Assembly (NCBI GenBank): GCA_016208165.1
Contig: JACQYL010000024.1
Span: forward strand, 67,234-131,233
Direction: 5' to 3'
From: Deltaproteobacteria bacterium
Lineage (GTDB): Bacteria; Desulfobacterota; Desulfarculia; JACQYL01
Length of the DNA: 64,000 nucleotides
Of this stretch, positions 1 through 64,000 are shown one piece after another. The translations under genes were made by a program, and so were the position numbers. Position 1 is the stretch's first letter; the number at the start of each line of letters is the position of its first letter. The notes beneath the pieces were generated by a model that made no database searches, was not told where the DNA came from, and saw only the letters and a program-made list of their open reading frames with translations.

Positions 1-1
1 G

Positions 2-700
2 GAAGAGGAGGAGGGCGACGAGGATTTGGAGATGTTGCCGGAGGAAGATCGCGATAGCCGCCGGCCCTTTAATTGGCTTGGCGGCGTTGCGTGGGCGGCC
101 GAGGGCGATTCCAAAGTCGACCTTCAAGAGCTGAGACGCTGGCTTGTTCCCGAGGACAACCTGGCTCCGTTTCTCAAGCGCTTACGCGCCCTCATGCGGA
201 AAGCGACCGAGAAGACCCTGGAAAAAGGTCGGCTGAACAGCAAGCACCATTCTCTGTTCAAAAAGATCGTGCCTGCGACAGCGTGGCAGGAAAGCTGCTG
301 GAGGCAGTTCATTGTCAAGGATGGGAAGATACTGTATCTCATGTCGTACAACAACACGTCCGTAGGCATTATGCAAGTAAACGAGCGCGTCTGGAGAGGC
401 ATCTTCAGCCGCCACAATCTGCGATGGAACATCTGGTACAACGCCCAGGCCGGGTGTCAAATTCTGGAGCACTATTTTCTCGAATACCTGATAGGAGAGG
501 GCCGAACCAAGGAGAATCTGGATCCGGACACCATGGCGCGCGCTCTCTACGCCATGTATAACGGCGGTCCCGCGCAACTGAACAAGTTTCTGAATCGTCA
601 CAAGCGAAAAAAATACTACTTGAGCGACAAATTGTTTTGGGAGAAATACACGTGGGTCAAGGCTCAGGCATGGGATCGGTCCTATGAATGCCTGAAGTAA
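2..700 (+). CDS. Lytic transglycosylase (SLT domain), 5' end outside window
   Basis: The reading frame is open from the first codon of the window, where a run of Glu/Asp codons forms an acidic segment, so the gene starts upstream and only its C-terminal ~232 residues are seen. The visible part carries the lysozyme-like SLT fold: the catalytic-Glu motif (TAWQES, near codon 97), then SYNNTSVGIMQV, then the late motif ALYAMYNGGP. Family members cleave the MurNAc-GlcNAc bond of peptidoglycan with anhydro-product formation, in the periplasm or at the outer membrane. The acidic linker suggests a modular protein whose N-terminal part I cannot see. Nearby genes do not refine the role. The family is confident; substrate specificity and localisation are not visible. 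Confidence 0.85.
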   Translation, partial: EEEEGDEDLEMLPEEDRDSRRPFNWLGGVAWAAEGDSKVDLQELRRWLVPEDNLAPFLKRLRALMRKATEKTLEKGRLNSKHHSLFKKIVPATAWQESCWRQFIVKDGKILYLMSYNNTSVGIMQVNERVWRGIFSRHNLRWNIWYNAQAGCQILEHYFLEYLIGEGRTKENLDPDTMARALYAMYNGGPAQLNKFLNRHKRKKYYLSDKLFWEKYTWVKAQAWDRSYECLK

Positions 701-778
701 TGCCTTCGATCCACGCCGGTTTCGACTGAATCCGACGCACATCGTGGACGGCATAGACGAAAGACGGATGGAGTGGAC

Positions 779-1378
779 ATGATTATCGAGCAGATTCCGG
801 TAGGAGCGATGGACGTGTTCTGTTACCTACTGGGTTGCGAGCGGCAGAGGAAAGCGATGTACATCGATCCCGCCGGAGACACGGATCTTCTGTTGGAACG
901 TCTCAAAGTCCATAATTTGACCCTCGAATACATCGTAAACACACACGGACATCCGGATCATACCTGCGGGAACGCGGATCTCCGCAAAGCGACGGGTGCA
1001 AAGATCGCGATCCACGAACGGGACGCCTCCATGGCGTCTAACGTCGATGTGAAGCTGCGAGACGGCGACCGGATTCAGATAGGTTCCCTGAACGTGGGGG
1101 TCCTACACACCCCCGGCCACACCCGAGGCGGGATCTGCCTTTACGTTGGAGGACATCTGTTCACCGGCGACACGTTGTTTGTGGGCGCTGTCGGCAGGAC
1201 GGACCTTCGTGGAGGCGATTTCGGCAGTTTGCTGATGTCCATCAAAGACAAACTGCTCCCGCTTCCTCCTGAGACGGTGGTATGGCCGGGCCACGATTAT
1301 GGAGACCGTCCCAGTTCCACGTTGGCCCACGAATGCGACACCAATCCTTACATCTCCGACTTCATTCTTCAGGCCTGA
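779..1378 (+). CDS. MBL-fold metallo-hydrolase (glyoxalase II-like)
   Basis: A 199-residue protein with the full metal-binding set of the metallo-beta-lactamase fold: THGHPDHT (HxHxDH), HTPGHT, TGDTLF and the terminal WPGHDYG. This is the short, single-domain glyoxalase II-like subgroup, which hydrolyses thioesters or related substrates using two metal ions in the cytoplasm. An ATG at 779 is preferred over the in-frame GTG at 773 because GGAG lies five bases before it. The actual substrate is unknown; many members are not true glyoxalase II enzymes, and no glyoxalase I gene is nearby. It appears to be monocistronic. Confidence 0.88.
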   Translation: MIIEQIPVGAMDVFCYLLGCERQRKAMYIDPAGDTDLLLERLKVHNLTLEYIVNTHGHPDHTCGNADLRKATGAKIAIHERDASMASNVDVKLRDGDRIQIGSLNVGVLHTPGHTRGGICLYVGGHLFTGDTLFVGAVGRTDLRGGDFGSLLMSIKDKLLPLPPETVVWPGHDYGDRPSSTLAHECDTNPYISDFILQA

Positions 1379-1457
1379 CCGGAGCCGGGTCCCCGGCGGG
1401 ATCGGCGCACGGCTGTTTGAACGCAGGCGGCGTGTCGGCGATTCGGAAATGGGGGTC

Positions 1458-1486
1458 TTGACAGTCCTCCGGTAAAAGTACATACT
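1458..1486 (+). promoter_or_regulatory. Sigma-70-type promoter of the TetR gene
   Basis: A perfect TTGACA (1458-1463) is followed after 17 bp by CATACT (1481-1486), five of six matches to TATAAT. The predicted transcription start falls at or just before the ATG at 1494, so the mRNA would be leaderless or nearly so. The -10 box overlaps the left arm of the operator described next, which fits autorepression. Confidence 0.7.
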
Positions 1487-1496
1487 GAATGGTATG
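1481..1496. promoter_or_regulatory. TetR autoregulatory operator
   Basis: Inverted repeat CATAC (1481-1485) and GTATG (1492-1496) separated by six bases. It covers the -10 box and the start codon. The same CATAC/GTATG arms recur in the operator downstream of the regulator gene, which supports one protein binding both. Confidence 0.65.
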
Positions 1497-2093
1497 AAAC
1501 AAACACGAGATCCCGAGCGCACACGAAGCCGCATTCTGGAATCCGCATTACAGGAAATCCACCGGAAGGGATACAAGGCTGCGAGCCTGTCGGACATCCT
1601 GGCCGAAACGGGCCTGACGCGAGGAGCCTTGTACCACCACTTCGCCAACAAGCGGGCCGTGGGGTTCGCGGCGCTGGAGTGGGTTAAGGAACATGTCGCC
1701 GAAACATGGCTGCGCCCGCTGGAAGGATGCACGGATCCCATCACCCGGTTCCGGGAAGTGATGCGTGACCTTGGAGGCCGCTTGCAGGAAGAAGACATTG
1801 AACTGGGATGCCCTCTGAACAACCTCGCCCTGGAAATGTCCCCCATTGACGAAGAATTTCGCACCCGGGTGGTGGAAATTTACGATCTCTGGCGGAAAGG
1901 AGTGGCGGATGCGCTGCGTCTGGGCCAGTCCAACGGTACGGTGAACCGGGCGGTAGATCCGCTGAGCACGGCCACGTTCATCGTGGCGGCCTTGTCCGGA
2001 TGCCGGGGCCTGGCCAAGGCGGCCCGGAGTTCGGAGCTTCTGCTATCCTGCGCGGACAACCTGGTTCGTTATTTGGAGACCCTGCGGGCGTGA
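1494..2093 (+). CDS. TetR/AcrR family transcriptional regulator
   Basis: A 199-residue one-component regulator. The N-terminal ~60 residues form the TetR helix-turn-helix (SLSDILAETGLTRGALYHHF, residues ~33-52); the rest is the ligand-binding and dimerisation domain, with a C-terminal part resembling the NemR-like subgroup. It very likely represses itself and the iron-sulfur/SCP2 gene at 2232, because related palindromes flank it on both sides. The start at 1494 sits at the predicted transcription start with no Shine-Dalgarno, pointing to leaderless translation. NemR-like repressors usually sense electrophiles or lipophilic compounds; that ligand class here is inference. Confidence 0.9.
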   Translation: MKQTRDPERTRSRILESALQEIHRKGYKAASLSDILAETGLTRGALYHHFANKRAVGFAALEWVKEHVAETWLRPLEGCTDPITRFREVMRDLGGRLQEEDIELGCPLNNLALEMSPIDEEFRTRVVEIYDLWRKGVADALRLGQSNGTVNRAVDPLSTATFIVAALSGCRGLAKAARSSELLLSCADNLVRYLETLRA

Positions 2094-2114
2094 CGGCAGA
2101 TTCGTTTTTTTGCG

Positions 2115-2146
2115 GGTTAACATACCAACTGGTCTGTATGTAAACC
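2115..2146. promoter_or_regulatory. TetR operator upstream of the Fe-S/SCP2 gene
   Basis: Left arm GGTTAACATAC (2115-2125) and right arm GTATGTAAACC (2136-2146) match as an inverted repeat at 10 of 11 positions around a ten-base spacer containing AACTGGTCT. The core resembles the ACCnnCTGGT pattern seen with NemR-like repressors. It lies between the TetR stop and the gene starting at 2232. Confidence 0.72.
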
Positions 2147-2231
2147 AAAGCGCACGCTCGCGCTCTCTTGGATACCCAACGCAACCGACTCGCTCCGGCC
2201 ACGATCCGGCCAAAGAAAGAAGAGGCAAACC

Positions 2232-3566
2232 ATGAACCTGGAGAACCACCCAACCGTGCAAATCATCCGCAGCAAGGCGCCTTCCGAATTCCAATATCCA
2301 TCCCCTCCGCTCCATACCCGGTGGCTCAAAGATCTGGCTATCGAATCCGGCGCCCATGACGTGGGCCTGGTCGATATCCAAAGACCCGGTTTGGCGGAGC
2401 ATAAAGACGATCTTTTGAAGGTGTTCCCTCACGTCAAAACCCTCGTCAGCATTCTTTGCCGACTGAATCCCGACAACATTCGCTGCGTTTACCGATCCGT
2501 TTCGGATCTCGAGTTCCTGAACGGGTTCGAGGCGGTCAATGCGGTGTCACACCGTATGAGTGAGCGATTGAGAGCCGAAGGCGTTCGTGTCCTCACGCCT
2601 TCCGGCGGCTTTCCCATGGACCTCGAACACTGGCCCGGCAAAATGTGGCCGGTGTCCCATAAGCCCGTAGCTGTGGAAGCGGGATTGGGTCGGCTGGGGC
2701 TCAACCGTCTCCTCCTTCATCCGCAGTTCGGGAACTTCGTGGTGATCGGCACCCTCCTGCTGGATCGGGAGGCCGAGTCGTACGACCATCCTATTGATTT
2801 CGATCCCTGTCTGGGCTGCAAACTCTGTGCGTCCGTCTGCCCGGTGGGAGCCATCGGTGAAGACGGTCATTTCAGCTTTTCCAACTGTATGACCCATAAC
2901 TACAGAGACCGCATGGGCGGCTTTTCGGACTGGGTGGAACATATCGTGACCAGTAACAGCGCTCGGGAATACCGCAAGCACGTGACGGATCCCGAAACCG
3001 TGTCCATGTGGCAGAGCCTCAGCTATGGCATCTGCAACAAATCCTCATATTGCATGGCCGTCTGCCCGGCTGGAGAAAAGCAGATCGGACCGTTCCTGGA
3101 AGATCGTAAAACCTACCTTACCACCGTCGTGAACCCGCTGCAGAAAAGGACCGAAATGGTTTATGTGGTCCCCGGATCCGACGCCGAACACTTTGCGGCA
3201 AAGCGTTTTCCTCACAAGACCATCAGACGCGTGGGAAGCGGGCTGCGCCCAAAGTCCGTATCGAATTTTCTGTTCAGCCTTCCCCTGGTTTTCCAACGAA
3301 TTCCGGCCAAAGGCTTGGACGCCAGGTACCACCTCACTTTTAGCGGAGCCGAGTCCCTGGAGGCAACGATCGTCATACACGACCAGAAGCTCGAGGTGCT
3401 CGATGGCCTTCAGGGCGTAGCGAATTTGCACTTGAAAGCTGACAGCGCGACCTGGGTACGATTTCTGGCGAAAGAGAAAAACCTGCTGGCCGCGTTACTG
3501 ACCGGTAAAATGAAGATCAAGGGATCGCCGGCATTGCTCAAGGCCTTCGCGGCGTGTTTCCCCTGA
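2232..3566 (+). CDS. 4Fe-4S double-cluster protein (QueG-like) fused to SCP2-type domain
   Basis: A 444-residue protein. The N-terminal ~180 residues have no motif I can name. Residues ~195-285 contain two ferredoxin-type motifs, CLGCKLCASVCPVG and CNKSSYCMAVCPAGE, as in epoxyqueuosine-reductase-like and reductive-dehalogenase-like proteins. The C-terminal ~100 residues look like an SCP2 sterol/lipid-carrier domain (GAESLEATIVI, then TGKMKIKGSPALL). The start is supported by AAGAAGAGG upstream. It is the probable target of the adjacent TetR repressor. A role in reducing a hydrophobic compound bound by the SCP2 part is inference; true queuosine reduction is unlikely because queH is present at 52.7 kb and the core differs. 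Confidence 0.75.
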   Translation: MNLENHPTVQIIRSKAPSEFQYPSPPLHTRWLKDLAIESGAHDVGLVDIQRPGLAEHKDDLLKVFPHVKTLVSILCRLNPDNIRCVYRSVSDLEFLNGFEAVNAVSHRMSERLRAEGVRVLTPSGGFPMDLEHWPGKMWPVSHKPVAVEAGLGRLGLNRLLLHPQFGNFVVIGTLLLDREAESYDHPIDFDPCLGCKLCASVCPVGAIGEDGHFSFSNCMTHNYRDRMGGFSDWVEHIVTSNSAREYRKHVTDPETVSMWQSLSYGICNKSSYCMAVCPAGEKQIGPFLEDRKTYLTTVVNPLQKRTEMVYVVPGSDAEHFAAKRFPHKTIRRVGSGLRPKSVSNFLFSLPLVFQRIPAKGLDARYHLTFSGAESLEATIVIHDQKLEVLDGLQGVANLHLKADSATWVRFLAKEKNLLAALLTGKMKIKGSPALLKAFAACFP

Positions 3567-4039
3567 ACGCGTCCGCAGGGTGTTCTTGGCTGCATTGGAG
3601 GCGGCCGGAGGGTGGTCTGGTTTGTCATTCTGGAAAGGATACCTCTTGAAAAAGGTCGGAAATGGGAATAGAAAGGAAGGAGTGCTACGAGACCGAAATC
3701 GGCGTTGGAGCGTTTTGATGAAGACGCTTCAAAAACTCCGGGGCCACGGAACCCGTTCATGAGGGCGTTGGACCGGGATTGGGAATCGGCAAGAAACCGG
3801 AGCCGGGCTGCAATCTGACAGAACGCCGATGTATGGGCCGTTGCTATCGAAAGAAGACATTAAGGAGCCGGATCCTCCCCAGGATATCCTTCGGACGCAT
3901 CGTTCTGTGGGACACGCGTGGACCCGCTGAATGAGCAGGGTATTTCGCCATCGGGGGAAAGGGGTTCGGTGTGATTGAAGAAGGCTTGTCGTAGATCGGC
4001 AAACGCATCTGTTTTCCATCTGTCCAGTAGGAATCATGT
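3567..4039. other. Intergenic region, no gene seen
   Basis: 473 bp between the Fe-S/SCP2 gene and the small secreted protein. Short ORFs on both strands lack ribosome binding sites and recognisable sequence. I see no convincing promoter, terminator or RNA. Confidence 0.5.
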
Positions 4040-4429
4040 ATGATGTACTTAAAGAGAATCTTCCCGGCGGTGGCCGTCGTGGCCTTGGTCTTGAGTCTAT
4101 CCGGTGTGGGAGCATTTGCATTGGACGTGAAGGTGCGTCCGTCCGAACCCACCGGTTTCAAACTTGTGAATGCTCATACGAATGAGGGATCGAGAGGATA
4201 TCTCATTCTGGAGGCGGGCATTCAAAACACCACTCAGCAGGCAGTGGAAAACGTTCTAGTATTCATTGTGGCCAAGGGACTGGATGGTAAAGAAGTCAAT
4301 CGGGTTTACACCATAGTAGACCCACCCCTGCCTTTGAAACCCGGGGACATCGGCAACGTACGTATATCCATTTTGACCTGGAGAATACCCTTGTCGGTTA
4401 TCGAGTACAAGGTTGTTGGCCTCCTATAG
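4040..4429 (+). CDS. Small exported protein of unknown function
   Basis: A 129-residue protein with a typical Sec signal peptide: KR near the N-terminus, a hydrophobic stretch to about residue 24, and a plausible cleavage after AFA. The mature part is a single ~100-residue, probably beta-sandwich domain that reads like a FxLYD-type or invasion-associated beta domain (YLILEAGIQNTTQQAVENVLVF). Two adjacent ATGs (4040, 4043) are equivalent candidates. It lies 80 bp before feoB on the same strand, so a link with iron handling in the periplasm is possible but not shown by any metal-binding motif. Function unknown. Confidence 0.65.
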   Translation: MMYLKRIFPAVAVVALVLSLSGVGAFALDVKVRPSEPTGFKLVNAHTNEGSRGYLILEAGIQNTTQQAVENVLVFIVAKGLDGKEVNRVYTIVDPPLPLKPGDIGNVRISILTWRIPLSVIEYKVVGLL

Positions 4430-4511
4430 TTGCCGTTCTTGTCTGATCCACGCCTCCACGTAAAGACGGTAATACTATCTATCGCCTCTCACTGCTTCAC
4501 TGAGATCGGAT

Positions 4512-6479
4512 GTGGCACAGAAAGAAGGAAGCTACTCCATTCAACACACCGAAAACGCCGTTGTTCTGCTAGGTAATCTCAATGTAGGGAAGACCTCGAT
4601 TTTTGAACGGCTGTGCCGGGGCGCACACCACAGCTTCAATTATCCCGGAACGCCGGTATGGGCGTCTTCCTCCAGAATTACCGGCACGGACTACACTCTT
4701 CTGGACACTCCCGGCATCCACAGCGTGTTCACGTTGAGCGAAGACGAGTCTTTAGCCTGGGAAACCGTTCTCACGTCGGCTCCCCGGATTCTGGTTGTAG
4801 TGGGAGACGCCAAGAATCTGGTTCGATCCCTTTCTCTATTTCTACAAATCACCGAATACGACATCCCGGTAGTGCTGGATCTGAACATGATGGACGAGGC
4901 CAGGCAGAGGGGCATCTCCATCGACGTGGATCGCCTGTCGAAAATCCTGGGTGTGCCCGTAAATACATCAGTGGCCGTGGAAGGCATTGGTTTAAGAACA
5001 CTCAAACGGGTACTTCCCGAAGCGAGAACGCCCGTTCATCATGTACGCCTTCCGCAGGAGATCGAAACCTACCTGTCCGCATTCGGGAATCTTGTCAAAG
5101 GCAGCGTGCTCGACACGAGGGCGGCGGGATTGCAGGTCCTGGCGGAGGACCCCGGTGTGTTGAAGCTCCTCGACAGCCGTCTCGACGAGGACGCGTCCGG
5201 AAGCGTGAGACGTCTGGTTCAGGAGGCCCGAAATCGGATTCATCGTTCCCCCGAGATCATGCTTAGCGAGATCTATACGAGATCCGCACAGCGAATCGCC
5301 GATCAGGTACAGAGTCTCTCTCCGCCTTACCGGATGCCCTTCGCGGACAAGTTGGGCGTGTGGTCCCGCAACGTGGCGACCGGCGTCCCTATCGCGGCGC
5401 TGGTGCTCGCCCTCATGTATCTCATCGTGGGTGAATTCGGGGCTCAATTCCTTGTTGGGCTTGTTGAAGGAGATCTTTTCGGACGAATCGTCATCCCGGC
5501 CGTACGCAGCCTATGTCTCAAAGTGCCGTTCCCCATCTTCGAACGCGCCATCACGGGCGAATTCGGTCTGGTCAGCGTAGGATTGACCCTCGCACTCGGA
5601 GTGGTGGTGCCGGTGTTGTTCACGTTTTTCCTGGCGTTCGCCGCTTTGGAGGACTCGGGATACCTGGCCCGCCTGTCCATTTTGTTGGAACGGGTATTTC
5701 GGCGTATCGGGCTTACGGGCAAAGGCGTATTCCCGATCATCATGGGCTTTTCCTGCGTTACCATGGCCATTCTGACCACACGGATCCTGGAGTCGAAAAA
5801 GGAACGGATCATCGCCACCCTGCTGCTCTTGATGGGGATGCCTTGCGCCCCCCTCCTGAGCGTGATGCTCGTGATCCTTGGGGAGCTGGGCTGGAAGGCC
5901 TACGCAGTCGTTTTCGGCATTCTTGCGGCCCAGATGTTCCTGGTGGGTTTTGTGGCTGAAAAACTTCTGCCTGGATACCGATCCCTTTTTTTTATGGAAA
6001 TCCCGCCGTTACGTGTTCCCAGGTTCAAGAGCATTCTGACCAAGACCATCCAGCGAATCGTTCATTTTACTTCGGAGGCGATTCCCATTTTCTTATTGGC
6101 CACTTTTGTGCTGTTTGTTTTGAACGAGCTGGGATTCCTGAGACTGCTCGAATACCTGGGCAAACCCGTACTGGAGTCCTGGCTCGGATTGCCGGCTGAA
6201 AGCATTCGAGTGGTTATATCCACGATTATACGCAGGGAAGCCGGAGCGGCGCTCTTGAAGGACTTGTTCGACCAGGGGGTCTTCAACGACGTTCAGGCAG
6301 TGCTCCTGTTGTTAATCTGTACATTCCTGCTGCCGTGCGTTAACGCACTGGTGGTGACCTACAAGGAACGCGGAGTAAAAACGGCGACGTTTTTGATTTT
6401 GTTCGTATCTACATACGCGATTCTTGCCGGGGTCGTGCTGCACTATTTCTTTGTAACTTTGAACATTCAATTCAGGTAA
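4512..6479 (+). CDS. feoB: Ferrous iron transporter FeoB
   Basis: A 655-residue protein. The N-terminal G domain has GNLNVGKTS (G1), DTPG (G3) and NMMD (G4); a helical linker follows to about residue 270; the rest is the polytopic membrane part with two Gate-type repeats. FeoB imports Fe2+ across the inner membrane, driven or gated by its nucleotide-binding domain. It starts with GTG (4512); an overlapping ATG at 4510 is in another frame. It is followed after nine bases by a DtxR-family regulator carrying a FeoA domain, so the two are almost certainly co-transcribed. No stand-alone FeoA gene is present. G1 departs slightly from the usual GNPNxGKT. Confidence 0.93.
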   Translation: MAQKEGSYSIQHTENAVVLLGNLNVGKTSIFERLCRGAHHSFNYPGTPVWASSSRITGTDYTLLDTPGIHSVFTLSEDESLAWETVLTSAPRILVVVGDAKNLVRSLSLFLQITEYDIPVVLDLNMMDEARQRGISIDVDRLSKILGVPVNTSVAVEGIGLRTLKRVLPEARTPVHHVRLPQEIETYLSAFGNLVKGSVLDTRAAGLQVLAEDPGVLKLLDSRLDEDASGSVRRLVQEARNRIHRSPEIMLSEIYTRSAQRIADQVQSLSPPYRMPFADKLGVWSRNVATGVPIAALVLALMYLIVGEFGAQFLVGLVEGDLFGRIVIPAVRSLCLKVPFPIFERAITGEFGLVSVGLTLALGVVVPVLFTFFLAFAALEDSGYLARLSILLERVFRRIGLTGKGVFPIIMGFSCVTMAILTTRILESKKERIIATLLLLMGMPCAPLLSVMLVILGELGWKAYAVVFGILAAQMFLVGFVAEKLLPGYRSLFFMEIPPLRVPRFKSILTKTIQRIVHFTSEAIPIFLLATFVLFVLNELGFLRLLEYLGKPVLESWLGLPAESIRVVISTIIRREAGAALLKDLFDQGVFNDVQAVLLLLICTFLLPCVNALVVTYKERGVKTATFLILFVSTYAILAGVVLHYFFVTLNIQFR

Positions 6480-6488
6480 CATAGGATT

Positions 6489-7133
6489 ATGAAAAGAGAA
6501 TGGGAAGAGGCGCTGGAAGCGGCCTGGACCGTCCAGGAAGAGGGGCACAACGCCCGCTCTCGAGCGCAGCACATCTGCCACGCGGAGCTGACGGACGAGA
6601 TCTTGCGTGAGCTGGAAACGGATGGACTCATAGCGTTCGATGAAGAGAGCATTCTCCTTACCAAAAAAGGACGTCAGGAGGCCCGCAGGATCGTTCGCCG
6701 ACATCGTCTGGCCGAAGTGTTGGTGAAGTACGCCTTAAACGTAAATACGGAGGAGGCGGAGAAACTGGGTTGCGAGATGGAACACTACCTCATACCCGAA
6801 GTTGAGGAAAGCATCTGTATCTTGCTGGGCCACCCCACTCATTGCCCGCACGGTCTGCTCATCCCCCCGGGAGAATGCTGCCGGCAATCCAAGAACGTGG
6901 TGAGCCAGACCGTCGTGAATCTCCTCAAACTGAAGAGCGGAGATAAAGGGAAGATCGCTTACATCAAGCCCAAGAGCCACAGCCGGCTTCATCGTCTTTC
7001 CTCGTTCGGCGTAAATCCGGGTTCGGTCATCGAGGTTCACCAGACCTATCCGGCGTTACTCATTCGATTCGAGAACACCGAGCTGGCCATGGACAAGGAG
7101 ATTGCGGAAGACATTTTTGTCTGGCGCATGTAA
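6489..7133 (+). CDS. DtxR-family metal-dependent regulator with C-terminal FeoA/SH3-like domain
   Basis: A 214-residue protein: an N-terminal winged HTH (TDEILRELETDGLIAF, then LLTKKGRQEARRIVRRH), a central dimerisation/metal-binding part (MEHYLIPEVEESICILLGHPTHCPHG), and a C-terminal FeoA-like domain (~residues 140-214, ending ELAMDKEIAEDIFV). DtxR-type proteins bind DNA when loaded with Fe2+ or Mn2+ and repress metal uptake. The nine-base gap to feoB suggests feedback control of iron import. Its N-terminus is short, so the first HTH helix may be atypical. It could also supply FeoA function to FeoB, since no separate FeoA is seen. Confidence 0.88.
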   Translation: MKREWEEALEAAWTVQEEGHNARSRAQHICHAELTDEILRELETDGLIAFDEESILLTKKGRQEARRIVRRHRLAEVLVKYALNVNTEEAEKLGCEMEHYLIPEVEESICILLGHPTHCPHGLLIPPGECCRQSKNVVSQTVVNLLKLKSGDKGKIAYIKPKSHSRLHRLSSFGVNPGSVIEVHQTYPALLIRFENTELAMDKEIAEDIFVWRM

Positions 7134-7179
7134 GATCGAATCCTTAATCCGTCGCGGTTCAAGGAAAGGAAGGTTCGTA

Positions 7180-8352
7180 ATGAAAAACTATGTGATTATC
7201 GGTCAGGGAGTCGCCGGCGTAACGGCGGCGGAACACCTTCGAAAGCAGGATCAAGCGGGCGGCATCACCATGTTGACCGATGAGGATCTCCCGTTTTATT
7301 GGCGCACCAGACTGAACGATCATATAGCGGGTCATTTGGACGAGAAGGGTTTGATCGTCAAAGACGACCGGCACTACCGCAACCTTTCCATAGATTGCCG
7401 TCTCAATGCGCCCGTCGTGAGTGCCGACCCCGACAAGAAAGTCGTAACGACAAAAAGCCGGGAAGAGATTCCTTACGATGTGCTCCTCGTGGCCACTGGA
7501 AGTCATTCCTTCCTTCCGCCGATCGAGGGAGCGGAGAAAAAAGGCGTTTTCGCGCTGAGGTCCGTTCAGGACAGCCGTGACATCAGAGCTCACGCGCAAA
7601 ACAAGAAGCAGGCGGTTCTCATCGGGGGCGGGCTTCTGGGCCTCGAGACGGCCAATGCCCTGCGAAAAATGGGGCTTCGGTGCAAGGTGATCGAATTCTT
7701 TCCCAGACTGCTTCCCAGGCAACTCGACGTGGCAGGAGCCGGCCATCTGCAGAAGATCATGGAAGGAATGGGACTGTCCTTTTGGCTGGGCGCGGTCACC
7801 AAAGAGATTTTGGGAAAAGACGAGGTGTCGGGAGTGCGGCTCGAAAGCGGCGAAACCATCGAGGCGGAAATGGTCATCGTTTCCGCCGGTGTCCGACCCA
7901 ACCTGGAACTGGCAAAACCGTTGGGCCTCGAGGTGGACAAGGGAATCATCGTAGACGAACGGATGAGAACCAGCCGCGAAGGCGTCTTTGCGGCCGGAGA
8001 CGTAACCCAATTCAACGGTATGCTGTACGGCATATGGCCTGCGGCCATGGAGCAAGGTAAGATCGCGGGTATCAATATGGGGGGCGGCGAGGCCGTCTAC
8101 TCCGGAACGACCATGGCCAATATACTGAAAGTCGTTGGCATCGATCTCGCCTCGATGGGAAATATCGATGCGGAGAACGAATACGAAAGTATCGTTGTTT
8201 CCGGGGAAAACTTCTACAAGAAGGTCGTTATTATGGACAATCTGGTGATCGGCGGCATTTTTCTCGGCGACAAGGGTGAATTCAACGACATAAAAAAGCT
8301 TATGGAAGAACAAACCGACATATCCAAGACCAAGAATTCTCTGCTCAAATAG
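7180..8352 (+). CDS. NAD(P)/FAD-dependent oxidoreductase
   Basis: A 390-residue pyridine nucleotide-disulfide oxidoreductase-fold protein: FAD-binding [12 protein letters not shown] at the N-terminus, NAD(P)-binding [13 protein letters not shown] near residue 150, and the second FAD motif VFAAGDV near residue 270. It resembles the NADH-binding part of NirB, rubredoxin reductase and NADH oxidase relatives. There is no redox-active CxxC. ATG 7180 is chosen over upstream in-frame starts inside the previous gene because AAGGAAAGGAAGG precedes it. In anaerobes these enzymes often reduce rubredoxin or O2; the partner is not in the window. It is close to the feo pair but may have its own promoter. 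Confidence 0.85.
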
Positions 8353-8462
8353 CGGGATCCCAAAAGCGCCCATGTTGGATTGAATCGCAGTCGACACTTG
8401 AAAAACGTCACGACACGGAAACGGACCAGCCGACGAACGGCTGCAGTAAAGGAGCCTTAGCC

Positions 8463-9716
8463 ATGACGGAAGAGAAGCTGAATCCCTTCAGTATCGCGCA
8501 GCAACAGCTCGATGAGGCCGCGGAAACACTGGGCCTGGAACCTGCGGTTCACGAACTTCTTCGCAGACCTATGTATGAAATACAATGCTCGTTGCCGGTG
8601 CGAATGGACGACGGATCGACCCGAATTTTTCGCGGGTTCCGCGTGCAATATAATACGGCCCGAGGACCGGCCAAAGGCGGTATCCGCTGGCATCCCGAGG
8701 AGACCATAGACACGGTCCGGGCGCTGGCTGCCTGGATGACATGGAAAACAGCGGTAGTCGACATACCTCTCGGTGGTGGGAAAGGAGGGGTGATCTGCAA
8801 TCCCAAAGAGCTTTCCGAAACAGAGAAAGAACGGCTGGCCAGAGCGTATGTGCGCGCCCTTGTGCACGCGCTGGGGTCCACTAAGGACGTTCCGGCTCCG
8901 GACGTGTACACGACTCCACAGATCATGGCTTGGATGATGGACGAATACGAGGCTCTAGTGGGGCACAAGCATCCCGGCGTCATTACCGGAAAACCACTTC
9001 CTCTTGGGGGATCGCGAGGCCGCATGGACGCCACGGCGCGGGGTGGAGTCTATGTCACGCGCGAAGCCGCCGCGGCGCTTGGTATCGATCTGCACGGACA
9101 AACCATGGCAATTCAAGGGTTCGGCAATGCGGGACAGCACGCCGCGCTTCTGGGCGAGGAACTGTTGGGCCTTAAGCTCATCGCAGCTTCCGATTCCAAA
9201 GGAGGCATATACAACGCTTCCGGACTCAATACTCGCGACCTGGTGGACTACAAACGGAAACATGGCGTGCTCAAGGGATTCCCCGAGGCGGAAGAAATCA
9301 CGAACGAGGAGCTTCTTCAACTGCCCGTCACGGTCTTGTTTCCATCCGCGTTGGAAAACGCCATCCGCAGGGACAACGCGCCCAAAATCAAATGTCGGAT
9401 TCTATGTGAATTGGCCAATGGACCCACAACACCGGAAGCCGATGATATTCTGAGTGCGAACGGGGTCTTCGTTCTCCCGGACTTTCTGGCCAACGCCGGC
9501 GGCGTAACCGTATCGTATTTCGAGCAGGTGCAGAATATCACCAACTTCTACTGGGAAACCGAGGAAGTTCACCTGCGCTTGGACCAGCACATGACCAAGG
9601 CGTTCAAAGGTGTCTACAACATGAGCTTGCGGCAACACACACACATGCGCAATGCGGCGTACCTCGTTGCTGTTCAACGTGTTGCGGAGGCTTGCAAGCT
9701 CAGGGGCTGGGTTTAG
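8463..9716 (+). CDS. gdhA: Glu/Leu/Phe/Val dehydrogenase (glutamate dehydrogenase)
   Basis: A 417-residue protein of the hexameric small GDH type. It contains the substrate/catalytic motif (PLGGGKGG with the catalytic Lys region), the [10 protein letters not shown] stretch, the Rossmann motif [10 protein letters not shown] and the C-terminal [11 protein letters not shown]. It interconverts glutamate and 2-oxoglutarate plus ammonia with NAD(P)H in the cytoplasm. An adequate Shine-Dalgarno (AAAGGAG) precedes ATG 8463. It links carbon and nitrogen metabolism and could supply 2-oxoglutarate or glutamate for the amine locus at 31-47 kb, though it is not in that cluster. Cofactor preference cannot be read from the sequence with confidence. 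Confidence 0.92.
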
Positions 9717-9859
9717 GAACGCACGCCGACACCGCGGCGTGCAGGTGCCCGGAAACGGCGAAAGAGTTCTCGAATAATCCGAAACGGGGTTTTCCAGGAA
9801 GAATTTCTTGCATCGTTCCACCCCACGCTCTTGTTTGGGAAGCATCGTCGGAGACGGAT

Positions 9860-12148
9860 ATGGATCAGGTTCGAGCCTACAGAATGTTTCAGAAAATGGC
9901 GCAGTATCCCCATCTATTGGACGAGATGAGGGAGATATTCCTGACGTCTCTGACGGAAAGAGGTATAATTAATGAGGAGACCATTCAACTCGAGTCCAGG
10001 CAAAAGATTCAACAATCGCATCAAGAAGAAGCGAGTCCGGAATTGCTCCGGGAATACACCAATGCGCTGATCGATCTCTACTTCGCCTCCCACTTCAATG
10101 ACACCGAAATCGAGGACTACATCAACCTCGCCCGAAAACGCGACCGGTTCCGCCATCTCAACACTATATTGAATACGGAGGACGCCACTTCGGCCGCCAT
10201 CCATCAGGCGCTCAAAGAATTTTGTGTGATACCTGAAGGGCATCTGTTCATTCCGCCCAACGAGGCCGAAGTGGTGAGAGTGGCGCTCATCAGCCGGTTT
10301 ATCTCCGGCCAACTTCCCTTCGTCGGCATTGCCAAGAAGCATCTTACGACCCGCGATATCTATGACGTGGTCGAGCATTCCGTGTGGAACGAGAGCCTCT
10401 CCGGTAAAGTGGGGGGCAAGGCGGCGGGAATGCTTTTGGCCTACAGGGTCATCCTTCCCAGATTTGAAGCCGGGGATCCGGACATCGAAAAGCATGTGAT
10501 TCTTCCCAAGTCTTACTATTTCAATTCGGGCATTCTGTCCGATTTTATTGAGTACAATGACCTTCATGACTGCTACAGCGTTAAGTACAAGCCCCAAGAG
10601 ACCCTTGAAAAGACCTACCACGAACAGGAGGCGAAGTTCGAGGAGGCCTCTTTTCCGCCGAGCGTGATGGATCAGTTCCGGGTATTTCTCGAGACCGTGG
10701 GGGAAATCCCGCTGATCCTTCGCTCCTCCAGCCGTCTGGAAGACAGCCCAGGCAACGCTTTCTCCGGTAAATACCAATCCGTGTTCATAACCAATCAGGG
10801 AGCTTTGGAGGACCGACTGAAAGGCTTTGTTCGGGGGCTCAAGCAAGTTCTGCTGAGTTTGCTGAATCCCAGCGCCATAGCGTACAGAAGGGAAAGAAAC
10901 CTGTTGGACTTCGATGAACGAATGAGCGCGCTCGTTCAAGAGGTAGCGGGACGGCGGTTCGGGAACTATTTTTTCCCCCTGGCCGCGGGAGCGGCGTTTT
11001 CCATCAACAGGTACAAGTGGAGCCCCCGCATCAACGAGCATGACGGTCTGGTCCGCATGGTCTTCGGACTGGGGACCCGAGCCGTGGATCGGATCGGGGG
11101 CGACTACGCCCGAATGGTGCCTCTGAGCCATCCTCGGCTTCGACCGGAAATTACGGCGGCCCAAATTCAGAAGTATTCACAAAAAATGGTGGACGTGCTG
11201 AACCTCGAGAAAGGCGTCCTGGAAACCGTATCGTATATCGAGCTGTTCCAAGCGATCAGCCACCCCGATCTGTACTACGCGGTCTCCATCTCGGAAGACT
11301 CGCACCTTTCCCCCCCCATGTTCAAAGGCAAATCCATAGAACCTGACAACACCTGTATCACGTTCGACAATTTGCTCGCCAAGACGCCCTTTGTACCTCT
11401 AATGAAGAAGATCCTGGGTAAGTTGCAGGAGGCCTACCAACAGCCGGTGGAAGTCGAGTTCGCCTGGGACGGGGACAAGCTGTACCTGCTTCAGTGCCGT
11501 TCTCATCCCGCAATGGAAGAGTTGGGGGACGTAGATCTTCCCGAAGACATCGATCCCGAACAGATCCTTTTCTCAAACAATCGGGGCACATCCAACAGTG
11601 TTGTAAAAAACATCGAATACGTGGTTTATGTGGACCCGAAAGCGTACGATCAGCTCCGGACTCCCCAGGAAAAACTCGACGTCGGAAGGGCGGTGGGCGA
11701 TATCAACAGAACCATGGAGTCGAAATCGAAACGGTACGCCCTTTGGGGCCCGGGCAGATGGGGCAGCAACGATATCAATCTGGGCGTCAAGGTCGGATAT
11801 GAAGACATCAACAGATCGTTGATCCTGGGAGAGGTCTGTTTCGGGGAGCCCGGATCGGCCCCGGAAGCTTCCTACGGGACCCATTTTTTCAACGATCTGG
11901 TGGAAGCCCGAATCATACCCATGGCCATCTACCCCGATGACGAAGGGGTCGGGTTCAAGGAGGACTTCTTTCTCGAGGCCCCCAACCAGTTCGTCGATTT
12001 GGCGCCCTCCCATGCCAAATACAAAGATGTGGTCCATGTGATCCATATTCCCTCATGCACGGCCGGCCGCCTGCTGCACGTCTTTCAAGACGGTCGATCC
12101 CAGCGCGGCCTAGGGTTCTTCGCCCATGATCAGGAAGTCTTCACATAA
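9860..12148 (+). CDS. PEP/pyruvate-binding (PPDK N-terminal) domain protein lacking the swivelling His domain
   Basis: A 762-residue protein. After ~180 helical N-terminal residues it carries a PPDK_N/PEP-synthase-type ATP-grasp domain, with hallmark stretches GKVGGKAAGM, LRSSSRLEDSPGNAFSGKYQS and, ending it, LYLLQCRSHP (~residue 550). A unique C-terminal ~190 residues follow (WGPGRWGSND). There is no phosphohistidine domain and no C-terminal PEP barrel, so it is not pyruvate phosphate dikinase or PEP synthase itself. ATG 9860 follows GGAG; the longer frame starts inside gdhA. Such orphan PPDK_N proteins are known in deltaproteobacteria without assigned function. A phosphotransfer role on an unknown partner is inference. 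Confidence 0.78.
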   Translation: MDQVRAYRMFQKMAQYPHLLDEMREIFLTSLTERGIINEETIQLESRQKIQQSHQEEASPELLREYTNALIDLYFASHFNDTEIEDYINLARKRDRFRHLNTILNTEDATSAAIHQALKEFCVIPEGHLFIPPNEAEVVRVALISRFISGQLPFVGIAKKHLTTRDIYDVVEHSVWNESLSGKVGGKAAGMLLAYRVILPRFEAGDPDIEKHVILPKSYYFNSGILSDFIEYNDLHDCYSVKYKPQETLEKTYHEQEAKFEEASFPPSVMDQFRVFLETVGEIPLILRSSSRLEDSPGNAFSGKYQSVFITNQGALEDRLKGFVRGLKQVLLSLLNPSAIAYRRERNLLDFDERMSALVQEVAGRRFGNYFFPLAAGAAFSINRYKWSPRINEHDGLVRMVFGLGTRAVDRIGGDYARMVPLSHPRLRPEITAAQIQKYSQKMVDVLNLEKGVLETVSYIELFQAISHPDLYYAVSISEDSHLSPPMFKGKSIEPDNTCITFDNLLAKTPFVPLMKKILGKLQEAYQQPVEVEFAWDGDKLYLLQCRSHPAMEELGDVDLPEDIDPEQILFSNNRGTSNSVVKNIEYVVYVDPKAYDQLRTPQEKLDVGRAVGDINRTMESKSKRYALWGPGRWGSNDINLGVKVGYEDINRSLILGEVCFGEPGSAPEASYGTHFFNDLVEARIIPMAIYPDDEGVGFKEDFFLEAPNQFVDLAPSHAKYKDVVHVIHIPSCTAGRLLHVFQDGRSQRGLGFFAHDQEVFT

Positions 12149-12291
12149 CCGCCGGACCCTGATAGCGAACTGAATCCATCGACCAAGCCCCGGAAAGGCT
12201 TAAGAGACGATTCCTGTCGTCCGGCCGGGTTGGCAGCGTATTGGACTCGTTCCATTCGGTTCTCTGATTGAAATGCATAGCGTGGAAACCC

Positions 12292-12951
12292 ATGACCGGC
12301 CCACCCTTGATAATAAAAGACCTCGGTAGAACTCACTATGAGCCCGTCCTGGAGACTCAGAGACGAATCCACTACGAGAAAAGCCTGAATCGAACCGCTC
12401 CCGATTACATACTCGTTACGGAACACCATCACGTTTTGACCTTGGGTAGAACGGCAGATTCAAGGAATTTGTTGGCCAAGGAGGAATTGGAGCGATTGGG
12501 CGTTCCGGTGGTGCCTACGGAACGGGGAGGAGACGTCACGTATCACGGACCGGGCCAGCTCGTGGTCTATCCCATTCTGGACCTGAAGAGGAACGGGATC
12601 TCGGTTTCGAAGCTGGTGCATGTGTTGGAAGACATCGGCATCCGATTCCTGGCGCTGTACGGATTGAAAGGTGTCCGCAGTCCTGTGGGCCGTGGGGTGT
12701 TCGTGGAAAATCGCAAAATCGAGTTTATCGGGGTCGCCATAAAGAAATATGTGAGTTTCCACGGTCTGAGTCTCAATGTATCGCCCGACCTTCGCTACTT
12801 CTCGCTGATCCGTCCCTGCGGCATCGAGGGTCTGAAGGTCACTTCCCTGGGCGAGGAACTGGGAGCGCACGCACCCGGATTTTCCGAAGCGAAGGAAAAA
12901 CTGATCGGAATCCTTCGTGAAGGTTTCGACACGGCTCTCCATTCCGTGTAG
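12292..12951 (+). CDS. lipB: Octanoyltransferase LipB
   Basis: A 219-residue protein with the LipB signature RGGDVTYHGPGQLVVYP (residues ~73-89) and the catalytic region SLNVSPDLRYF...RPCG containing the conserved Cys, preceded by the Lys-containing GVAIKKY. It transfers an octanoyl group from acyl-carrier protein to the lipoyl domains of 2-oxoacid dehydrogenases or the glycine-cleavage H protein. ATG 12292 is preferred over the upstream TTG because it places the first conserved strand correctly. No lipA is nearby. It lies 140 bp after the PEP-binding gene on the same strand. Confidence 0.95.
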   Translation: MTGPPLIIKDLGRTHYEPVLETQRRIHYEKSLNRTAPDYILVTEHHHVLTLGRTADSRNLLAKEELERLGVPVVPTERGGDVTYHGPGQLVVYPILDLKRNGISVSKLVHVLEDIGIRFLALYGLKGVRSPVGRGVFVENRKIEFIGVAIKKYVSFHGLSLNVSPDLRYFSLIRPCGIEGLKVTSLGEELGAHAPGFSEAKEKLIGILREGFDTALHSV

Positions 12952-13164
12952 TCTCTCGTTGAAGCCGCCGTGCGGATGTGTTATGCAAGCTACTTGGATA
13001 TCACGGTCCCTTATAGCGCGCTCGCAGAGCGGTTTATCCGTCCGAACCGGATGGCGTGAGGAAACCGGGCCGGGGCGCCTTTCCGGCGCTGAATAGAGCC
13101 GAAGTAAGGCTGTAACGGGTTTCTCATTTCCCGGACGGTCACTTAGTGCAAAAGGAGGAAGAAC

Positions 13165-13770
13165 ATGCGTGACAAGTTGTTGCTCGTTGCTGCTTTGGTT
13201 ATCGGGCTATGCGTGGGACTGCAACCCGCATTTTCAGGAGAAAAAAGTATGACTTCAGAAAAGAATCCGATCGTAGTGATGGAAACATCCGAAGGCGTGA
13301 TCAAGATTGAACTCGATGCCGGCAAGGCTCCCGTAACCGTGGAGAACTTTCTCAAATACGTGGATGACAAGTTTTTCGACGGCACTATCTTTCACAGGGT
13401 GATCCCTAACTTCATGATTCAGGGGGGAGGATTTAGCGAGAATATGCAGCAGAAGGAGACGCTGCCCCCCATCAAAAACGAAGCTTCGAACGGTCTCCGC
13501 AACGACACGGGGATGATCGCCATGGCCAGGACTTCCGTCGTAGACAGCGCAACCGCGCAATTCTTCATCAATGTCAAGGATAACGATTTTCTCAACCACC
13601 AAAACGAGACCCCGAAGGGATATGGCTACGCCGTATTCGGTAAGGTCATCGATGGAATGGATGTCGTTCGCAAAATCGAACATGTGCAAACCACGTCCGT
13701 CGGACCCCATCGTGATGTGCCCGCCAAACCGGTGGTCATCCAATCGGTGCGGCGTTTGGAAAAACAGTAA
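13165..13770 (+). CDS. Periplasmic cyclophilin-type peptidyl-prolyl isomerase
   Basis: A 201-residue protein with a signal peptide (hydrophobic [15 protein letters not shown], cleavage near AFSG). The cyclophilin core follows: [44 protein letters not shown] and [14 protein letters not shown]. It accelerates cis-trans isomerisation of prolyl bonds in exported proteins. AAAGGAGGA precedes ATG 13165. The usual cyclosporin-binding Trp region is replaced, as in most bacterial forms. It may be co-transcribed with enolase 35 bp downstream, without an obvious functional link. Confidence 0.93.
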
Positions 13771-13787
13771 GCCGGCCGGATCATTAG

Positions 13788-15074
<1,287 letters not shown>

Positions 15075-15287
15075 CGAATCGTCGAGTCGCGCTCGCTAAC
15101 CCAATCCCGCCTAACGTCCTCTAAAGTCACGCACCCATGTGGGGGGCGGGTTTCCCTTCGACATGCTCAGGATCTACGACAAATCCGCCCCTACGGGGCC
15201 ACTCCTCCGCCGGCGGCGGAAGGTCCGGGTAAAGCAGGGCGTTCGGACAAACGACCCGGATGTGCAGCTCTCCGAAAGACCCCGGCC

Positions 15288-18200
15288 TCAGACCTTCGCC
15301 GTCGGATATTCCATCCGTTCCAGGATTTCCTTTTTGAGGTTCTGGAAATCCTGTTTTCGTTTGCTCCGTTTGGCCCGCGGCTTTCGGATCCAGGCCGCGA
15401 GAGAGGGCTCGATTCGATCTCCTTCCTCGCTTACGACCGGTCCGAAGGTAATCAATCGCCTGCCTGCGCGAATTTTGACCTTTTCGAGTCGGTCCCGGAA
15501 ACGGCAAGCCCGGATTTCAGTCCAGGGAAAGTAGAGCGTGTCCGCCGATCCGGCTATGGTAATTCCGCTTGAGTCGGGCCAGATGAATTGGCAATCCTGA
15601 GAGCGCAGATAGTACAGCCGAAGGAGCAAAATCCAGGTAGGGGTAAGTAATAGAACCGCCACGCCCCCCAGCTTCAGGAAGAATACCACGTACGAAACCA
15701 GGGCCTCGAGCACCCACTTGAACACCGTGGGAGCCTGAATGATCTGTCCCAACTGGGCTTCCACCAGGGGTAACGCCCAGAAGGCCGCTCCGGCCAATAG
15801 AACCACGCATTGAACGGCAGCAACAATCCACAGTTCTTTTTTCAAGTGTCGGCTTCCGGACAGGTAATATACGGGATGCAGAGGACGTGACTTGGGACAG
15901 GGTTTCGACATGGCTGCGGACATGTCGGCGGCGAACCGCTCGAGGATCATATATCCCACCGGCACCACAACCAGGGTCAACAAGGTGGCGAATCCGATTC
16001 CGAAGATGATCACCACACCGAGTCCCTCCCACAGCTCGTCCGTGACCGTTAGAGTAACCAGTCCTCCCATGGTGGTGATCGTAGTGGACAAAATGGGTCT
16101 AAGACGTTGCTTTCCCGCCTCGACCACCGCTTCATAGATGTCCATATCCTGTTTGCGAAAACGGTTGATGCAATCCACCAGAACGATGGCGTCATTGACC
16201 ACGATACCCGAAAGCCCGACCAGTCCGATAAACGACATGATGGAGAAATTGTTTCCCGTCACCAACAAGCCGACCACGGCGCCCACTACGCTCAAGGGCA
16301 GCGAAATCATGATGGCAATGGGCTGGAAAAACGAGTTGAACTGGGCCACCAGGATGGTCATGATGAGCAGGAACGCCACGATGTAGGCCAGCTTCAAGCT
16401 GGCAAACGACTCTTGCGTCTCTTCGATGTCCCCGGCGTAATCGATGGTATAACCCGTCGGCAATTTCAGTTCGTTCAGCCGTTCCCGTAGTTCGTTGGTA
16501 ATCTCGACGGCGGAACGATCCATGTTCTGAGCCGTAACCCTTACAACCCGGTTGAGATTGGAATGGCGGATAACGTTCACGCCTTTGCTGGGAGAGGCCT
16601 GCGTGAGAGAGGACAAATAAACGAGGGATCCGTTGGCGGCCCGGACCCGGAGGCGGTCCAGCAACTCCAGATCCTGACGCGCGCTTTCATGGAAACGCAC
16701 GTTGACGTCATACTCCTTGCTCGCGTCCACCTCGTCCCGGAATTTCTTCGTTTCCAATCCCGAGATGGCCGCGCGTACGGTCAAAGACAGGTCCCTCAAG
16801 GACACTTCCTTGGCGGCGGCCTTGGTCCGGTCCACGGATACCAGCAGTTCGGGAGGCGCGTCCGAGAAGTCGTCCGTGATCTCCACCGCTCCCCTGATCG
16901 TTTCCAGGGTTCCGACCACCTGGTTCGTGATGCCGATCAGTGTCGGCAATTCCTCACCGAATATTTTCACCACTACGGGAGCCACTCTCGGCGGTCCCCA
17001 TTCCAGGGGCCGAAACTTCACTTCCGCTCCTGGCAAGGCCGCCATATAAGGCCGCAAGCGTCGCTGTATGTCGCGGTGTTTGGCGCGTTTGTACTCCTTT
17101 CCATCCTTGAGTTCGATGGTCACTTCCGCATAGTTACTGTTGTTGCCGGTTTGGACGGACACTTCGTACGCGCTCTGACCTCGGCTGCCCACCGTACTCA
17201 CCACACGCACCGCCTCGGGCGCCAGCCGCCGGATCACGCTTTCCATCTCGAGCACCGCCAGGTTCGTAACTTCGATGTCGGTCCCAGGTGGTGTTTCGAT
17301 CTCTATATAGATGTAGTCGAAGTCGGCATCCGGAAACATTTCCACTTCGATGACTTTTGCGCCCAGTAATCCCAGGGATGCGAAGAACAGGAGCGCACAC
17401 GCCAACACCACGGTTTTCCGATGATTGAGCGCCCAAATCAATACGGGTTGATAAACCCGTTTCGTCCGGGCCAGATCCTTTTCCGGAGTGTGCCTTTCTT
17501 TGCTCGCCCCCTTGGACCGTCCTTTCAACACACGCATGAGGATGAGGGGATTGGCCACCAAAGCCACAAACAGAGAGGACAGGAGGGCCACGCTGACCGT
17601 TTTGGGCATAAAAGCCATCCAGGCGCCGACCACCCCCGTCATCAACAGCATGGGTACGAACGCGGCAACCGTGGTCAGAGTGGAGGAAATGACCGGCATC
17701 GCGATCTCGGACACCCCATCCACTACGGCCTGAACCCGGTCTTTCCCCAACTGGGAATGGTAGTACACGTTCTCCACCACAACGATGGCATTGTCCACCA
17801 GGATGCCGATGCAGAGGACGAGACTGAACCGCACCATGGAGTTGTTGCTCAGGCCCATCAAGTACATGACAAAGAAGGATGTAGCCAGACTCAATGGTAT
17901 GGCCAGCGACGTCAGCAGCGCGTTCCGGAACCCCATGGCGAAGTACAGGACCATGATGACCAGGATAAAGCCTGAAACGGCGTTGTTCGTCATCAGGTCG
18001 AAATCCTGTTTGACATATTTCGCCTGGTCCGCGGTGACAAACGTTTTGATTCCTGCGGCCAGATCCTGCTCGAGCTGTTCCAGCCGATGTCGCACCTTGC
18101 TCGAAGTCTCGAGAATATTGGCGCCGGGTCGTTTGGTGATTGCGATAGATACCGCGGGCCTTCCGTCCACCCGGGAGAAGGAGCGATCTTCTTCGTAACC

Positions 18201-18995
18201 GTCTTGAATATCCGCCACCTCGTCCAGAAAAACCACACGGCCTTCCCAAGTGGCCACCGGCACGCGACGGAACTGCTCCACCCGCTCGACTTCGGTGAGG
18301 ATCCGCACGAGGTATTTCCGCTGAGATACGGTGATGTTGCCGGCGGGCAGATTCACGTCCGAGCCCAGCACGGCGCTGTACACATCCAGTATGGTGAGAT
18401 GATACTCGTCCAACCTCTCCGGGTGGACCAGTATCTGAACTTCCCTGGTCAATCCGCCGCTGATGATGGTGTCCTGCACCTCGGGAATCTTTTCCAGTTC
18501 ATCCGCGATATCCTCCGTGATCCTTTTCAACTTCAGAGGATGTTGGTCCCCGGTCACGGATACAATCATCAATGGAATGTCGGAGAAATCGATCTTCTCG
18601 ACTACGCTGTCTTCCGCTTCTTCCGGGATTTCGGATTCGGCGTTGAATACGGCCTCCTTTACATCCTGGATCCGCCGGTCGATGTCGGAATCGACGTCGA
18701 ATTCGATCACTACGATGCTGATGTTCTCGCTGCTCGAGGATCGGATTTCCTTTACATCGTCCAGCTTGTCCAGTTCCTCCTCGATTTTGGTGGTCACCAG
18801 CTTCTCGACCTCTTCGGGCGATGCTCCGGGGAAAGGGGTTACCACCACGGATACCGGCACCGTGATCTCGGGATTTCCCTCTTTCGGAAGAAACTGGTAA
18901 GCCAAAACTCCGCAAACCACCGGCAGAATGACGGATAGGAACAGGAACAGACGAGAATACGTTTGAAGATATTTGAGATAGATCATGAACTTCAA
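15288..18995 (-). CDS. RND efflux permease with C-terminal extension carrying a possible PH-like domain
   Basis: A 1235-residue inner-membrane permease. It has the two-fold RND repeat: TM1, a periplasmic loop (FPGASPEEVEKLVT, then IPLMIVSV), TM2-6, a second periplasmic loop and TM8-12 with SLPLSVVGAVVGLL and GLSGIVVNDAIVLVD. It exports drugs, metabolites or ions with the membrane-fusion protein encoded upstream. Typical members end near residue 1030; here ~205 extra residues follow, with two predicted membrane helices and a soluble stretch around TLYFPWTEIRACRFRDR resembling a bacterial PH domain. The start is TTG 18995, overlapping the adaptor's stop codon, or ATG 18986. No TolC-like partner is nearby. 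Confidence 0.9.
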   Translation of the reverse strand: MKFMIYLKYLQTYSRLFLFLSVILPVVCGVLAYQFLPKEGNPEITVPVSVVVTPFPGASPEEVEKLVTTKIEEELDKLDDVKEIRSSSSENISIVVIEFDVDSDIDRRIQDVKEAVFNAESEIPEEAEDSVVEKIDFSDIPLMIVSVTGDQHPLKLKRITEDIADELEKIPEVQDTIISGGLTREVQILVHPERLDEYHLTILDVYSAVLGSDVNLPAGNITVSQRKYLVRILTEVERVEQFRRVPVATWEGRVVFLDEVADIQDGYEEDRSFSRVDGRPAVSIAITKRPGANILETSSKVRHRLEQLEQDLAAGIKTFVTADQAKYVKQDFDLMTNNAVSGFILVIMVLYFAMGFRNALLTSLAIPLSLATSFFVMYLMGLSNNSMVRFSLVLCIGILVDNAIVVVENVYYHSQLGKDRVQAVVDGVSEIAMPVISSTLTTVAAFVPMLLMTGVVGAWMAFMPKTVSVALLSSLFVALVANPLILMRVLKGRSKGASKERHTPEKDLARTKRVYQPVLIWALNHRKTVVLACALLFFASLGLLGAKVIEVEMFPDADFDYIYIEIETPPGTDIEVTNLAVLEMESVIRRLAPEAVRVVSTVGSRGQSAYEVSVQTGNNSNYAEVTIELKDGKEYKRAKHRDIQRRLRPYMAALPGAEVKFRPLEWGPPRVAPVVVKIFGEELPTLIGITNQVVGTLETIRGAVEITDDFSDAPPELLVSVDRTKAAAKEVSLRDLSLTVRAAISGLETKKFRDEVDASKEYDVNVRFHESARQDLELLDRLRVRAANGSLVYLSSLTQASPSKGVNVIRHSNLNRVVRVTAQNMDRSAVEITNELRERLNELKLPTGYTIDYAGDIEETQESFASLKLAYIVAFLLIMTILVAQFNSFFQPIAIMISLPLSVVGAVVGLLVTGNNFSIMSFIGLVGLSGIVVNDAIVLVDCINRFRKQDMDIYEAVVEAGKQRLRPILSTTITTMGGLVTLTVTDELWEGLGVVIIFGIGFATLLTLVVVPVGYMILERFAADMSAAMSKPCPKSRPLHPVYYLSGSRHLKKELWIVAAVQCVVLLAGAAFWALPLVEAQLGQIIQAPTVFKWVLEALVSYVVFFLKLGGVAVLLLTPTWILLLRLYYLRSQDCQFIWPDSSGITIAGSADTLYFPWTEIRACRFRDRLEKVKIRAGRRLITFGPVVSEEGDRIEPSLAAWIRKPRAKRSKRKQDFQNLKKEILERMEYPTAKV

Positions 18996-20119
18996 GAAGG
19001 GCTGTTATTGGGCGATGGTTGTTTCTGCAATTGCAGTCTGGGCTTGGAGCCTTCCCGTATGTAGTGCTGTCCTTTGACGACCAGTGTTTCCTTATCGTTC
19101 AAACCGGACAGAACCCGGATTTGGTCTCCCGATGCTTCACCCAGAGTGATGGCTCGTTCGTGTGCAATCCCGTGCTCGTCCAATATAAACACACGAGGGC
19201 CTCCTTCCCTGTATAGTATGGCGCTCTGAGGCACAAAAACCGCACCGGGAACTATTTTACGCACCAACTTCACCTCGGCGCTCATGCCGGCCTTGAGCAC
19301 TCCCTCCGGATTGGGCACGCGGATTTCCACTTTAAAGGTGTTGGTGCGCTCATCCGCCTCGACCCCCAGACGCTGGATGGCGCCCGAAAAGCGACGGTCG
19401 GGATAGGCGTCTGCCGCGATATCCGCCGTCTGCCCCGGTTTGAGATATCCGTAGTCGATTTCCGTAACGAAAATCACTACCTTGATTAGGGAGAGGTCCA
19501 CGATTCTGAACAACGGCTCGCCGGGATCCACATTGGCGCCGATCTCGACAAACCGCTCAGCCACCCAGCCGTCCATGGGAGAGATAATTCGGGACTCGCT
19601 GAGCCGCTCTTTGGCTATCTCCAACACCGACTCCATCCGGGCCACTTGAGCCTGTGCGGCCAGCATCTCGCCTTCCACCGTGTCGGCGCGTTCTTGTGGA
19701 ACGACCTGTTTCGGCAACAGCTCCTTTATGCGCCCGTGGGTTTTGCGAATGGAATCAAATTGGGCTTGGGCCAGCTCGAGATTCGCAGCGGCCTCTCTGA
19801 CCGCCAGCACGTAGTCCACATCCTCGATGCGGGCAAGAACCGAATCTTTAGCGACTCTCTCTCCAAGCTCGGCGAAGTAGCTTTTGATCAGACCCGGTAC
19901 GCGAGCTTCGAGAACCACGGAGGCTTCCGGACGAGTGGATCCCACGTAACGGACCCGTATGGGTAGGTCGGCGGCTTCAATCGTGATCGTCTCTACAACG
20001 GGCGCATGATCTTCTCCCGTGGACGCATTCGGCTCACCCCCGTTACCGCATCCCGAAAGCAAGAAGGCGCAAACGATCCACACAAGGGGATAAATGTAGG
20101 GAACTCGTCGACAATTCAT
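18992..20119 (-). CDS. RND membrane-fusion (periplasmic adaptor) lipoprotein
   Basis: A 375-residue protein starting at ATG 20119, which gives a clean lipoprotein signal peptide with the lipobox LLSGC. The order is typical of HlyD/AcrA adaptors: a biotinyl-lipoyl half-motif (RVPGLIKSYFAELGERVAKDS), a coiled-coil hairpin (~residues 105-175 rich in Ala/Gln/Glu), the second lipoyl half (SPMDGWVAERFVEIGANVDPG), a beta-barrel and a membrane-proximal domain. It bridges the RND permease and an outer-membrane channel. Longer in-frame starts to 20203 exist but would bury the signal peptide. Its stop overlaps the permease start, so translation is coupled. Confidence 0.92.
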   Translation of the reverse strand: MNCRRVPYIYPLVWIVCAFLLSGCGNGGEPNASTGEDHAPVVETITIEAADLPIRVRYVGSTRPEASVVLEARVPGLIKSYFAELGERVAKDSVLARIEDVDYVLAVREAAANLELAQAQFDSIRKTHGRIKELLPKQVVPQERADTVEGEMLAAQAQVARMESVLEIAKERLSESRIISPMDGWVAERFVEIGANVDPGEPLFRIVDLSLIKVVIFVTEIDYGYLKPGQTADIAADAYPDRRFSGAIQRLGVEADERTNTFKVEIRVPNPEGVLKAGMSAEVKLVRKIVPGAVFVPQSAILYREGGPRVFILDEHGIAHERAITLGEASGDQIRVLSGLNDKETLVVKGQHYIREGSKPRLQLQKQPSPNNSPS

Positions 20120-20381
20120 CGGAATACCCGAACCTCCGGTCTGGGATACCGCCATCCTTAACCAGATAACATTAAGCCAATTTCCTTTAACATTCAACGG
20201 CAATTTCCTGTTGGTCCATCAGGGCAGGTCTGGTGGTAATCGTGTGAGTCCGACGATGAGATGTCGAATCCTTGAGCGGAGCGGCCGGGCTCTTGAAAGC
20301 CCTTCGGATTTCCAACACGCCACCGAAACCGCCTCCTATGAAGCCGTCAATGGAACACGAAACACACGCGCCATCAATAGA

Positions 20382-22049
20382 TCACAAACGGCCGGTCCTT
20401 GACACCGCACCTCTCCCAGCCTCCACTCTGTTGCGTCCAACAATGCCGAACGCACGCCATTGAACTGTTTTATTTAGAGGAGAAAGGTTCCAGGCCCAAT
20501 CCGGGAGATTGTATCTGGAGTCTGCTATCAGACCTCCATGGATGCTTGTATTAAAGGCCACCGTCCGAAAATTGTCCAAGGAAAACTCGACTTCATATCC
20601 TTCAGCATTCTCGACGGGCATCCATTCCACGCCCGGAGCACGGAGAAAGGTCCCATACTGCACCGGCTCCGACTCCTCGGATACCTTGCGCTCCGGGTCA
20701 AAAACCTGATCCAGCATGGAGTAAGCGCCTTCTTCCGGAACTCGCCTGCCGTGAAGCCATCGATCGATCTCCTTGGGATCGGAAAGACGTTTTACATGCT
20801 GGCATCCGGCGCACAACGGCTGGGGCTTTTTCCGGACCAATCCCAGCCGCAACGCCCTGTATTCCGGGCCGTCCCACACGGCCTGGAAGCCCTGTTTCGA
20901 AAGCGGTCCAAGCAGCGGCGCTCCCGGGACGCAGCACGTGGAGATCGTCCCATCCATGCGGACGTATAACCTGCGCCAGAGAAATTCGCATACATCAATC
21001 GCAGCGCCTTCGGCAGCCTCGGATTCGCCCTCATGAGGTCGTATAAAAGATGCGCCGTCCCAGGCAGCGTCCCTACGTTTCCGGATACCCTCATAGTCCG
21101 GGTTATTGGACAAACCCATCGGGAACTCCGGAATGAGGGATTCGTTGACTCCCCTTCCATGGAGCGCTTTCTCCAGGTCATGCATCATGGACGACTTAGC
21201 GCCCATGTCCGGAGCCACCGTGATCGCCGTCACCCGGTCCAACGCCTTTACGGACAGCGGGAACCCGAGGGCTCCGGCGCGATCCAGCGCTTTCTCGATG
21301 CAGTCCACGGCCAGTTCCATGTAGTGCACAAGCGATTCTTTTCGCGTATCGGCAGAAAAGGGAAACATGTGATGCACCGTCAGGCAATCAAACCCGAGAT
21401 CGCAGGCCAAATTGACCATTTCCGGAAGCTCGAACACATTGCGACGCATGAGAACGCAATTCATGCCCAAAACAGGGCGACACTCCCCGGGCATCTTGTC
21501 TCGCGCCCTCGCGAACCGCTCGACGTTTCCGAGGACGGTCTCGTAGTCGGCTCCTATCCTTATGCTCTCGAAGGTGTCTTTCGTGGCTCCGTCAAAAGAT
21601 ACGATCAGCATGCCCAGACTGGGCAGAAGCATGTTCACCCTGGCCTCATCCAAAAGCATGGCGTTGGTGTTGATTTCGACCTTGAGACCAAAGCGATCCG
21701 CCTGCCTTAGGATCTCGGGAAACCGTTTCGTCATGAGCGGTTCCCCCGATACGGAAGGAGAAAAGAGGTCGGCAAATGGAAATACCTGTTCGGATATGTC
21801 GTGAAAAAGCGCGTAGTCGATGTGTTGGGGGCCCTGCTTGGGACCTGCATTGGCCTGAGCGCACATCCGGCAACGAAGATTGCACGCTTGTGTCGTTTCC
21901 ACGTTGATGTAGGCGGGCGGTGGAACCCGTCCGTCAAACGTTCCACTGCCGTTTGCTTCGAGCGTAGGACCGGATCGACCCTCCGGCGCCTCCTCGGATC
22001 GGAACAGACGCCCGACCGCGGTCAGAATTCTGGAACGTTTTGAAAACAT
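20382..22049 (-). CDS. Radical SAM / SPASM-domain protein with extra C-terminal domain
   Basis: A 555-residue protein. The radical SAM motif CNLRCRMC is at residues ~52-59 within ETTQACNLRCRMCAQ; a TIM-barrel core follows. A SPASM domain follows near residues 365-445 (MDGTISTCCVPGAPLLG, then PLCAGCQ), able to hold auxiliary 4Fe-4S clusters. The last ~105 residues form a separate, probably beta-rich domain. SPASM enzymes modify peptides, carbohydrates or act as anaerobic sulfatase-maturating enzymes. No short precursor peptide gene or sulfatase is nearby, so the substrate is open. The Shine-Dalgarno is weak. It points the same way as the RND pair but 260 bp upstream of it. Confidence 0.85.
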   Translation of the reverse strand: MFSKRSRILTAVGRLFRSEEAPEGRSGPTLEANGSGTFDGRVPPPAYINVETTQACNLRCRMCAQANAGPKQGPQHIDYALFHDISEQVFPFADLFSPSVSGEPLMTKRFPEILRQADRFGLKVEINTNAMLLDEARVNMLLPSLGMLIVSFDGATKDTFESIRIGADYETVLGNVERFARARDKMPGECRPVLGMNCVLMRRNVFELPEMVNLACDLGFDCLTVHHMFPFSADTRKESLVHYMELAVDCIEKALDRAGALGFPLSVKALDRVTAITVAPDMGAKSSMMHDLEKALHGRGVNESLIPEFPMGLSNNPDYEGIRKRRDAAWDGASFIRPHEGESEAAEGAAIDVCEFLWRRLYVRMDGTISTCCVPGAPLLGPLSKQGFQAVWDGPEYRALRLGLVRKKPQPLCAGCQHVKRLSDPKEIDRWLHGRRVPEEGAYSMLDQVFDPERKVSEESEPVQYGTFLRAPGVEWMPVENAEGYEVEFSLDNFRTVAFNTSIHGGLIADSRYNLPDWAWNLSPLNKTVQWRAFGIVGRNRVEAGRGAVSRTGRL

Positions 22050-22499
22050 GATCGCTTACCGTTCGAACATCGGGAATTGGTACGCCGGAATTGTGAAGGG
22101 TGATCGCTCCGTTGGATCGATAACGCATTCGTATACCAGGAAACCCCGGAAAAGGATACTCCATATTGTTCACGAAACGATGTATCGGATGTTACGAGAT
22201 TCGAAACGAGCATCGGCGGATGGAGCCGGGTTTGGAAATGACTTGAGAAAGAGAAGCAAGCGCACGCGCCTTAAATGCCCGACCGCATTGACAACATACG
22301 ATACGGAGTGGTTTGAATGCAGGCGACATTGCGTTTGACCCGATTTCCCGGATGTTGAATTTCTCCGGGCCACCCATGAATCACCTTGGCTCGTCGTCCC
22401 TGGCTTCAGCCCCCTATCCACGAAGCCGGGGCGACATGGGTCCGCGGGTGATGCGAGCGTAACCAGGCCTATGCGGCCTTGTCCGTAGGGTTTGGTTCC
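22050..22499. other. Intergenic region between corrinoid operon end and radical SAM gene
   Basis: 450 bp. Small overlapping ORFs here have no ribosome binding site or recognisable similarity. At the left edge of the operon a short AGGCC/GGCCT inverted repeat lies near 22470-22482 but has no U-tract in the minus direction. I see no convincing terminator or promoter. Confidence 0.4.
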
Positions 22500-23168
22500 T
22501 CACCACGGCGATCGATAGAACAAGTGGGCCTTCACTTCTTCTCCCGGAGGGATTACGAGGCTGTCTCCTTCACCTCCTCCCGCTAAAACACGGTTGAACA
22601 GATCCAGACTCCCTTTGATTTCTTCGAATGCCAGCCCCAAGAACTCGGCGTTCCGCCCGGCGTAGGACTTGAACGACCCCGTCGGGTCCTGGCCGGTTTC
22701 AATCCAAACCAGTCGACGGTAGTGTTTGAACTCCTCCCTGAGCCCCCACTCCGCATCTTCCCGATCCATTACCCCACAATAGGCTTTCAGGCGATCCAAA
22801 GGAGCCGCTCCATTCTTGATAAACCCTGTGCTGAGGAAATATGTACCTGGTTCTCGATCCTGTTCCTTTCGCCATACTCCCTCGGAACCGAGCAACATGG
22901 GTATGCAATCGTGGATCTTGGGCATGATCAAAGGTTGTTCCAAAGCCCGTACGCCTACCACACCGTTGGAGCACAGCCCGTAACACAACACAATGCGACG
23001 GATGTTCTTTCCGGAAATCGAATCGATGGCTTCCTGGATCGGCCCACGCATCCTTGTCGGCGTTAGATGCAACCCCTGCTCGAGAAAAGTGAAGGTGACC
23101 CCGTGGACCGGCAGGCAGGAAAGCTCTTCCCGCATCACTCCGCAGGCGATGACATGAGTACGCACCAT
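22500..23168 (-). CDS. DUF1638-type protein of the corrinoid methyltransferase operon
   Basis: A 222-residue protein beginning MVRTHVIACGVMREEL and containing VLCYGLCSNG and KIHDCIPMLLGS, the cysteine-containing pattern of DUF1638. That family is repeatedly found beside corrinoid-dependent methyltransferases; its function is unproven. Its start overlaps the RACo-like gene's stop by one base (TAATG), so they are co-translated. Three conserved-looking Cys residues (CGV, CYGLC, HDC) could bind metal or a cofactor; that is inference. It is the last gene of the minus-strand operon. Confidence 0.8.
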   Translation of the reverse strand: MVRTHVIACGVMREELSCLPVHGVTFTFLEQGLHLTPTRMRGPIQEAIDSISGKNIRRIVLCYGLCSNGVVGVRALEQPLIMPKIHDCIPMLLGSEGVWRKEQDREPGTYFLSTGFIKNGAAPLDRLKAYCGVMDREDAEWGLREEFKHYRRLVWIETGQDPTGSFKSYAGRNAEFLGLAFEEIKGSLDLFNRVLAGGGEGDSLVIPPGEEVKAHLFYRSPW

Positions 23169-25024
23169 TAGAATTGTATGGAATCGACGAAGACTTCCTG
23201 GAAGTCGGGTCGCATCGAGAGTTCGACCACTTGGATTCGATCGGCAAGATCGACGGCTTCCAGGCGTTTGTCCAAACTGAACAGCGCCAGTCGGGCCCCG
23301 TCACCGGCCGCGTTTCCGATGGGCTCGATCCGGTCGACGTCAATCGGAGGAAACATGCCGATATCGAGGATTTCCTGGGGATCCAGGTAATTGCCGAAGG
23401 TGCCGGCCAGTAAGATGCGGTCCAATTGCTCGATCCCTCCGTCCTTCATCAGAATCTCGCTTCCCGCTCTCAGGGCGGCTTTGCCCAGTTGAACCGCGCG
23501 AATGTCGTTCTGTGTAATCACGATGTTCCGGCCTGTTTGAGTCCGCGTTGCCGGAACCAGCACCGCTTCGGCAACACCCGTCGCGGCGTTGATCCGAAGG
23601 CTGGGATGACCGCAGTCGAGATCGAACGCCCCGTCTTTTCGCACGATACCCGCGCGAAGGAGCACCGTTACGGCTGAAATAACGCCCGAACCGCATATGC
23701 CCCGCGGCCTGGGCGGCTTTTGGGTTTCCTGATCCGCAATCACCCGAAACTGGATCGCTCCGCCGTTTTCGTCCATTCGGAACTTTTCGATGGCCCCTGG
23801 CGCGGCCCGCATGCCGCATCTGATCTGAGCGCCCTCGAACACAGGCCCTGTTGCGCACGAAGTGGCCGTGAGAATTCCGTCCCTGGACAGCACCAGTTCG
23901 CCATTCGTACCCACGTCCACCATCAGGACGTTTCCCCGGAGGTCTTCCGGTTTCCGGGTGATGAGAGCCGAAATCGTATCGCTTCCGACAAAACCCGACA
24001 ATAACGGCAGTACGTGCACACGCGCATACGGAAAGACCTGAAGGTTCAAGTGGCGCGCTTCCACCTCTCCGGCCTCGGAGCACACCGTCAGGTAGGGCGC
24101 TTCGCCCAGAGAAACCGGATTCAGGCCCAAAAACAGATGCTGCATGGTCGGATTCGCGACAGCCACAACGTCGAGTACATCGTCACTGGAAACGCCCGCT
24201 TCTTCCGCCGTGCGCCGGATGAGTCCATTCACCGCATCCACCAGCGCCTTTTGCATGATCTCCAGCTTTGACGGGTCCTTCTGCACTTGCGCGATGCGTG
24301 AAATAACGTCTTCTCCATAGCTGACTTGCGGGTTCAGTCCGGAAGCCACGCCCACGATCCGATCCCTTTTCAGGTCGCAGAGAAAAGCCACCAGCGAAGT
24401 CGTTCCCAGATCCAGGGCCACTCCGAAGAGCTCCTCCCGTACTCCCGGCCGTATCTGTAGGATTGACGTATCCTTGAAGAGCGTGGCGGTGATCTCGGGA
24501 CACGCCTTTCCTTTCAGAGAGGCCGACGCCTCCGACAATACGGGGAAACTCGGCCCGGCGATGGGATTCGCTTCACCCTCGCGAAGGGCATTCCGGATTC
24601 GCGCTGCAAACGAAAGAAAGGGCCCCTTCCGATTCACGGATTCGAGTGTCACGGTGCGCCTGGACACGGCGGGCCGGATGGGGATCTTGTACCTGGTAAA
24701 GGGTTTTCGCGGCGCGGCCTCGGAAACACGACTCTCCGGCGGCACGATTACGATGCAATCATCGAGAACTCGCGTCAGACAGGCCAGGCGATACACGTAA
24801 CCGTCCCGGTTCTCCGGCAGCAACGCCGTTTCTGCGCCGAGCACATCGGAGACCGCTCCTTCGGCAGCAGCCGCTTCGAACTCAACCCGGCATCGCCCGC
24901 ATTTGCCCCGGCCGCCACAATCGGAAGCAATCTTGACGCCCGCTCTCACGGCGACGTCCATGATCCGTTCGCCGGGGTTCGCCTCGGCTGTCTTATTGCT
25001 AGGCTGAAAGGTAACGTGAATCAA
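23168..25024 (-). CDS. RACo-like reductive activator of corrinoid proteins (2Fe-2S + ASKHA)
   Basis: A 618-residue protein. N-terminal ferredoxin-like domain with CGGRGKCGRC and a later Cys (RLACL) for a 2Fe-2S cluster; a linker; then an ASKHA ATPase-type domain (ALDLGTTSLVAFL, MVDVGTNGELVL, and the late motif RILLAGTFGNYLDP). Family members use ATP to return oxidised Co(II) corrinoids to Co(I). It is encoded with a methyltransferase, corrinoid protein and methyl-THF methyltransferase, so its target is almost certainly the corrinoid protein at 28.0-28.7 kb. The start appears to be TTG 25024, overlapping the upstream gene's TGA. Confidence 0.9.
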   Translation of the reverse strand: MIHVTFQPSNKTAEANPGERIMDVAVRAGVKIASDCGGRGKCGRCRVEFEAAAAEGAVSDVLGAETALLPENRDGYVYRLACLTRVLDDCIVIVPPESRVSEAAPRKPFTRYKIPIRPAVSRRTVTLESVNRKGPFLSFAARIRNALREGEANPIAGPSFPVLSEASASLKGKACPEITATLFKDTSILQIRPGVREELFGVALDLGTTSLVAFLCDLKRDRIVGVASGLNPQVSYGEDVISRIAQVQKDPSKLEIMQKALVDAVNGLIRRTAEEAGVSSDDVLDVVAVANPTMQHLFLGLNPVSLGEAPYLTVCSEAGEVEARHLNLQVFPYARVHVLPLLSGFVGSDTISALITRKPEDLRGNVLMVDVGTNGELVLSRDGILTATSCATGPVFEGAQIRCGMRAAPGAIEKFRMDENGGAIQFRVIADQETQKPPRPRGICGSGVISAVTVLLRAGIVRKDGAFDLDCGHPSLRINAATGVAEAVLVPATRTQTGRNIVITQNDIRAVQLGKAALRAGSEILMKDGGIEQLDRILLAGTFGNYLDPQEILDIGMFPPIDVDRIEPIGNAAGDGARLALFSLDKRLEAVDLADRIQVVELSMRPDFQEVFVDSIQF

Positions 25025-27069
25025 CTAGGTTTTCCATGCGTAGTTTGAAATCTCGGTTTTGCGACAGCCTGCCCGTATAGAATCACTTCCACGAGGATCT
25101 CTTGTCCTGAAGACAGGTTGGCCTGTTTTCTTTCTTCCCGGAGATTCAATTCCGCTCCATTACCTCCGAAGCGGCGGACCTCTCCGCTGAGATGCTCGGT
25201 CAGAAATTTCCGCGCGTACGTCAGAGATTCCTCGAGAGTGGGATGCACGACTTTCCCCGCGGAAGTAAAACAGGCGAATCCTTTTGGTGACAGCGGTCTC
25301 ACCAGAACCTGACCGTTTACCAGGATCGTTCCCACAATAGCGCCCAAGGCATTGGCCACTTCGGCATTTTCGGGCACAATGGATTCGGTGTGGACCGCGC
25401 GGGCAAGCCTTGGAACCAGCAGGTGAGCGGGTGCGCCGATGCCCACCAGCGGTAAATCCAGAGACAGGCGAATGCTGAACGGACCCAGGTTTGTCCGCCG
25501 GACCTCGGTATCTCTTTCCCAAAAGCAATTTCGCCACATCTGGCGGCAGGCCGGGCAAGTCTGTTCTTGCCGGCCGTAGCCAACCGGCTGAGCAGAAAGG
25601 CTGTCCACCATTTCAAGGGCTGCTTTGCGATTGAAAATCTCGTTTACCTGGAGCAAAAAATCGTTCAGATCAGCCCCCGCCTGCCCGGCCAGAAACCGGC
25701 CGGCCGTCTCCGAGCATTCCCGGTTGCCGAAGGTATATGTACCTCGTATGTGGAACATGTCCGTGGGCGTAAACCCGGCTGTTTGCACCAGTCGTTCGTG
25801 CTCCAGGCGGGTGAGATCGTCTACGAAAGTGACCGGATAGGCGTCCAGGGACTTGGCGAATTCAAAGATGTTCAACGGGCCGCCGGAGAGAACGCGCAGC
25901 AGCTTTCGCTCTTTGTCCGCGAGACGGCTCGGCTCCGGTTTGTCGGTCCTGAACCAGAAGGCGGTCGGAGTGAATCGGGGATCCCTTGCCGGCGTTGCCA
26001 GGACGGACTCGAGCTGGCGTTGTAACCGGGGGAAACGCATCCCGAGGACGCACAAGGGTTCCACCCTCTGGGGGCCGATCTGAATTTCACCGGCGTGGTC
26101 GGTCCGGATGTGGCTGTCACCGCCCAATCCGACTGTACGGACATCCACGGCGGCCACGTGGGTTTGCCAGGGTCCCACGGCCACGCCCTTGTCATTGAGT
26201 CTCGGAAGCCCTCCCTTCAGGACGGCGATATCGGTGGTGGTGCCCCCGATGTCCAGAACGACCGCTTCCTCGGCCGAGCCCTTTAACAGGAAACCGGCCC
26301 CCACGACGCTCGCAGCAGGTCCGGAGAGTATGGTTTCCACGGGTCTTTCGAGGCAGACTTCCTCACGAAACAGGCTGCCGTCTCCTTTGACCACCATCAG
26401 GGGTGCTTGGATAGAATAATTGACGAGCACTTTCTTTACGGACTGGAGCAGGTCCCGGATAAGGGGGATCAGGTGAGCGTTCAGGATCGTAGTTGTAGCT
26501 CGATGCCCGGCGTTGAGTTTCAGCGACAGATCGTGCCCGCACGCGACCGGTTTTCCCGGAGCCAATCTTTCGACAAGTTCTTTGATCTGTAATTCGTGGG
26601 ATGGATTGCGAGTGCTGAAATACGAACTGATCGCGTACGCCTCGACCTTCTCCCGCGTATCTTCGACAATGCGTTGGACGCTTTCGAGATCCAGAAACGC
26701 CAGCTCTACCCCCTCAGCCGTGTGCCCTCCTCTCACCAAATGAATGTCCCGAATGAATTCCTGAGGGCACTGGGACGGTTTGTACCCCGGAAGGATGGCG
26801 GCAATCCGGCTTTTCCTTCCTTCAACCAGCGCGTTGGTGGCGAGGGTGGTGGATAGGGAGACGAGCCTTATTTCAGGGAAGAGGCTCTCGTCCAAGAGCC
26901 CTACCGACCTCTCGATGCCTTTGACCAGGTCATCATGGGTGGTAGGGCTCTTGGCTTTGGACAACACACGTCCGGCATTGAGGTCCAACAGGACCGAGTC
27001 GCTAAACGTTCCCCCGACGTCAATGCCGAGTCCGACCACTCGGTCGGAATTGCTTCTGTTCTCTGTCAT
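25021..27069 (-). CDS. Hydantoinase/oxoprolinase-family (ASKHA) protein
   Basis: A 682-residue protein with two phosphate-binding loops typical of the HyuA/oxoprolinase N-terminal and A domains: GIDVGGTFSDSVLLD and VLDIGGTTTDIAVLK, plus SLSTTLATNALVEG. In ATP-dependent hydantoinases it cleaves cyclic amides. The copy found in corrinoid-methyltransferase clusters lacks the partner HyuB and may be an alternative activator. A CPACRQMWRNC cysteine cluster near residue 505 could bind metal. It starts 15 bp after the methyltransferase gene and overlaps the RACo-like gene by four bases. No HyuB is nearby, which favours an accessory role over hydantoin hydrolysis. Confidence 0.82.
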   Translation of the reverse strand: MTENRSNSDRVVGLGIDVGGTFSDSVLLDLNAGRVLSKAKSPTTHDDLVKGIERSVGLLDESLFPEIRLVSLSTTLATNALVEGRKSRIAAILPGYKPSQCPQEFIRDIHLVRGGHTAEGVELAFLDLESVQRIVEDTREKVEAYAISSYFSTRNPSHELQIKELVERLAPGKPVACGHDLSLKLNAGHRATTTILNAHLIPLIRDLLQSVKKVLVNYSIQAPLMVVKGDGSLFREEVCLERPVETILSGPAASVVGAGFLLKGSAEEAVVLDIGGTTTDIAVLKGGLPRLNDKGVAVGPWQTHVAAVDVRTVGLGGDSHIRTDHAGEIQIGPQRVEPLCVLGMRFPRLQRQLESVLATPARDPRFTPTAFWFRTDKPEPSRLADKERKLLRVLSGGPLNIFEFAKSLDAYPVTFVDDLTRLEHERLVQTAGFTPTDMFHIRGTYTFGNRECSETAGRFLAGQAGADLNDFLLQVNEIFNRKAALEMVDSLSAQPVGYGRQEQTCPACRQMWRNCFWERDTEVRRTNLGPFSIRLSLDLPLVGIGAPAHLLVPRLARAVHTESIVPENAEVANALGAIVGTILVNGQVLVRPLSPKGFACFTSAGKVVHPTLEESLTYARKFLTEHLSGEVRRFGGNGAELNLREERKQANLSSGQEILVEVILYGQAVAKPRFQTTHGKPS

Positions 27070-27084
27070 AAGCAGCCATCACGC

Positions 27085-27882
27085 CTAACTTACCAGCTTT
27101 CCTTCGCGCATGGCATCGATGAATTCGCCGCAGTATTCGTCTTTCCCCATGATCATCTCGGCGGTAATGACACTGGTCATGATCTTCTTGTCGAGAGGAT
27201 CAATTATAGCGGAGTCCAGTCCATGGGCCACGGCGCAAACCAAAAAGGTTCGGTTCACCAGAAAGCGCTCGGGCAACCCATAGGATACATTGCTGAGCCC
27301 GCACGTAGTATGCACGCCGGGAAGCGACTGCATGATGGTCGAAATCGATTTCAACGCGGCCTTGCCGTTTTCCGTATCCACGCTGACGGGCTGAACAAGG
27401 GGATCCAAATAAATGCTGGAACGCTTCAGGCCCAATCCCTCGAGTTTCTCCACTAGGCGCAGGGCATTCTCCACGGTCTTTTCCGAAGTGTTCGGAATCC
27501 CCGTATCGTCCATGCACAAGCCGATCACATCCGCGGCATCTCCCTCGATGATGGGCGCCAGAGCGGCGTATCTTTCCTTTTCGAGGGTGATGGAATTGAT
27601 CAAGGGGCGCTTGTTTACTCTCTTCAGCCCTTCGGCAAGCACCTTTGGGTCCGGACTGTCCAAACACAAGGAAATGGACACCACTTCCTGAACCGCTTCC
27701 ACCAGCCACATGAAATCCTCGAATTCCGATTTCAGTCTCGATCCACAGTTCACGTCGATGAAGGTGGCCCCCGCCGCTTCCTGCTTGCGGGCTTCCTCCT
27801 GGAAAAACACCCGATCGCGTCTTCCCAAGGCCTCGTTGATGGCCTTTCGACTCGTATTAATCCGTTCTCCAATGACGATCAT
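27085..27882 (-). CDS. Methyltetrahydrofolate:corrinoid methyltransferase (pterin-binding)
   Basis: A 265-residue TIM-barrel of the dihydropteroate synthase / MeTr family: MIVIGERINTSRK at the N-terminus, FIDVNCGSRLKSE, LCLDSPDPKVL, SIYLDPLVQPVSVD and TCGLSNVSYGLP. MtgA- and AcsE-like members move a methyl group between the corrinoid protein and tetrahydrofolate. With the MttB-type protein this would route methyl groups from a methylated amine into C1 metabolism. A good Shine-Dalgarno (AAGGG) precedes ATG 27882. The direction of transfer is inferred from operon context. Confidence 0.92.
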   Translation of the reverse strand: MIVIGERINTSRKAINEALGRRDRVFFQEEARKQEAAGATFIDVNCGSRLKSEFEDFMWLVEAVQEVVSISLCLDSPDPKVLAEGLKRVNKRPLINSITLEKERYAALAPIIEGDAADVIGLCMDDTGIPNTSEKTVENALRLVEKLEGLGLKRSSIYLDPLVQPVSVDTENGKAALKSISTIMQSLPGVHTTCGLSNVSYGLPERFLVNRTFLVCAVAHGLDSAIIDPLDKKIMTSVITAEMIMGKDEYCGEFIDAMREGKLVS

Positions 27883-27907
27883 GATTCAACCCTTTATAAA
27901 ATAAAGT

Positions 27908-27940
27908 CCTCATCCGGCGGAAAACTTCCCCCGGATGAGG
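27908..27940. promoter_or_regulatory. Intercistronic hairpin in the corrinoid operon
   Basis: Perfect ten-base inverted repeat CCTCATCCGG (27908-27917) and CCGGATGAGG (27931-27940) with a 13-base loop. Read on the minus strand it is followed by a T-rich stretch (ACTTTATTTTA). It lies between the corrinoid-protein gene and the methyl-THF methyltransferase gene and could act as a partial terminator or 3'-end stabiliser. Confidence 0.65.
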
Positions 27941-28037
27941 AGATTTTGGCCCACATGATGGGATGCGGCAGTCTTGGGGTGTCGGTCCCCGCCCCATTAA
28001 AGCGAGGGGCAGGTCATTTCGGTCAGACAAGCCGGCC

Positions 28038-28664
28038 TTATCGCAGGCTGTTCAGTTGATCGATGCAGTGCGCCGCGTCCACGGCGTAGAAATCCGCTCC
28101 AATCTCTTCGGCATATTCCTGGGTCACCGGGGCTCCGCCAACCCAAACCTTGCATTTGCTCCTGAGTCCGGCCTCTTCCAACGAATCAATGATCACCTTC
28201 ATCTGAGGGATCGTGGTGGTCAGAAGCGCCGAGATCCCGAGGTACTTAACACCTTTCTCCACCTGTTCGACGAACACGCTCGGATCCAGGTCGATGCCCA
28301 GGTTGATCACCTTATAACCGACACTTTCCAGCAACATGGCTACCAGATTCTTTCCGATATCGTGCAAGTCGCCTTTGACCGTTCCGATGGCGAAGACGCC
28401 TTTAGCTTCTCCCGAGCCTTTCACCAGAAACGGCTTCAGTATGTCCATGCCCGATTGCATGGTCTTGGCGGAGCGTAGGACCTCGGGAACGAATACCTGG
28501 CCTTCTTTCCATTTCTGGGTGACCACATCCATTCCCTTGACCAGCGCTTCATCAAGAATCGTATTAGGTTCCGCTCCGGTGTCCAACGCCTCCTGAACCA
28601 GTCCCTGTATCTCTTTAAGTCTGCCTTTATAAACCGCATCGACAACCTTTGTCAGGTCCGCCAT
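28038..28664 (-). CDS. Corrinoid (methylcobalamin-binding) protein, MtbC/MttC type
   Basis: A 208-residue protein with the two-part fold of small methyltransferase corrinoid proteins: an N-terminal helical cap (~residues 1-85, ILDEALVKGMDVV) and a Rossmann B12-binding domain with the lower-ligand motif GDLHDIGKN (DxHxxG) and the GG near the C-terminus (VWVGGAPVT). It carries the methyl group between the MttB-type enzyme and the methyl-THF methyltransferase. GGAGGAG precedes ATG 28664. Confidence 0.95.
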   Translation of the reverse strand: MADLTKVVDAVYKGRLKEIQGLVQEALDTGAEPNTILDEALVKGMDVVTQKWKEGQVFVPEVLRSAKTMQSGMDILKPFLVKGSGEAKGVFAIGTVKGDLHDIGKNLVAMLLESVGYKVINLGIDLDPSVFVEQVEKGVKYLGISALLTTTIPQMKVIIDSLEEAGLRSKCKVWVGGAPVTQEYAEEIGADFYAVDAAHCIDQLNSLR

Positions 28665-28690
28665 GAGTCTCCTCCTAAGTCAATAAATGC

Positions 28691-28707
28691 GGAGACGGTT
28701 CGTCTCC
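28691..28707. promoter_or_regulatory. Small hairpin between mttB-like and corrinoid-protein genes
   Basis: GGAGACG (28691-28697) and CGTCTCC (28701-28707) form a perfect seven-base stem with a three-base loop. On the minus strand it is followed by GCATTTATTG. It may help set different expression levels of the flanking genes. It is a short structure and the role is inference. Confidence 0.45.
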
Positions 28708-28755
28708 TTCTTAGACCTTTCACTCCATCCGTAAAGGCCTGTGTGTTTCCGCGTG

Positions 28756-30213
28756 TTACTGCACGAAGTTCGGATACTTGGCCCTTATGGCCTTTACGAT
28801 CTCTTCGTTAACGGGAATCGGTTTGTGGTTCTGGAGCACGTCCCGTACAATCTCTTTGCAGCGGGTATAGGTGTCCTTTCGGCCGGCCTTCTCCCAGTTC
28901 ACCCGAGGCTGCCGGTCCGCCACAGTCGGCACGAAATGCTCGTTCCGCATGTGTTCGAATGTGTGGTCTTCCTGGATGAAGTTTCCACCGGGACCGACGG
29001 ATGCGGTAACGTCCACCGCCAGCGTCTCGTCGTTTACTTCGACTCCCTTCAGGACGCGCACGACTTCGCCGAGTATCTCGTTATCCATAACATACTTTTC
29101 GTAAGAGGCCGTCAAGCAGAATTCCAGAAGCCCCAGCGCGTCGTGAATGAAGTTTCCTCCGGCCATGCCCACCAGCAAGTTCGTAATGGCGCCCTCGAAT
29201 CCGGCCTGAGCATCCACTATCTTGGAGTCCGACTGCCCGGCGGTTCCGTAATAGGGAAGCCCGTAAAACTGGGCCATCTGGGCGGCGCAGGCATTGATCA
29301 GTCCCTCCTCCACGGAACCGGACGCGTAACTCATCGTTCTGAGATCCGTGGAGGTTGAGGTGCAAGCCATCAGCACGGGAGTACCGCAGTTGACCAATTG
29401 GGCCAGACAAAGGCCCGCCAGCGTCTCGGCGCAAAGATTGGCCACGTTTCCGGCAATGGTGATAGGTCCTGTGGCTCCGGTGAGCGGTTCCGCCGGAATG
29501 GACAGGGGAAGCCCCGATTCGGCGCAGGTCATCAGTAAGTCGCCGTAGGTCTGGTCGATCTCCAACGGACTGATGACGCAAGTGATAAACGAAATGAACG
29601 GCTCCTTCTGCAGTTTTTCACGGCTGCCCGCGATCATGGAGCACATGTCCACCACTTCTTTGGTCCCCTTGATCGTATAAACCCCACCCTGACAATGCTT
29701 ATTGGTATTGTTAATCGCCGCGAAGAAGCGGTTGATGTCCACCTTTTCTATGGGCAGATCATTGGGATATACGGGTATGACCTGAAAGTGCGCATTGTCG
29801 AGATAGTCCAGCAGCTTGGAAACGTTCTGCACGTCTTCCAACGTGGAATGGCGCTTCTCGCCGGTTTCCAGGTCCAGAATGTTGAGAGCCGTTCCCCCGC
29901 TTCCAAAATGAACTCGTTTTCCCCCCACAACGATATTGTTATCCGGATTTCCGCGAGCGTGGAGAATCAACTCCGAAGGAGCGGCGTCGATGCAGTCTTC
30001 CAATAATCCCTGACTGATGAAAACGAGTTTCTTCTCTTCGTCAGTCTTCATTCCTTTGGACTTAAAAAGCTCGAAGCCCTTTCTGTTGGCTACCTTAATT
30101 CCGATTTCGGACATGATTCGTATAATAGCCTGATGCACCTTCCGAACATCCGAATCGGTTAGCGGACGATACTGACCTCCGTCCAATCCCCCCAATTTCC
30201 CTCGCTTGAACAT
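28756..30213 (-). CDS. MttB-family amine methyltransferase, non-pyrrolysine type
   Basis: A 485-residue TIM-barrel protein of the trimethylamine methyltransferase superfamily (GGTALNILDLETGEKRHST, GPITIAGNVANLCAETLAG, TASVGPGGNFIQEDHT). The frame is open throughout with no in-frame TAG, so it is one of the non-Pyl members. Characterised non-Pyl relatives demethylate glycine betaine, proline betaine, carnitine or gamma-butyrobetaine. It would transfer a methyl group from a quaternary or tertiary amine to the corrinoid protein. Substrate cannot be read from the sequence. It is first in the operon, with AAAGGAG before ATG 30213. No betaine (BCCT) transporter is nearby. Confidence 0.93.
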   Translation of the reverse strand: MFKRGKLGGLDGGQYRPLTDSDVRKVHQAIIRIMSEIGIKVANRKGFELFKSKGMKTDEEKKLVFISQGLLEDCIDAAPSELILHARGNPDNNIVVGGKRVHFGSGGTALNILDLETGEKRHSTLEDVQNVSKLLDYLDNAHFQVIPVYPNDLPIEKVDINRFFAAINNTNKHCQGGVYTIKGTKEVVDMCSMIAGSREKLQKEPFISFITCVISPLEIDQTYGDLLMTCAESGLPLSIPAEPLTGATGPITIAGNVANLCAETLAGLCLAQLVNCGTPVLMACTSTSTDLRTMSYASGSVEEGLINACAAQMAQFYGLPYYGTAGQSDSKIVDAQAGFEGAITNLLVGMAGGNFIHDALGLLEFCLTASYEKYVMDNEILGEVVRVLKGVEVNDETLAVDVTASVGPGGNFIQEDHTFEHMRNEHFVPTVADRQPRVNWEKAGRKDTYTRCKEIVRDVLQNHKPIPVNEEIVKAIRAKYPNFVQ

Positions 30214-30530
30214 GACGTTCGCACTCCTTTCATGAGCCTAAAATTCTTAGGTATTTTCCAAGTCGTATACGTGATAAATGGAATCCGGCCTGAATCCGAA
30301 GTCCTCAATTGCCCAGGAAGGGCAGACTTCCTCGCAACCACTGTTCAGTACATGTCAAACACAGATCAGATCGACAAGATGCGGGAATTCCAAAAGAGGT
30401 TGCATGAAAGACCATTTCAGGTTGTCCGCATTCAGCCGGCTCTTCCAAACGCACTAAGGGACCGAATCGAAATGAACCATAGATAACGGCCTTAAATGAT
30501 ATCAATCTTAGTACATTAAAGCGCGGGTGT

Positions 30531-30559
30531 CTATAACATAAGGCTAAATTTATTGTCAA
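30531..30559 (-). promoter_or_regulatory. Sigma-70-type promoter of the corrinoid methyltransferase operon
   Basis: On the minus strand TTGACA (30559-30554) and TATAGA (30536-30531) are 17 bp apart. The predicted transcript starts near 30524, leaving a leader of about 310 bases before the mttB-like gene. This is the best-matching promoter in the divergent region. Confidence 0.6.
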
Positions 30560-30642
30560 TAAATTTTTTTTACCCCTAAGAAAAAAATCTCTAATTCCTA
30601 GTGGAAAATGAGGCCGGATAATGGTATGAATGATTGCTGGTG

Positions 30643-30659
30643 GTTAAGTGCTCCTTAAC
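30643..30659. promoter_or_regulatory. Candidate operator upstream of glnT
   Basis: Inverted repeat GTTAAG (30643-30648) and CTTAAC (30654-30659) with five bases between. The TTAA-containing arms resemble palindromes at 33.9, 39.9 and 41.26 kb within the same locus. Binding by one of the two XRE-cupin regulators is a guess from position. Confidence 0.4.
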
Positions 30660-31095
30660 AGCCACGATTCGACTCACCGGAGATCCAATCGGTTCACAGG
30701 GTAAACATCTGTTAACATTAACTTTCTTTTAGCTGGGTTCATTCGGAAACGTTAGCATCGAGCCGGCATTGAGCCAAAACTCGCCTATCGTCCCCCTTCC
30801 GGCGGCGGCGCTGGGAATTAAGCACATCCCCCGCGCGCCTTGTAGGGGCTGGTTCCGCTCCTCGGGCTCCAAGGATCCCGGAAGATCGGGACACGTTATG
30901 GGCAACCCTCTGTAATCCGGGCAAGTGTAATCTCAACGTAAGCTGTAAGCGATTCGGGCGCGCGCGAAATCGCTTTTCAGGACATCGCCGGACACCACTG
31001 TTCAGGCAGGAAAACGAGGAGTGCTCGGCTCCCGAAGTTGTAATTTCAGGAGGCAAATGATGGTGGCATCAGAAATGGAAAAGGAGGACAAAGCA

Positions 31096-32475
31096 ATGAC
31101 GGAACACGAGAAGAGAGAACTGGCTCGAGGGAGGCTTAAAAAAGAAGGAATCGAGTTTATTCTGGCTCAATTCGTCGACATCCATGGAGGACCGAAGGTT
31201 AAGCAGGTGCCGGTCGAATGTTTCGATGACATCGTGGACAGTGGCGCGGGATTCGCCGGCGGCGCCGTGTGGGGTGTAGGTCAAGGCCCCGAGAGTCACG
31301 ACCTCATGGCCCGCGCTGACGTCGAAACATTCCGCCAGTTGCCGTGGAAGCCCAATGTGGCCGTGGTCAACTGCGACCTTTTCGTAGACGGCAAATCCTG
31401 GCCGTATTGCCCTCGAACCAATCTGAAACGAATGCTGAATGAGTTCGCTAAAGAGGGATACGCGTACAACGGAGGGTTCGAACCGGAGCATTTCCTGGTG
31501 CAGCGCAACGAGGACGGAACCATCAAGCCTTGGGATCCGCTCGGAATCGATACATTGTCCAAGCCGTGCTATGATTTCAGAGGCATTTGCCAGGCCATGG
31601 ATTACCTTCAGGAAATCATCCGCTATGGCAACCAGATGGGATTCGAGATCTATCAGAGCGACCATGAAGACGCCAATGGACAATTCGAAATCAATTTCGG
31701 GTGGACGGACGCCCTTCACGCTGCCGACCGTTTGACCCTTTTCCGCATGATGGCTGGACAGATCGCCAATAAATTCGGGGCCATCTGCACGTTCATGGCC
31801 AAACCCTTTGGAAACAAGACCGGTTCCGCAGCCCATCTGCATTTTCACGTCGCCGACGCCACAACGGGTAAGAACCTCTTTCCTTTGGGAGACGGCGAGC
31901 AGGATTCAAAAGGACTCGGAATATCGAAACTGGCTACCTATTTCGTCGGCGGACTGCTGAAACACGTCAGGGCCATAACAGCCATATCTTCCCCTCTGAT
32001 CAATTGCTATCGCCGCATCCAGAGCGGAGAATTCGTCTACTCGTCCACTTCAGGATATACATGGACGCCGTCTTTTGCTTCTTACGGAGACAACAACCGG
32101 ACCCAACTGTTCCGTTCTCCCGACAATAAGCGTTTTGAAGACCGCTCTCCTTCGGCCATGGTGAACCCCTATCTGTTGTGCGCCGTGCAAGTCGCCGCCG
32201 GACTCGACGGCATCAGGAATCAGATCGATCCCGGCGATCCTATTTGTGCGGAAAACGTTTGGAACCTGTCCTACGAGCAACGGCGGAAACGCGGAATGAT
32301 CCTCTTGCCGCAGAACTTGTTGGAAGCGATCGAGGAATTGGAGCAAGACGAAGTGGTGAAATCCGCCCTCGGCCCCATCGCCGGCGAGTATATCCGTCTG
32401 AAAAAAGGCGAGTGGGGCGAATTCATGCGTCACGTCACTACGTGGGAGCTGAAACGCTACCTCACCTTCCTGTAA
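31096..32475 (+). CDS. glnT: Glutamine synthetase-like gamma-glutamyl ligase (GlnT type)
   Basis: A 459-residue protein with the glutamine synthetase beta-grasp N-terminus and catalytic domain (GFEPEHF, DHEDANGQFEINFGW, GSAAHLHFHVAD, NRTQLFRSPD). It belongs to the GlnT/GmaS group, whose members ligate ammonia, methylamine or other amines to the gamma-carboxyl of glutamate with ATP. AAAGGAGG eight bases before ATG 31096 decides the start; upstream in-frame ATGs (31057, 31060, 31075) are alternatives. Neighbouring amine-methyltransferase and N-methylglutamate-synthase-like genes favour an amine rather than ammonia as substrate. That assignment is inference. Confidence 0.85.
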   Translation: MTEHEKRELARGRLKKEGIEFILAQFVDIHGGPKVKQVPVECFDDIVDSGAGFAGGAVWGVGQGPESHDLMARADVETFRQLPWKPNVAVVNCDLFVDGKSWPYCPRTNLKRMLNEFAKEGYAYNGGFEPEHFLVQRNEDGTIKPWDPLGIDTLSKPCYDFRGICQAMDYLQEIIRYGNQMGFEIYQSDHEDANGQFEINFGWTDALHAADRLTLFRMMAGQIANKFGAICTFMAKPFGNKTGSAAHLHFHVADATTGKNLFPLGDGEQDSKGLGISKLATYFVGGLLKHVRAITAISSPLINCYRRIQSGEFVYSSTSGYTWTPSFASYGDNNRTQLFRSPDNKRFEDRSPSAMVNPYLLCAVQVAAGLDGIRNQIDPGDPICAENVWNLSYEQRRKRGMILLPQNLLEAIEELEQDEVVKSALGPIAGEYIRLKKGEWGEFMRHVTTWELKRYLTFL

Positions 32476-32494
32476 GCATCGCAGTCTTTCTCAC

Positions 32495-32520
32495 GGCCGG
32501 GGGACTTGGGTCCTCCGGCC
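32495..32520. terminator. Hairpin between convergent glnT and KaiC-XRE-cupin genes
   Basis: An eleven-base stem, GGCCGGGGGAC (32495-32505) with GTCCTCCGGCC (32510-32520), one G-T wobble, and a TTGG loop. There is no U-tract on either side, so it is a structural barrier or Rho-assisted end rather than a textbook intrinsic terminator. It sits in the 85-bp gap between convergent genes. Confidence 0.55.
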
Positions 32521-32560
32521 CCCACCCGCCGAAAAGAAAAGGGGTCATGACCTCTTCCCT

Positions 32561-33859
32561 CTAATTGACTTTGATCCAGAGCAGTTTGGCCGCTCCCGGC
32601 CCCGGATTCTCCCATTCGATGGGCATCTCCGCGGACAAGTATACTACGTCCCCCGTTCGGACCGTGTACATGGCTTTTTGCATCTTCAGCCGTAGCTTAC
32701 CTGCGAGCAGATAGCCCAACTCGTCTCCCTTGTGGATGAAGAAATGCGAAGGGATCGATTTCCCTGCGGGGATCTCGATCACATAGGGGACGGCCTTCGC
32801 CTCGAAATCCAACGGTGTCAGTATCTTGGCAAAAATACTTTCCTCCGGGAAATTGGGTATTTTGACTTCGGCGGCTTGCGTCTCGGGAAAAACCGTCCTG
32901 TTCCTCGGTTCCACTTTGGGCTGAAACAGGGAGCTGACTTCAACATACAACACTTCAGCGATTTTAAGCAGAGTGGGCACGGAAGGATAGATAAAGTTGC
33001 TTTCCACTTGAGAGATCGTACTGGGAGTCACGCCAACCAGCTTGGCAAGTTCGGTTTGGGAGAGTCCTCGCTTCCTGCGCAAGTCTTTGAGCCTGAGTCC
33101 CATGTCTATGAGACCGCTGTCCATCTTTTCCTGCTCGAAAGTGACTGTCAGATCCTTGGACCAGTACCGCAGCCGTTTGTGCAGATTATCCAAATCCCTG
33201 GCCTCCGCCTTGAGGATGCTTAGATAGGTCGTGCCTCTCTCAACGGACAACTCGATGGCCACTTGCGCGATCTGATTGACTTGAGCCCGGAGTCGGGAGG
33301 AATGAGCATTCTTTTCCGCAATCCAGTAGGCAATGGTCTGCAACTCGTACAATCGAGGGCAGGAATGGGAATAAAAGCCCAAGAAACGCTCTTCTCCCCC
33401 CCAGAGTTCCTGCATGCCGGTAATGCTCTCAAACACCAGGCGCACGTCTCCCTTCATTTGAGCTTGGAGACCGTACAAGACCTCCATGAACGCATTGAGG
33501 TCAGCCGGTTCGTCCACTCTGACAATGTTACACGGCCACTGGGCGCCGGGCGTATTGTAGAAATCCATGAAAACCGGAGATCCCGCGCCCTTGCCTTTGG
33601 TGAAACAGTCCAGAACCGTGAGATTCTGGTACTCGGCCAAGGGGCCCAGCTTCTGGAGAAGATTTCTGGGGGAACGGTCGAAGCTCACGTATATGATGGA
33701 CTTGTTCAGACTTTGAGAGATTTGGACGAAGTTGAGACAGAATACGGAGGCCAGGATGCCGGCGTCGTCATACCAGATCACATTGTCCCCGATGAACAAC
33801 CCTCCTAGCAGACGGTCCAGCTGGCTCACGCCCGAACCGACCCTCAACGGTTCCGACAT
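32561..33859 (-). CDS. XRE-cupin regulator fused to a degenerate KaiC/RecA-like domain
   Basis: A 432-residue protein. Residues ~1-240 read like a KaiC-type RecA fold (GVSQLDRLLGGLFIGDNVIW, then SIIYVSFDRSPRNLL), but the Walker A loop is replaced by WYDDAGILAS with no GKT. Residues ~265-325 are an XRE helix-turn-helix (LSQTELAKLVGVTPSTISQVE); residues ~350-432 are a cupin (HFFIHKGDELGYLLAGKLRL). ATG 33859 is chosen because GAGGAG sits just upstream; a longer start at 33898 has none. It is convergent with glnT and divergent from the permease operon, so it probably controls one or both. The cupin suggests small-molecule sensing. Confidence 0.85.
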   Translation of the reverse strand: MSEPLRVGSGVSQLDRLLGGLFIGDNVIWYDDAGILASVFCLNFVQISQSLNKSIIYVSFDRSPRNLLQKLGPLAEYQNLTVLDCFTKGKGAGSPVFMDFYNTPGAQWPCNIVRVDEPADLNAFMEVLYGLQAQMKGDVRLVFESITGMQELWGGEERFLGFYSHSCPRLYELQTIAYWIAEKNAHSSRLRAQVNQIAQVAIELSVERGTTYLSILKAEARDLDNLHKRLRYWSKDLTVTFEQEKMDSGLIDMGLRLKDLRRKRGLSQTELAKLVGVTPSTISQVESNFIYPSVPTLLKIAEVLYVEVSSLFQPKVEPRNRTVFPETQAAEVKIPNFPEESIFAKILTPLDFEAKAVPYVIEIPAGKSIPSHFFIHKGDELGYLLAGKLRLKMQKAMYTVRTGDVVYLSAEMPIEWENPGPGAAKLLWIKVN

Positions 33860-33924
33860 CAGACACTCCTCTATACGTTTCGAGATAGTTTCATGCAAGT
33901 AAAATTTGTTTCATATTATTGTTC

Positions 33925-33946
33925 GTATGTGAACTTAAGTACATAC
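33925..33946. promoter_or_regulatory. Candidate operator near the KaiC-XRE-cupin gene start
   Basis: GTATGT and ACATAC arms enclose GAACTTAAGT, giving a near-palindrome centred on CTTAAG. It lies about 70 bp upstream of the regulator's start and could mediate autoregulation. This rests on symmetry and position only. Confidence 0.4.
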
Positions 33947-34188
33947 AGCCCGACTACCCTAAACATTAGTAATACTGTACCTGTGGCAAATCGCTTTACA
34001 TACGTTAGAAGAATTCGCGTCACGAGTCAACAGCCCCGGCCCGCCTCTCGAACACCGGGACACTATCCTGGAAGGCCGTCGCACCAAGTTCCCAAAATTC
34101 CCCAAAGCCGCGATTCGAGCCTATCTTGGGGATTTCCCATACTTTATCTGTATTCAAAAAGTTTTCCCGCGACGCAACGCTTTTGTCC

Positions 34189-34217
34189 TTGACAGATTCT
34201 CTTTCCCAATATTAAAG
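34189..34217 (+). promoter_or_regulatory. Promoter of the small-membrane-protein/APC permease operon
   Basis: TTGACA (34189-34194) followed after about 15-17 bases by TATTAAAG (34210-34217). It reads toward the gene at 34382, leaving a leader of about 160 bases. Confidence 0.5.
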
Positions 34218-34381
34218 TGCCACTAACAAATGTCAAGCTCATATACGGCCCATGGCTGTTTTCGCTAAGAAGGCTCAATGATCCATGCTCAAAATACCCT
34301 TTTCATCGCGGGATGATGGGAAGGTTGTTTTTTTGTTCACCTGCCGTTTTTTCTTAACAAGCAACTGAAGGAGGGAGGGTT

Positions 34382-34714
34382 ATGGCAAACTCGACAGACC
34401 CATCGTACTACCAGTCTGAAGAGTTCAAGAAACGCATCGACAAGATGTTCGGGTTGGACGTCGCCTTTGGATGGGGCTTCGTCATCTGGATGTGGGTGAC
34501 GTACGCGTTCGTGTATTTCATGATCATAGCGGTCTCGCCTTACGCGAGCGGGGACGTCATGGTCGCGCTGACCATCGGGGGCCTGCTGGTCTGCATCTAC
34601 AACACGGCGTCCATCACGGCCATGGTGCGCCACTACAAGCACGATAAGGAGTTCATCTACACAGTGGATCTTCGCCATTTGGATGCGTATCGAGCGACTA
34701 AATCGTCTAAGTAA
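34382..34714 (+). CDS. Small two-TM membrane protein, permease operon subunit 1
   Basis: A 110-residue protein with two hydrophobic helices at about residues 27-51 (WGFVIWMWVTYAFVYFMIIAV) and 58-80, and charged ends. I do not recognise the family. AAGGAGGGAGGG before the ATG predicts strong translation. It is the first gene of a tight run (34382, 34753, 35187, 35415, 36836), so it is likely a dedicated partner of the APC permease encoded fourth. An assembly or regulatory subunit is one possibility. Nothing suggests an enzyme. Confidence 0.75.
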   Translation: MANSTDPSYYQSEEFKKRIDKMFGLDVAFGWGFVIWMWVTYAFVYFMIIAVSPYASGDVMVALTIGGLLVCIYNTASITAMVRHYKHDKEFIYTVDLRHLDAYRATKSSK

Positions 34715-34752
34715 CGGCGAAACGCCAAGGGCGTCAAGAGGAGGTTTCGGAT

Positions 34753-35130
34753 ATGGTAAAAAAGTACTACGAGCCCCCGAAACAGAGCGGCCAGGGGCAA
34801 GTGTTCGACTCACTGTTTCTTCTCATTATCATTTACGCTGTTCTTCTTTTACCCATCGTGCTGGGACTCACCGCAGGAAAGACCGTTACGCAAGCGCCTG
34901 AAAACATCACGTGGGAAACCTTGGGGCAAAACCCCGTCATGCAGAAACAATGGGAAAAATTAGGCATGACGGCCGAAAACGCTGCCGAGTACATCACGGC
35001 CCGGTTCGATTACACCATCAATCCCGTCGCTCTGATCATCACAGCGGTCGTTATCATTGGCTACTTCGTGCTCATGCTCCGTTTGTCGGACAAAGAATAT
35101 CGGGACGTCATACATGAAAAGTTCGACTAA
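34753..35130 (+). CDS. Small two-TM membrane protein, permease operon subunit 2
   Basis: A 125-residue protein: first helix at about residues 20-41 (SLFLLIIIYAVLLLPIVLGL), a ~45-residue likely extracytoplasmic loop (rich in E, N, Q), and a second helix near 91-110. GAGGAGG precedes the ATG. It is 38 bp after the previous gene. It resembles a small symporter subunit in layout only; I cannot assign a family. The exposed loop would be suited to contacting the permease or a ligand, which is inference. Confidence 0.75.
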   Translation: MVKKYYEPPKQSGQGQVFDSLFLLIIIYAVLLLPIVLGLTAGKTVTQAPENITWETLGQNPVMQKQWEKLGMTAENAAEYITARFDYTINPVALIITAVVIIGYFVLMLRLSDKEYRDVIHEKFD

Positions 35131-35186
35131 AGGAACGAGTCAGACATGGTCAGGCATTAGCGATTGCATTATGAAGGAGTAGCGCT

Positions 35187-35402
35187 ATGGATATATTCGA
35201 CATTTTGGGATACGGCTGCTGGATCGTTTCCGGCATTTTGCTGCTTTGGATGGTCGTGGACTTCTTTAAGGTAAACTCGGAATACGATGAGGAGTTTCTC
35301 TTGAGTTCACGGGAAGGGCATGACGAGATCGCTGAACAAGAGAAAATGTACGCCGCCGAGCGAGAACGAAAAGCCAGGGAATCCGGCTCCAGCATTAGAT
35401 AA
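35187..35402 (+). CDS. Single-TM small membrane protein, permease operon subunit 3
   Basis: A 71-residue protein with one helix at residues ~6-26 (ILGYGCWIVSGILLLWMVVDFF) and a highly charged cytoplasmic tail (Glu/Lys/Arg rich, likely helical or coiled coil). AAGGAG precedes the ATG. It ends 12 bp before the permease gene, so the two are coupled. Family unknown. Confidence 0.75.
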   Translation: MDIFDILGYGCWIVSGILLLWMVVDFFKVNSEYDEEFLLSSREGHDEIAEQEKMYAAERERKARESGSSIR

Positions 35403-35414
35403 CGAGGGGAAGAA

Positions 35415-36815
35415 ATGAGCAATCAGAATAAAGCCGCAAGCCAGGGTGCAAGAGAGCGCATTTCGCTGCTCAAGGTATTAGGTCCCGCCCATGTTTGGGC
35501 CTTGGGTGTGGGCATCGTGTTGGTTGGTGAATTCATGGGATACAACTTCAGCATCGGCAAGGGTGGCGCTCTGGGCTCCATCATCGCCTGCTGGTTCATC
35601 GGGCTGCTATATACCTGCGTGGCCATGATCGACTCGGAAGTGACCTCCACCGTGGCCGCCGCAGGTGGACAATATTCTCAGGCAAAACACATCATCGGAC
35701 CTCTGATGGCTTTCAACGTGGGACTGTATCTGGTTTTCGCCTATACCATGCTCGAGGCCGCCGACGCTCTCGTAGTCGGGGACCTTCTGGTGGAAGCCGC
35801 CAAGGACTTCGGGCACCCGGATCTGGATCCCAGGCCCTTTGTTGTGTTCACTATCGCCATCTTAGCATGGCTCAACTACCGGGGTGTTTTCATGACCCTG
35901 ACCGTAAACTTCATTATTACGGCCGTTGCATTCGTTTCCATCTATGTATTATTCATCGGCGCCAAAGGGTGGGCTCCGGGCGAATTTATTCAACCCGAGG
36001 GTCTGCTCACCGACCTGCCCTATGGATGGCTCGGAGTAATCTCCGCTTTCCAATTCGCCATCTGGTACTATTTGGGCATAGAGGGCACCTGTCAGGCGGC
36101 GGAAGAAGTCCGCTCCGTGGCGCGTTCGCTGCCTTTGGGCACCATGACGGGCATGATGACCCTTCTCATCGCCGCGACCATAACCTGGTACCTGACTGCC
36201 TCGTTGGTGCCCTGGGAATATCTCGGCGTAAGCTACATTCCGCAATACGACGCGGCCAGAGCTTTGGGAAATCCGTTTGTTACGCTATGCATGTTCGTGG
36301 GCACCCTGTTCTCGGCCGTTGCTTCAGCGAACGGAACGATCAACGACGCGGCGCGCGCGTGGTTTTCCATGGGACGAGACCGGTACCTTCCCGTATGGTT
36401 CGGCGCGGTGCATCCTCGTTACAGAACACCCTACAGGTCCATCCTGTTCCTGGTTCCCGTGGCCATTTCGTTTGCATTCACAGGGCTGTTGGATCAGGTA
36501 ATCACTTTTTCCATCCTGTCCGGTCTGCTGGGATACACCTTCATGCCCATCAACATGATGCGGTTCAGGAAGCTTTGGCCCTTGGGCTCGATCCGGCGCG
36601 GATACGTCCATCCGTTCCATCCCTTTCCGGCAATAACCTTGTTCCTGCTGTGCTGTCTTACCTATTTCGCAACATTTCTCGGATACGGCACCCAATTGCT
36701 GGCCATGATGACCTTCTACATCGTGGCTTCCCTTTGGTTCCACTTTCACCGATACAAATACGTGAAGCGTGGAGACCAGTTCCAGATGTCCTGGCCGAGA
36801 CCCAAGGGGTACTAA
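35415..36815 (+). CDS. APC-family amino acid/amine permease
   Basis: A 466-residue, roughly 12-helix permease of the amino acid-polyamine-organocation superfamily, closest in feel to the ethanolamine permease group (VLGPAHVWALGVGIVLVGEFMGYNF, GGQYSQAKHIIGP, LGIEGTCQAAEEVRSVARSLP). It would import an amino acid or amine with H+ or Na+. Three small membrane proteins precede it and a UspA protein follows 20 bp later. Location between a gamma-glutamyl ligase and an opine-dehydrogenase-type gene suggests it brings in the amine or opine handled by this locus. The exact substrate is unknown. Confidence 0.9.
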   Translation: MSNQNKAASQGARERISLLKVLGPAHVWALGVGIVLVGEFMGYNFSIGKGGALGSIIACWFIGLLYTCVAMIDSEVTSTVAAAGGQYSQAKHIIGPLMAFNVGLYLVFAYTMLEAADALVVGDLLVEAAKDFGHPDLDPRPFVVFTIAILAWLNYRGVFMTLTVNFIITAVAFVSIYVLFIGAKGWAPGEFIQPEGLLTDLPYGWLGVISAFQFAIWYYLGIEGTCQAAEEVRSVARSLPLGTMTGMMTLLIAATITWYLTASLVPWEYLGVSYIPQYDAARALGNPFVTLCMFVGTLFSAVASANGTINDAARAWFSMGRDRYLPVWFGAVHPRYRTPYRSILFLVPVAISFAFTGLLDQVITFSILSGLLGYTFMPINMMRFRKLWPLGSIRRGYVHPFHPFPAITLFLLCCLTYFATFLGYGTQLLAMMTFYIVASLWFHFHRYKYVKRGDQFQMSWPRPKGY

Positions 36816-36835
36816 AGATAGGGAGGTGACATCGT

Positions 36836-37279
36836 ATGCGTACTCTGATAAATAAGATTCTCTGTCCTACGGACGGATCTCATGCCGCCGAAAAAGCCGT
36901 CGATTTCGCCATCAAGTTCGCTAAGATGCTGGAAATTCCGTTAACGTTCCTGTTGGTTTCCAGGATCCCCGAAGAATCGGCGTCCGAGATTCGTTACAGG
37001 GGTTCGGCGCTGATCGACGCGGCCAACGTTCAGGACTTTATGGAATTGTCTTCCGCGCTGAAGGAAGCTCAAGAAGCGGGTTTGACAGAGGTGTCATGCG
37101 TGCGGACGTATGCGCGACGAAACATTGCCGCGGCCATTATCGATTATGCCGAAAAAGAGAATTTCGGCCATATCGTGATGGGGTCCATGGGAAGAACCGG
37201 TGTGGCGCGAATTCTGCTGGGCTCGGTGGCGGCGGAAGTGGTCCAAAAGGCCCACTGCCCCGTTACGATTGTGCGATAG
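36836..37279 (+). CDS. Universal stress protein (UspA family)
   Basis: A 147-residue UspA-fold protein beginning with the usual ILCPTDGSHAAEKAV and ending with the nucleotide-binding pattern GSMGRTGVARILLGS (G-2x-G-9x-GS) and CPVTIVR. It likely binds ATP. Stand-alone Usp genes directly after transporters are common and may modulate transport. GGGAGGTGA precedes the ATG. It is the last gene of the permease operon before a strong hairpin at 37335. Confidence 0.92.
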   Translation: MRTLINKILCPTDGSHAAEKAVDFAIKFAKMLEIPLTFLLVSRIPEESASEIRYRGSALIDAANVQDFMELSSALKEAQEAGLTEVSCVRTYARRNIAAAIIDYAEKENFGHIVMGSMGRTGVARILLGSVAAEVVQKAHCPVTIVR

Positions 37280-37334
37280 TCGTGCTCACGTAGATATTGA
37301 ACCACCTTTTACTCTGATTCTTTTATGCCTGACG

Positions 37335-37372
37335 AGCGAAGCGATCTTCCGGATCCGGGGGATCGCTTCGCT
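37335..37372 (+). terminator. Strong hairpin after the permease-usp operon
   Basis: Perfect twelve-base inverted repeat AGCGAAGCGATC (37335-37346) and GATCGCTTCGCT (37361-37372), with a further CCGG/CCGG pair in the loop. The 3' flank has only a short T-run, so it may be a Rho-assisted terminator or mRNA stabiliser. Confidence 0.65.
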
Positions 37373-37479
37373 GTCGAGTTTCTGGGTGGGACTGTTTGCA
37401 CTTCCGACAGGAAGGGCGGCCCCGTCTGATCCTCTGACTCGCGGAAGGAACTCAGGGCTGTTGGTCTGAAGGATTCCGG

Positions 37480-38178
37480 ATGAGATACGATCTCGTCGTT
37501 TTCGTTGCCTTGGCTGCCGTCATCCTTCTGGTGATTCACCGAAAGAATCAAGCCAGAGTAAAGGCGGAACGAGGAGCCATGTTCAACGGCTGTCTTTCGC
37601 TGTTGGAGAACTATAAGGTTACCCAGGACCACGTGTATTTTCCCATTCTGACCGGGCGATACAAGGGCTACGATATCAAGCTCGAGCCTATTGCGGATCA
37701 TGCCGCGTTTCGAACGATTCCATCCCTTTGGCTCCTCGCAACCGTATGGCGCGACGTCCCCTTCGACGGGATCGTGGACTTCCTCGTACGTCCCAGAAAC
37801 ACGGAATTCTACTCCCCCTCGTCCAGGCTTGAAGTGGATATTAAGATCCCCGATGGGTGGCCACAGAATGCGACGCTAAGAACCAATGATCCCGAACATA
37901 TGCCGCCAATGGAGCTCCTGTCTCCCCACATGGACATGTTCGAGGATCCCAGGACCAAGGAACTGTTGGTCACTCCGCGGGGTGTCCGGATCGTATATCA
38001 GGCCGACGCAGGTGTGCGCGCCTACTATATGGTGCTGCGCCAATGCAGGTTTGAAAACCTCGAATTAACGCCCGAGCTGGTCAGCAATTTGCTGGAGCGC
38101 GCCATTGCCATTCACAGGGACCTAACATCGAAACGTCCGAACGTGGGGTCTGAACACCATGAAACTCTGGCCCGGTAA
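37480..38178 (+). CDS. Membrane-anchored protein of unknown function
   Basis: A 232-residue protein with one N-terminal helix (residues ~5-21, VVFVALAAVILLVIH) and a soluble ~200-residue domain with alternating strands (HVYFPILTGRYKGYDIKLEPI, LEVDIKIPDGWP). AAGGA precedes the ATG. I do not recognise a family. It overlaps the next small membrane-protein gene by 20 bases, so the pair is probably co-translated. Situated between the permease operon and the opine dehydrogenase, but orientation and the intervening hairpin suggest a separate transcript. Confidence 0.65.
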   Translation: MRYDLVVFVALAAVILLVIHRKNQARVKAERGAMFNGCLSLLENYKVTQDHVYFPILTGRYKGYDIKLEPIADHAAFRTIPSLWLLATVWRDVPFDGIVDFLVRPRNTEFYSPSSRLEVDIKIPDGWPQNATLRTNDPEHMPPMELLSPHMDMFEDPRTKELLVTPRGVRIVYQADAGVRAYYMVLRQCRFENLELTPELVSNLLERAIAIHRDLTSKRPNVGSEHHETLAR

Positions 38179-38482
38179 GGGGGCCGCGCAGGCCAAACCC
38201 CCGATGAACCCGCATCTCGTCCTCCTCGTGGCCATCCTATTGCCCGGAGTGGGGCAGGTACTCAACAATATGCCGAAACGCGGCCTCACCATGCTGCTCT
38301 TCATGCTGGTTCTGGTGTGGATCTGTTTTCACCTCACCACGCCGGAGCATTCTTTTCTGGGCAGATACGCGGGGGGCTGGTTCGTGTATGCCATGTCCAT
38401 ATTGGACGCATACAAATGGGCCCGCTATCGGTACGAGTACTACAAAGTGCACGGTCCCGGAGTCAGCGGGCCGAACGAATGA
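38159..38482 (+). CDS. Small two-TM membrane protein (TM2-like)
   Basis: A 107-residue protein: first helical region with LLVAILLPGVGQVLNNM, a KRG turn, then a second helix (LTMLLFMLVLVWICFHL) and an amphipathic tail ending in YRYEYYKVHG. The PGxGQ motif followed by a basic turn resembles TM2-domain or DUF5683-like small membrane proteins. It overlaps the preceding gene, which supports joint function. Start 38159 lacks a strong ribosome site and probably relies on coupling; ATG 38204 is an alternative. Confidence 0.65.
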   Translation: MKLWPGKGAAQAKPPMNPHLVLLVAILLPGVGQVLNNMPKRGLTMLLFMLVLVWICFHLTTPEHSFLGRYAGGWFVYAMSILDAYKWARYRYEYYKVHGPGVSGPNE

Positions 38483-38576
38483 CCCCCTCCCAAAGCGCAG
38501 TCCGGGCTTGCGGATGAGACCTTTCGTTCAGCCCATACCGCCCATCGGATCCCATCAGTCTAAGTAATCGAATCCG

Positions 38577-39683
38577 TCAATCTTCCCAGTAGCGTTTCCC
38601 TTCGTTAACAAAATGCAAGAGACCTTCCGACGTCATTTCCTCAATGCCCAGCCGTCTCAACGTCCGGCCCTCGGCCCAAAAGTCACACCCTAAAGCCGCG
38701 CTGGCCAGATCGATGATGGCCGTGCACATGGGCATGTCCACGCCCACCAGGTCGCCAAGTTCCACCAGCGGGACAAGGCTGTTCGGAACCTCATCCAGCA
38801 CGTGGTGATATCCCAAGACGTGCTTGGGGGCCGAGAAACCCATATAATACGGGTTGTCCTGCAATACCTGGTAGAGGGTTTCTCCCTCCACTGCGTAACA
38901 CTCTTTGTACCAATCAAGGATATCCAGGACCGGAACATCGAACGCGCGGGCAACCTCGCTTTTCTCCCTGTCGATCTTCATCATTACATTGTCGCAGACG
39001 AACTGCGTGATGATGTCTTTGTAATAACGTAGATCTTCCCCCTTAGCCGCACGCTCCAACAGGCCGGAGTTCAGTAACATGGGCGCCGGGTGCACCACCG
39101 CCCCCGTATTGTTGATACTGGTTTCCAGTACGTTCGATGCGCCGCTATACTCCGGATAGATCCGGCCCATGGTTTCGAGAAGAAGCCCATTGTCCGTCGC
39201 CGGCAGCGCGGCCGCCCGAACCCGGTTCTTTATTTTCATGATTTCCACGTGCGCCGGTCCCCGCGACTCGGTGGCGTACAGAAATGTCTGGCATTCGCCC
39301 AGCACCACCTGCTTCTTGAGATGGTACCTCTTGAACGTCTGGTATACTTCAAGCGCTCCACCCGTCCTGGCGGGACTCAAAAGAACCATCTGCCCGTCTC
39401 GAAGGCACCCCGTGAGCAGGGAAGCGACATTCCTTTGCGCCAGCGCAGGCATGATCACCATGATCAAATCGGCGTCTTCAACGGCCTCATCAATATGAGA
39501 TGTCGTCAATTCAATTCGCGCAAAGCCTTCAACATCACCTTCTAATTTGATACCCCCATTCTGCAACACGGGATCAAGCTCTCGTTTAAAGAAACTGAAT
39601 AACCGGACGGCATGTCCTTTCAAGCTGATGTGCCCGGCCGTGGCAAGTCCGCCGTGGCCCGCCCCAATTACTGTAACCTTCAT
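38577..39683 (-). CDS. Opine dehydrogenase family protein (NAD/NADP octopine/nopaline dehydrogenase type)
   Basis: A 368-residue protein: Rossmann GAGHGGLATAGHISLKGH at the N-terminus, then the octopine-dehydrogenase C-terminal domain with INNTGAVVHPAPMLLNSG (conserved His/Asn region). Members reversibly join an amino acid and a 2-oxoacid into a secondary-amine opine with NAD(P)H. GGAGGT precedes ATG 39683. It faces the XRE-cupin gene divergently. Since N-alkylglutamates are opine-like, it may oxidise or form the product of the glutamate-synthase-like complex at 41-47 kb. That link is my inference; it could also act on an imported opine. Confidence 0.88.
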   Translation of the reverse strand: MKVTVIGAGHGGLATAGHISLKGHAVRLFSFFKRELDPVLQNGGIKLEGDVEGFARIELTTSHIDEAVEDADLIMVIMPALAQRNVASLLTGCLRDGQMVLLSPARTGGALEVYQTFKRYHLKKQVVLGECQTFLYATESRGPAHVEIMKIKNRVRAAALPATDNGLLLETMGRIYPEYSGASNVLETSINNTGAVVHPAPMLLNSGLLERAAKGEDLRYYKDIITQFVCDNVMMKIDREKSEVARAFDVPVLDILDWYKECYAVEGETLYQVLQDNPYYMGFSAPKHVLGYHHVLDEVPNSLVPLVELGDLVGVDMPMCTAIIDLASAALGCDFWAEGRTLRRLGIEEMTSEGLLHFVNEGKRYWED

Positions 39684-40368
39684 TTTCCGACCTCCGATAA
39701 GATGTATGAAATCGTCTTCCAGCCTTATCTCTTCGAAACTTCCACTCAGACTCCGGTAGGAAAAATTGAAATTCTCCGGAGCTTCTTTCCGAACCGCACC
39801 CCGGATGAAAAAGGATTCGATTCGAGTTGAGAGCGATTCGTGAACGACCTTGATTCAGGATCCCGATCGCTTAATAGTTGATCCTGATATATTAAGCCTA
39901 GGGAAGATGCAAGGGAAAAGCAGAGCCGGAACGCAACCGCGGGAGTCAACGGAATAAAGCCGGGTCCCAGCCCTGCGCGTTTTGAAAGGTTCCGTTTCCC
40001 GGAAAGACGTCGAGGGGTATTGCAGCACTCGGACGACCGCTCCGAATTCCTTCCCGAATCCAATGATGGAACCATACGCGTCTCGATTCTAAAGGCCGTT
40101 CGATGAAAAGCAAGGCAATGATGATATTACAGGGCAAAACATGGTTATCGGAAGTGCATATTTATGGAATTCTGGCAAGGAATCCGATCCCGGCCTGTTT
40201 GCTCCGTTTTCGGCTTCCGGGGCGCCGTTCTTCCTGCGTCCAAATCCATTGACGCGGCACAACAATCTTTGCTAAGACCCTATCGTCAATCGGTAAGTGA
40301 ATATCAAGCCGCATCCCAAAGCGACTCGTCATGGCGGAAACCCATTTGTGAAAGTGAAAAAGACTCCA
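39684..40368. other. Divergent control region (opine dehydrogenase / XRE-cupin)
   Basis: About 685 bp with no supported gene. Its main feature is a pair of interleaved inverted repeats at 39855-39897. No clear -35/-10 pair stands out on either strand. Confidence 0.5.
39855..39897. promoter_or_regulatory. Two interleaved 8-bp inverted repeats
   Basis: Repeat A pairs TCAGGATC (39855-39862) with GATCCTGA (39880-39887). Repeat B pairs GCTTAATA (39869-39876) with TATTAAGC (39890-39897). Both are perfect and they interlock, so they would be overlapping operators or mutually exclusive hairpins. They lie 172-214 bp upstream of the opine-dehydrogenase start. Confidence 0.6.
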
Positions 40369-40986
40369 ATGCAAGACCGAAACGACAACAGCAACGGCCC
40401 TTCCCATGATAGCAAGCTCGAAATTGCCATTGGCCGTGAAGTCCGGACCTTCCGAAAGAAGATCGATCTGACCGTCGCGGAACTCGCCAAACTCGCCGGA
40501 CTCTCCACGGGCATGCTTTCCAAAATCGAAAACGGAATCGCCTCCCCATCATTAGCCACGCTCCAGGCTCTGTCTACGGCCCTTCACATCCCCGTCACGG
40601 CTTTTTTCCGCAGATATGAGGAAGGAAGAGACGCCAGCTTTGTTCGCTCCGGCGAAGGACTGATCATCGAAAGGCGGGGCACCCGGGCGGGACACCAGTA
40701 TCAACTTCTGGGCCACAGCGTGGGCAAGAGTTTTGCCTTCGAACCGTACATTGTCACTCTGACGGAACAGTCGGAAGTGTTTCCGCTCTTTCAGCACACC
40801 GGCATGGAGTTCATCTACATGCTCGATGGAAGGGTGGTCTACAGACACGGAAACAAAACATACCCGCTTGGGCCCGGGGACTCGCTCTTTTTCGACGGGG
40901 AAACGACTCATGGACCCGAGGAACTCGAGGAGTTGCCCATACGGTTTCTTTGTATTATAGTTTATGCTCGCTATGATGAAGAGTGA
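40369..40986 (+). CDS. XRE-family regulator with C-terminal cupin
   Basis: A 205-residue one-component regulator: HTH_XRE at about residues 20-75 (LTVAELAKLAGLSTGMLSKIE, Asn-Gly-Ile after) and a cupin_2 domain near the C-terminus (HTGMEFIYMLDGRVVYRHG, GDSLFFDGETTHGPEE). This is the PuuR-like arrangement used to control amine and amino acid catabolism. ATG 40369 is chosen to avoid a long basic extension; in-frame starts at 40297, 40348 and 40354 are possible and none has a strong Shine-Dalgarno. It precedes the glutamate-synthase-like genes but is separated from them by tandem terminators and a promoter, so it is its own transcript. Confidence 0.88.
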   Translation: MQDRNDNSNGPSHDSKLEIAIGREVRTFRKKIDLTVAELAKLAGLSTGMLSKIENGIASPSLATLQALSTALHIPVTAFFRRYEEGRDASFVRSGEGLIIERRGTRAGHQYQLLGHSVGKSFAFEPYIVTLTEQSEVFPLFQHTGMEFIYMLDGRVVYRHGNKTYPLGPGDSLFFDGETTHGPEELEELPIRFLCIIVYARYDEE

Positions 40987-41109
40987 TCGTCCGGAACCGT
41001 GATCGTTTAGCCGGAAGAGGCGGCTGCGGCTGCTAATCCGGAGTGAATGAAGCCACCCTATTCCACCGTCCCTTTGGCAACGACAACTCTGCCGATCCGT
41101 GAATGGCCG

Positions 41110-41170
41110 AAAAGGCCGCGCCTTTTTTGAACGCTGTTTTTTTCCTGGCAGGAAAACTTTTTTCTTTTTT
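41110..41170 (+). terminator. Tandem intrinsic terminators after the XRE-cupin gene
   Basis: First: AAAAGGC (41110-41116), loop CGC, GCCTTTT (41120-41126) and more T. Second: TTTTCC (41140-41145), loop TGGCA, GGAAAA (41151-41156), followed by C and long T-runs to 41170. Both read in the plus direction and insulate the next operon. They occupy the middle of the 344-bp gap 40987-41330, in which I see no gene. Confidence 0.75.
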
Positions 41171-41174
41171 ACTC

Positions 41175-41204
41175 TTGACAGTAATGCTTAATTTGGGCAA
41201 TTTT
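41175..41204 (+). promoter_or_regulatory. Probable promoter of the glutamate-synthase-like operon
   Basis: A perfect TTGACA (41175-41180) directly follows the terminators; the best -10 match is AATTTT (41199-41204) at 18 bp, which is weak and suggests activator dependence. Downstream, AGGTTAACCT (41258-41267) is a perfect ten-base palindrome within the leader and may be an operator. Confidence 0.5.
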
Positions 41205-41330
41205 ATGGATAACCCTGCCGAAAGAACGGACAATGCGGGATATCTTGCCCGTTACAGAGGTTAACCTTAAACTCTACTCAATAAATGACTCTGCCGTACC
41301 CCGGGAGGTTGCATATCCCAGGAGGTTTCC

Positions 41331-42248
41331 ATGTGCGCAATTGCAGGAATTTTATTCAAGCGGGATAAACATCCCGAATTAGGCATGAGTACCGGCGAGG
41401 CGTTAACGGAAATGTTGGACGCCACCCTTCACCGCGGGCCGGACTCTTGTGGCTGGGCCCTGTACAAGGAACCAAAGGAAGGTGAGCTCCGGCTACGATT
41501 TTTCATTTCGACGGGCGAGGCCGGCCGGAAGGATATCGAGCGGATCGACGCGGCTCTCATCGAACAGAACGCAAAGATCGTGGAATCCGCTGCGGTGGGA
41601 TGCACCTTCTCTGCAAGAGTGAAATTCGATGGGGACATCCAGTCCTTTTCCTACGCTGTCGGCCAGGCGGCCGAGCTTGTCTCGGTCGGCGCCCGTCTTG
41701 ACATCATCAAAGACGTGGGCAAGCCTTTCGATGTCGCTCCCCGCTACGACATAGCGAGCTTCGACGGTGATCACGGCCTCGCTCACTTAAGGCTGGCCAC
41801 GGAGTCCGGAGTTCATCCGAACACTTCGCATCCGTTTTGGGCTTGTGGGTTCGCCGATGTAGCGACCGTTCATAACGGCCAGTTGACGAACTATTGGATC
41901 ATGCGCCGAAGACTCGAAAAACGGGGCATGGCCTTCCAGACGGAGAACGATACCGAATTGATCGCCGTCTATCTGGCCTATCAGATGAGTCAGGGCGCCA
42001 CGCTGGAAGACGCGCTTCGGACCTCCCTCGATGACCTCGACGGAACGTTCTCTTACCTGGTGGCCACAAGGGACTCCATCGGCTACGCTAAAGACAAACT
42101 GGCGGCGAAACCCATGGTCAAATACGAGAACGACGATCTCATCGCCCTTTCTTCCGAAGAAGTGGGTCTCAACCGTTTGTATCCCGGGCGGGCCCTCGAC
42201 ACCTCTGAGCCGGCTCCGTTCACGTACGGGCTCTGGTCGCGCTCCTAA
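41331..42248 (+). CDS. Class II glutamine amidotransferase domain protein (GltB1/MgsA-like)
   Basis: A 305-residue stand-alone Ntn-hydrolase glutaminase. Cys2 follows the start Met, with RGPDSCGWA, HLRLATESG, VHNGQLTNYW and TENDTE. It corresponds to the N-terminal amidotransferase domain of glutamate synthase and to MgsA of N-methylglutamate synthase. It would release ammonia or an amine from glutamine or a gamma-glutamylamide. AGGAGG precedes ATG 41331. It is the first of three contiguous genes that together rebuild a glutamate-synthase-like complex. Whether the true substrate is glutamine or a gamma-glutamylalkylamide is unresolved. Confidence 0.88.
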   Translation: MCAIAGILFKRDKHPELGMSTGEALTEMLDATLHRGPDSCGWALYKEPKEGELRLRFFISTGEAGRKDIERIDAALIEQNAKIVESAAVGCTFSARVKFDGDIQSFSYAVGQAAELVSVGARLDIIKDVGKPFDVAPRYDIASFDGDHGLAHLRLATESGVHPNTSHPFWACGFADVATVHNGQLTNYWIMRRRLEKRGMAFQTENDTELIAVYLAYQMSQGATLEDALRTSLDDLDGTFSYLVATRDSIGYAKDKLAAKPMVKYENDDLIALSSEEVGLNRLYPGRALDTSEPAPFTYGLWSRS

Positions 42249-42331
42249 CGGCTAACGGCAGGTCCTATGTCCAAAGGGCATCTTCAGCGACTTTGGCAAG
42301 AGTTTGTAAATACAGAAGGGACGTTTAATCT

Positions 42332-44287
42332 ATGGTCACAATAGATTTATCCACTATGTCCATCCGCAAGGCCAACGAGATACTGAGGGGGTACGGTTCC
42401 ACGCATCAAAACGTGGAGATCGTCAATCCGGACGCCCGTCACTACATCGGAGTCGGCCTCATAAATCCCATTAAAGTCAAGATCCGTGGCTCCGCGGGCT
42501 ACTATTGCGGCGGACTCAGCGACGGGCCCCATATTGAAATCGAAAAGAACGTGAGTTGGGGCGTAGGCGACAACATGTTCCAGGGAACCATTGTTGTCGG
42601 AGGCAATGCCGGCGCCATCGCCGGAGAGGGCCTTCGCGGCGGGGACATCATAGTCAAGGGCAACATCGGTTCGCGCGCCGGCCAGGTCATGAAAAAAGGA
42701 ACGCTCTGCTGCGCCGGTAATTCAAATTTCATGGCGGGATATATGATGTACGGCGGGCGCCTGATTATTTTGGGTGATTCAGGCGAACGTGTCGGCGAGG
42801 ACATGATGGGAGGTGAAATCTACGTAGGCGGCGACGTCCATTCGCTGGGCAACGACGCCATGCTCGTAGACCCTTCGTCTCAGGACATAGACAGTGTGAT
42901 GGAGTTCCTCGACGGACACGATCTGTCGTTCAAAGGCGCCTTCAAGAAAGTCATTTGCGCCGGCAAGTTATTGAAGTTCAAGACTCCGGAACCCCGCATC
43001 CGAAACATGCCTTTCTTCTCCTTTTCAGGCGGCCATGCGGATTACTGGAATCCCAAGGTCCAGGAAGACATCCAGGTCAAATCGATCATCGGACGTTACC
43101 GGATTCGCGGGTACGGCGCCGCCCGTCACGTGCCTCATTACCAGGACATCGTATTCAAGAAAGACCTCGCCGGTTTGACTTCGGACCCGGACGTGGCCTC
43201 CAGGGTGAACCTTCGCACCTTTATCGGAGAAAAACACGGAGGGAAACCGCTGGATCTCAGCATGCCGGTCATGATCGCTCCGATGAGTTTTGGGGCGCTC
43301 AGTCCCCAGATGAAAACGGCGTTGGGAATTGCTTCTCGCCTCTCCGGTATTTCGGAGAACTCGGGCGAAGGAGGCATGCTTTCCGCGGAGCGCGCGGAAG
43401 CCCGGCAGCTGATCGCCCAATGTCTTCCGGGCCGACTCGGGTGGAACGTTCACGACATGAAACGTTCCGACGGCCTGGAAATATACATCTCCCAAGGAGC
43501 TAAACCCGGATTGGGCGGACAGCTCATGGCCGAAAAGCTGACCAAAGAGATCGCAGCCGTTCGTGGAATTCCGGCCGGAATGGACCTGCGTTCTCCTTCC
43601 CGACACCCTGATATCCTGGGTGGTGACGACCTGATCATGAAAGTGCAGGAATTCCGCGAAGCCGTGGGCTGGAGAGTTCCGGTAAGCATCAAGCTCGGCG
43701 CGGGACGCATCCGTGACGACATCAAGATCGCTCTGAAAGACGGGTTGGACTTTATCGAGCTGGACGGCTTGCAGGGCGGCACGGGTGCTGCAGGAAACGA
43801 AGTCCTGGAATACGTCGGCATTCCGACCATAGCCGCCCTTCAGGAGGCCCTGGACGGTCTGGAAGAGATCGAAGCAAGGGGCAAACTGCCCGTCGTACTC
43901 ATGGGAGGAATCAAAGACGGAGTGGACGCAGCTAAAGCCATCGCACTGGGCGCCACAGCCGTGGGCCTGGGCACCTCCATGCTGATTTCCGGAGGCTGCA
44001 TCGCCTGTATGCAGTGCAGCGTCGGAAACTGCGTAGTCGGCGCCGCAACTCAAGCGCCGGATCACGTGAAACGCTACGAGACCGAGAAAAGAGCGTTGAT
44101 GATGCATCGCTATCTGGAAAGCTTTCGCTGGCAGATGGCCGCCATTGTCGACGCGATGGGATACAGCGATATCCGCCAACTATCCCGAGACGACCTCGTA
44201 GCCGTGACTCCGGAGGCGGCGACTCTTACGCGTCTCCCCTATGAACCAAGCTACCGCGATCGGTTTCGCACGAAAACCGTACAATAA
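42332..44287 (+). CDS. Domain-permuted glutamate synthase subunit: GXGXG + FMN/3Fe-4S barrel (MgsB+MgsC fusion-like)
   Basis: A 651-residue protein. Residues ~15-235 form the GXGXG beta-helix (GGNAGAIAGEGLRGGDIIV, GNIGSRAGQVM, MMGGEIYVGGDVHSLG). Residues ~255-640 form the glutamate-synthase FMN TIM barrel (MSFGALSPQMKTALG, KLGAGRIRDDIK, ELDGLQGGTGAA) with a C-x5-C-x4-C 3Fe-4S motif near residue 555 (GCIACMQCSVGNC) followed by GAATQ. In ordinary GltB, GXGXG comes last, so the order here is reversed; in N-methylglutamate synthase the two parts are separate subunits. It would make glutamate or an N-alkylglutamate from 2-oxoglutarate and an amine. Confidence 0.9.
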   Translation: MVTIDLSTMSIRKANEILRGYGSTHQNVEIVNPDARHYIGVGLINPIKVKIRGSAGYYCGGLSDGPHIEIEKNVSWGVGDNMFQGTIVVGGNAGAIAGEGLRGGDIIVKGNIGSRAGQVMKKGTLCCAGNSNFMAGYMMYGGRLIILGDSGERVGEDMMGGEIYVGGDVHSLGNDAMLVDPSSQDIDSVMEFLDGHDLSFKGAFKKVICAGKLLKFKTPEPRIRNMPFFSFSGGHADYWNPKVQEDIQVKSIIGRYRIRGYGAARHVPHYQDIVFKKDLAGLTSDPDVASRVNLRTFIGEKHGGKPLDLSMPVMIAPMSFGALSPQMKTALGIASRLSGISENSGEGGMLSAERAEARQLIAQCLPGRLGWNVHDMKRSDGLEIYISQGAKPGLGGQLMAEKLTKEIAAVRGIPAGMDLRSPSRHPDILGGDDLIMKVQEFREAVGWRVPVSIKLGAGRIRDDIKIALKDGLDFIELDGLQGGTGAAGNEVLEYVGIPTIAALQEALDGLEEIEARGKLPVVLMGGIKDGVDAAKAIALGATAVGLGTSMLISGGCIACMQCSVGNCVVGAATQAPDHVKRYETEKRALMMHRYLESFRWQMAAIVDAMGYSDIRQLSRDDLVAVTPEAATLTRLPYEPSYRDRFRTKTVQ

Positions 44288-44301
44288 GGAGCTTCCAAGC
44301 C

Positions 44302-46851
44302 ATGACCGAAGCGATTCATCAACAAACAGAACCCAAAGAACTTATTGACGAGTATCAGGACCTCATCTGGATTCCGGCTCCGTGTCAAAAGACCTGTCCG
44401 GTGGGGACGGATGTTCCTTCCTACGTCGGCCTGATCTGGGAGGAGAGATTTGGGGAGGCGATTGAGGCTATTACAGCCACCAATCCGTTCAGTTCTGTCT
44501 GTGGACGGATTTGTGCGAAGCCGTGCGAAACTGAGTGTCGGAGAGGCGAGAGTGACGCCCCGGTTGCCATCCGAAGTCTAAAGCGATTCGTCATGGACAA
44601 GGTCGGCAAGGATTATCGCCTTCCGGAGGTCCAGGTCACGCGGTCTCAAACCATTGGCATCGTCGGCGGCGGTCCAACCGGCCTGACGGCGGCACAGGAT
44701 CTGGCTGAACTCGGATTTGAGGTACACGTATACGAGAAATCCGACCGATTGGGCGGCATGCTATACACCATCCCTGAATTCCGTTTGCCGCGCAAAGAAG
44801 TGGAGAGCGATATACAGCGCGTTCTCGGCCACTGTCCGGGCATCAAGGTGCATTTGAATACCGGATTGGGAACGGAAGTCAGTATGGAAGAACTCAAGAA
44901 GCGCCATGACGCCGTTCTCCTATGCATCGGACTCTGGAGCGACAGGCGTCTTGGCGTGCCCGGAGAGAAAGAGGGCGTTCAAGGCCTGTACGGCATCGAT
45001 TTCCTGAACGATTACAGCGCCGGCGTCGATATCTCTCTGCCTCAGAAAGCGGTGGTCATTGGCGGAGGAAACGTCGCCATGGACGTGGCTCGAACCGCTT
45101 TGAGGGCGGGCGCCAGAGACCTTAAGCTCTATTGTCTCGAGTCCCGGAAAGAAATGCCGGCCTGGAAACATGAAATCGAACAGGCGGAGGCGGAGGGAAT
45201 CGCGATCAACCCCTCCTGGGGAGTTAAACAGATCCTGGTCCGCGACAACAAGGTGACCGGTGTCGAACTCAAGCGCTGCACTTCTGTTTTCGACAGAGAA
45301 GGTCGCTTCAACCCTACTTACGATGACAGCGTCACCATGACGGTCGAAGCCGGAGCGGTACTTCTGGCTATTGGACTCCAAAGCATTAACGATGAACTCC
45401 AAGGTCTCGGAATGATGAGCCGCGGTCTGGTGAGAGCGGATTTCGACACGATGCGAACTTCCGATCCGAAAGTCTTCGCAGGCGGAGACTGCGCCTTTGG
45501 ACCCTCGGCGGTCGTGCACGCCATGCATCACGGGCACAAAGCCGCTTATTACATTCGCGCGTTCCTGGAAGGGCGCGAGAATCCCCTGCCCTATACCACG
45601 CCCTACCGCACACGCATGGTTCCCGTTGCCCAGGATCCTATGTGGGAGAAGCTTCCCAGAGAAGAACAGGAATTTCGTCCCTTCCAACCGGATCAGGATT
45701 CCTCTTTCGAAAACGAATCCACCTACAGTTGGGATGCGGCCAAACGGCAGGCCGCCCGATGCTTGCGATGTGACGCAGAAACCGGTCACTCCGACTACAC
45801 GCGGCAGGCTCGGGAAACCATCCACGCCATGGCTAGACTCAAGCCCGGTGATACCGATACGCTCAGGCGGCTGACTCTCGAGCGCCTGAAACCCCGCGAA
45901 AACCCGTTTCCACCGAGCCGCCCCGCGCACATCGAAGATCTGGTCTTCCTTTCCGCGGCCCTCACAAGACTGGTCATCGATCCTTACCGCGAGAAGTGCG
46001 CAACGCAAACAAAACTCGGGGCTTCGTTCGAGTTACAGCAGCCGTATCTGTTCGCCGGGTTTGATGACGTCTCGCAAGACATTCAGCAGGCCCTGGCGTC
46101 GGGGCTCCGTTCGACGGGCTGCGCATACATAGGCAGGAAGCCGCTTTACACCGGTAACGGCGGGGACGGGGGGAATCGACCGCCAATGTGGATCCAACTC
46201 CTTCTCTCGGCCGATGATAAACCCCATGCCGAGGCGAACGGAATCGTCTACGTATTGGGCGGCCGTTTCCAACCTGTGAAGCTGAAACCTCTTCGGGAAG
46301 GGCAGCTCCTGGGTTTATGCGTCGCAGGGCCCATCATCGAGGAAGCCGTGCCCTTCGCCTTGGAACAGCAGTATGACCTCCTGGTTCTCGACGGCACGGC
46401 CGGCATCGAAAAGCCCTGGGTGGAGCTTACGGGGGCTCCGGACTTGAGCGTCATGCGGGACGCCATCCGCGTCCTCCGGAGACTCAATCGGGAAGAGGAC
46501 ATTGCCCTGGCCTATTTTGGCGGATTACGATCCGGTACGGACGTGGCCAAGGCACTCGCCATCAATTGCAATGCGGGCATTTTCTCCGTGGCGATGGGAA
46601 TCGCCCTGGGCGGAACCATCAACGGGGGCCGCCTGGATTTCGACAGCAGCAGGACCATCGAAGAACGCCAATTGGCGGTTGAGAACTGGATCAAAGGAAC
46701 GGCCCAGGAAACGGCCATCATCGCACGCTGTACCGGAAAGACCAACGTGCACAACCTCGAACCCGAAGACATGCGCAGCATCACCCTGATCACGTCTGAA
46801 GCTATGGGCATACCCATGGCTTCGGGGAGCGAGAAGAGGGAAGGATTCTAG
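44302..46851 (+). CDS. GltD-like FAD/NAD(P) reductase fused to a cysteine-less FMN-barrel-like domain
   Basis: An 849-residue protein. Residues 1-95 carry the GltD-type 4Fe-4S domain (CQKTCPVGTDVPSY; CGRICAKPCETEC). Residues ~110-460 hold the FAD (GIVGGGPTGLTAAQD) and NAD(P) (VIGGGNVAMDVARTA) sites. A CLRCD motif follows near residue 490. Residues ~600-835 resemble the glutamate-synthase barrel (LLVLDGTAGIEK, ALAYFGGLRSGTDVAKALA, SVAMGIALGGT) but lack the 3Fe-4S cysteines. It would pass electrons from NAD(P)H to the FMN subunit encoded 14 bp upstream. The duplicated barrel may be structural. This fusion is unusual. Confidence 0.87.
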   Translation: MTEAIHQQTEPKELIDEYQDLIWIPAPCQKTCPVGTDVPSYVGLIWEERFGEAIEAITATNPFSSVCGRICAKPCETECRRGESDAPVAIRSLKRFVMDKVGKDYRLPEVQVTRSQTIGIVGGGPTGLTAAQDLAELGFEVHVYEKSDRLGGMLYTIPEFRLPRKEVESDIQRVLGHCPGIKVHLNTGLGTEVSMEELKKRHDAVLLCIGLWSDRRLGVPGEKEGVQGLYGIDFLNDYSAGVDISLPQKAVVIGGGNVAMDVARTALRAGARDLKLYCLESRKEMPAWKHEIEQAEAEGIAINPSWGVKQILVRDNKVTGVELKRCTSVFDREGRFNPTYDDSVTMTVEAGAVLLAIGLQSINDELQGLGMMSRGLVRADFDTMRTSDPKVFAGGDCAFGPSAVVHAMHHGHKAAYYIRAFLEGRENPLPYTTPYRTRMVPVAQDPMWEKLPREEQEFRPFQPDQDSSFENESTYSWDAAKRQAARCLRCDAETGHSDYTRQARETIHAMARLKPGDTDTLRRLTLERLKPRENPFPPSRPAHIEDLVFLSAALTRLVIDPYREKCATQTKLGASFELQQPYLFAGFDDVSQDIQQALASGLRSTGCAYIGRKPLYTGNGGDGGNRPPMWIQLLLSADDKPHAEANGIVYVLGGRFQPVKLKPLREGQLLGLCVAGPIIEEAVPFALEQQYDLLVLDGTAGIEKPWVELTGAPDLSVMRDAIRVLRRLNREEDIALAYFGGLRSGTDVAKALAINCNAGIFSVAMGIALGGTINGGRLDFDSSRTIEERQLAVENWIKGTAQETAIIARCTGKTNVHNLEPEDMRSITLITSEAMGIPMASGSEKREGF

Positions 46852-46889
46852 TCCAGCTCCGAACCATTCCGGTTTTTGTCGCTATATAC

Positions 46890-46916
46890 AGCCCCGTCCG
46901 GTATTCCGGCGGGGCT
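46890..46916 (+). terminator. Terminator of the glutamate-synthase-like operon
   Basis: AGCCCCG (46890-46896) pairs with CGGGGCT (46910-46916), with a bulged T and an inner CCGG/CCGG stem around a TATT loop; TATT follows. It lies 38 bp after the reductase gene. The rest of the gap 46852-47168 holds no supported gene. Confidence 0.7.
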
Positions 46917-47168
46917 TATTCGTCTCGAATGGAGAACCGAAGAAACACGATCCGCCGGTCCTTCCGCAGCCCCTCTATTCCTCCGCTGACGATCGGGCCT
47001 GTTCCGCTCCGGTCATGAAGGCCGACCTGATACGCAGGCGTTCGGTCGACGGTCTGGGAAAGTTGCCATCCCCGGTCGACAAGCCTGAACAAAAAGTGCT
47101 ATGTTTCATCAACGGGAAGATATTCATGACGTCTTATGCCTGCCCCCGCCATGCCCAAAGGAGAAGCC

Positions 47169-48158
47169 ATGGAGAAAACATTCCACCCAAGCGAGATACT
47201 TCAAATATCCGGTAGTTATTGGCAATCATGCACCCTGCACGCCGGCGTGCACCTGGGCGTATTCAGCGTCATTGGCGACCGCCCGCTCACCGCTGATGAG
47301 GTCTCCGATCGCATCAAAGCCGATCCCAGAGCCACGGCCATGTTGCTCAACGCCCTGGCATCCATGGGGTTCCTTGTGCTGGACGGTGACCGATACCGCA
47401 ACACGGCGTCGAGTCGTAAACGTCTGGTCAAAGATTCTCCCGGTTATTTAGGTTACATGATCATGCATCACCATCATCTGGTGGACGCATGGGCTCGGCT
47501 CTCCACCTCCGTTGTCTCCGGTGGACCGGCGGAGAGGACTTCCCATGGAGAGGACCAGGAACGGGAGAGCTTTCTCATGGGGATGTTCAATAACGCCATG
47601 AGCATCGCTCCCGGGGTCGCGTCCCAGATCGATCTTTCCGGTCGGCGCAGTTTGTTGGATCTGGGCGGGGGCCCCGGAACCTATGCCATTCATTTCTGCT
47701 CGAAGAATCCCAACCTCGAAGGTACGGTGTACGACCTGCCCTCGACCCGTCCTTTCGCGGAAGAGACCATTGAGCGATTCGACCTCGCCCATCGAATCAA
47801 ATTTGTGGGGGGAGACTTTACCACCGACTCGATTCCGGGGACTTACGACGTGGTCTGGATGTCGCATATTTTGCACGGCATGGGAATGGACGAGTGCCGG
47901 CAGGTCGTCAGAAAGGCGGTATCCTCCCTAAAAGCCAACGGCCTCGTTTTCATCCATGAGTTTATCCTGGACGACACTTTGGATGCGCCCATGTTCCCGG
48001 CGATCTTCTCACTGAACATGTTGCTCAACACCGAGCGTGGCCAGTCCTACTCCGAGGCCCAGCTCAGAGAAATGCTGGAGGAGGCTGGAGCCAAAGAAAT
48101 CGTTCGAGTGGACTTTGTCGGTCCCAACGAATCCGGTATCGTAAGGGGCGCCAAATAG
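47169..48158 (+). CDS. SAM-dependent O-methyltransferase family protein
   Basis: A 329-residue protein of the plant/acetylserotonin-type methyltransferase group: an N-terminal winged-helix dimerisation domain (residues ~1-95, DEVSDRIKADPRATAMLLNAL) and a Rossmann methyltransferase domain with LLDLGGGPGTYAIHF (motif I), GGDFTTDSIPG and WMSHILHGMG. It methylates an unknown small molecule. ATG 47169 is chosen because AAAGGAGAA lies just upstream. The stop is TAG, after which the same frame stays open for 134 codons (next entry). Similar proteins occur in carotenoid, quinone-like and bacteriochlorophyll pathways, but no such genes are nearby. Confidence 0.85.
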   Translation: MEKTFHPSEILQISGSYWQSCTLHAGVHLGVFSVIGDRPLTADEVSDRIKADPRATAMLLNALASMGFLVLDGDRYRNTASSRKRLVKDSPGYLGYMIMHHHHLVDAWARLSTSVVSGGPAERTSHGEDQERESFLMGMFNNAMSIAPGVASQIDLSGRRSLLDLGGGPGTYAIHFCSKNPNLEGTVYDLPSTRPFAEETIERFDLAHRIKFVGGDFTTDSIPGTYDVVWMSHILHGMGMDECRQVVRKAVSSLKANGLVFIHEFILDDTLDAPMFPAIFSLNMLLNTERGQSYSEAQLREMLEEAGAKEIVRVDFVGPNESGIVRGAK

Positions 48159-48563
48159 AAAATCGGGGGCCGGAGGCCGGCGAAAAACCAGAGAACTTCT
48201 TCTTATCATACGTTCAACACCAAAGGGAAAGAAGAGACGGACGATTACCGGGTTCCCATCGCCCGGCTGCTGCAAGAGCAGAAGGAAGAAGCACGCCTTT
48301 ACCCTGGGACCGTTCGGACGGACGAAATCGTATTCAATATTCCCGGCTTGGGGAAAAACTATCTCAAGGCGGCTCAACACCACGATATGATATCCATACT
48401 GCCGGATGGTAGGAGGGTGTACGAATTTCATCCCTGGGAAAAGAAACTCTTCCTTGTCAACACCTACGTGTACACCGACGTATCGATATACACTTACCGG
48501 AAAAGGCTCAAAGAGGCGGGAGAAACCATATCCGACTACAGAACCATCTGGTATTATTATTGA
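48159..48563 (+). pseudogene. Orphan ORF in frame after the methyltransferase amber stop, no start codon
   Basis: Directly after the TAG at 48156-48158 the same frame is open for 134 codons and ends at TGA. It has no ATG or GTG near its beginning; the first standard start is TTG 48348 (71 codons) without a Shine-Dalgarno. The translation looks protein-like (RTDEIVFNIPGLGKNYL, HPWEKKLFLVNTYVYTDV, ending TIWYYY) but I recognise no family. It may be the remnant of a gene whose 5' end was lost, or rarely a readthrough extension. TAG is used as an ordinary stop by many genes here, so systematic amber decoding is unlikely. Confidence 0.45.
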
Positions 48564-48689
48564 CAGCCTGTGGCGGGGCAACAAGTGAGGAGAAATGGGT
48601 TAGCAGCGCGGATGAGGGATAAAGCGGTCTTTCAACGCCCCGGTCATTGGCGCCCTTCGCCTGCCATGCCGGAGCGGGGCCTCGCCGAA

Positions 48690-49238
48690 TCAGCCCATGA
48701 TGATCAAAGTGGCCGTTAAAAAGTAAAACGTGACGCCCAATACGTCGATGCTCGTGGTCACAAAGGGCCCGGACGCCACTGCCGGGTCGATGCCGAGCTT
48801 AACGGCGATCATCGGCAGAAACGTTCCCACGACAGCAGCCACGGTCATGTTGGCGCACATGGCGATACCCACCACGGCGCCCAACGTGGGATCGCCGTTC
48901 AGAAACCACCCCACGACGGCCAGAAGCGCGCCGTAAGCCAGCCCCAGAAGCAGGCCGATTCGAATCTCCTTGGAAACCACCTGCCACAGACGCTTCGGGT
49001 CGATTCTGCCGGTGGCCAGTCCTCGGAGAGTTATGGACAGGCTTTGAGTTCCGATATTACCGCCCATGCCCATGATGACCGGAATAAAAGCCGCCAACGC
49101 CGCAAAAACGGTGATGTGTTCCTTGAACTGTCCTTCAAACCCTCCAATGATTTTTATGGCCAGTACGCCCCCAATCCATGAAGCGAACAGCCAAGGCAAA
49201 CGAACCTTCACGCTTCGCGCCACGGAGAACGAGGTCAC
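48690..49238 (-). CDS. mgtE: MgtE-type magnesium transporter, membrane domain
   Basis: A 182-residue protein corresponding to the five-helix pore domain of MgtE: LFASWIGGVLAIKIIGGFEG, GGNIGTQSLSITLRGLATG (pore motif), NMTVAAVVGTFLPMI and ASGPFVTTSIDVLGVTFYF. MgtE dimers conduct Mg2+ across the inner membrane. The start is GTG 49238, overlapping the stop of the N-domain gene. The CBS domains that normally lie between N-domain and pore are absent. Either this is a working two-piece transporter or a disrupted one; the neat stop/start overlap favours the former. Confidence 0.85.
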   Translation of the reverse strand: MTSFSVARSVKVRLPWLFASWIGGVLAIKIIGGFEGQFKEHITVFAALAAFIPVIMGMGGNIGTQSLSITLRGLATGRIDPKRLWQVVSKEIRIGLLLGLAYGALLAVVGWFLNGDPTLGAVVGIAMCANMTVAAVVGTFLPMIAVKLGIDPAVASGPFVTTSIDVLGVTFYFLTATLIIMG

Positions 49239-49594
49239 CCGGGCATCAACTCCAGAATGCGGGCTCTCAACTCGTCCGGCAAATCGGCGAGGAAGTCCGC
49301 GGCGTCATCCGTTGCCATTTGAGAAAAAATGGCCGCGAAACGACCGATGTCCACTTGCTGGAGAAACTCGTTACGATAGCGTCGATCCATTTCGGAAAGA
49401 ATCTCTCCGGCATGGTGGACCTCGGGGAGAAGTTGGAACAGCGATCGAGCGGAACGATCGTTGAGCAGCTTGAAAAGGTAGGCGATGTCGGCGGGGTGGA
49501 CCTTGTTGAGGATATTAATCAGGTTTCTGGTCGCATTTCTGCGCAGTAGTCGTTCTACCGTATCCTGAAGTCTTTGATACCCTCGTTCGGTCAT
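49235..49594 (-). CDS. MgtE intracellular N-domain protein
   Basis: A 119-residue protein matching the helical N-domain of MgtE (VHPADIAYLFKLL, SLFQLLPEVHHAGEILSEM, IFSQMATDDAADFLADL, ending ILELMPG). In full-length MgtE this domain senses cytoplasmic Mg2+ together with the CBS pair. Here it ends exactly where the CBS domains would begin. Its stop overlaps the GTG start of the pore gene. ATG 49594 has only a weak Shine-Dalgarno; a 16-codon upstream ORF with a strong one precedes it. Confidence 0.82.
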   Translation of the reverse strand: MTERGYQRLQDTVERLLRRNATRNLINILNKVHPADIAYLFKLLNDRSARSLFQLLPEVHHAGEILSEMDRRYRNEFLQQVDIGRFAAIFSQMATDDAADFLADLPDELRARILELMPG

Positions 49595-50074
49595 AATCTA
49601 TGCCTTGTCCGCCGGGCTCGAAACGAAGCTGTCCTTCACTCCGCACTCGACGGTTGCTACTGTAGGGATCTTGGGATAAATTCACTTCCATGGGGCAGAA
49701 AATCCATGCTCCTTTCAACATGTTTATTTCCCTAACAAAATGGTCCCCGAATGTCAACCGAATTCCTGGTGAGGCGCGCCGGGTCCCTCCGCTAAGGCCA
49801 CTTCGACCGGCCGACACGCTCATCGTGGACGTCGCGGCCGCCTTTGGAACCATCCGCCGTACAAGGATGCAGCCCTTAGGGACGGCATCCTCCCACCGTA
49901 CTCGCCGGTCTCGAAACAGGTGGGCGGATATGCGTAAAGGACAGGGACATCGAGCGTTCCTCCTGTCCTCTTTTCTACGGTTATGCACGCAACTCAGATC
50001 CTGTCCATAGGACAATCACGTTCCGGGTTCCTTTGGCTCTCCCGTCCTATTTCAGAATCGGGCCGTTTCCTGAC
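49595..50074. other. Leader/intergenic region upstream of the split mgtE
   Basis: 480 bp between pckA's stop and the mgtE N-domain start, both minus strand. It contains a minus-strand TTGACA (49757-49752) with only a weak -10 and a short upstream ORF. I could not confirm an M-box riboswitch by eye. Confidence 0.45.
49657..49707 (-). CDS. Possible 16-residue leader peptide upstream of mgtE
   Basis: A strong Shine-Dalgarno (AAAGGAG) on the minus strand precedes ATG 49707 and the frame MDFLPHGSEFIPRSLQ then TAG. It ends 62 bases before the mgtE N-domain start, whose own ribosome site is weak. The layout recalls leader peptides that tune Mg2+ transporter expression, such as MgtL upstream of mgtA, although the sequences differ. 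Function is inference. Confidence 0.4.
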   Translation of the reverse strand: MDFLPHGSEFIPRSLQ

Positions 50075-51667
50075 TCACGGTACGGCATACAGTACCCCTT
50101 TGGGCACGTCGTTCTCAAACTGCCTGAAATTCTGCTTGAAGTCCGCCACCAGTTTCATGGCCCGCTCCTCGTAGGCCGATTGATCGGAAGCGGAATCCCT
50201 TGGATTCAATAGTCCCGCCGGTACTCCTTCGCATTGCTTGGGCGCCATGAACCAGAAGAGGGGATCCCGTTCGAATTTGCTTCGATTCAGGCTGCCGTCG
50301 AGGATATTGCTCACCACGGCCCGGGAATAAGCGATCTTTATCCGCTCGCTCTGACCGGCAGGGTTACCGATCCACCCTGTGTTCACCAGCCAGCATTGGA
50401 CTTCATGGGTCTTGATTTTCTCCATGAACAGATTGGCGTACACGGTGGGAGGCAACGCATTGAACGGCGCCCCAAAGCAAGCGCTAAAGGTGACTTTGGG
50501 TTCCCTTATTCCAATCTCGGTGCCCGCCACCTTGGCCGTGTACCCGCTCAAGAAGTGGTACACCGCCTGTTCCATGGTCAACTTGGCCACGGGAGGCATG
50601 ACCCCGAAAGCATCGCACGTGAGCATGATGACATTTCGGGGATGCCTGGCGACTCCTTCTCGAGTGGCGCTCGGGATGTGGGAAATCGGATAGGCGCCGC
50701 GGGTATTCTCGGTCAAGGAATCGTCTTCGAGATCCAACCGCCGCGAATTATGGTCCAGAGAAACGTTTTCCAGAATCGTTCCGAAGCGGCGAGTACATTC
50801 ATAAATCTCCGGCTCGGCCTCTTTGGACAGACGAATCACTTTGGCGTAGCAGCCTCCCTCGAAGTTGAATATCCCCGAGTCGCTCCAGCCGTGTTCGTCG
50901 TCGCCGATCAACGTGCGCTTGGGATCCGCCGAAAGACTGGTCTTGCCCGTACCGGAAAGACCGAAAAACAGGGCGGCATCGTTGCGTTCCCCCACATTGG
51001 CGGAACAGTGCATGGACAAGACCGATTCCTGGGGAAACACGTAGTTCAGCATGGTGAACACCGACTTCTTGATCTCGCCGGCATAGGCGGTACCGCCTAT
51101 GAGAACCAGTTTCTTACCCAGATGCAGCAAAATAAACGCTTCGGAATTCGTTCCGTCCAATTCCGGCATCGCGCTGAACCGGGGCGCGCTGATGACCGTG
51201 AATTCCGGCTGGTGTTCCAATGCCTCCTCGAGCCTTTTGAGCTGAATAAACATGTTTCGGGCGAACAGGCTTTGCCAGGCCGTCTCCGTAATCACGCGAA
51301 TGGGAATCCGGTATTCCGGAGCCGCTCCGGCGCAGCAGTCCTGGATGAACATGTCCTTATTTTGAAAGTAAGCCTGCAACCGATGGAGAATCCCCATGAA
51401 CCTTTCCTCTTCGATTCCCTTGTTCATGGAACTCCACCAGACTTTGTCCTCGCTGGAAGCTTCCTTGACAATGAACCTGTCCTCAGGAGAGCGTCCCACG
51501 TGGTGTCCGGTGCGTACCACGATGGGACCCAAGTGGGAGATGTTTCCCTCTCTTCTCCGCACAATCTCTTCATAAAGAAGAGGTGTAGACGCGTTCCAGT
51601 AAAGATTCGCCAGATTCTTGAATCCCAGCGCTTCAAGTTCGGGCCGTATGTTTTTTAAATTGAACAT
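50075..51667 (-). CDS. pckA: Phosphoenolpyruvate carboxykinase (ATP)
   Basis: A 530-residue protein of the ATP-type PEPCK family: GLSGTGKTSLS (P-loop), SDSGIFNFEGGCYAK, LTCDAFGVMPPVAKL and FSACFGAPFNALPP. It converts oxaloacetate and ATP to PEP, CO2 and ADP, the first committed gluconeogenic step. ATG 51667 is chosen because GGAGAAG lies upstream; a longer frame to 51706 lacks one. It fits with enolase earlier in the window. It is the last gene of a minus-strand stretch, but the ~150-bp gap suggests its own promoter. Confidence 0.96.
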   Translation of the reverse strand: MFNLKNIRPELEALGFKNLANLYWNASTPLLYEEIVRRREGNISHLGPIVVRTGHHVGRSPEDRFIVKEASSEDKVWWSSMNKGIEEERFMGILHRLQAYFQNKDMFIQDCCAGAAPEYRIPIRVITETAWQSLFARNMFIQLKRLEEALEHQPEFTVISAPRFSAMPELDGTNSEAFILLHLGKKLVLIGGTAYAGEIKKSVFTMLNYVFPQESVLSMHCSANVGERNDAALFFGLSGTGKTSLSADPKRTLIGDDEHGWSDSGIFNFEGGCYAKVIRLSKEAEPEIYECTRRFGTILENVSLDHNSRRLDLEDDSLTENTRGAYPISHIPSATREGVARHPRNVIMLTCDAFGVMPPVAKLTMEQAVYHFLSGYTAKVAGTEIGIREPKVTFSACFGAPFNALPPTVYANLFMEKIKTHEVQCWLVNTGWIGNPAGQSERIKIAYSRAVVSNILDGSLNRSKFERDPLFWFMAPKQCEGVPAGLLNPRDSASDQSAYEERAMKLVADFKQNFRQFENDVPKGVLYAVP

Positions 51668-51819
51668 GGTGTTCTTCTCCGGTTTGAGCTCCCGCTGAGC
51701 AAACATGGCGGCATATAGAGGCTGTACCGTTGCTTGAAACGCTCCCTTAGCATCTGTATTTGTCCGAGGTTCCTCCCCCTTCGGGTTTCTTTCGGGGGTT
51801 CGTGGAAAGCCGGGTACTA

Positions 51820-52719
51820 TTAGACCGTGGCCTCTTCCAGTGCCTCCCGCACCCTGGGATAGAAAAAACCGAATCCATGGTCCAGAAGCTTGCGGGGGAC
51901 GGCCCGCTGCCCTTTCAACAACACCGAACCGAACTCTCCCAAAACCAGTCGAATCATGAATCCGGGCACGGGAAGGAGGGCCTGACGGTGCAAAACCTCC
52001 GCCAAAGTGTTTGTGAACTCACGGTTTCGAACAGGATTGGGAGAAGTGACATTGAAGGGCCCTTCGAGATCTTCATGATCGAGGAAAAAGAGGAGAGCCC
52101 CGACCAGGTCCTTCATATGCACCCAGGAAAACCACTGCTCACCACTGCCCAATCTCCCCCCCAAGCACATTTTAAAAATGGGAACCATATTCGCCAGCGC
52201 TCCCCCGCCCTTCCCCAATACAACGCCGAAACGAGAGATCACCACCCGAATGCCCTTAGCACGGGCGCTCGATGCTTCTTTTTCCCAGTCCTGGGCAAGG
52301 ACGGCCAGAAAATCAGCTCCCACAGAGTTTCTTTCCGTAAGTTCCTCATCGCCGTGAGACCCATAGTAACCTGCGGCCGAGGCATTGACCAGCACCGTGT
52401 TCCTAGCCCCGTCCATCACGTCAACCAGGTTGCGCGTGGTATGAATGCGACTATCGTATATCAACTGCTTGGATTTCTCGGTCCAACGCCTGAATATGGC
52501 GGCTCCGGCAAGGTTGATGACGGCGTCCTGATGTTTGATCTCCTCCTGCCAGTCGCCTTCTACGCTAGTGTCGGCGGATACGTACCTCACCGCCCCGGGG
52601 AGTCTGTCTCCCGCTTCCGCCGAGCGGCTGATCACGGTTGTCTCGTGTCCGGATTCCACCAGTGCTTCACACAGCCGGCTGCCGACAAAGCCGCGCCCGC
52701 CTAAAACGAGAATGTTCAT
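51820..52719 (-). CDS. TIGR01777-type SDR (NAD-dependent epimerase/dehydratase-like)
   Basis: A 299-residue extended SDR with N-terminal GGRGFVGSRLCEALVESGHE, NASAAGYYGSHGDE (the family's YYG region) and SPNPVRNREFTNTLAEVLHR typical of the YfcH/TIGR01777 group. Function of the family is unclear. ATG 52719 is preceded by AAGGGAAG. Its start overlaps the stop of queH by four bases (ATGA), so the pair is co-translated. Confidence 0.88.
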   Translation of the reverse strand: MNILVLGGRGFVGSRLCEALVESGHETTVISRSAEAGDRLPGAVRYVSADTSVEGDWQEEIKHQDAVINLAGAAIFRRWTEKSKQLIYDSRIHTTRNLVDVMDGARNTVLVNASAAGYYGSHGDEELTERNSVGADFLAVLAQDWEKEASSARAKGIRVVISRFGVVLGKGGGALANMVPIFKMCLGGRLGSGEQWFSWVHMKDLVGALLFFLDHEDLEGPFNVTSPNPVRNREFTNTLAEVLHRQALLPVPGFMIRLVLGEFGSVLLKGQRAVPRKLLDHGFGFFYPRVREALEEATV

Positions 52720-53285
52720 TCCGCTTCCCTTTTCTGTCCGGTTGCAGGGTAAAATCGGTCTTTCTCGCTGTAAATGCATCCGCAATACGGCTGCCGATAC
52801 AGACTCATCTCCTTGGCAAGAGCGATTCCCTCTTTCCATCCCTTCCTGAAATCTTCATAATGGAAAGGCACCCCCCATTTCTTCCCCAGACTCTCTCCCA
52901 TTTCAGCTATGAGATCATGTTTCTGGAGCCGGCTGTACAGAAGGGTGGACGTAAACGCATGGAACTTACTTTTCGCCGCCATTCGGGCGGCGGCCTCCAG
53001 ACGCCTGTGGTAGCAATACTGGCATCGGTTTTGCTCCCGGTACACCACGGAACGAATGAAGTTCTCCAGATCGTACTCGTCCCGGTAGATCACTTCTAGT
53101 CCTGTTGTCTCGGCCAACTGACGGACCGCCGACAGGCGCTTTTCATATTCCCGGTAGGGATGTATATTGGGATTGTAGTAGAAGCCGATAACACGCTCCC
53201 AGTTCCCCCGCAATTGCTGCAATGGGTAAGTCGTGCACGGCGCGCAACACATGTGAAGAAGTATTCTTGTTCGGTTTGAACTCAT
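52716..53285 (-). CDS. queH: Epoxyqueuosine reductase QueH
   Basis: A 189-residue protein with the QueH cysteine pattern: LLHMCCAPCTTYPL near the N-terminus, NRCQYCYHRRL in the middle and YRQPYCGCIYSEKDR near the C-terminus, which bind a 4Fe-4S cluster and a second metal. It performs the last step of queuosine tRNA modification, reducing epoxyqueuosine. ATG 53285 is preferred over TTG 53297. No other que gene is in the window. Confidence 0.93.
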   Translation of the reverse strand: MSSNRTRILLHMCCAPCTTYPLQQLRGNWERVIGFYYNPNIHPYREYEKRLSAVRQLAETTGLEVIYRDEYDLENFIRSVVYREQNRCQYCYHRRLEAAARMAAKSKFHAFTSTLLYSRLQKHDLIAEMGESLGKKWGVPFHYEDFRKGWKEGIALAKEMSLYRQPYCGCIYSEKDRFYPATGQKREAE

Positions 53286-53406
53286 CGCGTTTCCCAAACA
53301 GGATCTCCGGGTGAGGTACCCTTATATTATAATATCATGACTGCATCGTGACCGACCTGTCAATGTATTGAGGATTTTCGCAGGCGAGAATGGAGGGAAT
53401 GCCGTG

Positions 53407-53916
53407 CTAAGAAACGGGGAGTCCCCGGATCTTTTCTATGATGGAAGACGTGGAAACGGTTTCGATGAGGGGGATGCGCTCGACACGGCCGCCATGCGAT
53501 TCCACCTCGTTCCTGCCGATGATTCGGTCCAACGGCCAATCGGCTCCTTTGACCAGCGCATCGGGACGAACCTCGAGGATCAATTGCAGGGGATCCGGCT
53601 CGTCGAAGCAGACCACCGCATCAACGCATGCCAGGGCTGCAAGCACACGGGCGCGCTGCTCCTGCGGGACAACGGGTCTCGAAGGACCTTTTATGGAGCG
53701 AACGGAGCGATCCGAATTCAACCCTACGACCAGAACATCGCCCAAATCCGCGGCCCGTTCCAGATAGTCCACGTGGCCGGCGTGCAGAATGTCGAAACAG
53801 CCGTTGGTGAACACGATTGTTCGTCCTTCCGAACGATACTTGTCCAACAGGACCCTCAACCCACCGAGGTCCACAATTTTTCGGGCGGTCGGCAGCCTTA
53901 CCATTTCAGATGCCAT
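53407..53916 (-). CDS. rfaE2: Heptose-1-phosphate adenylyltransferase (RfaE2)
   Basis: A 169-residue nucleotidyltransferase with FTNGCFDILHAGHVDYL (HxGH motif), VGLNSDRSVRSIKG and the C-terminal VSTSSIIEKI. It activates D-glycero-beta-D-manno-heptose 1-phosphate to the ADP form for lipopolysaccharide core synthesis. The kinase half (HldE-N) is not fused, so this is the stand-alone form common in deltaproteobacteria. GGAG lies six bases before ATG 53916. It overlaps the ComF-family gene by 19 bases. Confidence 0.92.
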   Translation of the reverse strand: MASEMVRLPTARKIVDLGGLRVLLDKYRSEGRTIVFTNGCFDILHAGHVDYLERAADLGDVLVVGLNSDRSVRSIKGPSRPVVPQEQRARVLAALACVDAVVCFDEPDPLQLILEVRPDALVKGADWPLDRIIGRNEVESHGGRVERIPLIETVSTSSIIEKIRGLPVS

Positions 53917-54659
53917 TCAACACTCCGGGCGAGAGTTACCGCGTCAACACGGGACGCCCCCGCCTTTTTAAGCACGCGCGCGCACTCCCGCATCGTGGCG
54001 CCTGTGGTGAACACGTCGTCCAGCAGCAGAATCTGTTTGTTGTTACATACCTCGGGAGAATTCACCTCGAAGGCGTTCCGGACATTTTTCATCCGTTCCG
54101 ACCCACTCAATTCCACCTGAGGTCGAGTCACCCGGGTCCGCCGAAGAGTGTCCACATCCAGTGGAATCCCGACGCGTTTGGCTACGTACCTGGACAACAA
54201 CAAAGCCTGATTGAATCCCCGCTGTTTGAGCTTGGTCTCGTGCAGGGGCACTGGTACAATGAAATCCCATGAAGAAGACCCGGACAAGTCCTCTACAACA
54301 TCCGCCAGCAACCCGCCCAGTATTCGCGCTTGGAACAGGTTCGCATGGTACTTGAATCGGTGAATGGCCCTCCGGATCGCGCCTTCGTAAATGAAAACCG
54401 CCCGGGCCCGGTCGAACCAGACCGATTCATTCCAGCAGGAAGGGCACGGATGATTCGAACCCTCGCTCGACTTGAACGGCAGGCCGCAGATACTGCAAAA
54501 CGGCTCTTCCACGAGCCTGAAAGTGTCTTTGCACGATTCGCAGAAGACGCTTTCGTGCGAAAGCACGGTCCCACAGGACGCGCATTTCGGCGGGATGAAC
54601 AGGCTCAGAACAGACTCGATCAGCCGTTGCAAGCCCGAGGTCGCAGCCGATCCACGCAT
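53898..54659 (-). CDS. ComF-family phosphoribosyltransferase-like protein
   Basis: A 253-residue protein: an N-terminal zinc ribbon (PPKCASCGTVL, CESC, CSICGLPF, CPSC) and a C-terminal PRTase domain with the PRPP motif ILLLDDVFTTGATM. ComF proteins take part in DNA uptake in some bacteria; in most Gram-negatives the role is unclear. ATG 54659 is preferred over an in-frame TTG at 54674. It overlaps rfaE2, so the two are co-transcribed, but no functional connection is evident. Confidence 0.9.
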   Translation of the reverse strand: MRGSAATSGLQRLIESVLSLFIPPKCASCGTVLSHESVFCESCKDTFRLVEEPFCSICGLPFKSSEGSNHPCPSCWNESVWFDRARAVFIYEGAIRRAIHRFKYHANLFQARILGGLLADVVEDLSGSSSWDFIVPVPLHETKLKQRGFNQALLLSRYVAKRVGIPLDVDTLRRTRVTRPQVELSGSERMKNVRNAFEVNSPEVCNNKQILLLDDVFTTGATMRECARVLKKAGASRVDAVTLARSVEWHLKW

Positions 54660-54749
54660 TACCGCGCGATCCAAGGTAAACAGGGTAGGCGGAAAGATCT
54701 CATTTCATCGAATTTCCCGACAGTCGCCACATGCGCCCGTCGCACGCGG

Positions 54750-55145
54750 TCACGATTCGGATTCGGTCTCCGAACGGCCCTGAGCCTGGAATTCCTCGTA
54801 TGTAGCGTCGGGGTTCACTCCCGGACAATTCTCTTTGGCAACTTCCCAATTCGAACGATCGCGCATCATTGCCTTGAAAAAAGGCCATTCCTTGCAAGGC
54901 CTAGGTTTGACGGGGTGAACGAGGCATCCTCCGTCCCACAGACTGCAATAACCGTCCGCGCGTGTTCGTATGTAGATGCGGCCGTTCTTCCGGAGGCAAT
55001 GATTTCGCTCGAAATCCTCCACCGAACTATTCAAATATCGCGCGATACCGGGCAGCTCTTCCTCGGTAATAAAAACGCCGCCTTCTCCTTTGCAGCAAGT
55101 ACCGCACAATTGGCATTCAAAAGGCTTCAATTCCAAGAACCCCAT
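54750..55145 (-). CDS. YkgJ-family cysteine cluster protein
   Basis: A 131-residue protein with the CxxCxxCC-type zinc/iron motif (FECQLCGTCCKGEGG), a middle GYCSLWDGGCLVHPVKPRPCKEWPFF and a later Cys (KENCPG). This is the YkgJ / Fe-S oxidoreductase-like cluster family, thought to bind zinc or iron-sulfur. Function unknown. It ends 75 bases upstream of the ComF gene on the same strand and may be co-transcribed. Confidence 0.88.
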   Translation of the reverse strand: MGFLELKPFECQLCGTCCKGEGGVFITEEELPGIARYLNSSVEDFERNHCLRKNGRIYIRTRADGYCSLWDGGCLVHPVKPRPCKEWPFFKAMMRDRSNWEVAKENCPGVNPDATYEEFQAQGRSETESES

Positions 55146-55470
55146 TCCAGAGTCCGGACGCCGTCACCCGGCGCTCCCTCCGCCTTCGACGAAGTCGGCC
55201 GGACAGTCTGCGGAAGCTTCGTGACTCGATATCCGTCCCCTAGGGAGTCGCACCGCTGAATAGTTCGGCGGTTTCAACCGAGTTTGTCCGGGTTTTGTGA
55301 AGTATTGTCAACTATATGCCAACCGGGTGTATCATGTGGGCCCGTCCCATTTCAAACCCTTTACGCCGCACCGGCATTGCATTTTCCTGCACATGAATGA
55401 TAAGACATTGGAAATCGGGCCTGACGAAACTGAAGATGAACCAGTTAACGTGACCGAGGGAAGATCGAAT

Positions 55471-56910
55471 ATGAAGAAGCGATGTGCCCTGCTTATTGCG
55501 CTGTTTCTATTTTTCATTCCTGCCGCATGGGCGGAACAGGTATCCATAACCCTTATCCATATAAACGATCTCCATGCACACATACTGCCCGACCGGAGAA
55601 CCGGCAGTACCGGAATGGCCGTTTTGTCGAGCTTTTTAAAAGAGCAGCGCGGCCTGGACCCCGACCTCCTTTTCCTGGACGCAGGTGATTTAGTAACGGG
55701 TTCCGCCATTGACAGCCTGACCCGGGGCGAGGCCACGTACGAACTGTATGACACGCTGTCCCCGGATGCCCACGTTCTCGGAAACCACGCCTTCGATCAC
55801 GGGTTGGACGTGCTGTTTCGTAATCTCTCCCATGCTCGATTTCCCGTTCTCTGCGCCAACTACCCGTTTTCCCAGGAGCAGCGTGAACGAATACGTCCGT
55901 ACCTCATCGTTGAAAGGAAGGGATTGCGTATCGCGATTCTGGGTTTGACGATCCAAAAGCGTGTAAAAGGAATCGATTTCCCGGAAGATCCGCTCGAGAC
56001 CGCAAGCCGTCTCCAGGATAAACTGAACAAAGAGGCCGACCTGACGATTGCATTGACTCACCTGGGGGTGGATACGGATGTAACCTTGGCGGAACACGTG
56101 CCCACCCTGGACATCATTGTCGGCGGCCACTCTCATACTTCCCTCGTTCAGCCTCGCGTGGTCGGGAATACCTATATCCTTCAAGCCGGCGCTTTCGGAG
56201 AATACGCCGGTAAGGTGCGGTTCACCTTCGACTCGGAGCAACGTCGCATCACCGCGTTTGATTCATCCCTGGCGCCCTTGGACGGGAAAACATACCCCGC
56301 CGACCCGAAGGTCGTCGCCTCTGTCCTGAAATTCTATGCCGGCTGCGACGTCAAAATGGATGAGCCGGTGGCCGAGGTGGATAGAGACTACTCGAGGACC
56401 TTTGTGGCGGATCTCGTGGTAAAACAACTGTGGACCCGATATCGTCCGGACTTTTCGCTGGTGCATCTGGGAGGATTCAGGGAGCCTCTTGCCGCCGGTA
56501 CGCTGTACCGCGACGACCTGTATCGCATTTTCCCCTTTGACAACTCGATCGTGAAATTCTCGATCCCGGCATCGGCCTTAACGGAATCGCTCTTCACCAC
56601 TCAGCATACGAAATGGCACAACGAGCCGCCTCTGATTTCCCACCCCCCGTTTCAGCAATTACGCAAATACCGAGACCGGGACGTCACCCTTGCGGGAAGC
56701 AACTACGTGGTGGGATTGCTTGAAAAGGCTCTGGGCCGTACGTTGATCACACACCCTCTGGATGCGCCCGAAAGGAGCATTCTGGAGCAAGCCCTGGCGG
56801 ACCGGTTTCCTTTGAAAGCGCCGGAGGCTCGTGCCGCATGCCTTTGGGAGAGGTTAAGTGTCTTTCACGGCGGGATGAGGGTTTCAGATGATATGTTGGA
56901 CGCCAGGTGA
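55471..56910 (+). CDS. Exported bifunctional metallophosphatase/5'-nucleotidase
   Basis: A 479-residue protein with signal peptide (KKRCALLIALFLFFIPAAWA). Calcineurin-type metal motifs: LIHINDLHAH, FLDAGDLVTG, LGNHAFDHG, ALTHLGVD and VGGHSHT; then a 5'-nucleotidase C-terminal domain. It hydrolyses nucleotides or UDP-sugars in the periplasm. The start is placed at ATG 55471; the frame is open upstream to 55297 but that would bury the signal sequence. It is followed by a weak hairpin near 56916-56935. Confidence 0.92.
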   Translation: MKKRCALLIALFLFFIPAAWAEQVSITLIHINDLHAHILPDRRTGSTGMAVLSSFLKEQRGLDPDLLFLDAGDLVTGSAIDSLTRGEATYELYDTLSPDAHVLGNHAFDHGLDVLFRNLSHARFPVLCANYPFSQEQRERIRPYLIVERKGLRIAILGLTIQKRVKGIDFPEDPLETASRLQDKLNKEADLTIALTHLGVDTDVTLAEHVPTLDIIVGGHSHTSLVQPRVVGNTYILQAGAFGEYAGKVRFTFDSEQRRITAFDSSLAPLDGKTYPADPKVVASVLKFYAGCDVKMDEPVAEVDRDYSRTFVADLVVKQLWTRYRPDFSLVHLGGFREPLAAGTLYRDDLYRIFPFDNSIVKFSIPASALTESLFTTQHTKWHNEPPLISHPPFQQLRKYRDRDVTLAGSNYVVGLLEKALGRTLITHPLDAPERSILEQALADRFPLKAPEARAACLWERLSVFHGGMRVSDDMLDAR

Positions 56911-57019
56911 TATTCATGGGCCGGATATTTCGGCCAACCCTTTTTCATAAGGGCAAACGTTCTATTTTGCTATTCGACTGTTTCAAAAAAAGCAAAGTGG
57001 AAAGAGGGTCTTAGAGTCT

Positions 57020-57724
57020 ATGGACATTGCTACTTTTGAGGACGTGTCAAAAATCTACCGTATGGGTGAGGTGGACGTTGCCGCGCTCGACCGTGTGAGC
57101 TTGAGTATTCCACAGGGGGCATTCACCGCATTGCTGGGACCTTCCGGCAGCGGCAAGACCACCGCGCTGAACTTGATCGGTTGTCTGGACCAGCCCAGCG
57201 AAGGCGTGGTGACTGTGGCGGGCCAGGCCGTCGGCCGTTTGAACCGCCGTGGGAGCGCCGCTTTCAGGGGTGAAAAGCTGGGTTTCGTATTCCAGGATTT
57301 CAACCTGCTGCCGGTGCTCACGGTGTTCGAAAATGTGGAGTACCCGTTGTTGATGATTCGCGACATGCCCAAGAGCCAAAGGAAACCAAAGGTGGAGCGG
57401 GTATTGGCGGCCGTGGCAATGGAAGACCAGGCCGGCAAATATCCGGCCCAGCTTTCCGGCGGACAGAAACAACGCGTCGCCATCGCCCGGGCCCTGGTAG
57501 GAAACCCGGTCCTGATCCTGGCCGATGAGCCCACTGCCAACCTGGATGGCGCAACGGCCCACAAAGTGGTGGAATTGATGAAACGTATGCGCGATGAATT
57601 CGGCACAACTTTCGTGTTTTCCACTCACGACCCCCGGATCATGGACCAGGCGGAGGTATCATTCTATCTGGAAGACGGCCGGCTGATCGACAAAACCGGC
57701 AACCGGCAAGGAGACCCGTCATGA
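57020..57724 (+). CDS. ABC transporter ATPase (LolD/MacB type)
   Basis: A 234-residue ATPase: [17 protein letters not shown] (Walker A), [11 protein letters not shown] (Q loop), [15 protein letters not shown] (signature), [12 protein letters not shown] (Walker B) and STHD (H loop). It is of the LolD/MacB/FtsE class that powers lipoprotein, lipid or toxin extraction from the inner membrane. The permease gene overlaps by four bases. A LolA-like carrier and an outer-membrane barrel follow, suggesting transport toward the outer membrane. Confidence 0.94.
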
Positions 57725-58971
57725 TTAAAGTCATACGCCTGGCGCTGAAAAACCTGCTGCGCTATCAACGTCGCACCCTGCTCACGGGTCTGCTGATTGC
57801 CGTAGGGGTAGTGGCGGTGATTGTGTTTGTCGGGTTGAGCGGCTCCTTCAAGCAAGCCATCGTAGGGCAAATAACCGATTCGGTTCTCAGTCATCTGCAG
57901 GTGCACCGCAAGGGGTACCTGGCCAGCATCGATAACCTTCCCCTGGACCGCATGCTGCCCGTCGAACCGCTTGAAAAGCTTGCGGACATTCTGGCCCGGA
58001 CCGATGGTGTAACGGCTTTCTCGCCCCGCATCAAATTTGGAGCCATGTTGAGCAATTACGCCCAGACCACCAACGTGCGCCTTAACGGTGTCGATCCCGA
58101 AAAAGAACAAGCCGTCGTGCCGCTGCTGGCTTCACGAATCAAGAATGCTGCGCATGGGGACATTCTCTTGAAAAAGGGCGAGGTCTTGCTGCCGGAGGTC
58201 CTGACGACGGGCCTGGGTGTTAAGACGGGCGAGACCGTGGTGCTGGTGGCCAACAACAAGGACGGTTCGGTGAACGGGATGACGTTCAAAGTGGCAGGGG
58301 TGGTGCAAAGCCTGATGGGACCGGGAGGGCGGGACGGTTATCTTCATATCGATGACGCTGCCGCCCTGCTGCGCATGGAACCCTTGGAAATCAGCGAAGT
58401 GGCTGTGCGGGCGAAGGACTTCGATCGGCTGTCGGGTGTGGCCGAGCGATTGCGAGGCACACTGGAACCCATCACCAACCGGCAGAATAAGCCCATGTTC
58501 GAACTGCACACCTGGGATCAGCTCACTCCGTTTTACAACGTGGTGCGAATGATCGATATTATGACCTTGGGCATCAAGATAATCCTTATCGCCGTCGTCC
58601 TGATCAGTGTGTTGAATGTCATGATGATGAGCGTTTACGAACGAATCCGCGAGATTGGTACGCTGACCGCCATGGGCACCCGGCCGGGCCGGATCATGGG
58701 ATTGTTTGTGGCCGAAGGATTTTGCCTTGGACTGGTCAGCGCCCTGGCGGGCGCGGCCATTGGCCTTGGGGTTCTATGGATCCTGGGTGTGACCGGGGTT
58801 GAGGTCGTCTTTGGAAGCGGCAACCAGGTCTTTACACTGGCCCCGACTGTTGAACCTCGCGAGGTGCTATCGGCGTGCCTCATCGTGTTGGGTGTCTCGA
58901 TCCTGGCCAGTCTTCAGCCGGCCGCTAAAGCGGCCGGACTGCAACCCGTGGAAGCTCTGCGACATGTATAA
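57721..58971 (+). CDS. ABC transporter permease (FtsX/MacB type)
   Basis: A 416-residue permease: a first helix near residues 18-38 (LLTGLLIAVGVVAVIVFVGLSG), a large MacB-type periplasmic domain (~45-270), and three C-terminal helices of the FtsX domain (IKIILIAVVLISVLNVMMMS, then GIGTLTAMG-like turn, AGAAIGLGVLWIL). It works by mechanotransmission rather than by a channel. It overlaps the ATPase gene (ATGA). Next downstream is a LolA-like carrier, so the cargo may be a lipid or lipoprotein. Confidence 0.92.
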   Translation: MIKVIRLALKNLLRYQRRTLLTGLLIAVGVVAVIVFVGLSGSFKQAIVGQITDSVLSHLQVHRKGYLASIDNLPLDRMLPVEPLEKLADILARTDGVTAFSPRIKFGAMLSNYAQTTNVRLNGVDPEKEQAVVPLLASRIKNAAHGDILLKKGEVLLPEVLTTGLGVKTGETVVLVANNKDGSVNGMTFKVAGVVQSLMGPGGRDGYLHIDDAAALLRMEPLEISEVAVRAKDFDRLSGVAERLRGTLEPITNRQNKPMFELHTWDQLTPFYNVVRMIDIMTLGIKIILIAVVLISVLNVMMMSVYERIREIGTLTAMGTRPGRIMGLFVAEGFCLGLVSALAGAAIGLGVLWILGVTGVEVVFGSGNQVFTLAPTVEPREVLSACLIVLGVSILASLQPAAKAAGLQPVEALRHV

Positions 58972-59012
58972 GGAAATCATATTTTGAATCATTCGAGATA
59001 GGAGGGAACCCC

Positions 59013-59759
59013 ATGCCGCATATTACTGCAATCATACTATCTCTCATATGGATGGCGTTTACGCCTTCCGGGGGATTCGCCGAACCGTTGACCGGTGCGC
59101 AAATCCTCGAGCAGGTGGACCAGAATTTACAGCCGGGCGATCTGGAAATGTATCGCAAAATCATCAACATCGAGCCGGACGGCGGAAAGAAAGAGTTCGT
59201 GCTCTGGTTTTTGAAAAAGGACAAGGATAAGGTGGTGACCCTGTTCGTCTCGCCGGCTAGCGAAACGGGCCGCGCCACCCTGCGCCTGGGTGACAATATG
59301 TGGCTGTACATTCCCAACGTGGGCAAGCCGATCCGCATCACCAGTATGCAGTCGGTGGTGGGCGGCGTTTTCAACAATGCCGATATCATGCGCCTGGATT
59401 ACAGTGTTGAATATGACGTGGCCGACCTTGCGGAAGACCAGGGCCAGTATCTTTTGGATCTCAAGGCCAAAAGCGGAGCCGTGGCCTATGATCGGCTCAA
59501 GATGTGGGTTCTCAAAAAGGAACTCGCGCCCAGCATGATCGAATGCTATGCAGCCACGGGCATGCTCATCAAGACCTTGCATTTCAAGGAAATCAAAGAC
59601 ATCGGAGACGGTGTCTCGAGTCCGGCGGTGATGGAAACCGACAGCCCGCTCTACAAAGGGTATCAATCTACCATGATTTCGGCGAACCTTAAAAAGCGGA
59701 GCCTGTCCGACGAAGTCTTCACCCTGAACTACTTGCCCAGGGTAAAGGACTTACGTTGA
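59013..59759 (+). CDS. LolA-like outer membrane lipoprotein-sorting protein
   Basis: A 248-residue exported protein: signal peptide (IILSLIWMAFTPSGGFA) then a LolA/LppX-type beta-cup (DLEMYRKIINIEPDGGKKEF, MWLYIPNVGKPIRITS, YLLDLKAKSG). Such proteins carry a hydrophobic molecule through the periplasm. It starts 41 bp after the ABC permease, with AGGAGG before the ATG, and ends three bases before the barrel gene. The arrangement resembles Lol-like or DUF1329-type export sets. Confidence 0.88.
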   Translation: MPHITAIILSLIWMAFTPSGGFAEPLTGAQILEQVDQNLQPGDLEMYRKIINIEPDGGKKEFVLWFLKKDKDKVVTLFVSPASETGRATLRLGDNMWLYIPNVGKPIRITSMQSVVGGVFNNADIMRLDYSVEYDVADLAEDQGQYLLDLKAKSGAVAYDRLKMWVLKKELAPSMIECYAATGMLIKTLHFKEIKDIGDGVSSPAVMETDSPLYKGYQSTMISANLKKRSLSDEVFTLNYLPRVKDLR

Positions 59760-59762
59760 GCC

Positions 59763-61061
59763 ATGCGTCTTTGGACTTGGATTTTGGTGCTGCTGGCTTT
59801 GTTCGCCGGGCCCGTTAACGCGGGAGAGTATGACTTCACCATTCCGGAGGCGGAAAAGAAGCCATACGAGTTCGGCGGTCGATTGGAATCCCGGTACATC
59901 TATCACCGCCTGGATGAGGATTCGGCCCAGTACAGGCTCAATTACTACCAGGATGACCCCGGAGCCGATACGCACGAATGGCGGGCGCTGGTGGAGCTTT
60001 CCGGCAACTATAGCCGGGGCGTCTTGCAGGCCAACCTGCTCACCCACCACGAATTCGTCAATACCTTTGAAGAAGATGAGTGGATCAACGACATCTACGA
60101 GGGCTATGTCTCGTTGACGCCCATACCCCACATGACCATGGATGCGGGCAAGAAACGGGTGCTGTGGGGAAAGGGCTACGCGTGGAACCCGGCCGGATTT
60201 CTCAACCGGCCCAAGGATCCGGACGACCCGGCCCTGAACCTGGAAGGACGCACCCTGCTGGGGATCGACCTGATCAAAAGTCTTACCTCCGGCTCTTTGG
60301 CCAACATCGGACTCACGGTCCTGCTGCTGCCGGTCATCAGTGACTGGGCCAACCCTGAGTTGGGCGACGAGGGCGATCTGAACACCGCGCTCAAGATGTA
60401 CCTGCTCTGGTATGACACTGACCTCGATTTCATCTATTTTGACGGCCCGGATCAACCCCGCAGTTTCGGGTTCGATTTCGCCAAAAACCTGGCTGAAAAT
60501 GTTGAAGTGCACGGGGAGTTGGGTTATCGACAAGATGCCCCGCGTGTCGTCCTCGATGCAGCGGGGAACACTCGAAACACACGGGAAGACCAGCTCAGTT
60601 ATCTGATAGGGGGGCGATACCTCAATGCGCTCGATACCACTTTCATCGCCGAATATTACCATAACGGCAGCGGCTACGACCGGGGCGAGGTGGAAGACTT
60701 TTTTGCCTACCAGCAGGCCGCCTTCCATCGGTGGGAAGCTACCGGCGATGCCTTGGCGATGGAGCGCGCAACGCAAAGCACGCGTCCATACTATCAGCAA
60801 CGTAACTTTGGGCAAGACTATTTTTATATTAAGATTTCGCAGAAGGAGCCTTTTGACATCCTGTATTTCGACCCCTGGGTGGCTGCCGTCGTCAACCTGC
60901 AGGATTTCAGCTTCAACCTGCAGCCCGGCGTGACGTGGGCGCCTGTGACGAACGTGGAAGTGAATTTTCGAGTGGGCATTCCCCTGGGGCCTGCAAATAC
61001 CGATTTCGGCGAAAAACCTGATCAGTTCCGGCCCGAAATCTGGGTGAGGTACTATTTTTGA
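59763..61061 (+). CDS. Outer-membrane beta-barrel protein of the ABC/LolA-like set
   Basis: A 432-residue exported protein with signal peptide (MRLWTWILVLLALFAGPVNA). Alternating amphipathic strands rich in Tyr/Trp, short turns with Asp/Asn/Gly, and a C-terminal WVRYYF ending in Phe, the usual outer-membrane assembly signal. It resembles DUF1302-like barrels in style. It is read directly after the LolA-like gene and is most likely translated by coupling. As the final component it would receive the cargo at the outer membrane. Cargo unknown. Confidence 0.8.
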   Translation: MRLWTWILVLLALFAGPVNAGEYDFTIPEAEKKPYEFGGRLESRYIYHRLDEDSAQYRLNYYQDDPGADTHEWRALVELSGNYSRGVLQANLLTHHEFVNTFEEDEWINDIYEGYVSLTPIPHMTMDAGKKRVLWGKGYAWNPAGFLNRPKDPDDPALNLEGRTLLGIDLIKSLTSGSLANIGLTVLLLPVISDWANPELGDEGDLNTALKMYLLWYDTDLDFIYFDGPDQPRSFGFDFAKNLAENVEVHGELGYRQDAPRVVLDAAGNTRNTREDQLSYLIGGRYLNALDTTFIAEYYHNGSGYDRGEVEDFFAYQQAAFHRWEATGDALAMERATQSTRPYYQQRNFGQDYFYIKISQKEPFDILYFDPWVAAVVNLQDFSFNLQPGVTWAPVTNVEVNFRVGIPLGPANTDFGEKPDQFRPEIWVRYYF

Positions 61062-61341
61062 GAATCCGGTCAAACGTTTTGAGAAAATGGATGCGGTTAC
61101 AGGGATTGCCGTCTTCCCTCGATTCGGATCTATTGGCTGCATTCTGCGTCTTCTTGTTCGCCGCAGGCCTCTGGAACATCGAACGCAGATGGATTCTCCG
61201 ACCGGCTTCTTATGATTCCATAATGAAACCAGTCCGAATTGAAAAAGTGACTCTTCACAAACGGAAAATTTGGACCCGTTTTGGAAAAGCGCACGGCCTG
61301 AACTCATGTGAAATTTACCGACCCAACGGGAGGAAGGTCTC

Positions 61342-61767
61342 ATGCAAGCAGACAATAAAACCGAAACTGAAGTCAAAGCGGCCCTGCAGAAGCTCATCGA
61401 TTCTTACGTTAAGCGGGATTTGCAGGGATTCCTGGATTGCTTCGCACCAGATGACGATGTGGTGATCTACGGTACCGGCGCGGATGAAAAATGCGTCGGC
61501 ATCGAGCGGATCCGGACCCAGGTCCGCCGCGACTGGGAGCAGAGCGAGTCAACCGCCATGTCGTTTTCCTGGATGCCCATCTCCGCGGCGGCTGGGGTCG
61601 CATGGGCGGCGGCGGACGGCGCGATCGAATTCAGCACAAATGGACAGGATGCGAGCATTCCCGTGCGGGCCACCTTTGTTTTGGAACGACGCGCGAATAA
61701 GTGGCTCATCGTTCAATCGCATTTTTCAATGCCGGCCTCCGGACAGGAAGAGGGGCGATCCTTCTAA
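61342..61767 (+). CDS. NTF2-like (SnoaL/DUF4440) protein
   Basis: A 141-residue protein with the cone-shaped NTF2 fold: helical start (VKAALQKLIDSYVKRDLQGFLDCFAPDDDVV), a strand pair (SFSWMPISAAAGVAWAAADG) and C-terminal strands (RATFVLERRANKWLIVQSHFS). Members bind small hydrophobic ligands or act as isomerases. GGGAGGAAGG precedes the ATG. The 280-bp gap after the barrel gene suggests a separate transcript, and a frame covering 61058-61465 is probably not a gene. Confidence 0.82.
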   Translation: MQADNKTETEVKAALQKLIDSYVKRDLQGFLDCFAPDDDVVIYGTGADEKCVGIERIRTQVRRDWEQSESTAMSFSWMPISAAAGVAWAAADGAIEFSTNGQDASIPVRATFVLERRANKWLIVQSHFSMPASGQEEGRSF

Positions 61768-61929
61768 CCGATTCAAACCTGGACCCCTAGGTTGTGAGTG
61801 TGTCCGCATTCCCTGAACCAGATGTCCGATCCTTGAATTCATGGTCCGGGGCGACGGCGTACAGAGTGACCCTTCTATGGTCGGATGGCTAAGGAGCATG
61901 ACAGGCAGGTGAGTAAGAGCCGGGAAGCA

Positions 61930-62976
61930 ATGCAAATCAGGGTATTCAAACCCGGTGTGCCTGCCGCATTGGGAGCGGCGTTACTTTTCGGCGCAGGCAC
62001 TCCGTTCGCCAAATGGCTGTTGCATGGCAACAATCCGTGGCTGTTGGCCGGCGTCCTCTATCTTGGATCAGGTTTAGGCGCCTCCCTCTATCGACTGTAT
62101 ATTCACACGCATGGCGGGAAGCTGGAGCCTTCCGAATGGCGGTGGCTTGCCGGTGCGATTTTTGCCGGAGGCGTGGTCGCGCCGGTGTTATTGATGGTCG
62201 GACTCACCGGCATGCCGGCGTCCGGCGCATCGCTGCTGCTTAACACGGAAGGTCTGTTCACGGCGCTGCTGGCATGGTTTGTATTCCGGGAAAATTTCGA
62301 CCGTCGCATTGTCCTGGGGATGACCGCCATTGTTGCGGGCGCCGTTGTGGTCGGTTGGCCGGGAGACGCTCGCTTCTCGGCGGTGCTGCCGGCTCTGGCC
62401 GTGATAGGGGCCTGCCTGTCCTGGGGCATCGACAACAATCTGACCTGCAAGGTATCACATATCGATGCGACCTGGATCGCTTCCATCAAAGGCCTGGCGG
62501 CGGGTGGGGTAAACATGGGTATCGCCCTCACGCTGGGTGCGAATTGGCCCCCGTTGCCCAGCTTGGGGGGAATGCTGCTTGTCGGCTGTTTTTCTTACGG
62601 CGTCAGCCTGGTACTTTTCATCGTCGCACTGCGGCATCTTGGAACCGCCAGGGCGGGCGCCTACTTCTCTATTGCTCCGTTTTTCGGATCGGCGTTGGCG
62701 ATCCCGCTCCTAGGCGAAGCAGTCGATGCACGTTTGGTCGTCGCCGGAACGCTCATGGCATTGGGCATCTGGCTGCATTTAACCGAAAACCACGAACACG
62801 AGCATGTTCACGAAGCGAACTCACACGAGCATGCGCATAGCCATGATCGTCATCATGAACATGAGCACGACGAGGCGTGCCTGCCCGGAACCGATCATAT
62901 TCATCGGCATTTTCACGCTCCACTGACCCATGTGCATAACCATTTCCCCGACACCCACCACCGGCACGAGCATTAA
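61930..62976 (+). CDS. DMT/EamA-family transporter with histidine-rich C-terminal tail
   Basis: A 348-residue, ten-helix DMT transporter with two EamA repeats (AALGAALLFGAGTPFAKWLL, SLVLFIVALRHLGTARAGAYFS). The last ~60 residues are extremely rich in His with Glu/Asp (HEHEHVHEANSHEHAHSHD), a metal-binding-type tail. It may transport or sense Ni, Co or Zn, or use the tail for metal regulation of another substrate. The start at ATG 61930 is uncertain; the in-frame ATG at 61885 would add 15 residues and neither has a good Shine-Dalgarno. Confidence 0.85.
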   Translation: MQIRVFKPGVPAALGAALLFGAGTPFAKWLLHGNNPWLLAGVLYLGSGLGASLYRLYIHTHGGKLEPSEWRWLAGAIFAGGVVAPVLLMVGLTGMPASGASLLLNTEGLFTALLAWFVFRENFDRRIVLGMTAIVAGAVVVGWPGDARFSAVLPALAVIGACLSWGIDNNLTCKVSHIDATWIASIKGLAAGGVNMGIALTLGANWPPLPSLGGMLLVGCFSYGVSLVLFIVALRHLGTARAGAYFSIAPFFGSALAIPLLGEAVDARLVVAGTLMALGIWLHLTENHEHEHVHEANSHEHAHSHDRHHEHEHDEACLPGTDHIHRHFHAPLTHVHNHFPDTHHRHEH

Positions 62977-63092
62977 ACAGGCCCCAGCCGGCGTCTCACC
63001 GATGCACGCGATCAGTCATCCGCGCCCGTGCACAGCAGGGCGTGACCGTCTCCCGGAACCGAAAACTTCGGAGTAAGAGTCAAAACGAGACT

Positions 63093-63114
63093 TGACCCCT
63101 TTATGACCCCTTTA
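63093..63114. repeat. 11-bp tandem direct repeat
   Basis: TGACCCCTTTA is repeated exactly, end to end, at 63093-63103 and 63104-63114. The second copy overlaps a hairpin formed by ACCCCTT (63106-63112) and AAGGGGT (63117-63123). It lies in the gap between the DMT transporter and the glycosyltransferase. Confidence 0.8.
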
Positions 63115-63176
63115 CGAAGGGGTTGGACCGCGGGATTCCCGGCGAGGTCGCGAATGAATTCAATTAAGGATTGTTG

Positions 63177-64000
63177 ATGCCTTCTCAAGGTAAAAGACCC
63201 TTTAACGTGCTGGGCATAAGCCAGTACTTCTTACCACTGGGCATAAGCCAGTACTTCTTACCACTTAACACACCACGTGCGGTGCGTCTTGGTGTTTTGG
63301 CCCGATACACGCAGACATCAGGCCTGGTGAACTGGACGATTTTGTGCGCTTCGCCTCGCACTCTTCCCCATGCGACGGACCCGGAAATGCAGGCGATCGT
63401 GTCCCCAAAAACACGGGTTCTTAGAATTCCGAGTTTGGGAGGACGCTTCTCACGCCATTTGCGCCTGCTCAGAGGCCAACCGAAGTCATTGCTGATGTTG
63501 AGCCTGCCCGATGCTCGAATTGGCTGGTTTCCCCTTGCCGTTCGGTTCGCACAAAACGAAATCGAAAGAGGTCGCTATGACATCATCCAGTCGTTTTCAA
63601 CCCCCACGACTTCTCATCTTGTAGGCGGCTTCGCTCGGTTGAAATATAGACTCCCTTGGGTGGCTTTCTTCAGCGATCCTTGGAACGGAATGTACGAAGT
63701 CGAAAAGGGCTCGAAAGGAATCCTCAATCGTTTCCTGGAGAGGTGGGTTTTTGAGACGGCAGACGTGCTTGCCTTCCCTTGGAAGGATGGCGCGAATTGG
63801 GCGCTGACCAATTTTCCGGAAAGGATCCGCCGTAAAGCGGTCATTCTGAGTCACTGTTTCGACCCGGATTTATACAATTGGTGCAACAGTCCGGAGATTC
63901 TTCTCAAACGTAAAGACAAAATGCGTGTTCTGCACGCCGGCAGCTTCTACGGGCCACGAACTCCCTCCCCTTTGCTGTCAGGAATCGATCTGCTGCGGCA
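63177..64000 (+). CDS. Glycosyltransferase family 4-like protein, 3' end outside window
   Basis: An open frame from ATG 63177 to the window end (274+ codons). The N-terminal strand motif FNVLGISQYFLP is typical of GT-B family 4 proteins. Further features fit: FSTPTTSHLVGGFARL, VAFFSDPWNGMYEVE, FETADVLAFPW and MRVLHAGSFYG, the last marking the start of the second Rossmann domain. It would transfer a sugar in polysaccharide or LPS synthesis; donor and acceptor are not visible. The N-terminal LGISQYFLP is present twice because of a 27-bp duplication. The Shine-Dalgarno is weak (TTAAGGATTG). Nothing can be said of the missing C-terminus. Confidence 0.78.
   Translation, partial: MPSQGKRPFNVLGISQYFLPLGISQYFLPLNTPRAVRLGVLARYTQTSGLVNWTILCASPRTLPHATDPEMQAIVSPKTRVLRIPSLGGRFSRHLRLLRGQPKSLLMLSLPDARIGWFPLAVRFAQNEIERGRYDIIQSFSTPTTSHLVGGFARLKYRLPWVAFFSDPWNGMYEVEKGSKGILNRFLERWVFETADVLAFPWKDGANWALTNFPERIRRKAVILSHCFDPDLYNWCNSPEILLKRKDKMRVLHAGSFYGPRTPSPLLSGIDLLR
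63210..63263 (+). repeat. In-frame 27-bp tandem duplication in the glycosyltransferase N-terminus
   Basis: A 27-bp unit at 63210-63236 is repeated exactly at 63237-63263. It encodes LGISQYFLP twice in succession, in the first strand and loop of the GT-B fold. The duplication keeps the frame. Confidence 0.95.

Follow-up and report, generated by a model that had tools for sequence, protein, structure and literature searches.

A probable methylamine-assimilation locus with a variant N-methylglutamate pathway in a Desulfobacterota-related lineage

The N-methylglutamate (NMG) pathway, comprising GmaS, MgsABC and MgdABCD, is known from Methyloversatilis, Methylobacterium and Ruegeria, and as glnT-glxBCD from SAR11 and Sinorhizobium; to our knowledge the route has so far been discussed for aerobes. 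MgsABC is built from three separate subunits and has no GltD-type component, whereas NADPH glutamate synthase (GltBD) pairs a GltD-type reductase, feeding an FMN barrel via Fe-S clusters, with a single GltB that carries its domains in the order GATase-FMN-GXGXG. According to PMC6237917, it is not known which redox partner N-methylglutamate synthase uses.

Working through the 64,000-nucleotide stretch of DNA analysed here (the window), we see that the named genes at 31.1–46.9 kb are all intact and lie where a first-pass annotation had placed them: a glutamine synthetase (GS)-type ligase, an APC permease, an opine dehydrogenase, two XRE-cupin regulators and a three-gene glutamate-synthase-like complex. 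To these can be added three further module genes (34753–35130, 36836–37279 and 37480–38178), as well as an adjoining corrinoid methyltransferase system at 22500–30213 that the annotation had left out. The genes of the locus are spread over both strands and it is therefore not one operon:

31096–32475, + strand: GmaS-type gamma-glutamylmethylamide synthetase, type III GS family (TIGR03105, structure match, motifs)
32561–33898, − strand: XRE-cupin regulator carrying 260 additional N-terminal residues (domain content)
34753–35130, + strand: small membrane protein of the permease cassette (~50% homologues adjoin the same permease)
35415–36815, + strand: APC permease (64–66% to the permeases accompanying GmaS/Mgs in P. 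aminophilus and S. meliloti)
36836–37279, + strand: universal stress protein-like, in the permease cassette of some genomes (homologues in L038, L138 and L164)
37480–38178, + strand: protein of the permease cassette (homologues beside the permease; no match in Pfam or NCBIfam)
38577–39683, − strand: opine dehydrogenase, CENDH-like, accessory to the conserved module (PF02317, Octopine_DH)
40297–40986, + strand: XRE-cupin regulator (64% homologue in the S. meliloti glnT-glxBCD cluster)
41331–42248, + strand: class II amidotransferase subunit, GlxB/MgsA-like, catalytic Cys after Met1 (HLRLATES, HNGQLTN and NDTE kept)
42332–44287, + strand: fused GXGXG (MgsB-like) and FMN barrel (MgsC-like) subunit (CxxCxxCx4C Fe-S motif)
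44302–46851, + strand: GltD-like FAD/Fe-S/NAD(P)H subunit (residues 24–490) followed by a degenerate MgsC-type barrel at the C-terminus (about 545–845) (domain and profile matches)

On the strength of its sequence, we consider that the locus probably serves methylamine assimilation through a variant NMG pathway in a Desulfobacterota-related lineage. A methylated amine would be imported by the APC permease cassette, and the GmaS-type ligase would combine monomethylamine, glutamate and ATP to give gamma-glutamylmethylamide; the synthase, assembled from the GlxB-type amidotransferase, the fused GXGXG-FMN subunit and the GltD-like reductase, would then free methylamine inside the complex and condense it with 2-oxoglutarate, the imine being converted to NMG with electrons that NAD(P)H supplies and that reach FMN by way of FAD and Fe-S clusters. 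From NMG, glutamate would finally be recovered and the methyl group passed to tetrahydrofolate—a step that many relatives may carry out with an MgdABCD-like dehydrogenase and that here, Mgd being absent, could possibly run via the neighbouring corrinoid MttB–MtgC–MeTr system. We infer the substrate, the reaction, the electron donor and, least firmly, the MttB step from features that are established directly: gene content, family placement, residue conservation, the conserved neighbourhood and the absence of Mgd.

The ligase scores 510 bits against TIGR03105 (cut-off 469.6), and its best match in the PDB is a glutamate–methylamine ligase (9qur, 419 bits), compared with 318 bits for RhGmaS (7cql) and at most 247 bits for true GS structures. 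Its motifs include GAGFAGG (50), KPCY (156), YQSDHEDANGQFEIN (186) and GDNNR (331). In RhGmaS, the monomethylamine (MMA) pocket and catalytic residues are Tyr147, Gln175, Asp177, Glu179, Glu186, Asn188, Lys30′ and Arg312 (PMC7948447); in our alignments all eight are conserved. The Asp50 with which GS binds ammonia is, by comparison, replaced, GAGFAGG standing in place of the GFDGSS that this genome's true GSs share with those of three relatives. Its structural match, its pocket and the missing ammonia-binding Asp together mark the enzyme as a predicted GmaS, in keeping with the first-pass proposal that a small amine is captured as a gamma-glutamylamide.

The amidotransferase subunit shares 33–36% identity with MgsA/GlxB, as against 20% with E. 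coli GltB. Relative to GltB, whose domains are here separated and re-ordered, the complex can fairly be called ‘permuted’, as had been proposed; the succession of GATase, GXGXG and FMN beside GmaS is, however, the usual one of GlxBCD/MgsABC. What sets the complex apart from MgsABC is the fusion of the B and C parts and the addition of the GltD-like subunit, which carries FAD and NAD(P) motifs together with eight invariant cysteines, and which in most members of the family ends in the degenerate MgsC-like barrel, a domain likewise foreign to GltBD. This barrel is closest to MgsC-type proteins (2.5e-27 to 2.7e-23), its match to the partner FMN domain being 4e-11 or weaker; in L033, L034 and L044 the GltD-like part is itself fused to the FMN subunit. 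The fused subunit also retains the Fe-S cysteines (C556, C559, C562 and C567) that have been lost from the MgsC of P. aminophilus and Ponticoccus. A phylogenetic tree unites its FMN domain and MgsC/GlxD in one clade (support 98/100), separate from archaeal-type GOGATs, from the genome's own GOGAT on C48 and from E. coli GltB. Within this clade the fused proteins are not nested among MgsC/GlxD, forming instead a group of their own whose stem is long, at 1.08 changes per site, and function may for this reason have shifted from that of MgsC. As far as sequence relationships tell, then, the complex belongs with N-methylglutamate synthase and not with ordinary glutamate synthase; together with a core neighbourhood that recurs in many genomes, this placement bears out the conversion to an N-alkylglutamate originally suggested.

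Could the locus nevertheless serve ordinary nitrogen assimilation, the ligase making glutamine and the complex acting as a normal, if unusually arranged, NAD(P)H-dependent glutamate synthase? The GltBD-like domain set, with its glutaminase-type and GltD-type subunits, speaks for this, as does retention of the 2-OG/FMN motif GAKPGxGGQL. We regard it as unlikely, given a ligase that lacks Asp50 and has the GmaS pocket, the position of the FMN domain in another clade from GltB, the presence elsewhere in the genome of a separate GOGAT-like set (C48) and a GFDGSS-type GS (C71), and the methylamine genes that adjoin the core in other genomes.

The synthase family is found in at least 80 genomes, mostly of Proteobacteria and Desulfobacterota. 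Among 80 core-bearing named loci, 79 keep the GltD-like gene and none shows the GFDGSS sequence typical of true GS. A ligase with the strict GmaS signature is present in 26, many of the loci lying on short contigs; where 15 kb or more is available (37 loci), 18 have it within the flank, and its lack in about half of these longer loci counts against our reading. Neighbours of the core in other genomes include Mgd-like subunits, AmtB, a Tmm-like FMO, and FolD or FTHFS. Permease and regulator are shared with known NMG loci: glnT-glxDCB of S. meliloti is adjoined by counterparts of the regulator (64%), the permease (66%) and the small protein, and the permease is closer still to homologues in G001 (83%) and L038 (87%). 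Conservation of the neighbourhood in relatives had been named beforehand as a test that could refute the proposal; the core is conserved, and the opine dehydrogenase lies outside the conserved module. The XRE-cupin regulator at 32561–33898 has no counterpart in the relatives' neighbourhoods that we could see. No convincing common operator emerged when the intergenic regions of the ligase, core and MttB genes were compared across genomes: the search yielded A/T-rich words only, the top one (CTTTTCC) in 9 of 25 regions as against 6–8 in mononucleotide shuffles.

These neighbours also bear on whether another small primary amine—ethylamine, propylamine or an amino-alcohol—might pass through the capture and synthase steps to give a different N-alkylglutamate. 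RhGmaS also accepts ethylamine and propylamine (PMC7948447). The APC permease is related to ethanolamine permeases (a match below cut-off), and identities of 35–45% to known GmaS/Mgs proteins leave room for such a change. Conservation of the full set of MMA-pocket and catalytic residues argues against it, as do the Tmm-like, Mgd-like and one-carbon folate enzymes found beside the core elsewhere, all belonging to methyl-group metabolism, and the corrinoid demethylation system that adjoins in three genomes; we judge a non-methylamine substrate to be rather improbable.

The protein at 38577–39683 is by its scores a genuine member of the opine dehydrogenase family (PF02317, 113.8 bits against a cut-off of 30), with CENDH (1bg6, 239 bits) as its closest solved structure. 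It is absent from all 80 core-bearing named loci and exceeds 70% identity in only two of the 395 genomes of the phylum, a distribution on which it was rejected as part of the core. Only G285, where one contig carries a 73% homologue together with fragments of a universal stress protein (~0.1 kb away) and a ligase (4.5 kb away), is compatible with a link to the amine module; in G001 we found a remnant (53 aa at 51%) and no intact gene. Opine dehydrogenases work at the alpha-carbon, and such chemistry would regenerate amine and 2-oxoglutarate, undoing the synthase step. The first-pass suggestion that this enzyme completes the pathway by oxidising the N-alkylglutamate, in place of MgdABCD, is thus highly improbable, its family membership and the G285 arrangement notwithstanding.

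The same annotation was right that MgdABCD is missing: no dehydrogenase of this type is found in the whole genome, which is 95.5% complete. For its replacement the corrinoid system is a better candidate than the opine dehydrogenase:

22500–23168, − strand: DUF1638 protein, end of the corrinoid gene run (profile match)
23168–25024, − strand: RACo-type corrinoid reductive activase (RACo_C_ter, Raco_middle, Fer2)
25021–27069, − strand: hydantoinase A/MutL-type protein of the corrinoid cassette (conserved in G285)
27085–27882, − strand: methylcorrinoid:tetrahydrofolate methyltransferase, MeTr (PRK07535, 323 bits, cut-off 259)
28038–28664, − strand: corrinoid protein, MtgC-like (profile match)
28756–30213, − strand: non-pyrrolysine MttB-superfamily methyltransferase (PF06253, 368 bits; no in-frame TAG stop)

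In its non-pyrrolysine (non-Pyl) MttB, closest to a glycine betaine methyltransferase (9yce/2qne, 290 bits), its MtgC-type corrinoid protein, its methyl transfer to tetrahydrofolate and its activase, the run resembles the quaternary-amine demethylation systems of MtgB, MtpB, MtcB and MthB. It differs from them in adjoining a GmaS/Mgs-like module, as it does in three genomes, and in having, in G285 and G001, a core-type XRE-cupin gene within the MttB gene run; in G285 the MttB genes and the core form a single same-strand array. The MttB cassette and the Mgd-like dehydrogenase replace each other among core-bearing genomes, the sarcosine-oxidase-type alpha subunit of Mgd being absent from this genome, G285 and G001, and present in G276, G371 and G161. 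Selenocysteine was considered for the Mgd-like alpha subunits of G371 and G161, where TGA codons had been flagged, and was discarded once these codons proved to precede the true ATG.

Because of this mutual replacement, the G285 array, the regulator within the MttB run and the absence of MtmB (from this genome and G285), we tentatively raise a pyrrolysine-free form of corrinoid demethylation, in which methylamine would be loaded onto glutamate and non-Pyl MttB might demethylate NMG to the corrinoid protein and thence to tetrahydrofolate; glutamate would, if so, take the role that pyrrolysine has in methanogens. We hold this to be a possibility on the doubtful side: known non-Pyl MttB enzymes use quaternary amines bearing an acid group (PMC12155760), and G077 has an MttB at 87% identity without the core.

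Within the reach of our literature search, outside which most subscription papers fell, we found neither an N-methylglutamate synthase with a GltD-type subunit, nor the NMG pathway in sulfate reducers, nor any description of the variant of the known aerobic pathway to which this locus points. A natural synthase with its own GltD-type subunit would offer a direct test of the redox-partner question, and the locus suggests both that the NMG route is in use in anaerobe-rich lineages, Desulfobacterota among them, and that it may be linked to pyrrolysine-free corrinoid demethylation. This synthase also occurs across marine Alpha- and Gammaproteobacteria, where it adjoins Tmm-like and Mgd-like genes; methylamine users may hence be missed by gene surveys in which mgsABC alone is counted.

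Considered as a whole, the locus is predicted to specify a novel form of the N-methylglutamate pathway, in which a fused synthase is equipped with a reductase; all functions assigned here are likewise predictions from sequence. The genes on which the first-pass annotation had built an amine-to-opine pathway (31096-46851) are all found, unbroken, in the window, and the ligase is flanked, on the side opposite the permease and complex, by a corrinoid run absent from that annotation:

22500-30213, minus strand: MttB-superfamily methyltransferase, MtgC-like corrinoid protein, MeTr, hydantoinase/MutL protein, RACo-type activase, DUF1638
31096-32475, plus strand: GS-type ligase, intact
32561-33898, minus strand: XRE-cupin regulator, intact
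34753-38178, plus strand: small membrane protein, APC permease, universal stress protein, unknown protein
38577-39683, minus strand: opine-dehydrogenase relative, intact
40297-40986, plus strand: second XRE-cupin regulator, intact
41331-46851, plus strand: three-gene complex (GATase, GXGXG-FMN, GltD-like), intact

The window genome (142 contigs, 95.5% complete, 4.4% contamination) is the sole member of its order among the genomes compared, with close relatives detected in Desulfobacterota and other former Deltaproteobacteria.

Starting with amine capture, the ligase is predicted to be a gamma-glutamylmethylamide synthetase (GmaS): it clears the TIGR03105 cut-off, TIGR03105 being the family to which annotated methylotroph GlnT/GmaS proteins are assigned. 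Among solved structures its top match is 9qur, a glutamate--methylamine ligase (419 bits); RhGmaS comes next at 318, and no true glutamine synthetase (GS) exceeds 247. In RhGmaS the methylamine site comprises Tyr147, Gln175, Asp177, Glu179, Glu186, Asn188 and Lys30', Arg312 is catalytic and the ammonia-binding Asp50 is lost (PMC7948447); on alignment, the window ligase keeps 8/8 of these site and catalytic residues and reads GAGFAGG in the Asp50 region, GFDGSS and HHEVA being the motifs of GSs on another contig of the window genome (C71) and in the genomes G001, G285 and G276. Two G285 contigs (L138 1-190, L026 1-190) share their opening 190 bases (98.9% identity) at the ligase gene start, which points either to a break in the assembly or to duplication of this start. 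In some Gammaproteobacteria a further GS/GlxB/GlxC-D-like/DAO cluster adjoins the fused core (L086 2-4741, L087 1-3699, L091 3-4493); its GS, as read in L086 and L087 (GSTANLF, GDHEDAPGQLELN), may use another amine, since the fingerprints of GmaS and of GS are both missing from it.

The three-gene complex is a relative of N-methylglutamate synthase (MgsABC/GlxBCD), with which it shares the order GATase, GXGXG, FMN, whilst differing from MgsABC in that the GXGXG and FMN parts are joined in one polypeptide. Active-site Cys, Arg, Asn-Gly and Asp are all present in the GATase, whose identity is 33-36% with MgsA/GlxB of P. aminophilus, Ponticoccus, A. caldus and S. meliloti, against 20% with E. coli GltB. 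When FMN domains are placed in a maximum-likelihood tree, MgsC/GlxD and the window family share one clade (ultrafast bootstrap 98, SH-aLRT 100), outside which fall archaeal-type synthases, a second synthase of the window genome (on contig C48) and E. coli GltB; within it, the window family separates as a group of its own (100/100), its long stem measuring 1.08 changes per site. With a GmaS-type ligase and a complex that groups with MgsC/GlxD, the originally proposed idea of amine capture and transfer is well supported.

The GltD-like gene follows the fused FMN gene in 79 of 80 named loci. Its product carries an FAD motif at 122, an NAD(P) motif at 254 and eight cysteines (28, 32, 67, 71, 75, 79, 487, 490) invariant across 32 sequences, and the structure predicted by AlphaFold (pLDDT 83.7) finds matches in Nfn, dihydropyrimidine dehydrogenase and GltD subunits. 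The C-terminal 300 residues form a degenerate barrel, lacking the GAKPG region and Fe-S cysteines, that matches MgsC-type proteins (2.5e-27 to 2.7e-23) more closely than the partner's FMN domain (4e-11 or weaker), which argues for probable descent from an MgsC. In L033, L034 and L044 the GltD-like part is joined to the FMN subunit, and no extra barrel was seen in these fusions; two (L033 393-3503, L034 9483-12683) encode single polypeptides of ~1040-1070 aa. A CxxCxxCx4C motif (556-567), whose cysteines are lost in MgsC of P. aminophilus and Ponticoccus, is still present in the fused FMN subunit; together with the GltD-like subunit, this motif fits NAD(P)H as electron input. For the known N-methylglutamate synthase, the redox cofactor is still to be identified (PMC6237917).

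The core (regulator, GATase, FMN and GltD-like genes) recurs in Desulfobacterota, Alphaproteobacteria and Gammaproteobacteria. At 26/80 loci, many of them on short contigs, the flank includes a ligase bearing the strict GmaS signature, and at 0/80 one of the GFDGSS type (true GS). Also recurrent next to the core are genes for an ammonium transporter family protein (at 18 loci), for sarcosine-oxidase/MgdC-type alpha subunits (at 12), for a Tmm-like FMO (at 9) and for FolD and FTHFS. Both P. aminophilus and S. meliloti have, next to canonical GmaS/GlxBCD, a permease cassette 64-66% identical to the window's. The S. meliloti cluster also shares the XRE-cupin (64%), and purU lies nearby, as do genes for an aminomethyltransferase and for sarcosine oxidase beta; the permease link is suggestive and non-exclusive, because other plasmid-borne permease copies sit in unrelated gene contexts.

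As to the last step, no MgdABCD-type (N-methylglutamate dehydrogenase) alpha subunit was found in the window genome (95.5% complete). In six core-bearing genomes of the phylum, few and non-independent, a close MttB (80-100%; window genome, G285, G001) and an Mgd-like alpha subunit (G276, G371, G161) are mutually exclusive (6/6). G285 carries a one-strand run of MttB, MtgC, MeTr, HydA, activase, XRE-cupin, GATase, FMN, GltD-like, glutamate dehydrogenase-family and PPDK_N-domain genes, and its contig finishes in a ligase fragment; in G001 MeTr is followed by a co-directional XRE-cupin, and a second contig holds ligase, permease and the core start before breaking off within the FMN-subunit gene. 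MtmB was not found in the window genome or G285. That MttB acts on N-methylglutamate is nevertheless a lead rather than a result, and a rather unlikely one, because G077 has an 87% MttB and no core, and the non-Pyl MttB enzymes that have been characterised act on quaternary amines that carry an acid group (PMC12155760). The G077 genes (L157 15920-18117; MtgC 72%) have genes for an enoyl-CoA hydratase and a TPP enzyme close by.

The opine dehydrogenase, originally cast as a pathway step, is not supported in that role. Although a good relative of CENDH (1bg6), it is not part of the conserved module: it occurs at 0/80 core-bearing loci and, above 70% identity, in just one other phylum genome (G285, ~0.1 kb from a USP fragment), and its chemistry would be expected to run the synthase step backwards. 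It may have significance for this organism.

The complex is followed directly by a co-directional O-methyltransferase-family gene (47136-48158), of a type not found beside the core in relatives. Adjoining the corrinoid genes, a Radical SAM/SPASM protein (20382-22049) is a below-cut-off relative of tungsten/metalloenzyme maturases. Finally, the 260-aa N-terminal region of the XRE-cupin at 32561-33898, without a Pfam match in the family scan, resembles a degenerate KaiC/RecA-type domain (GSGVSQLDRLLGG, P-loop not intact), an unusual fusion.
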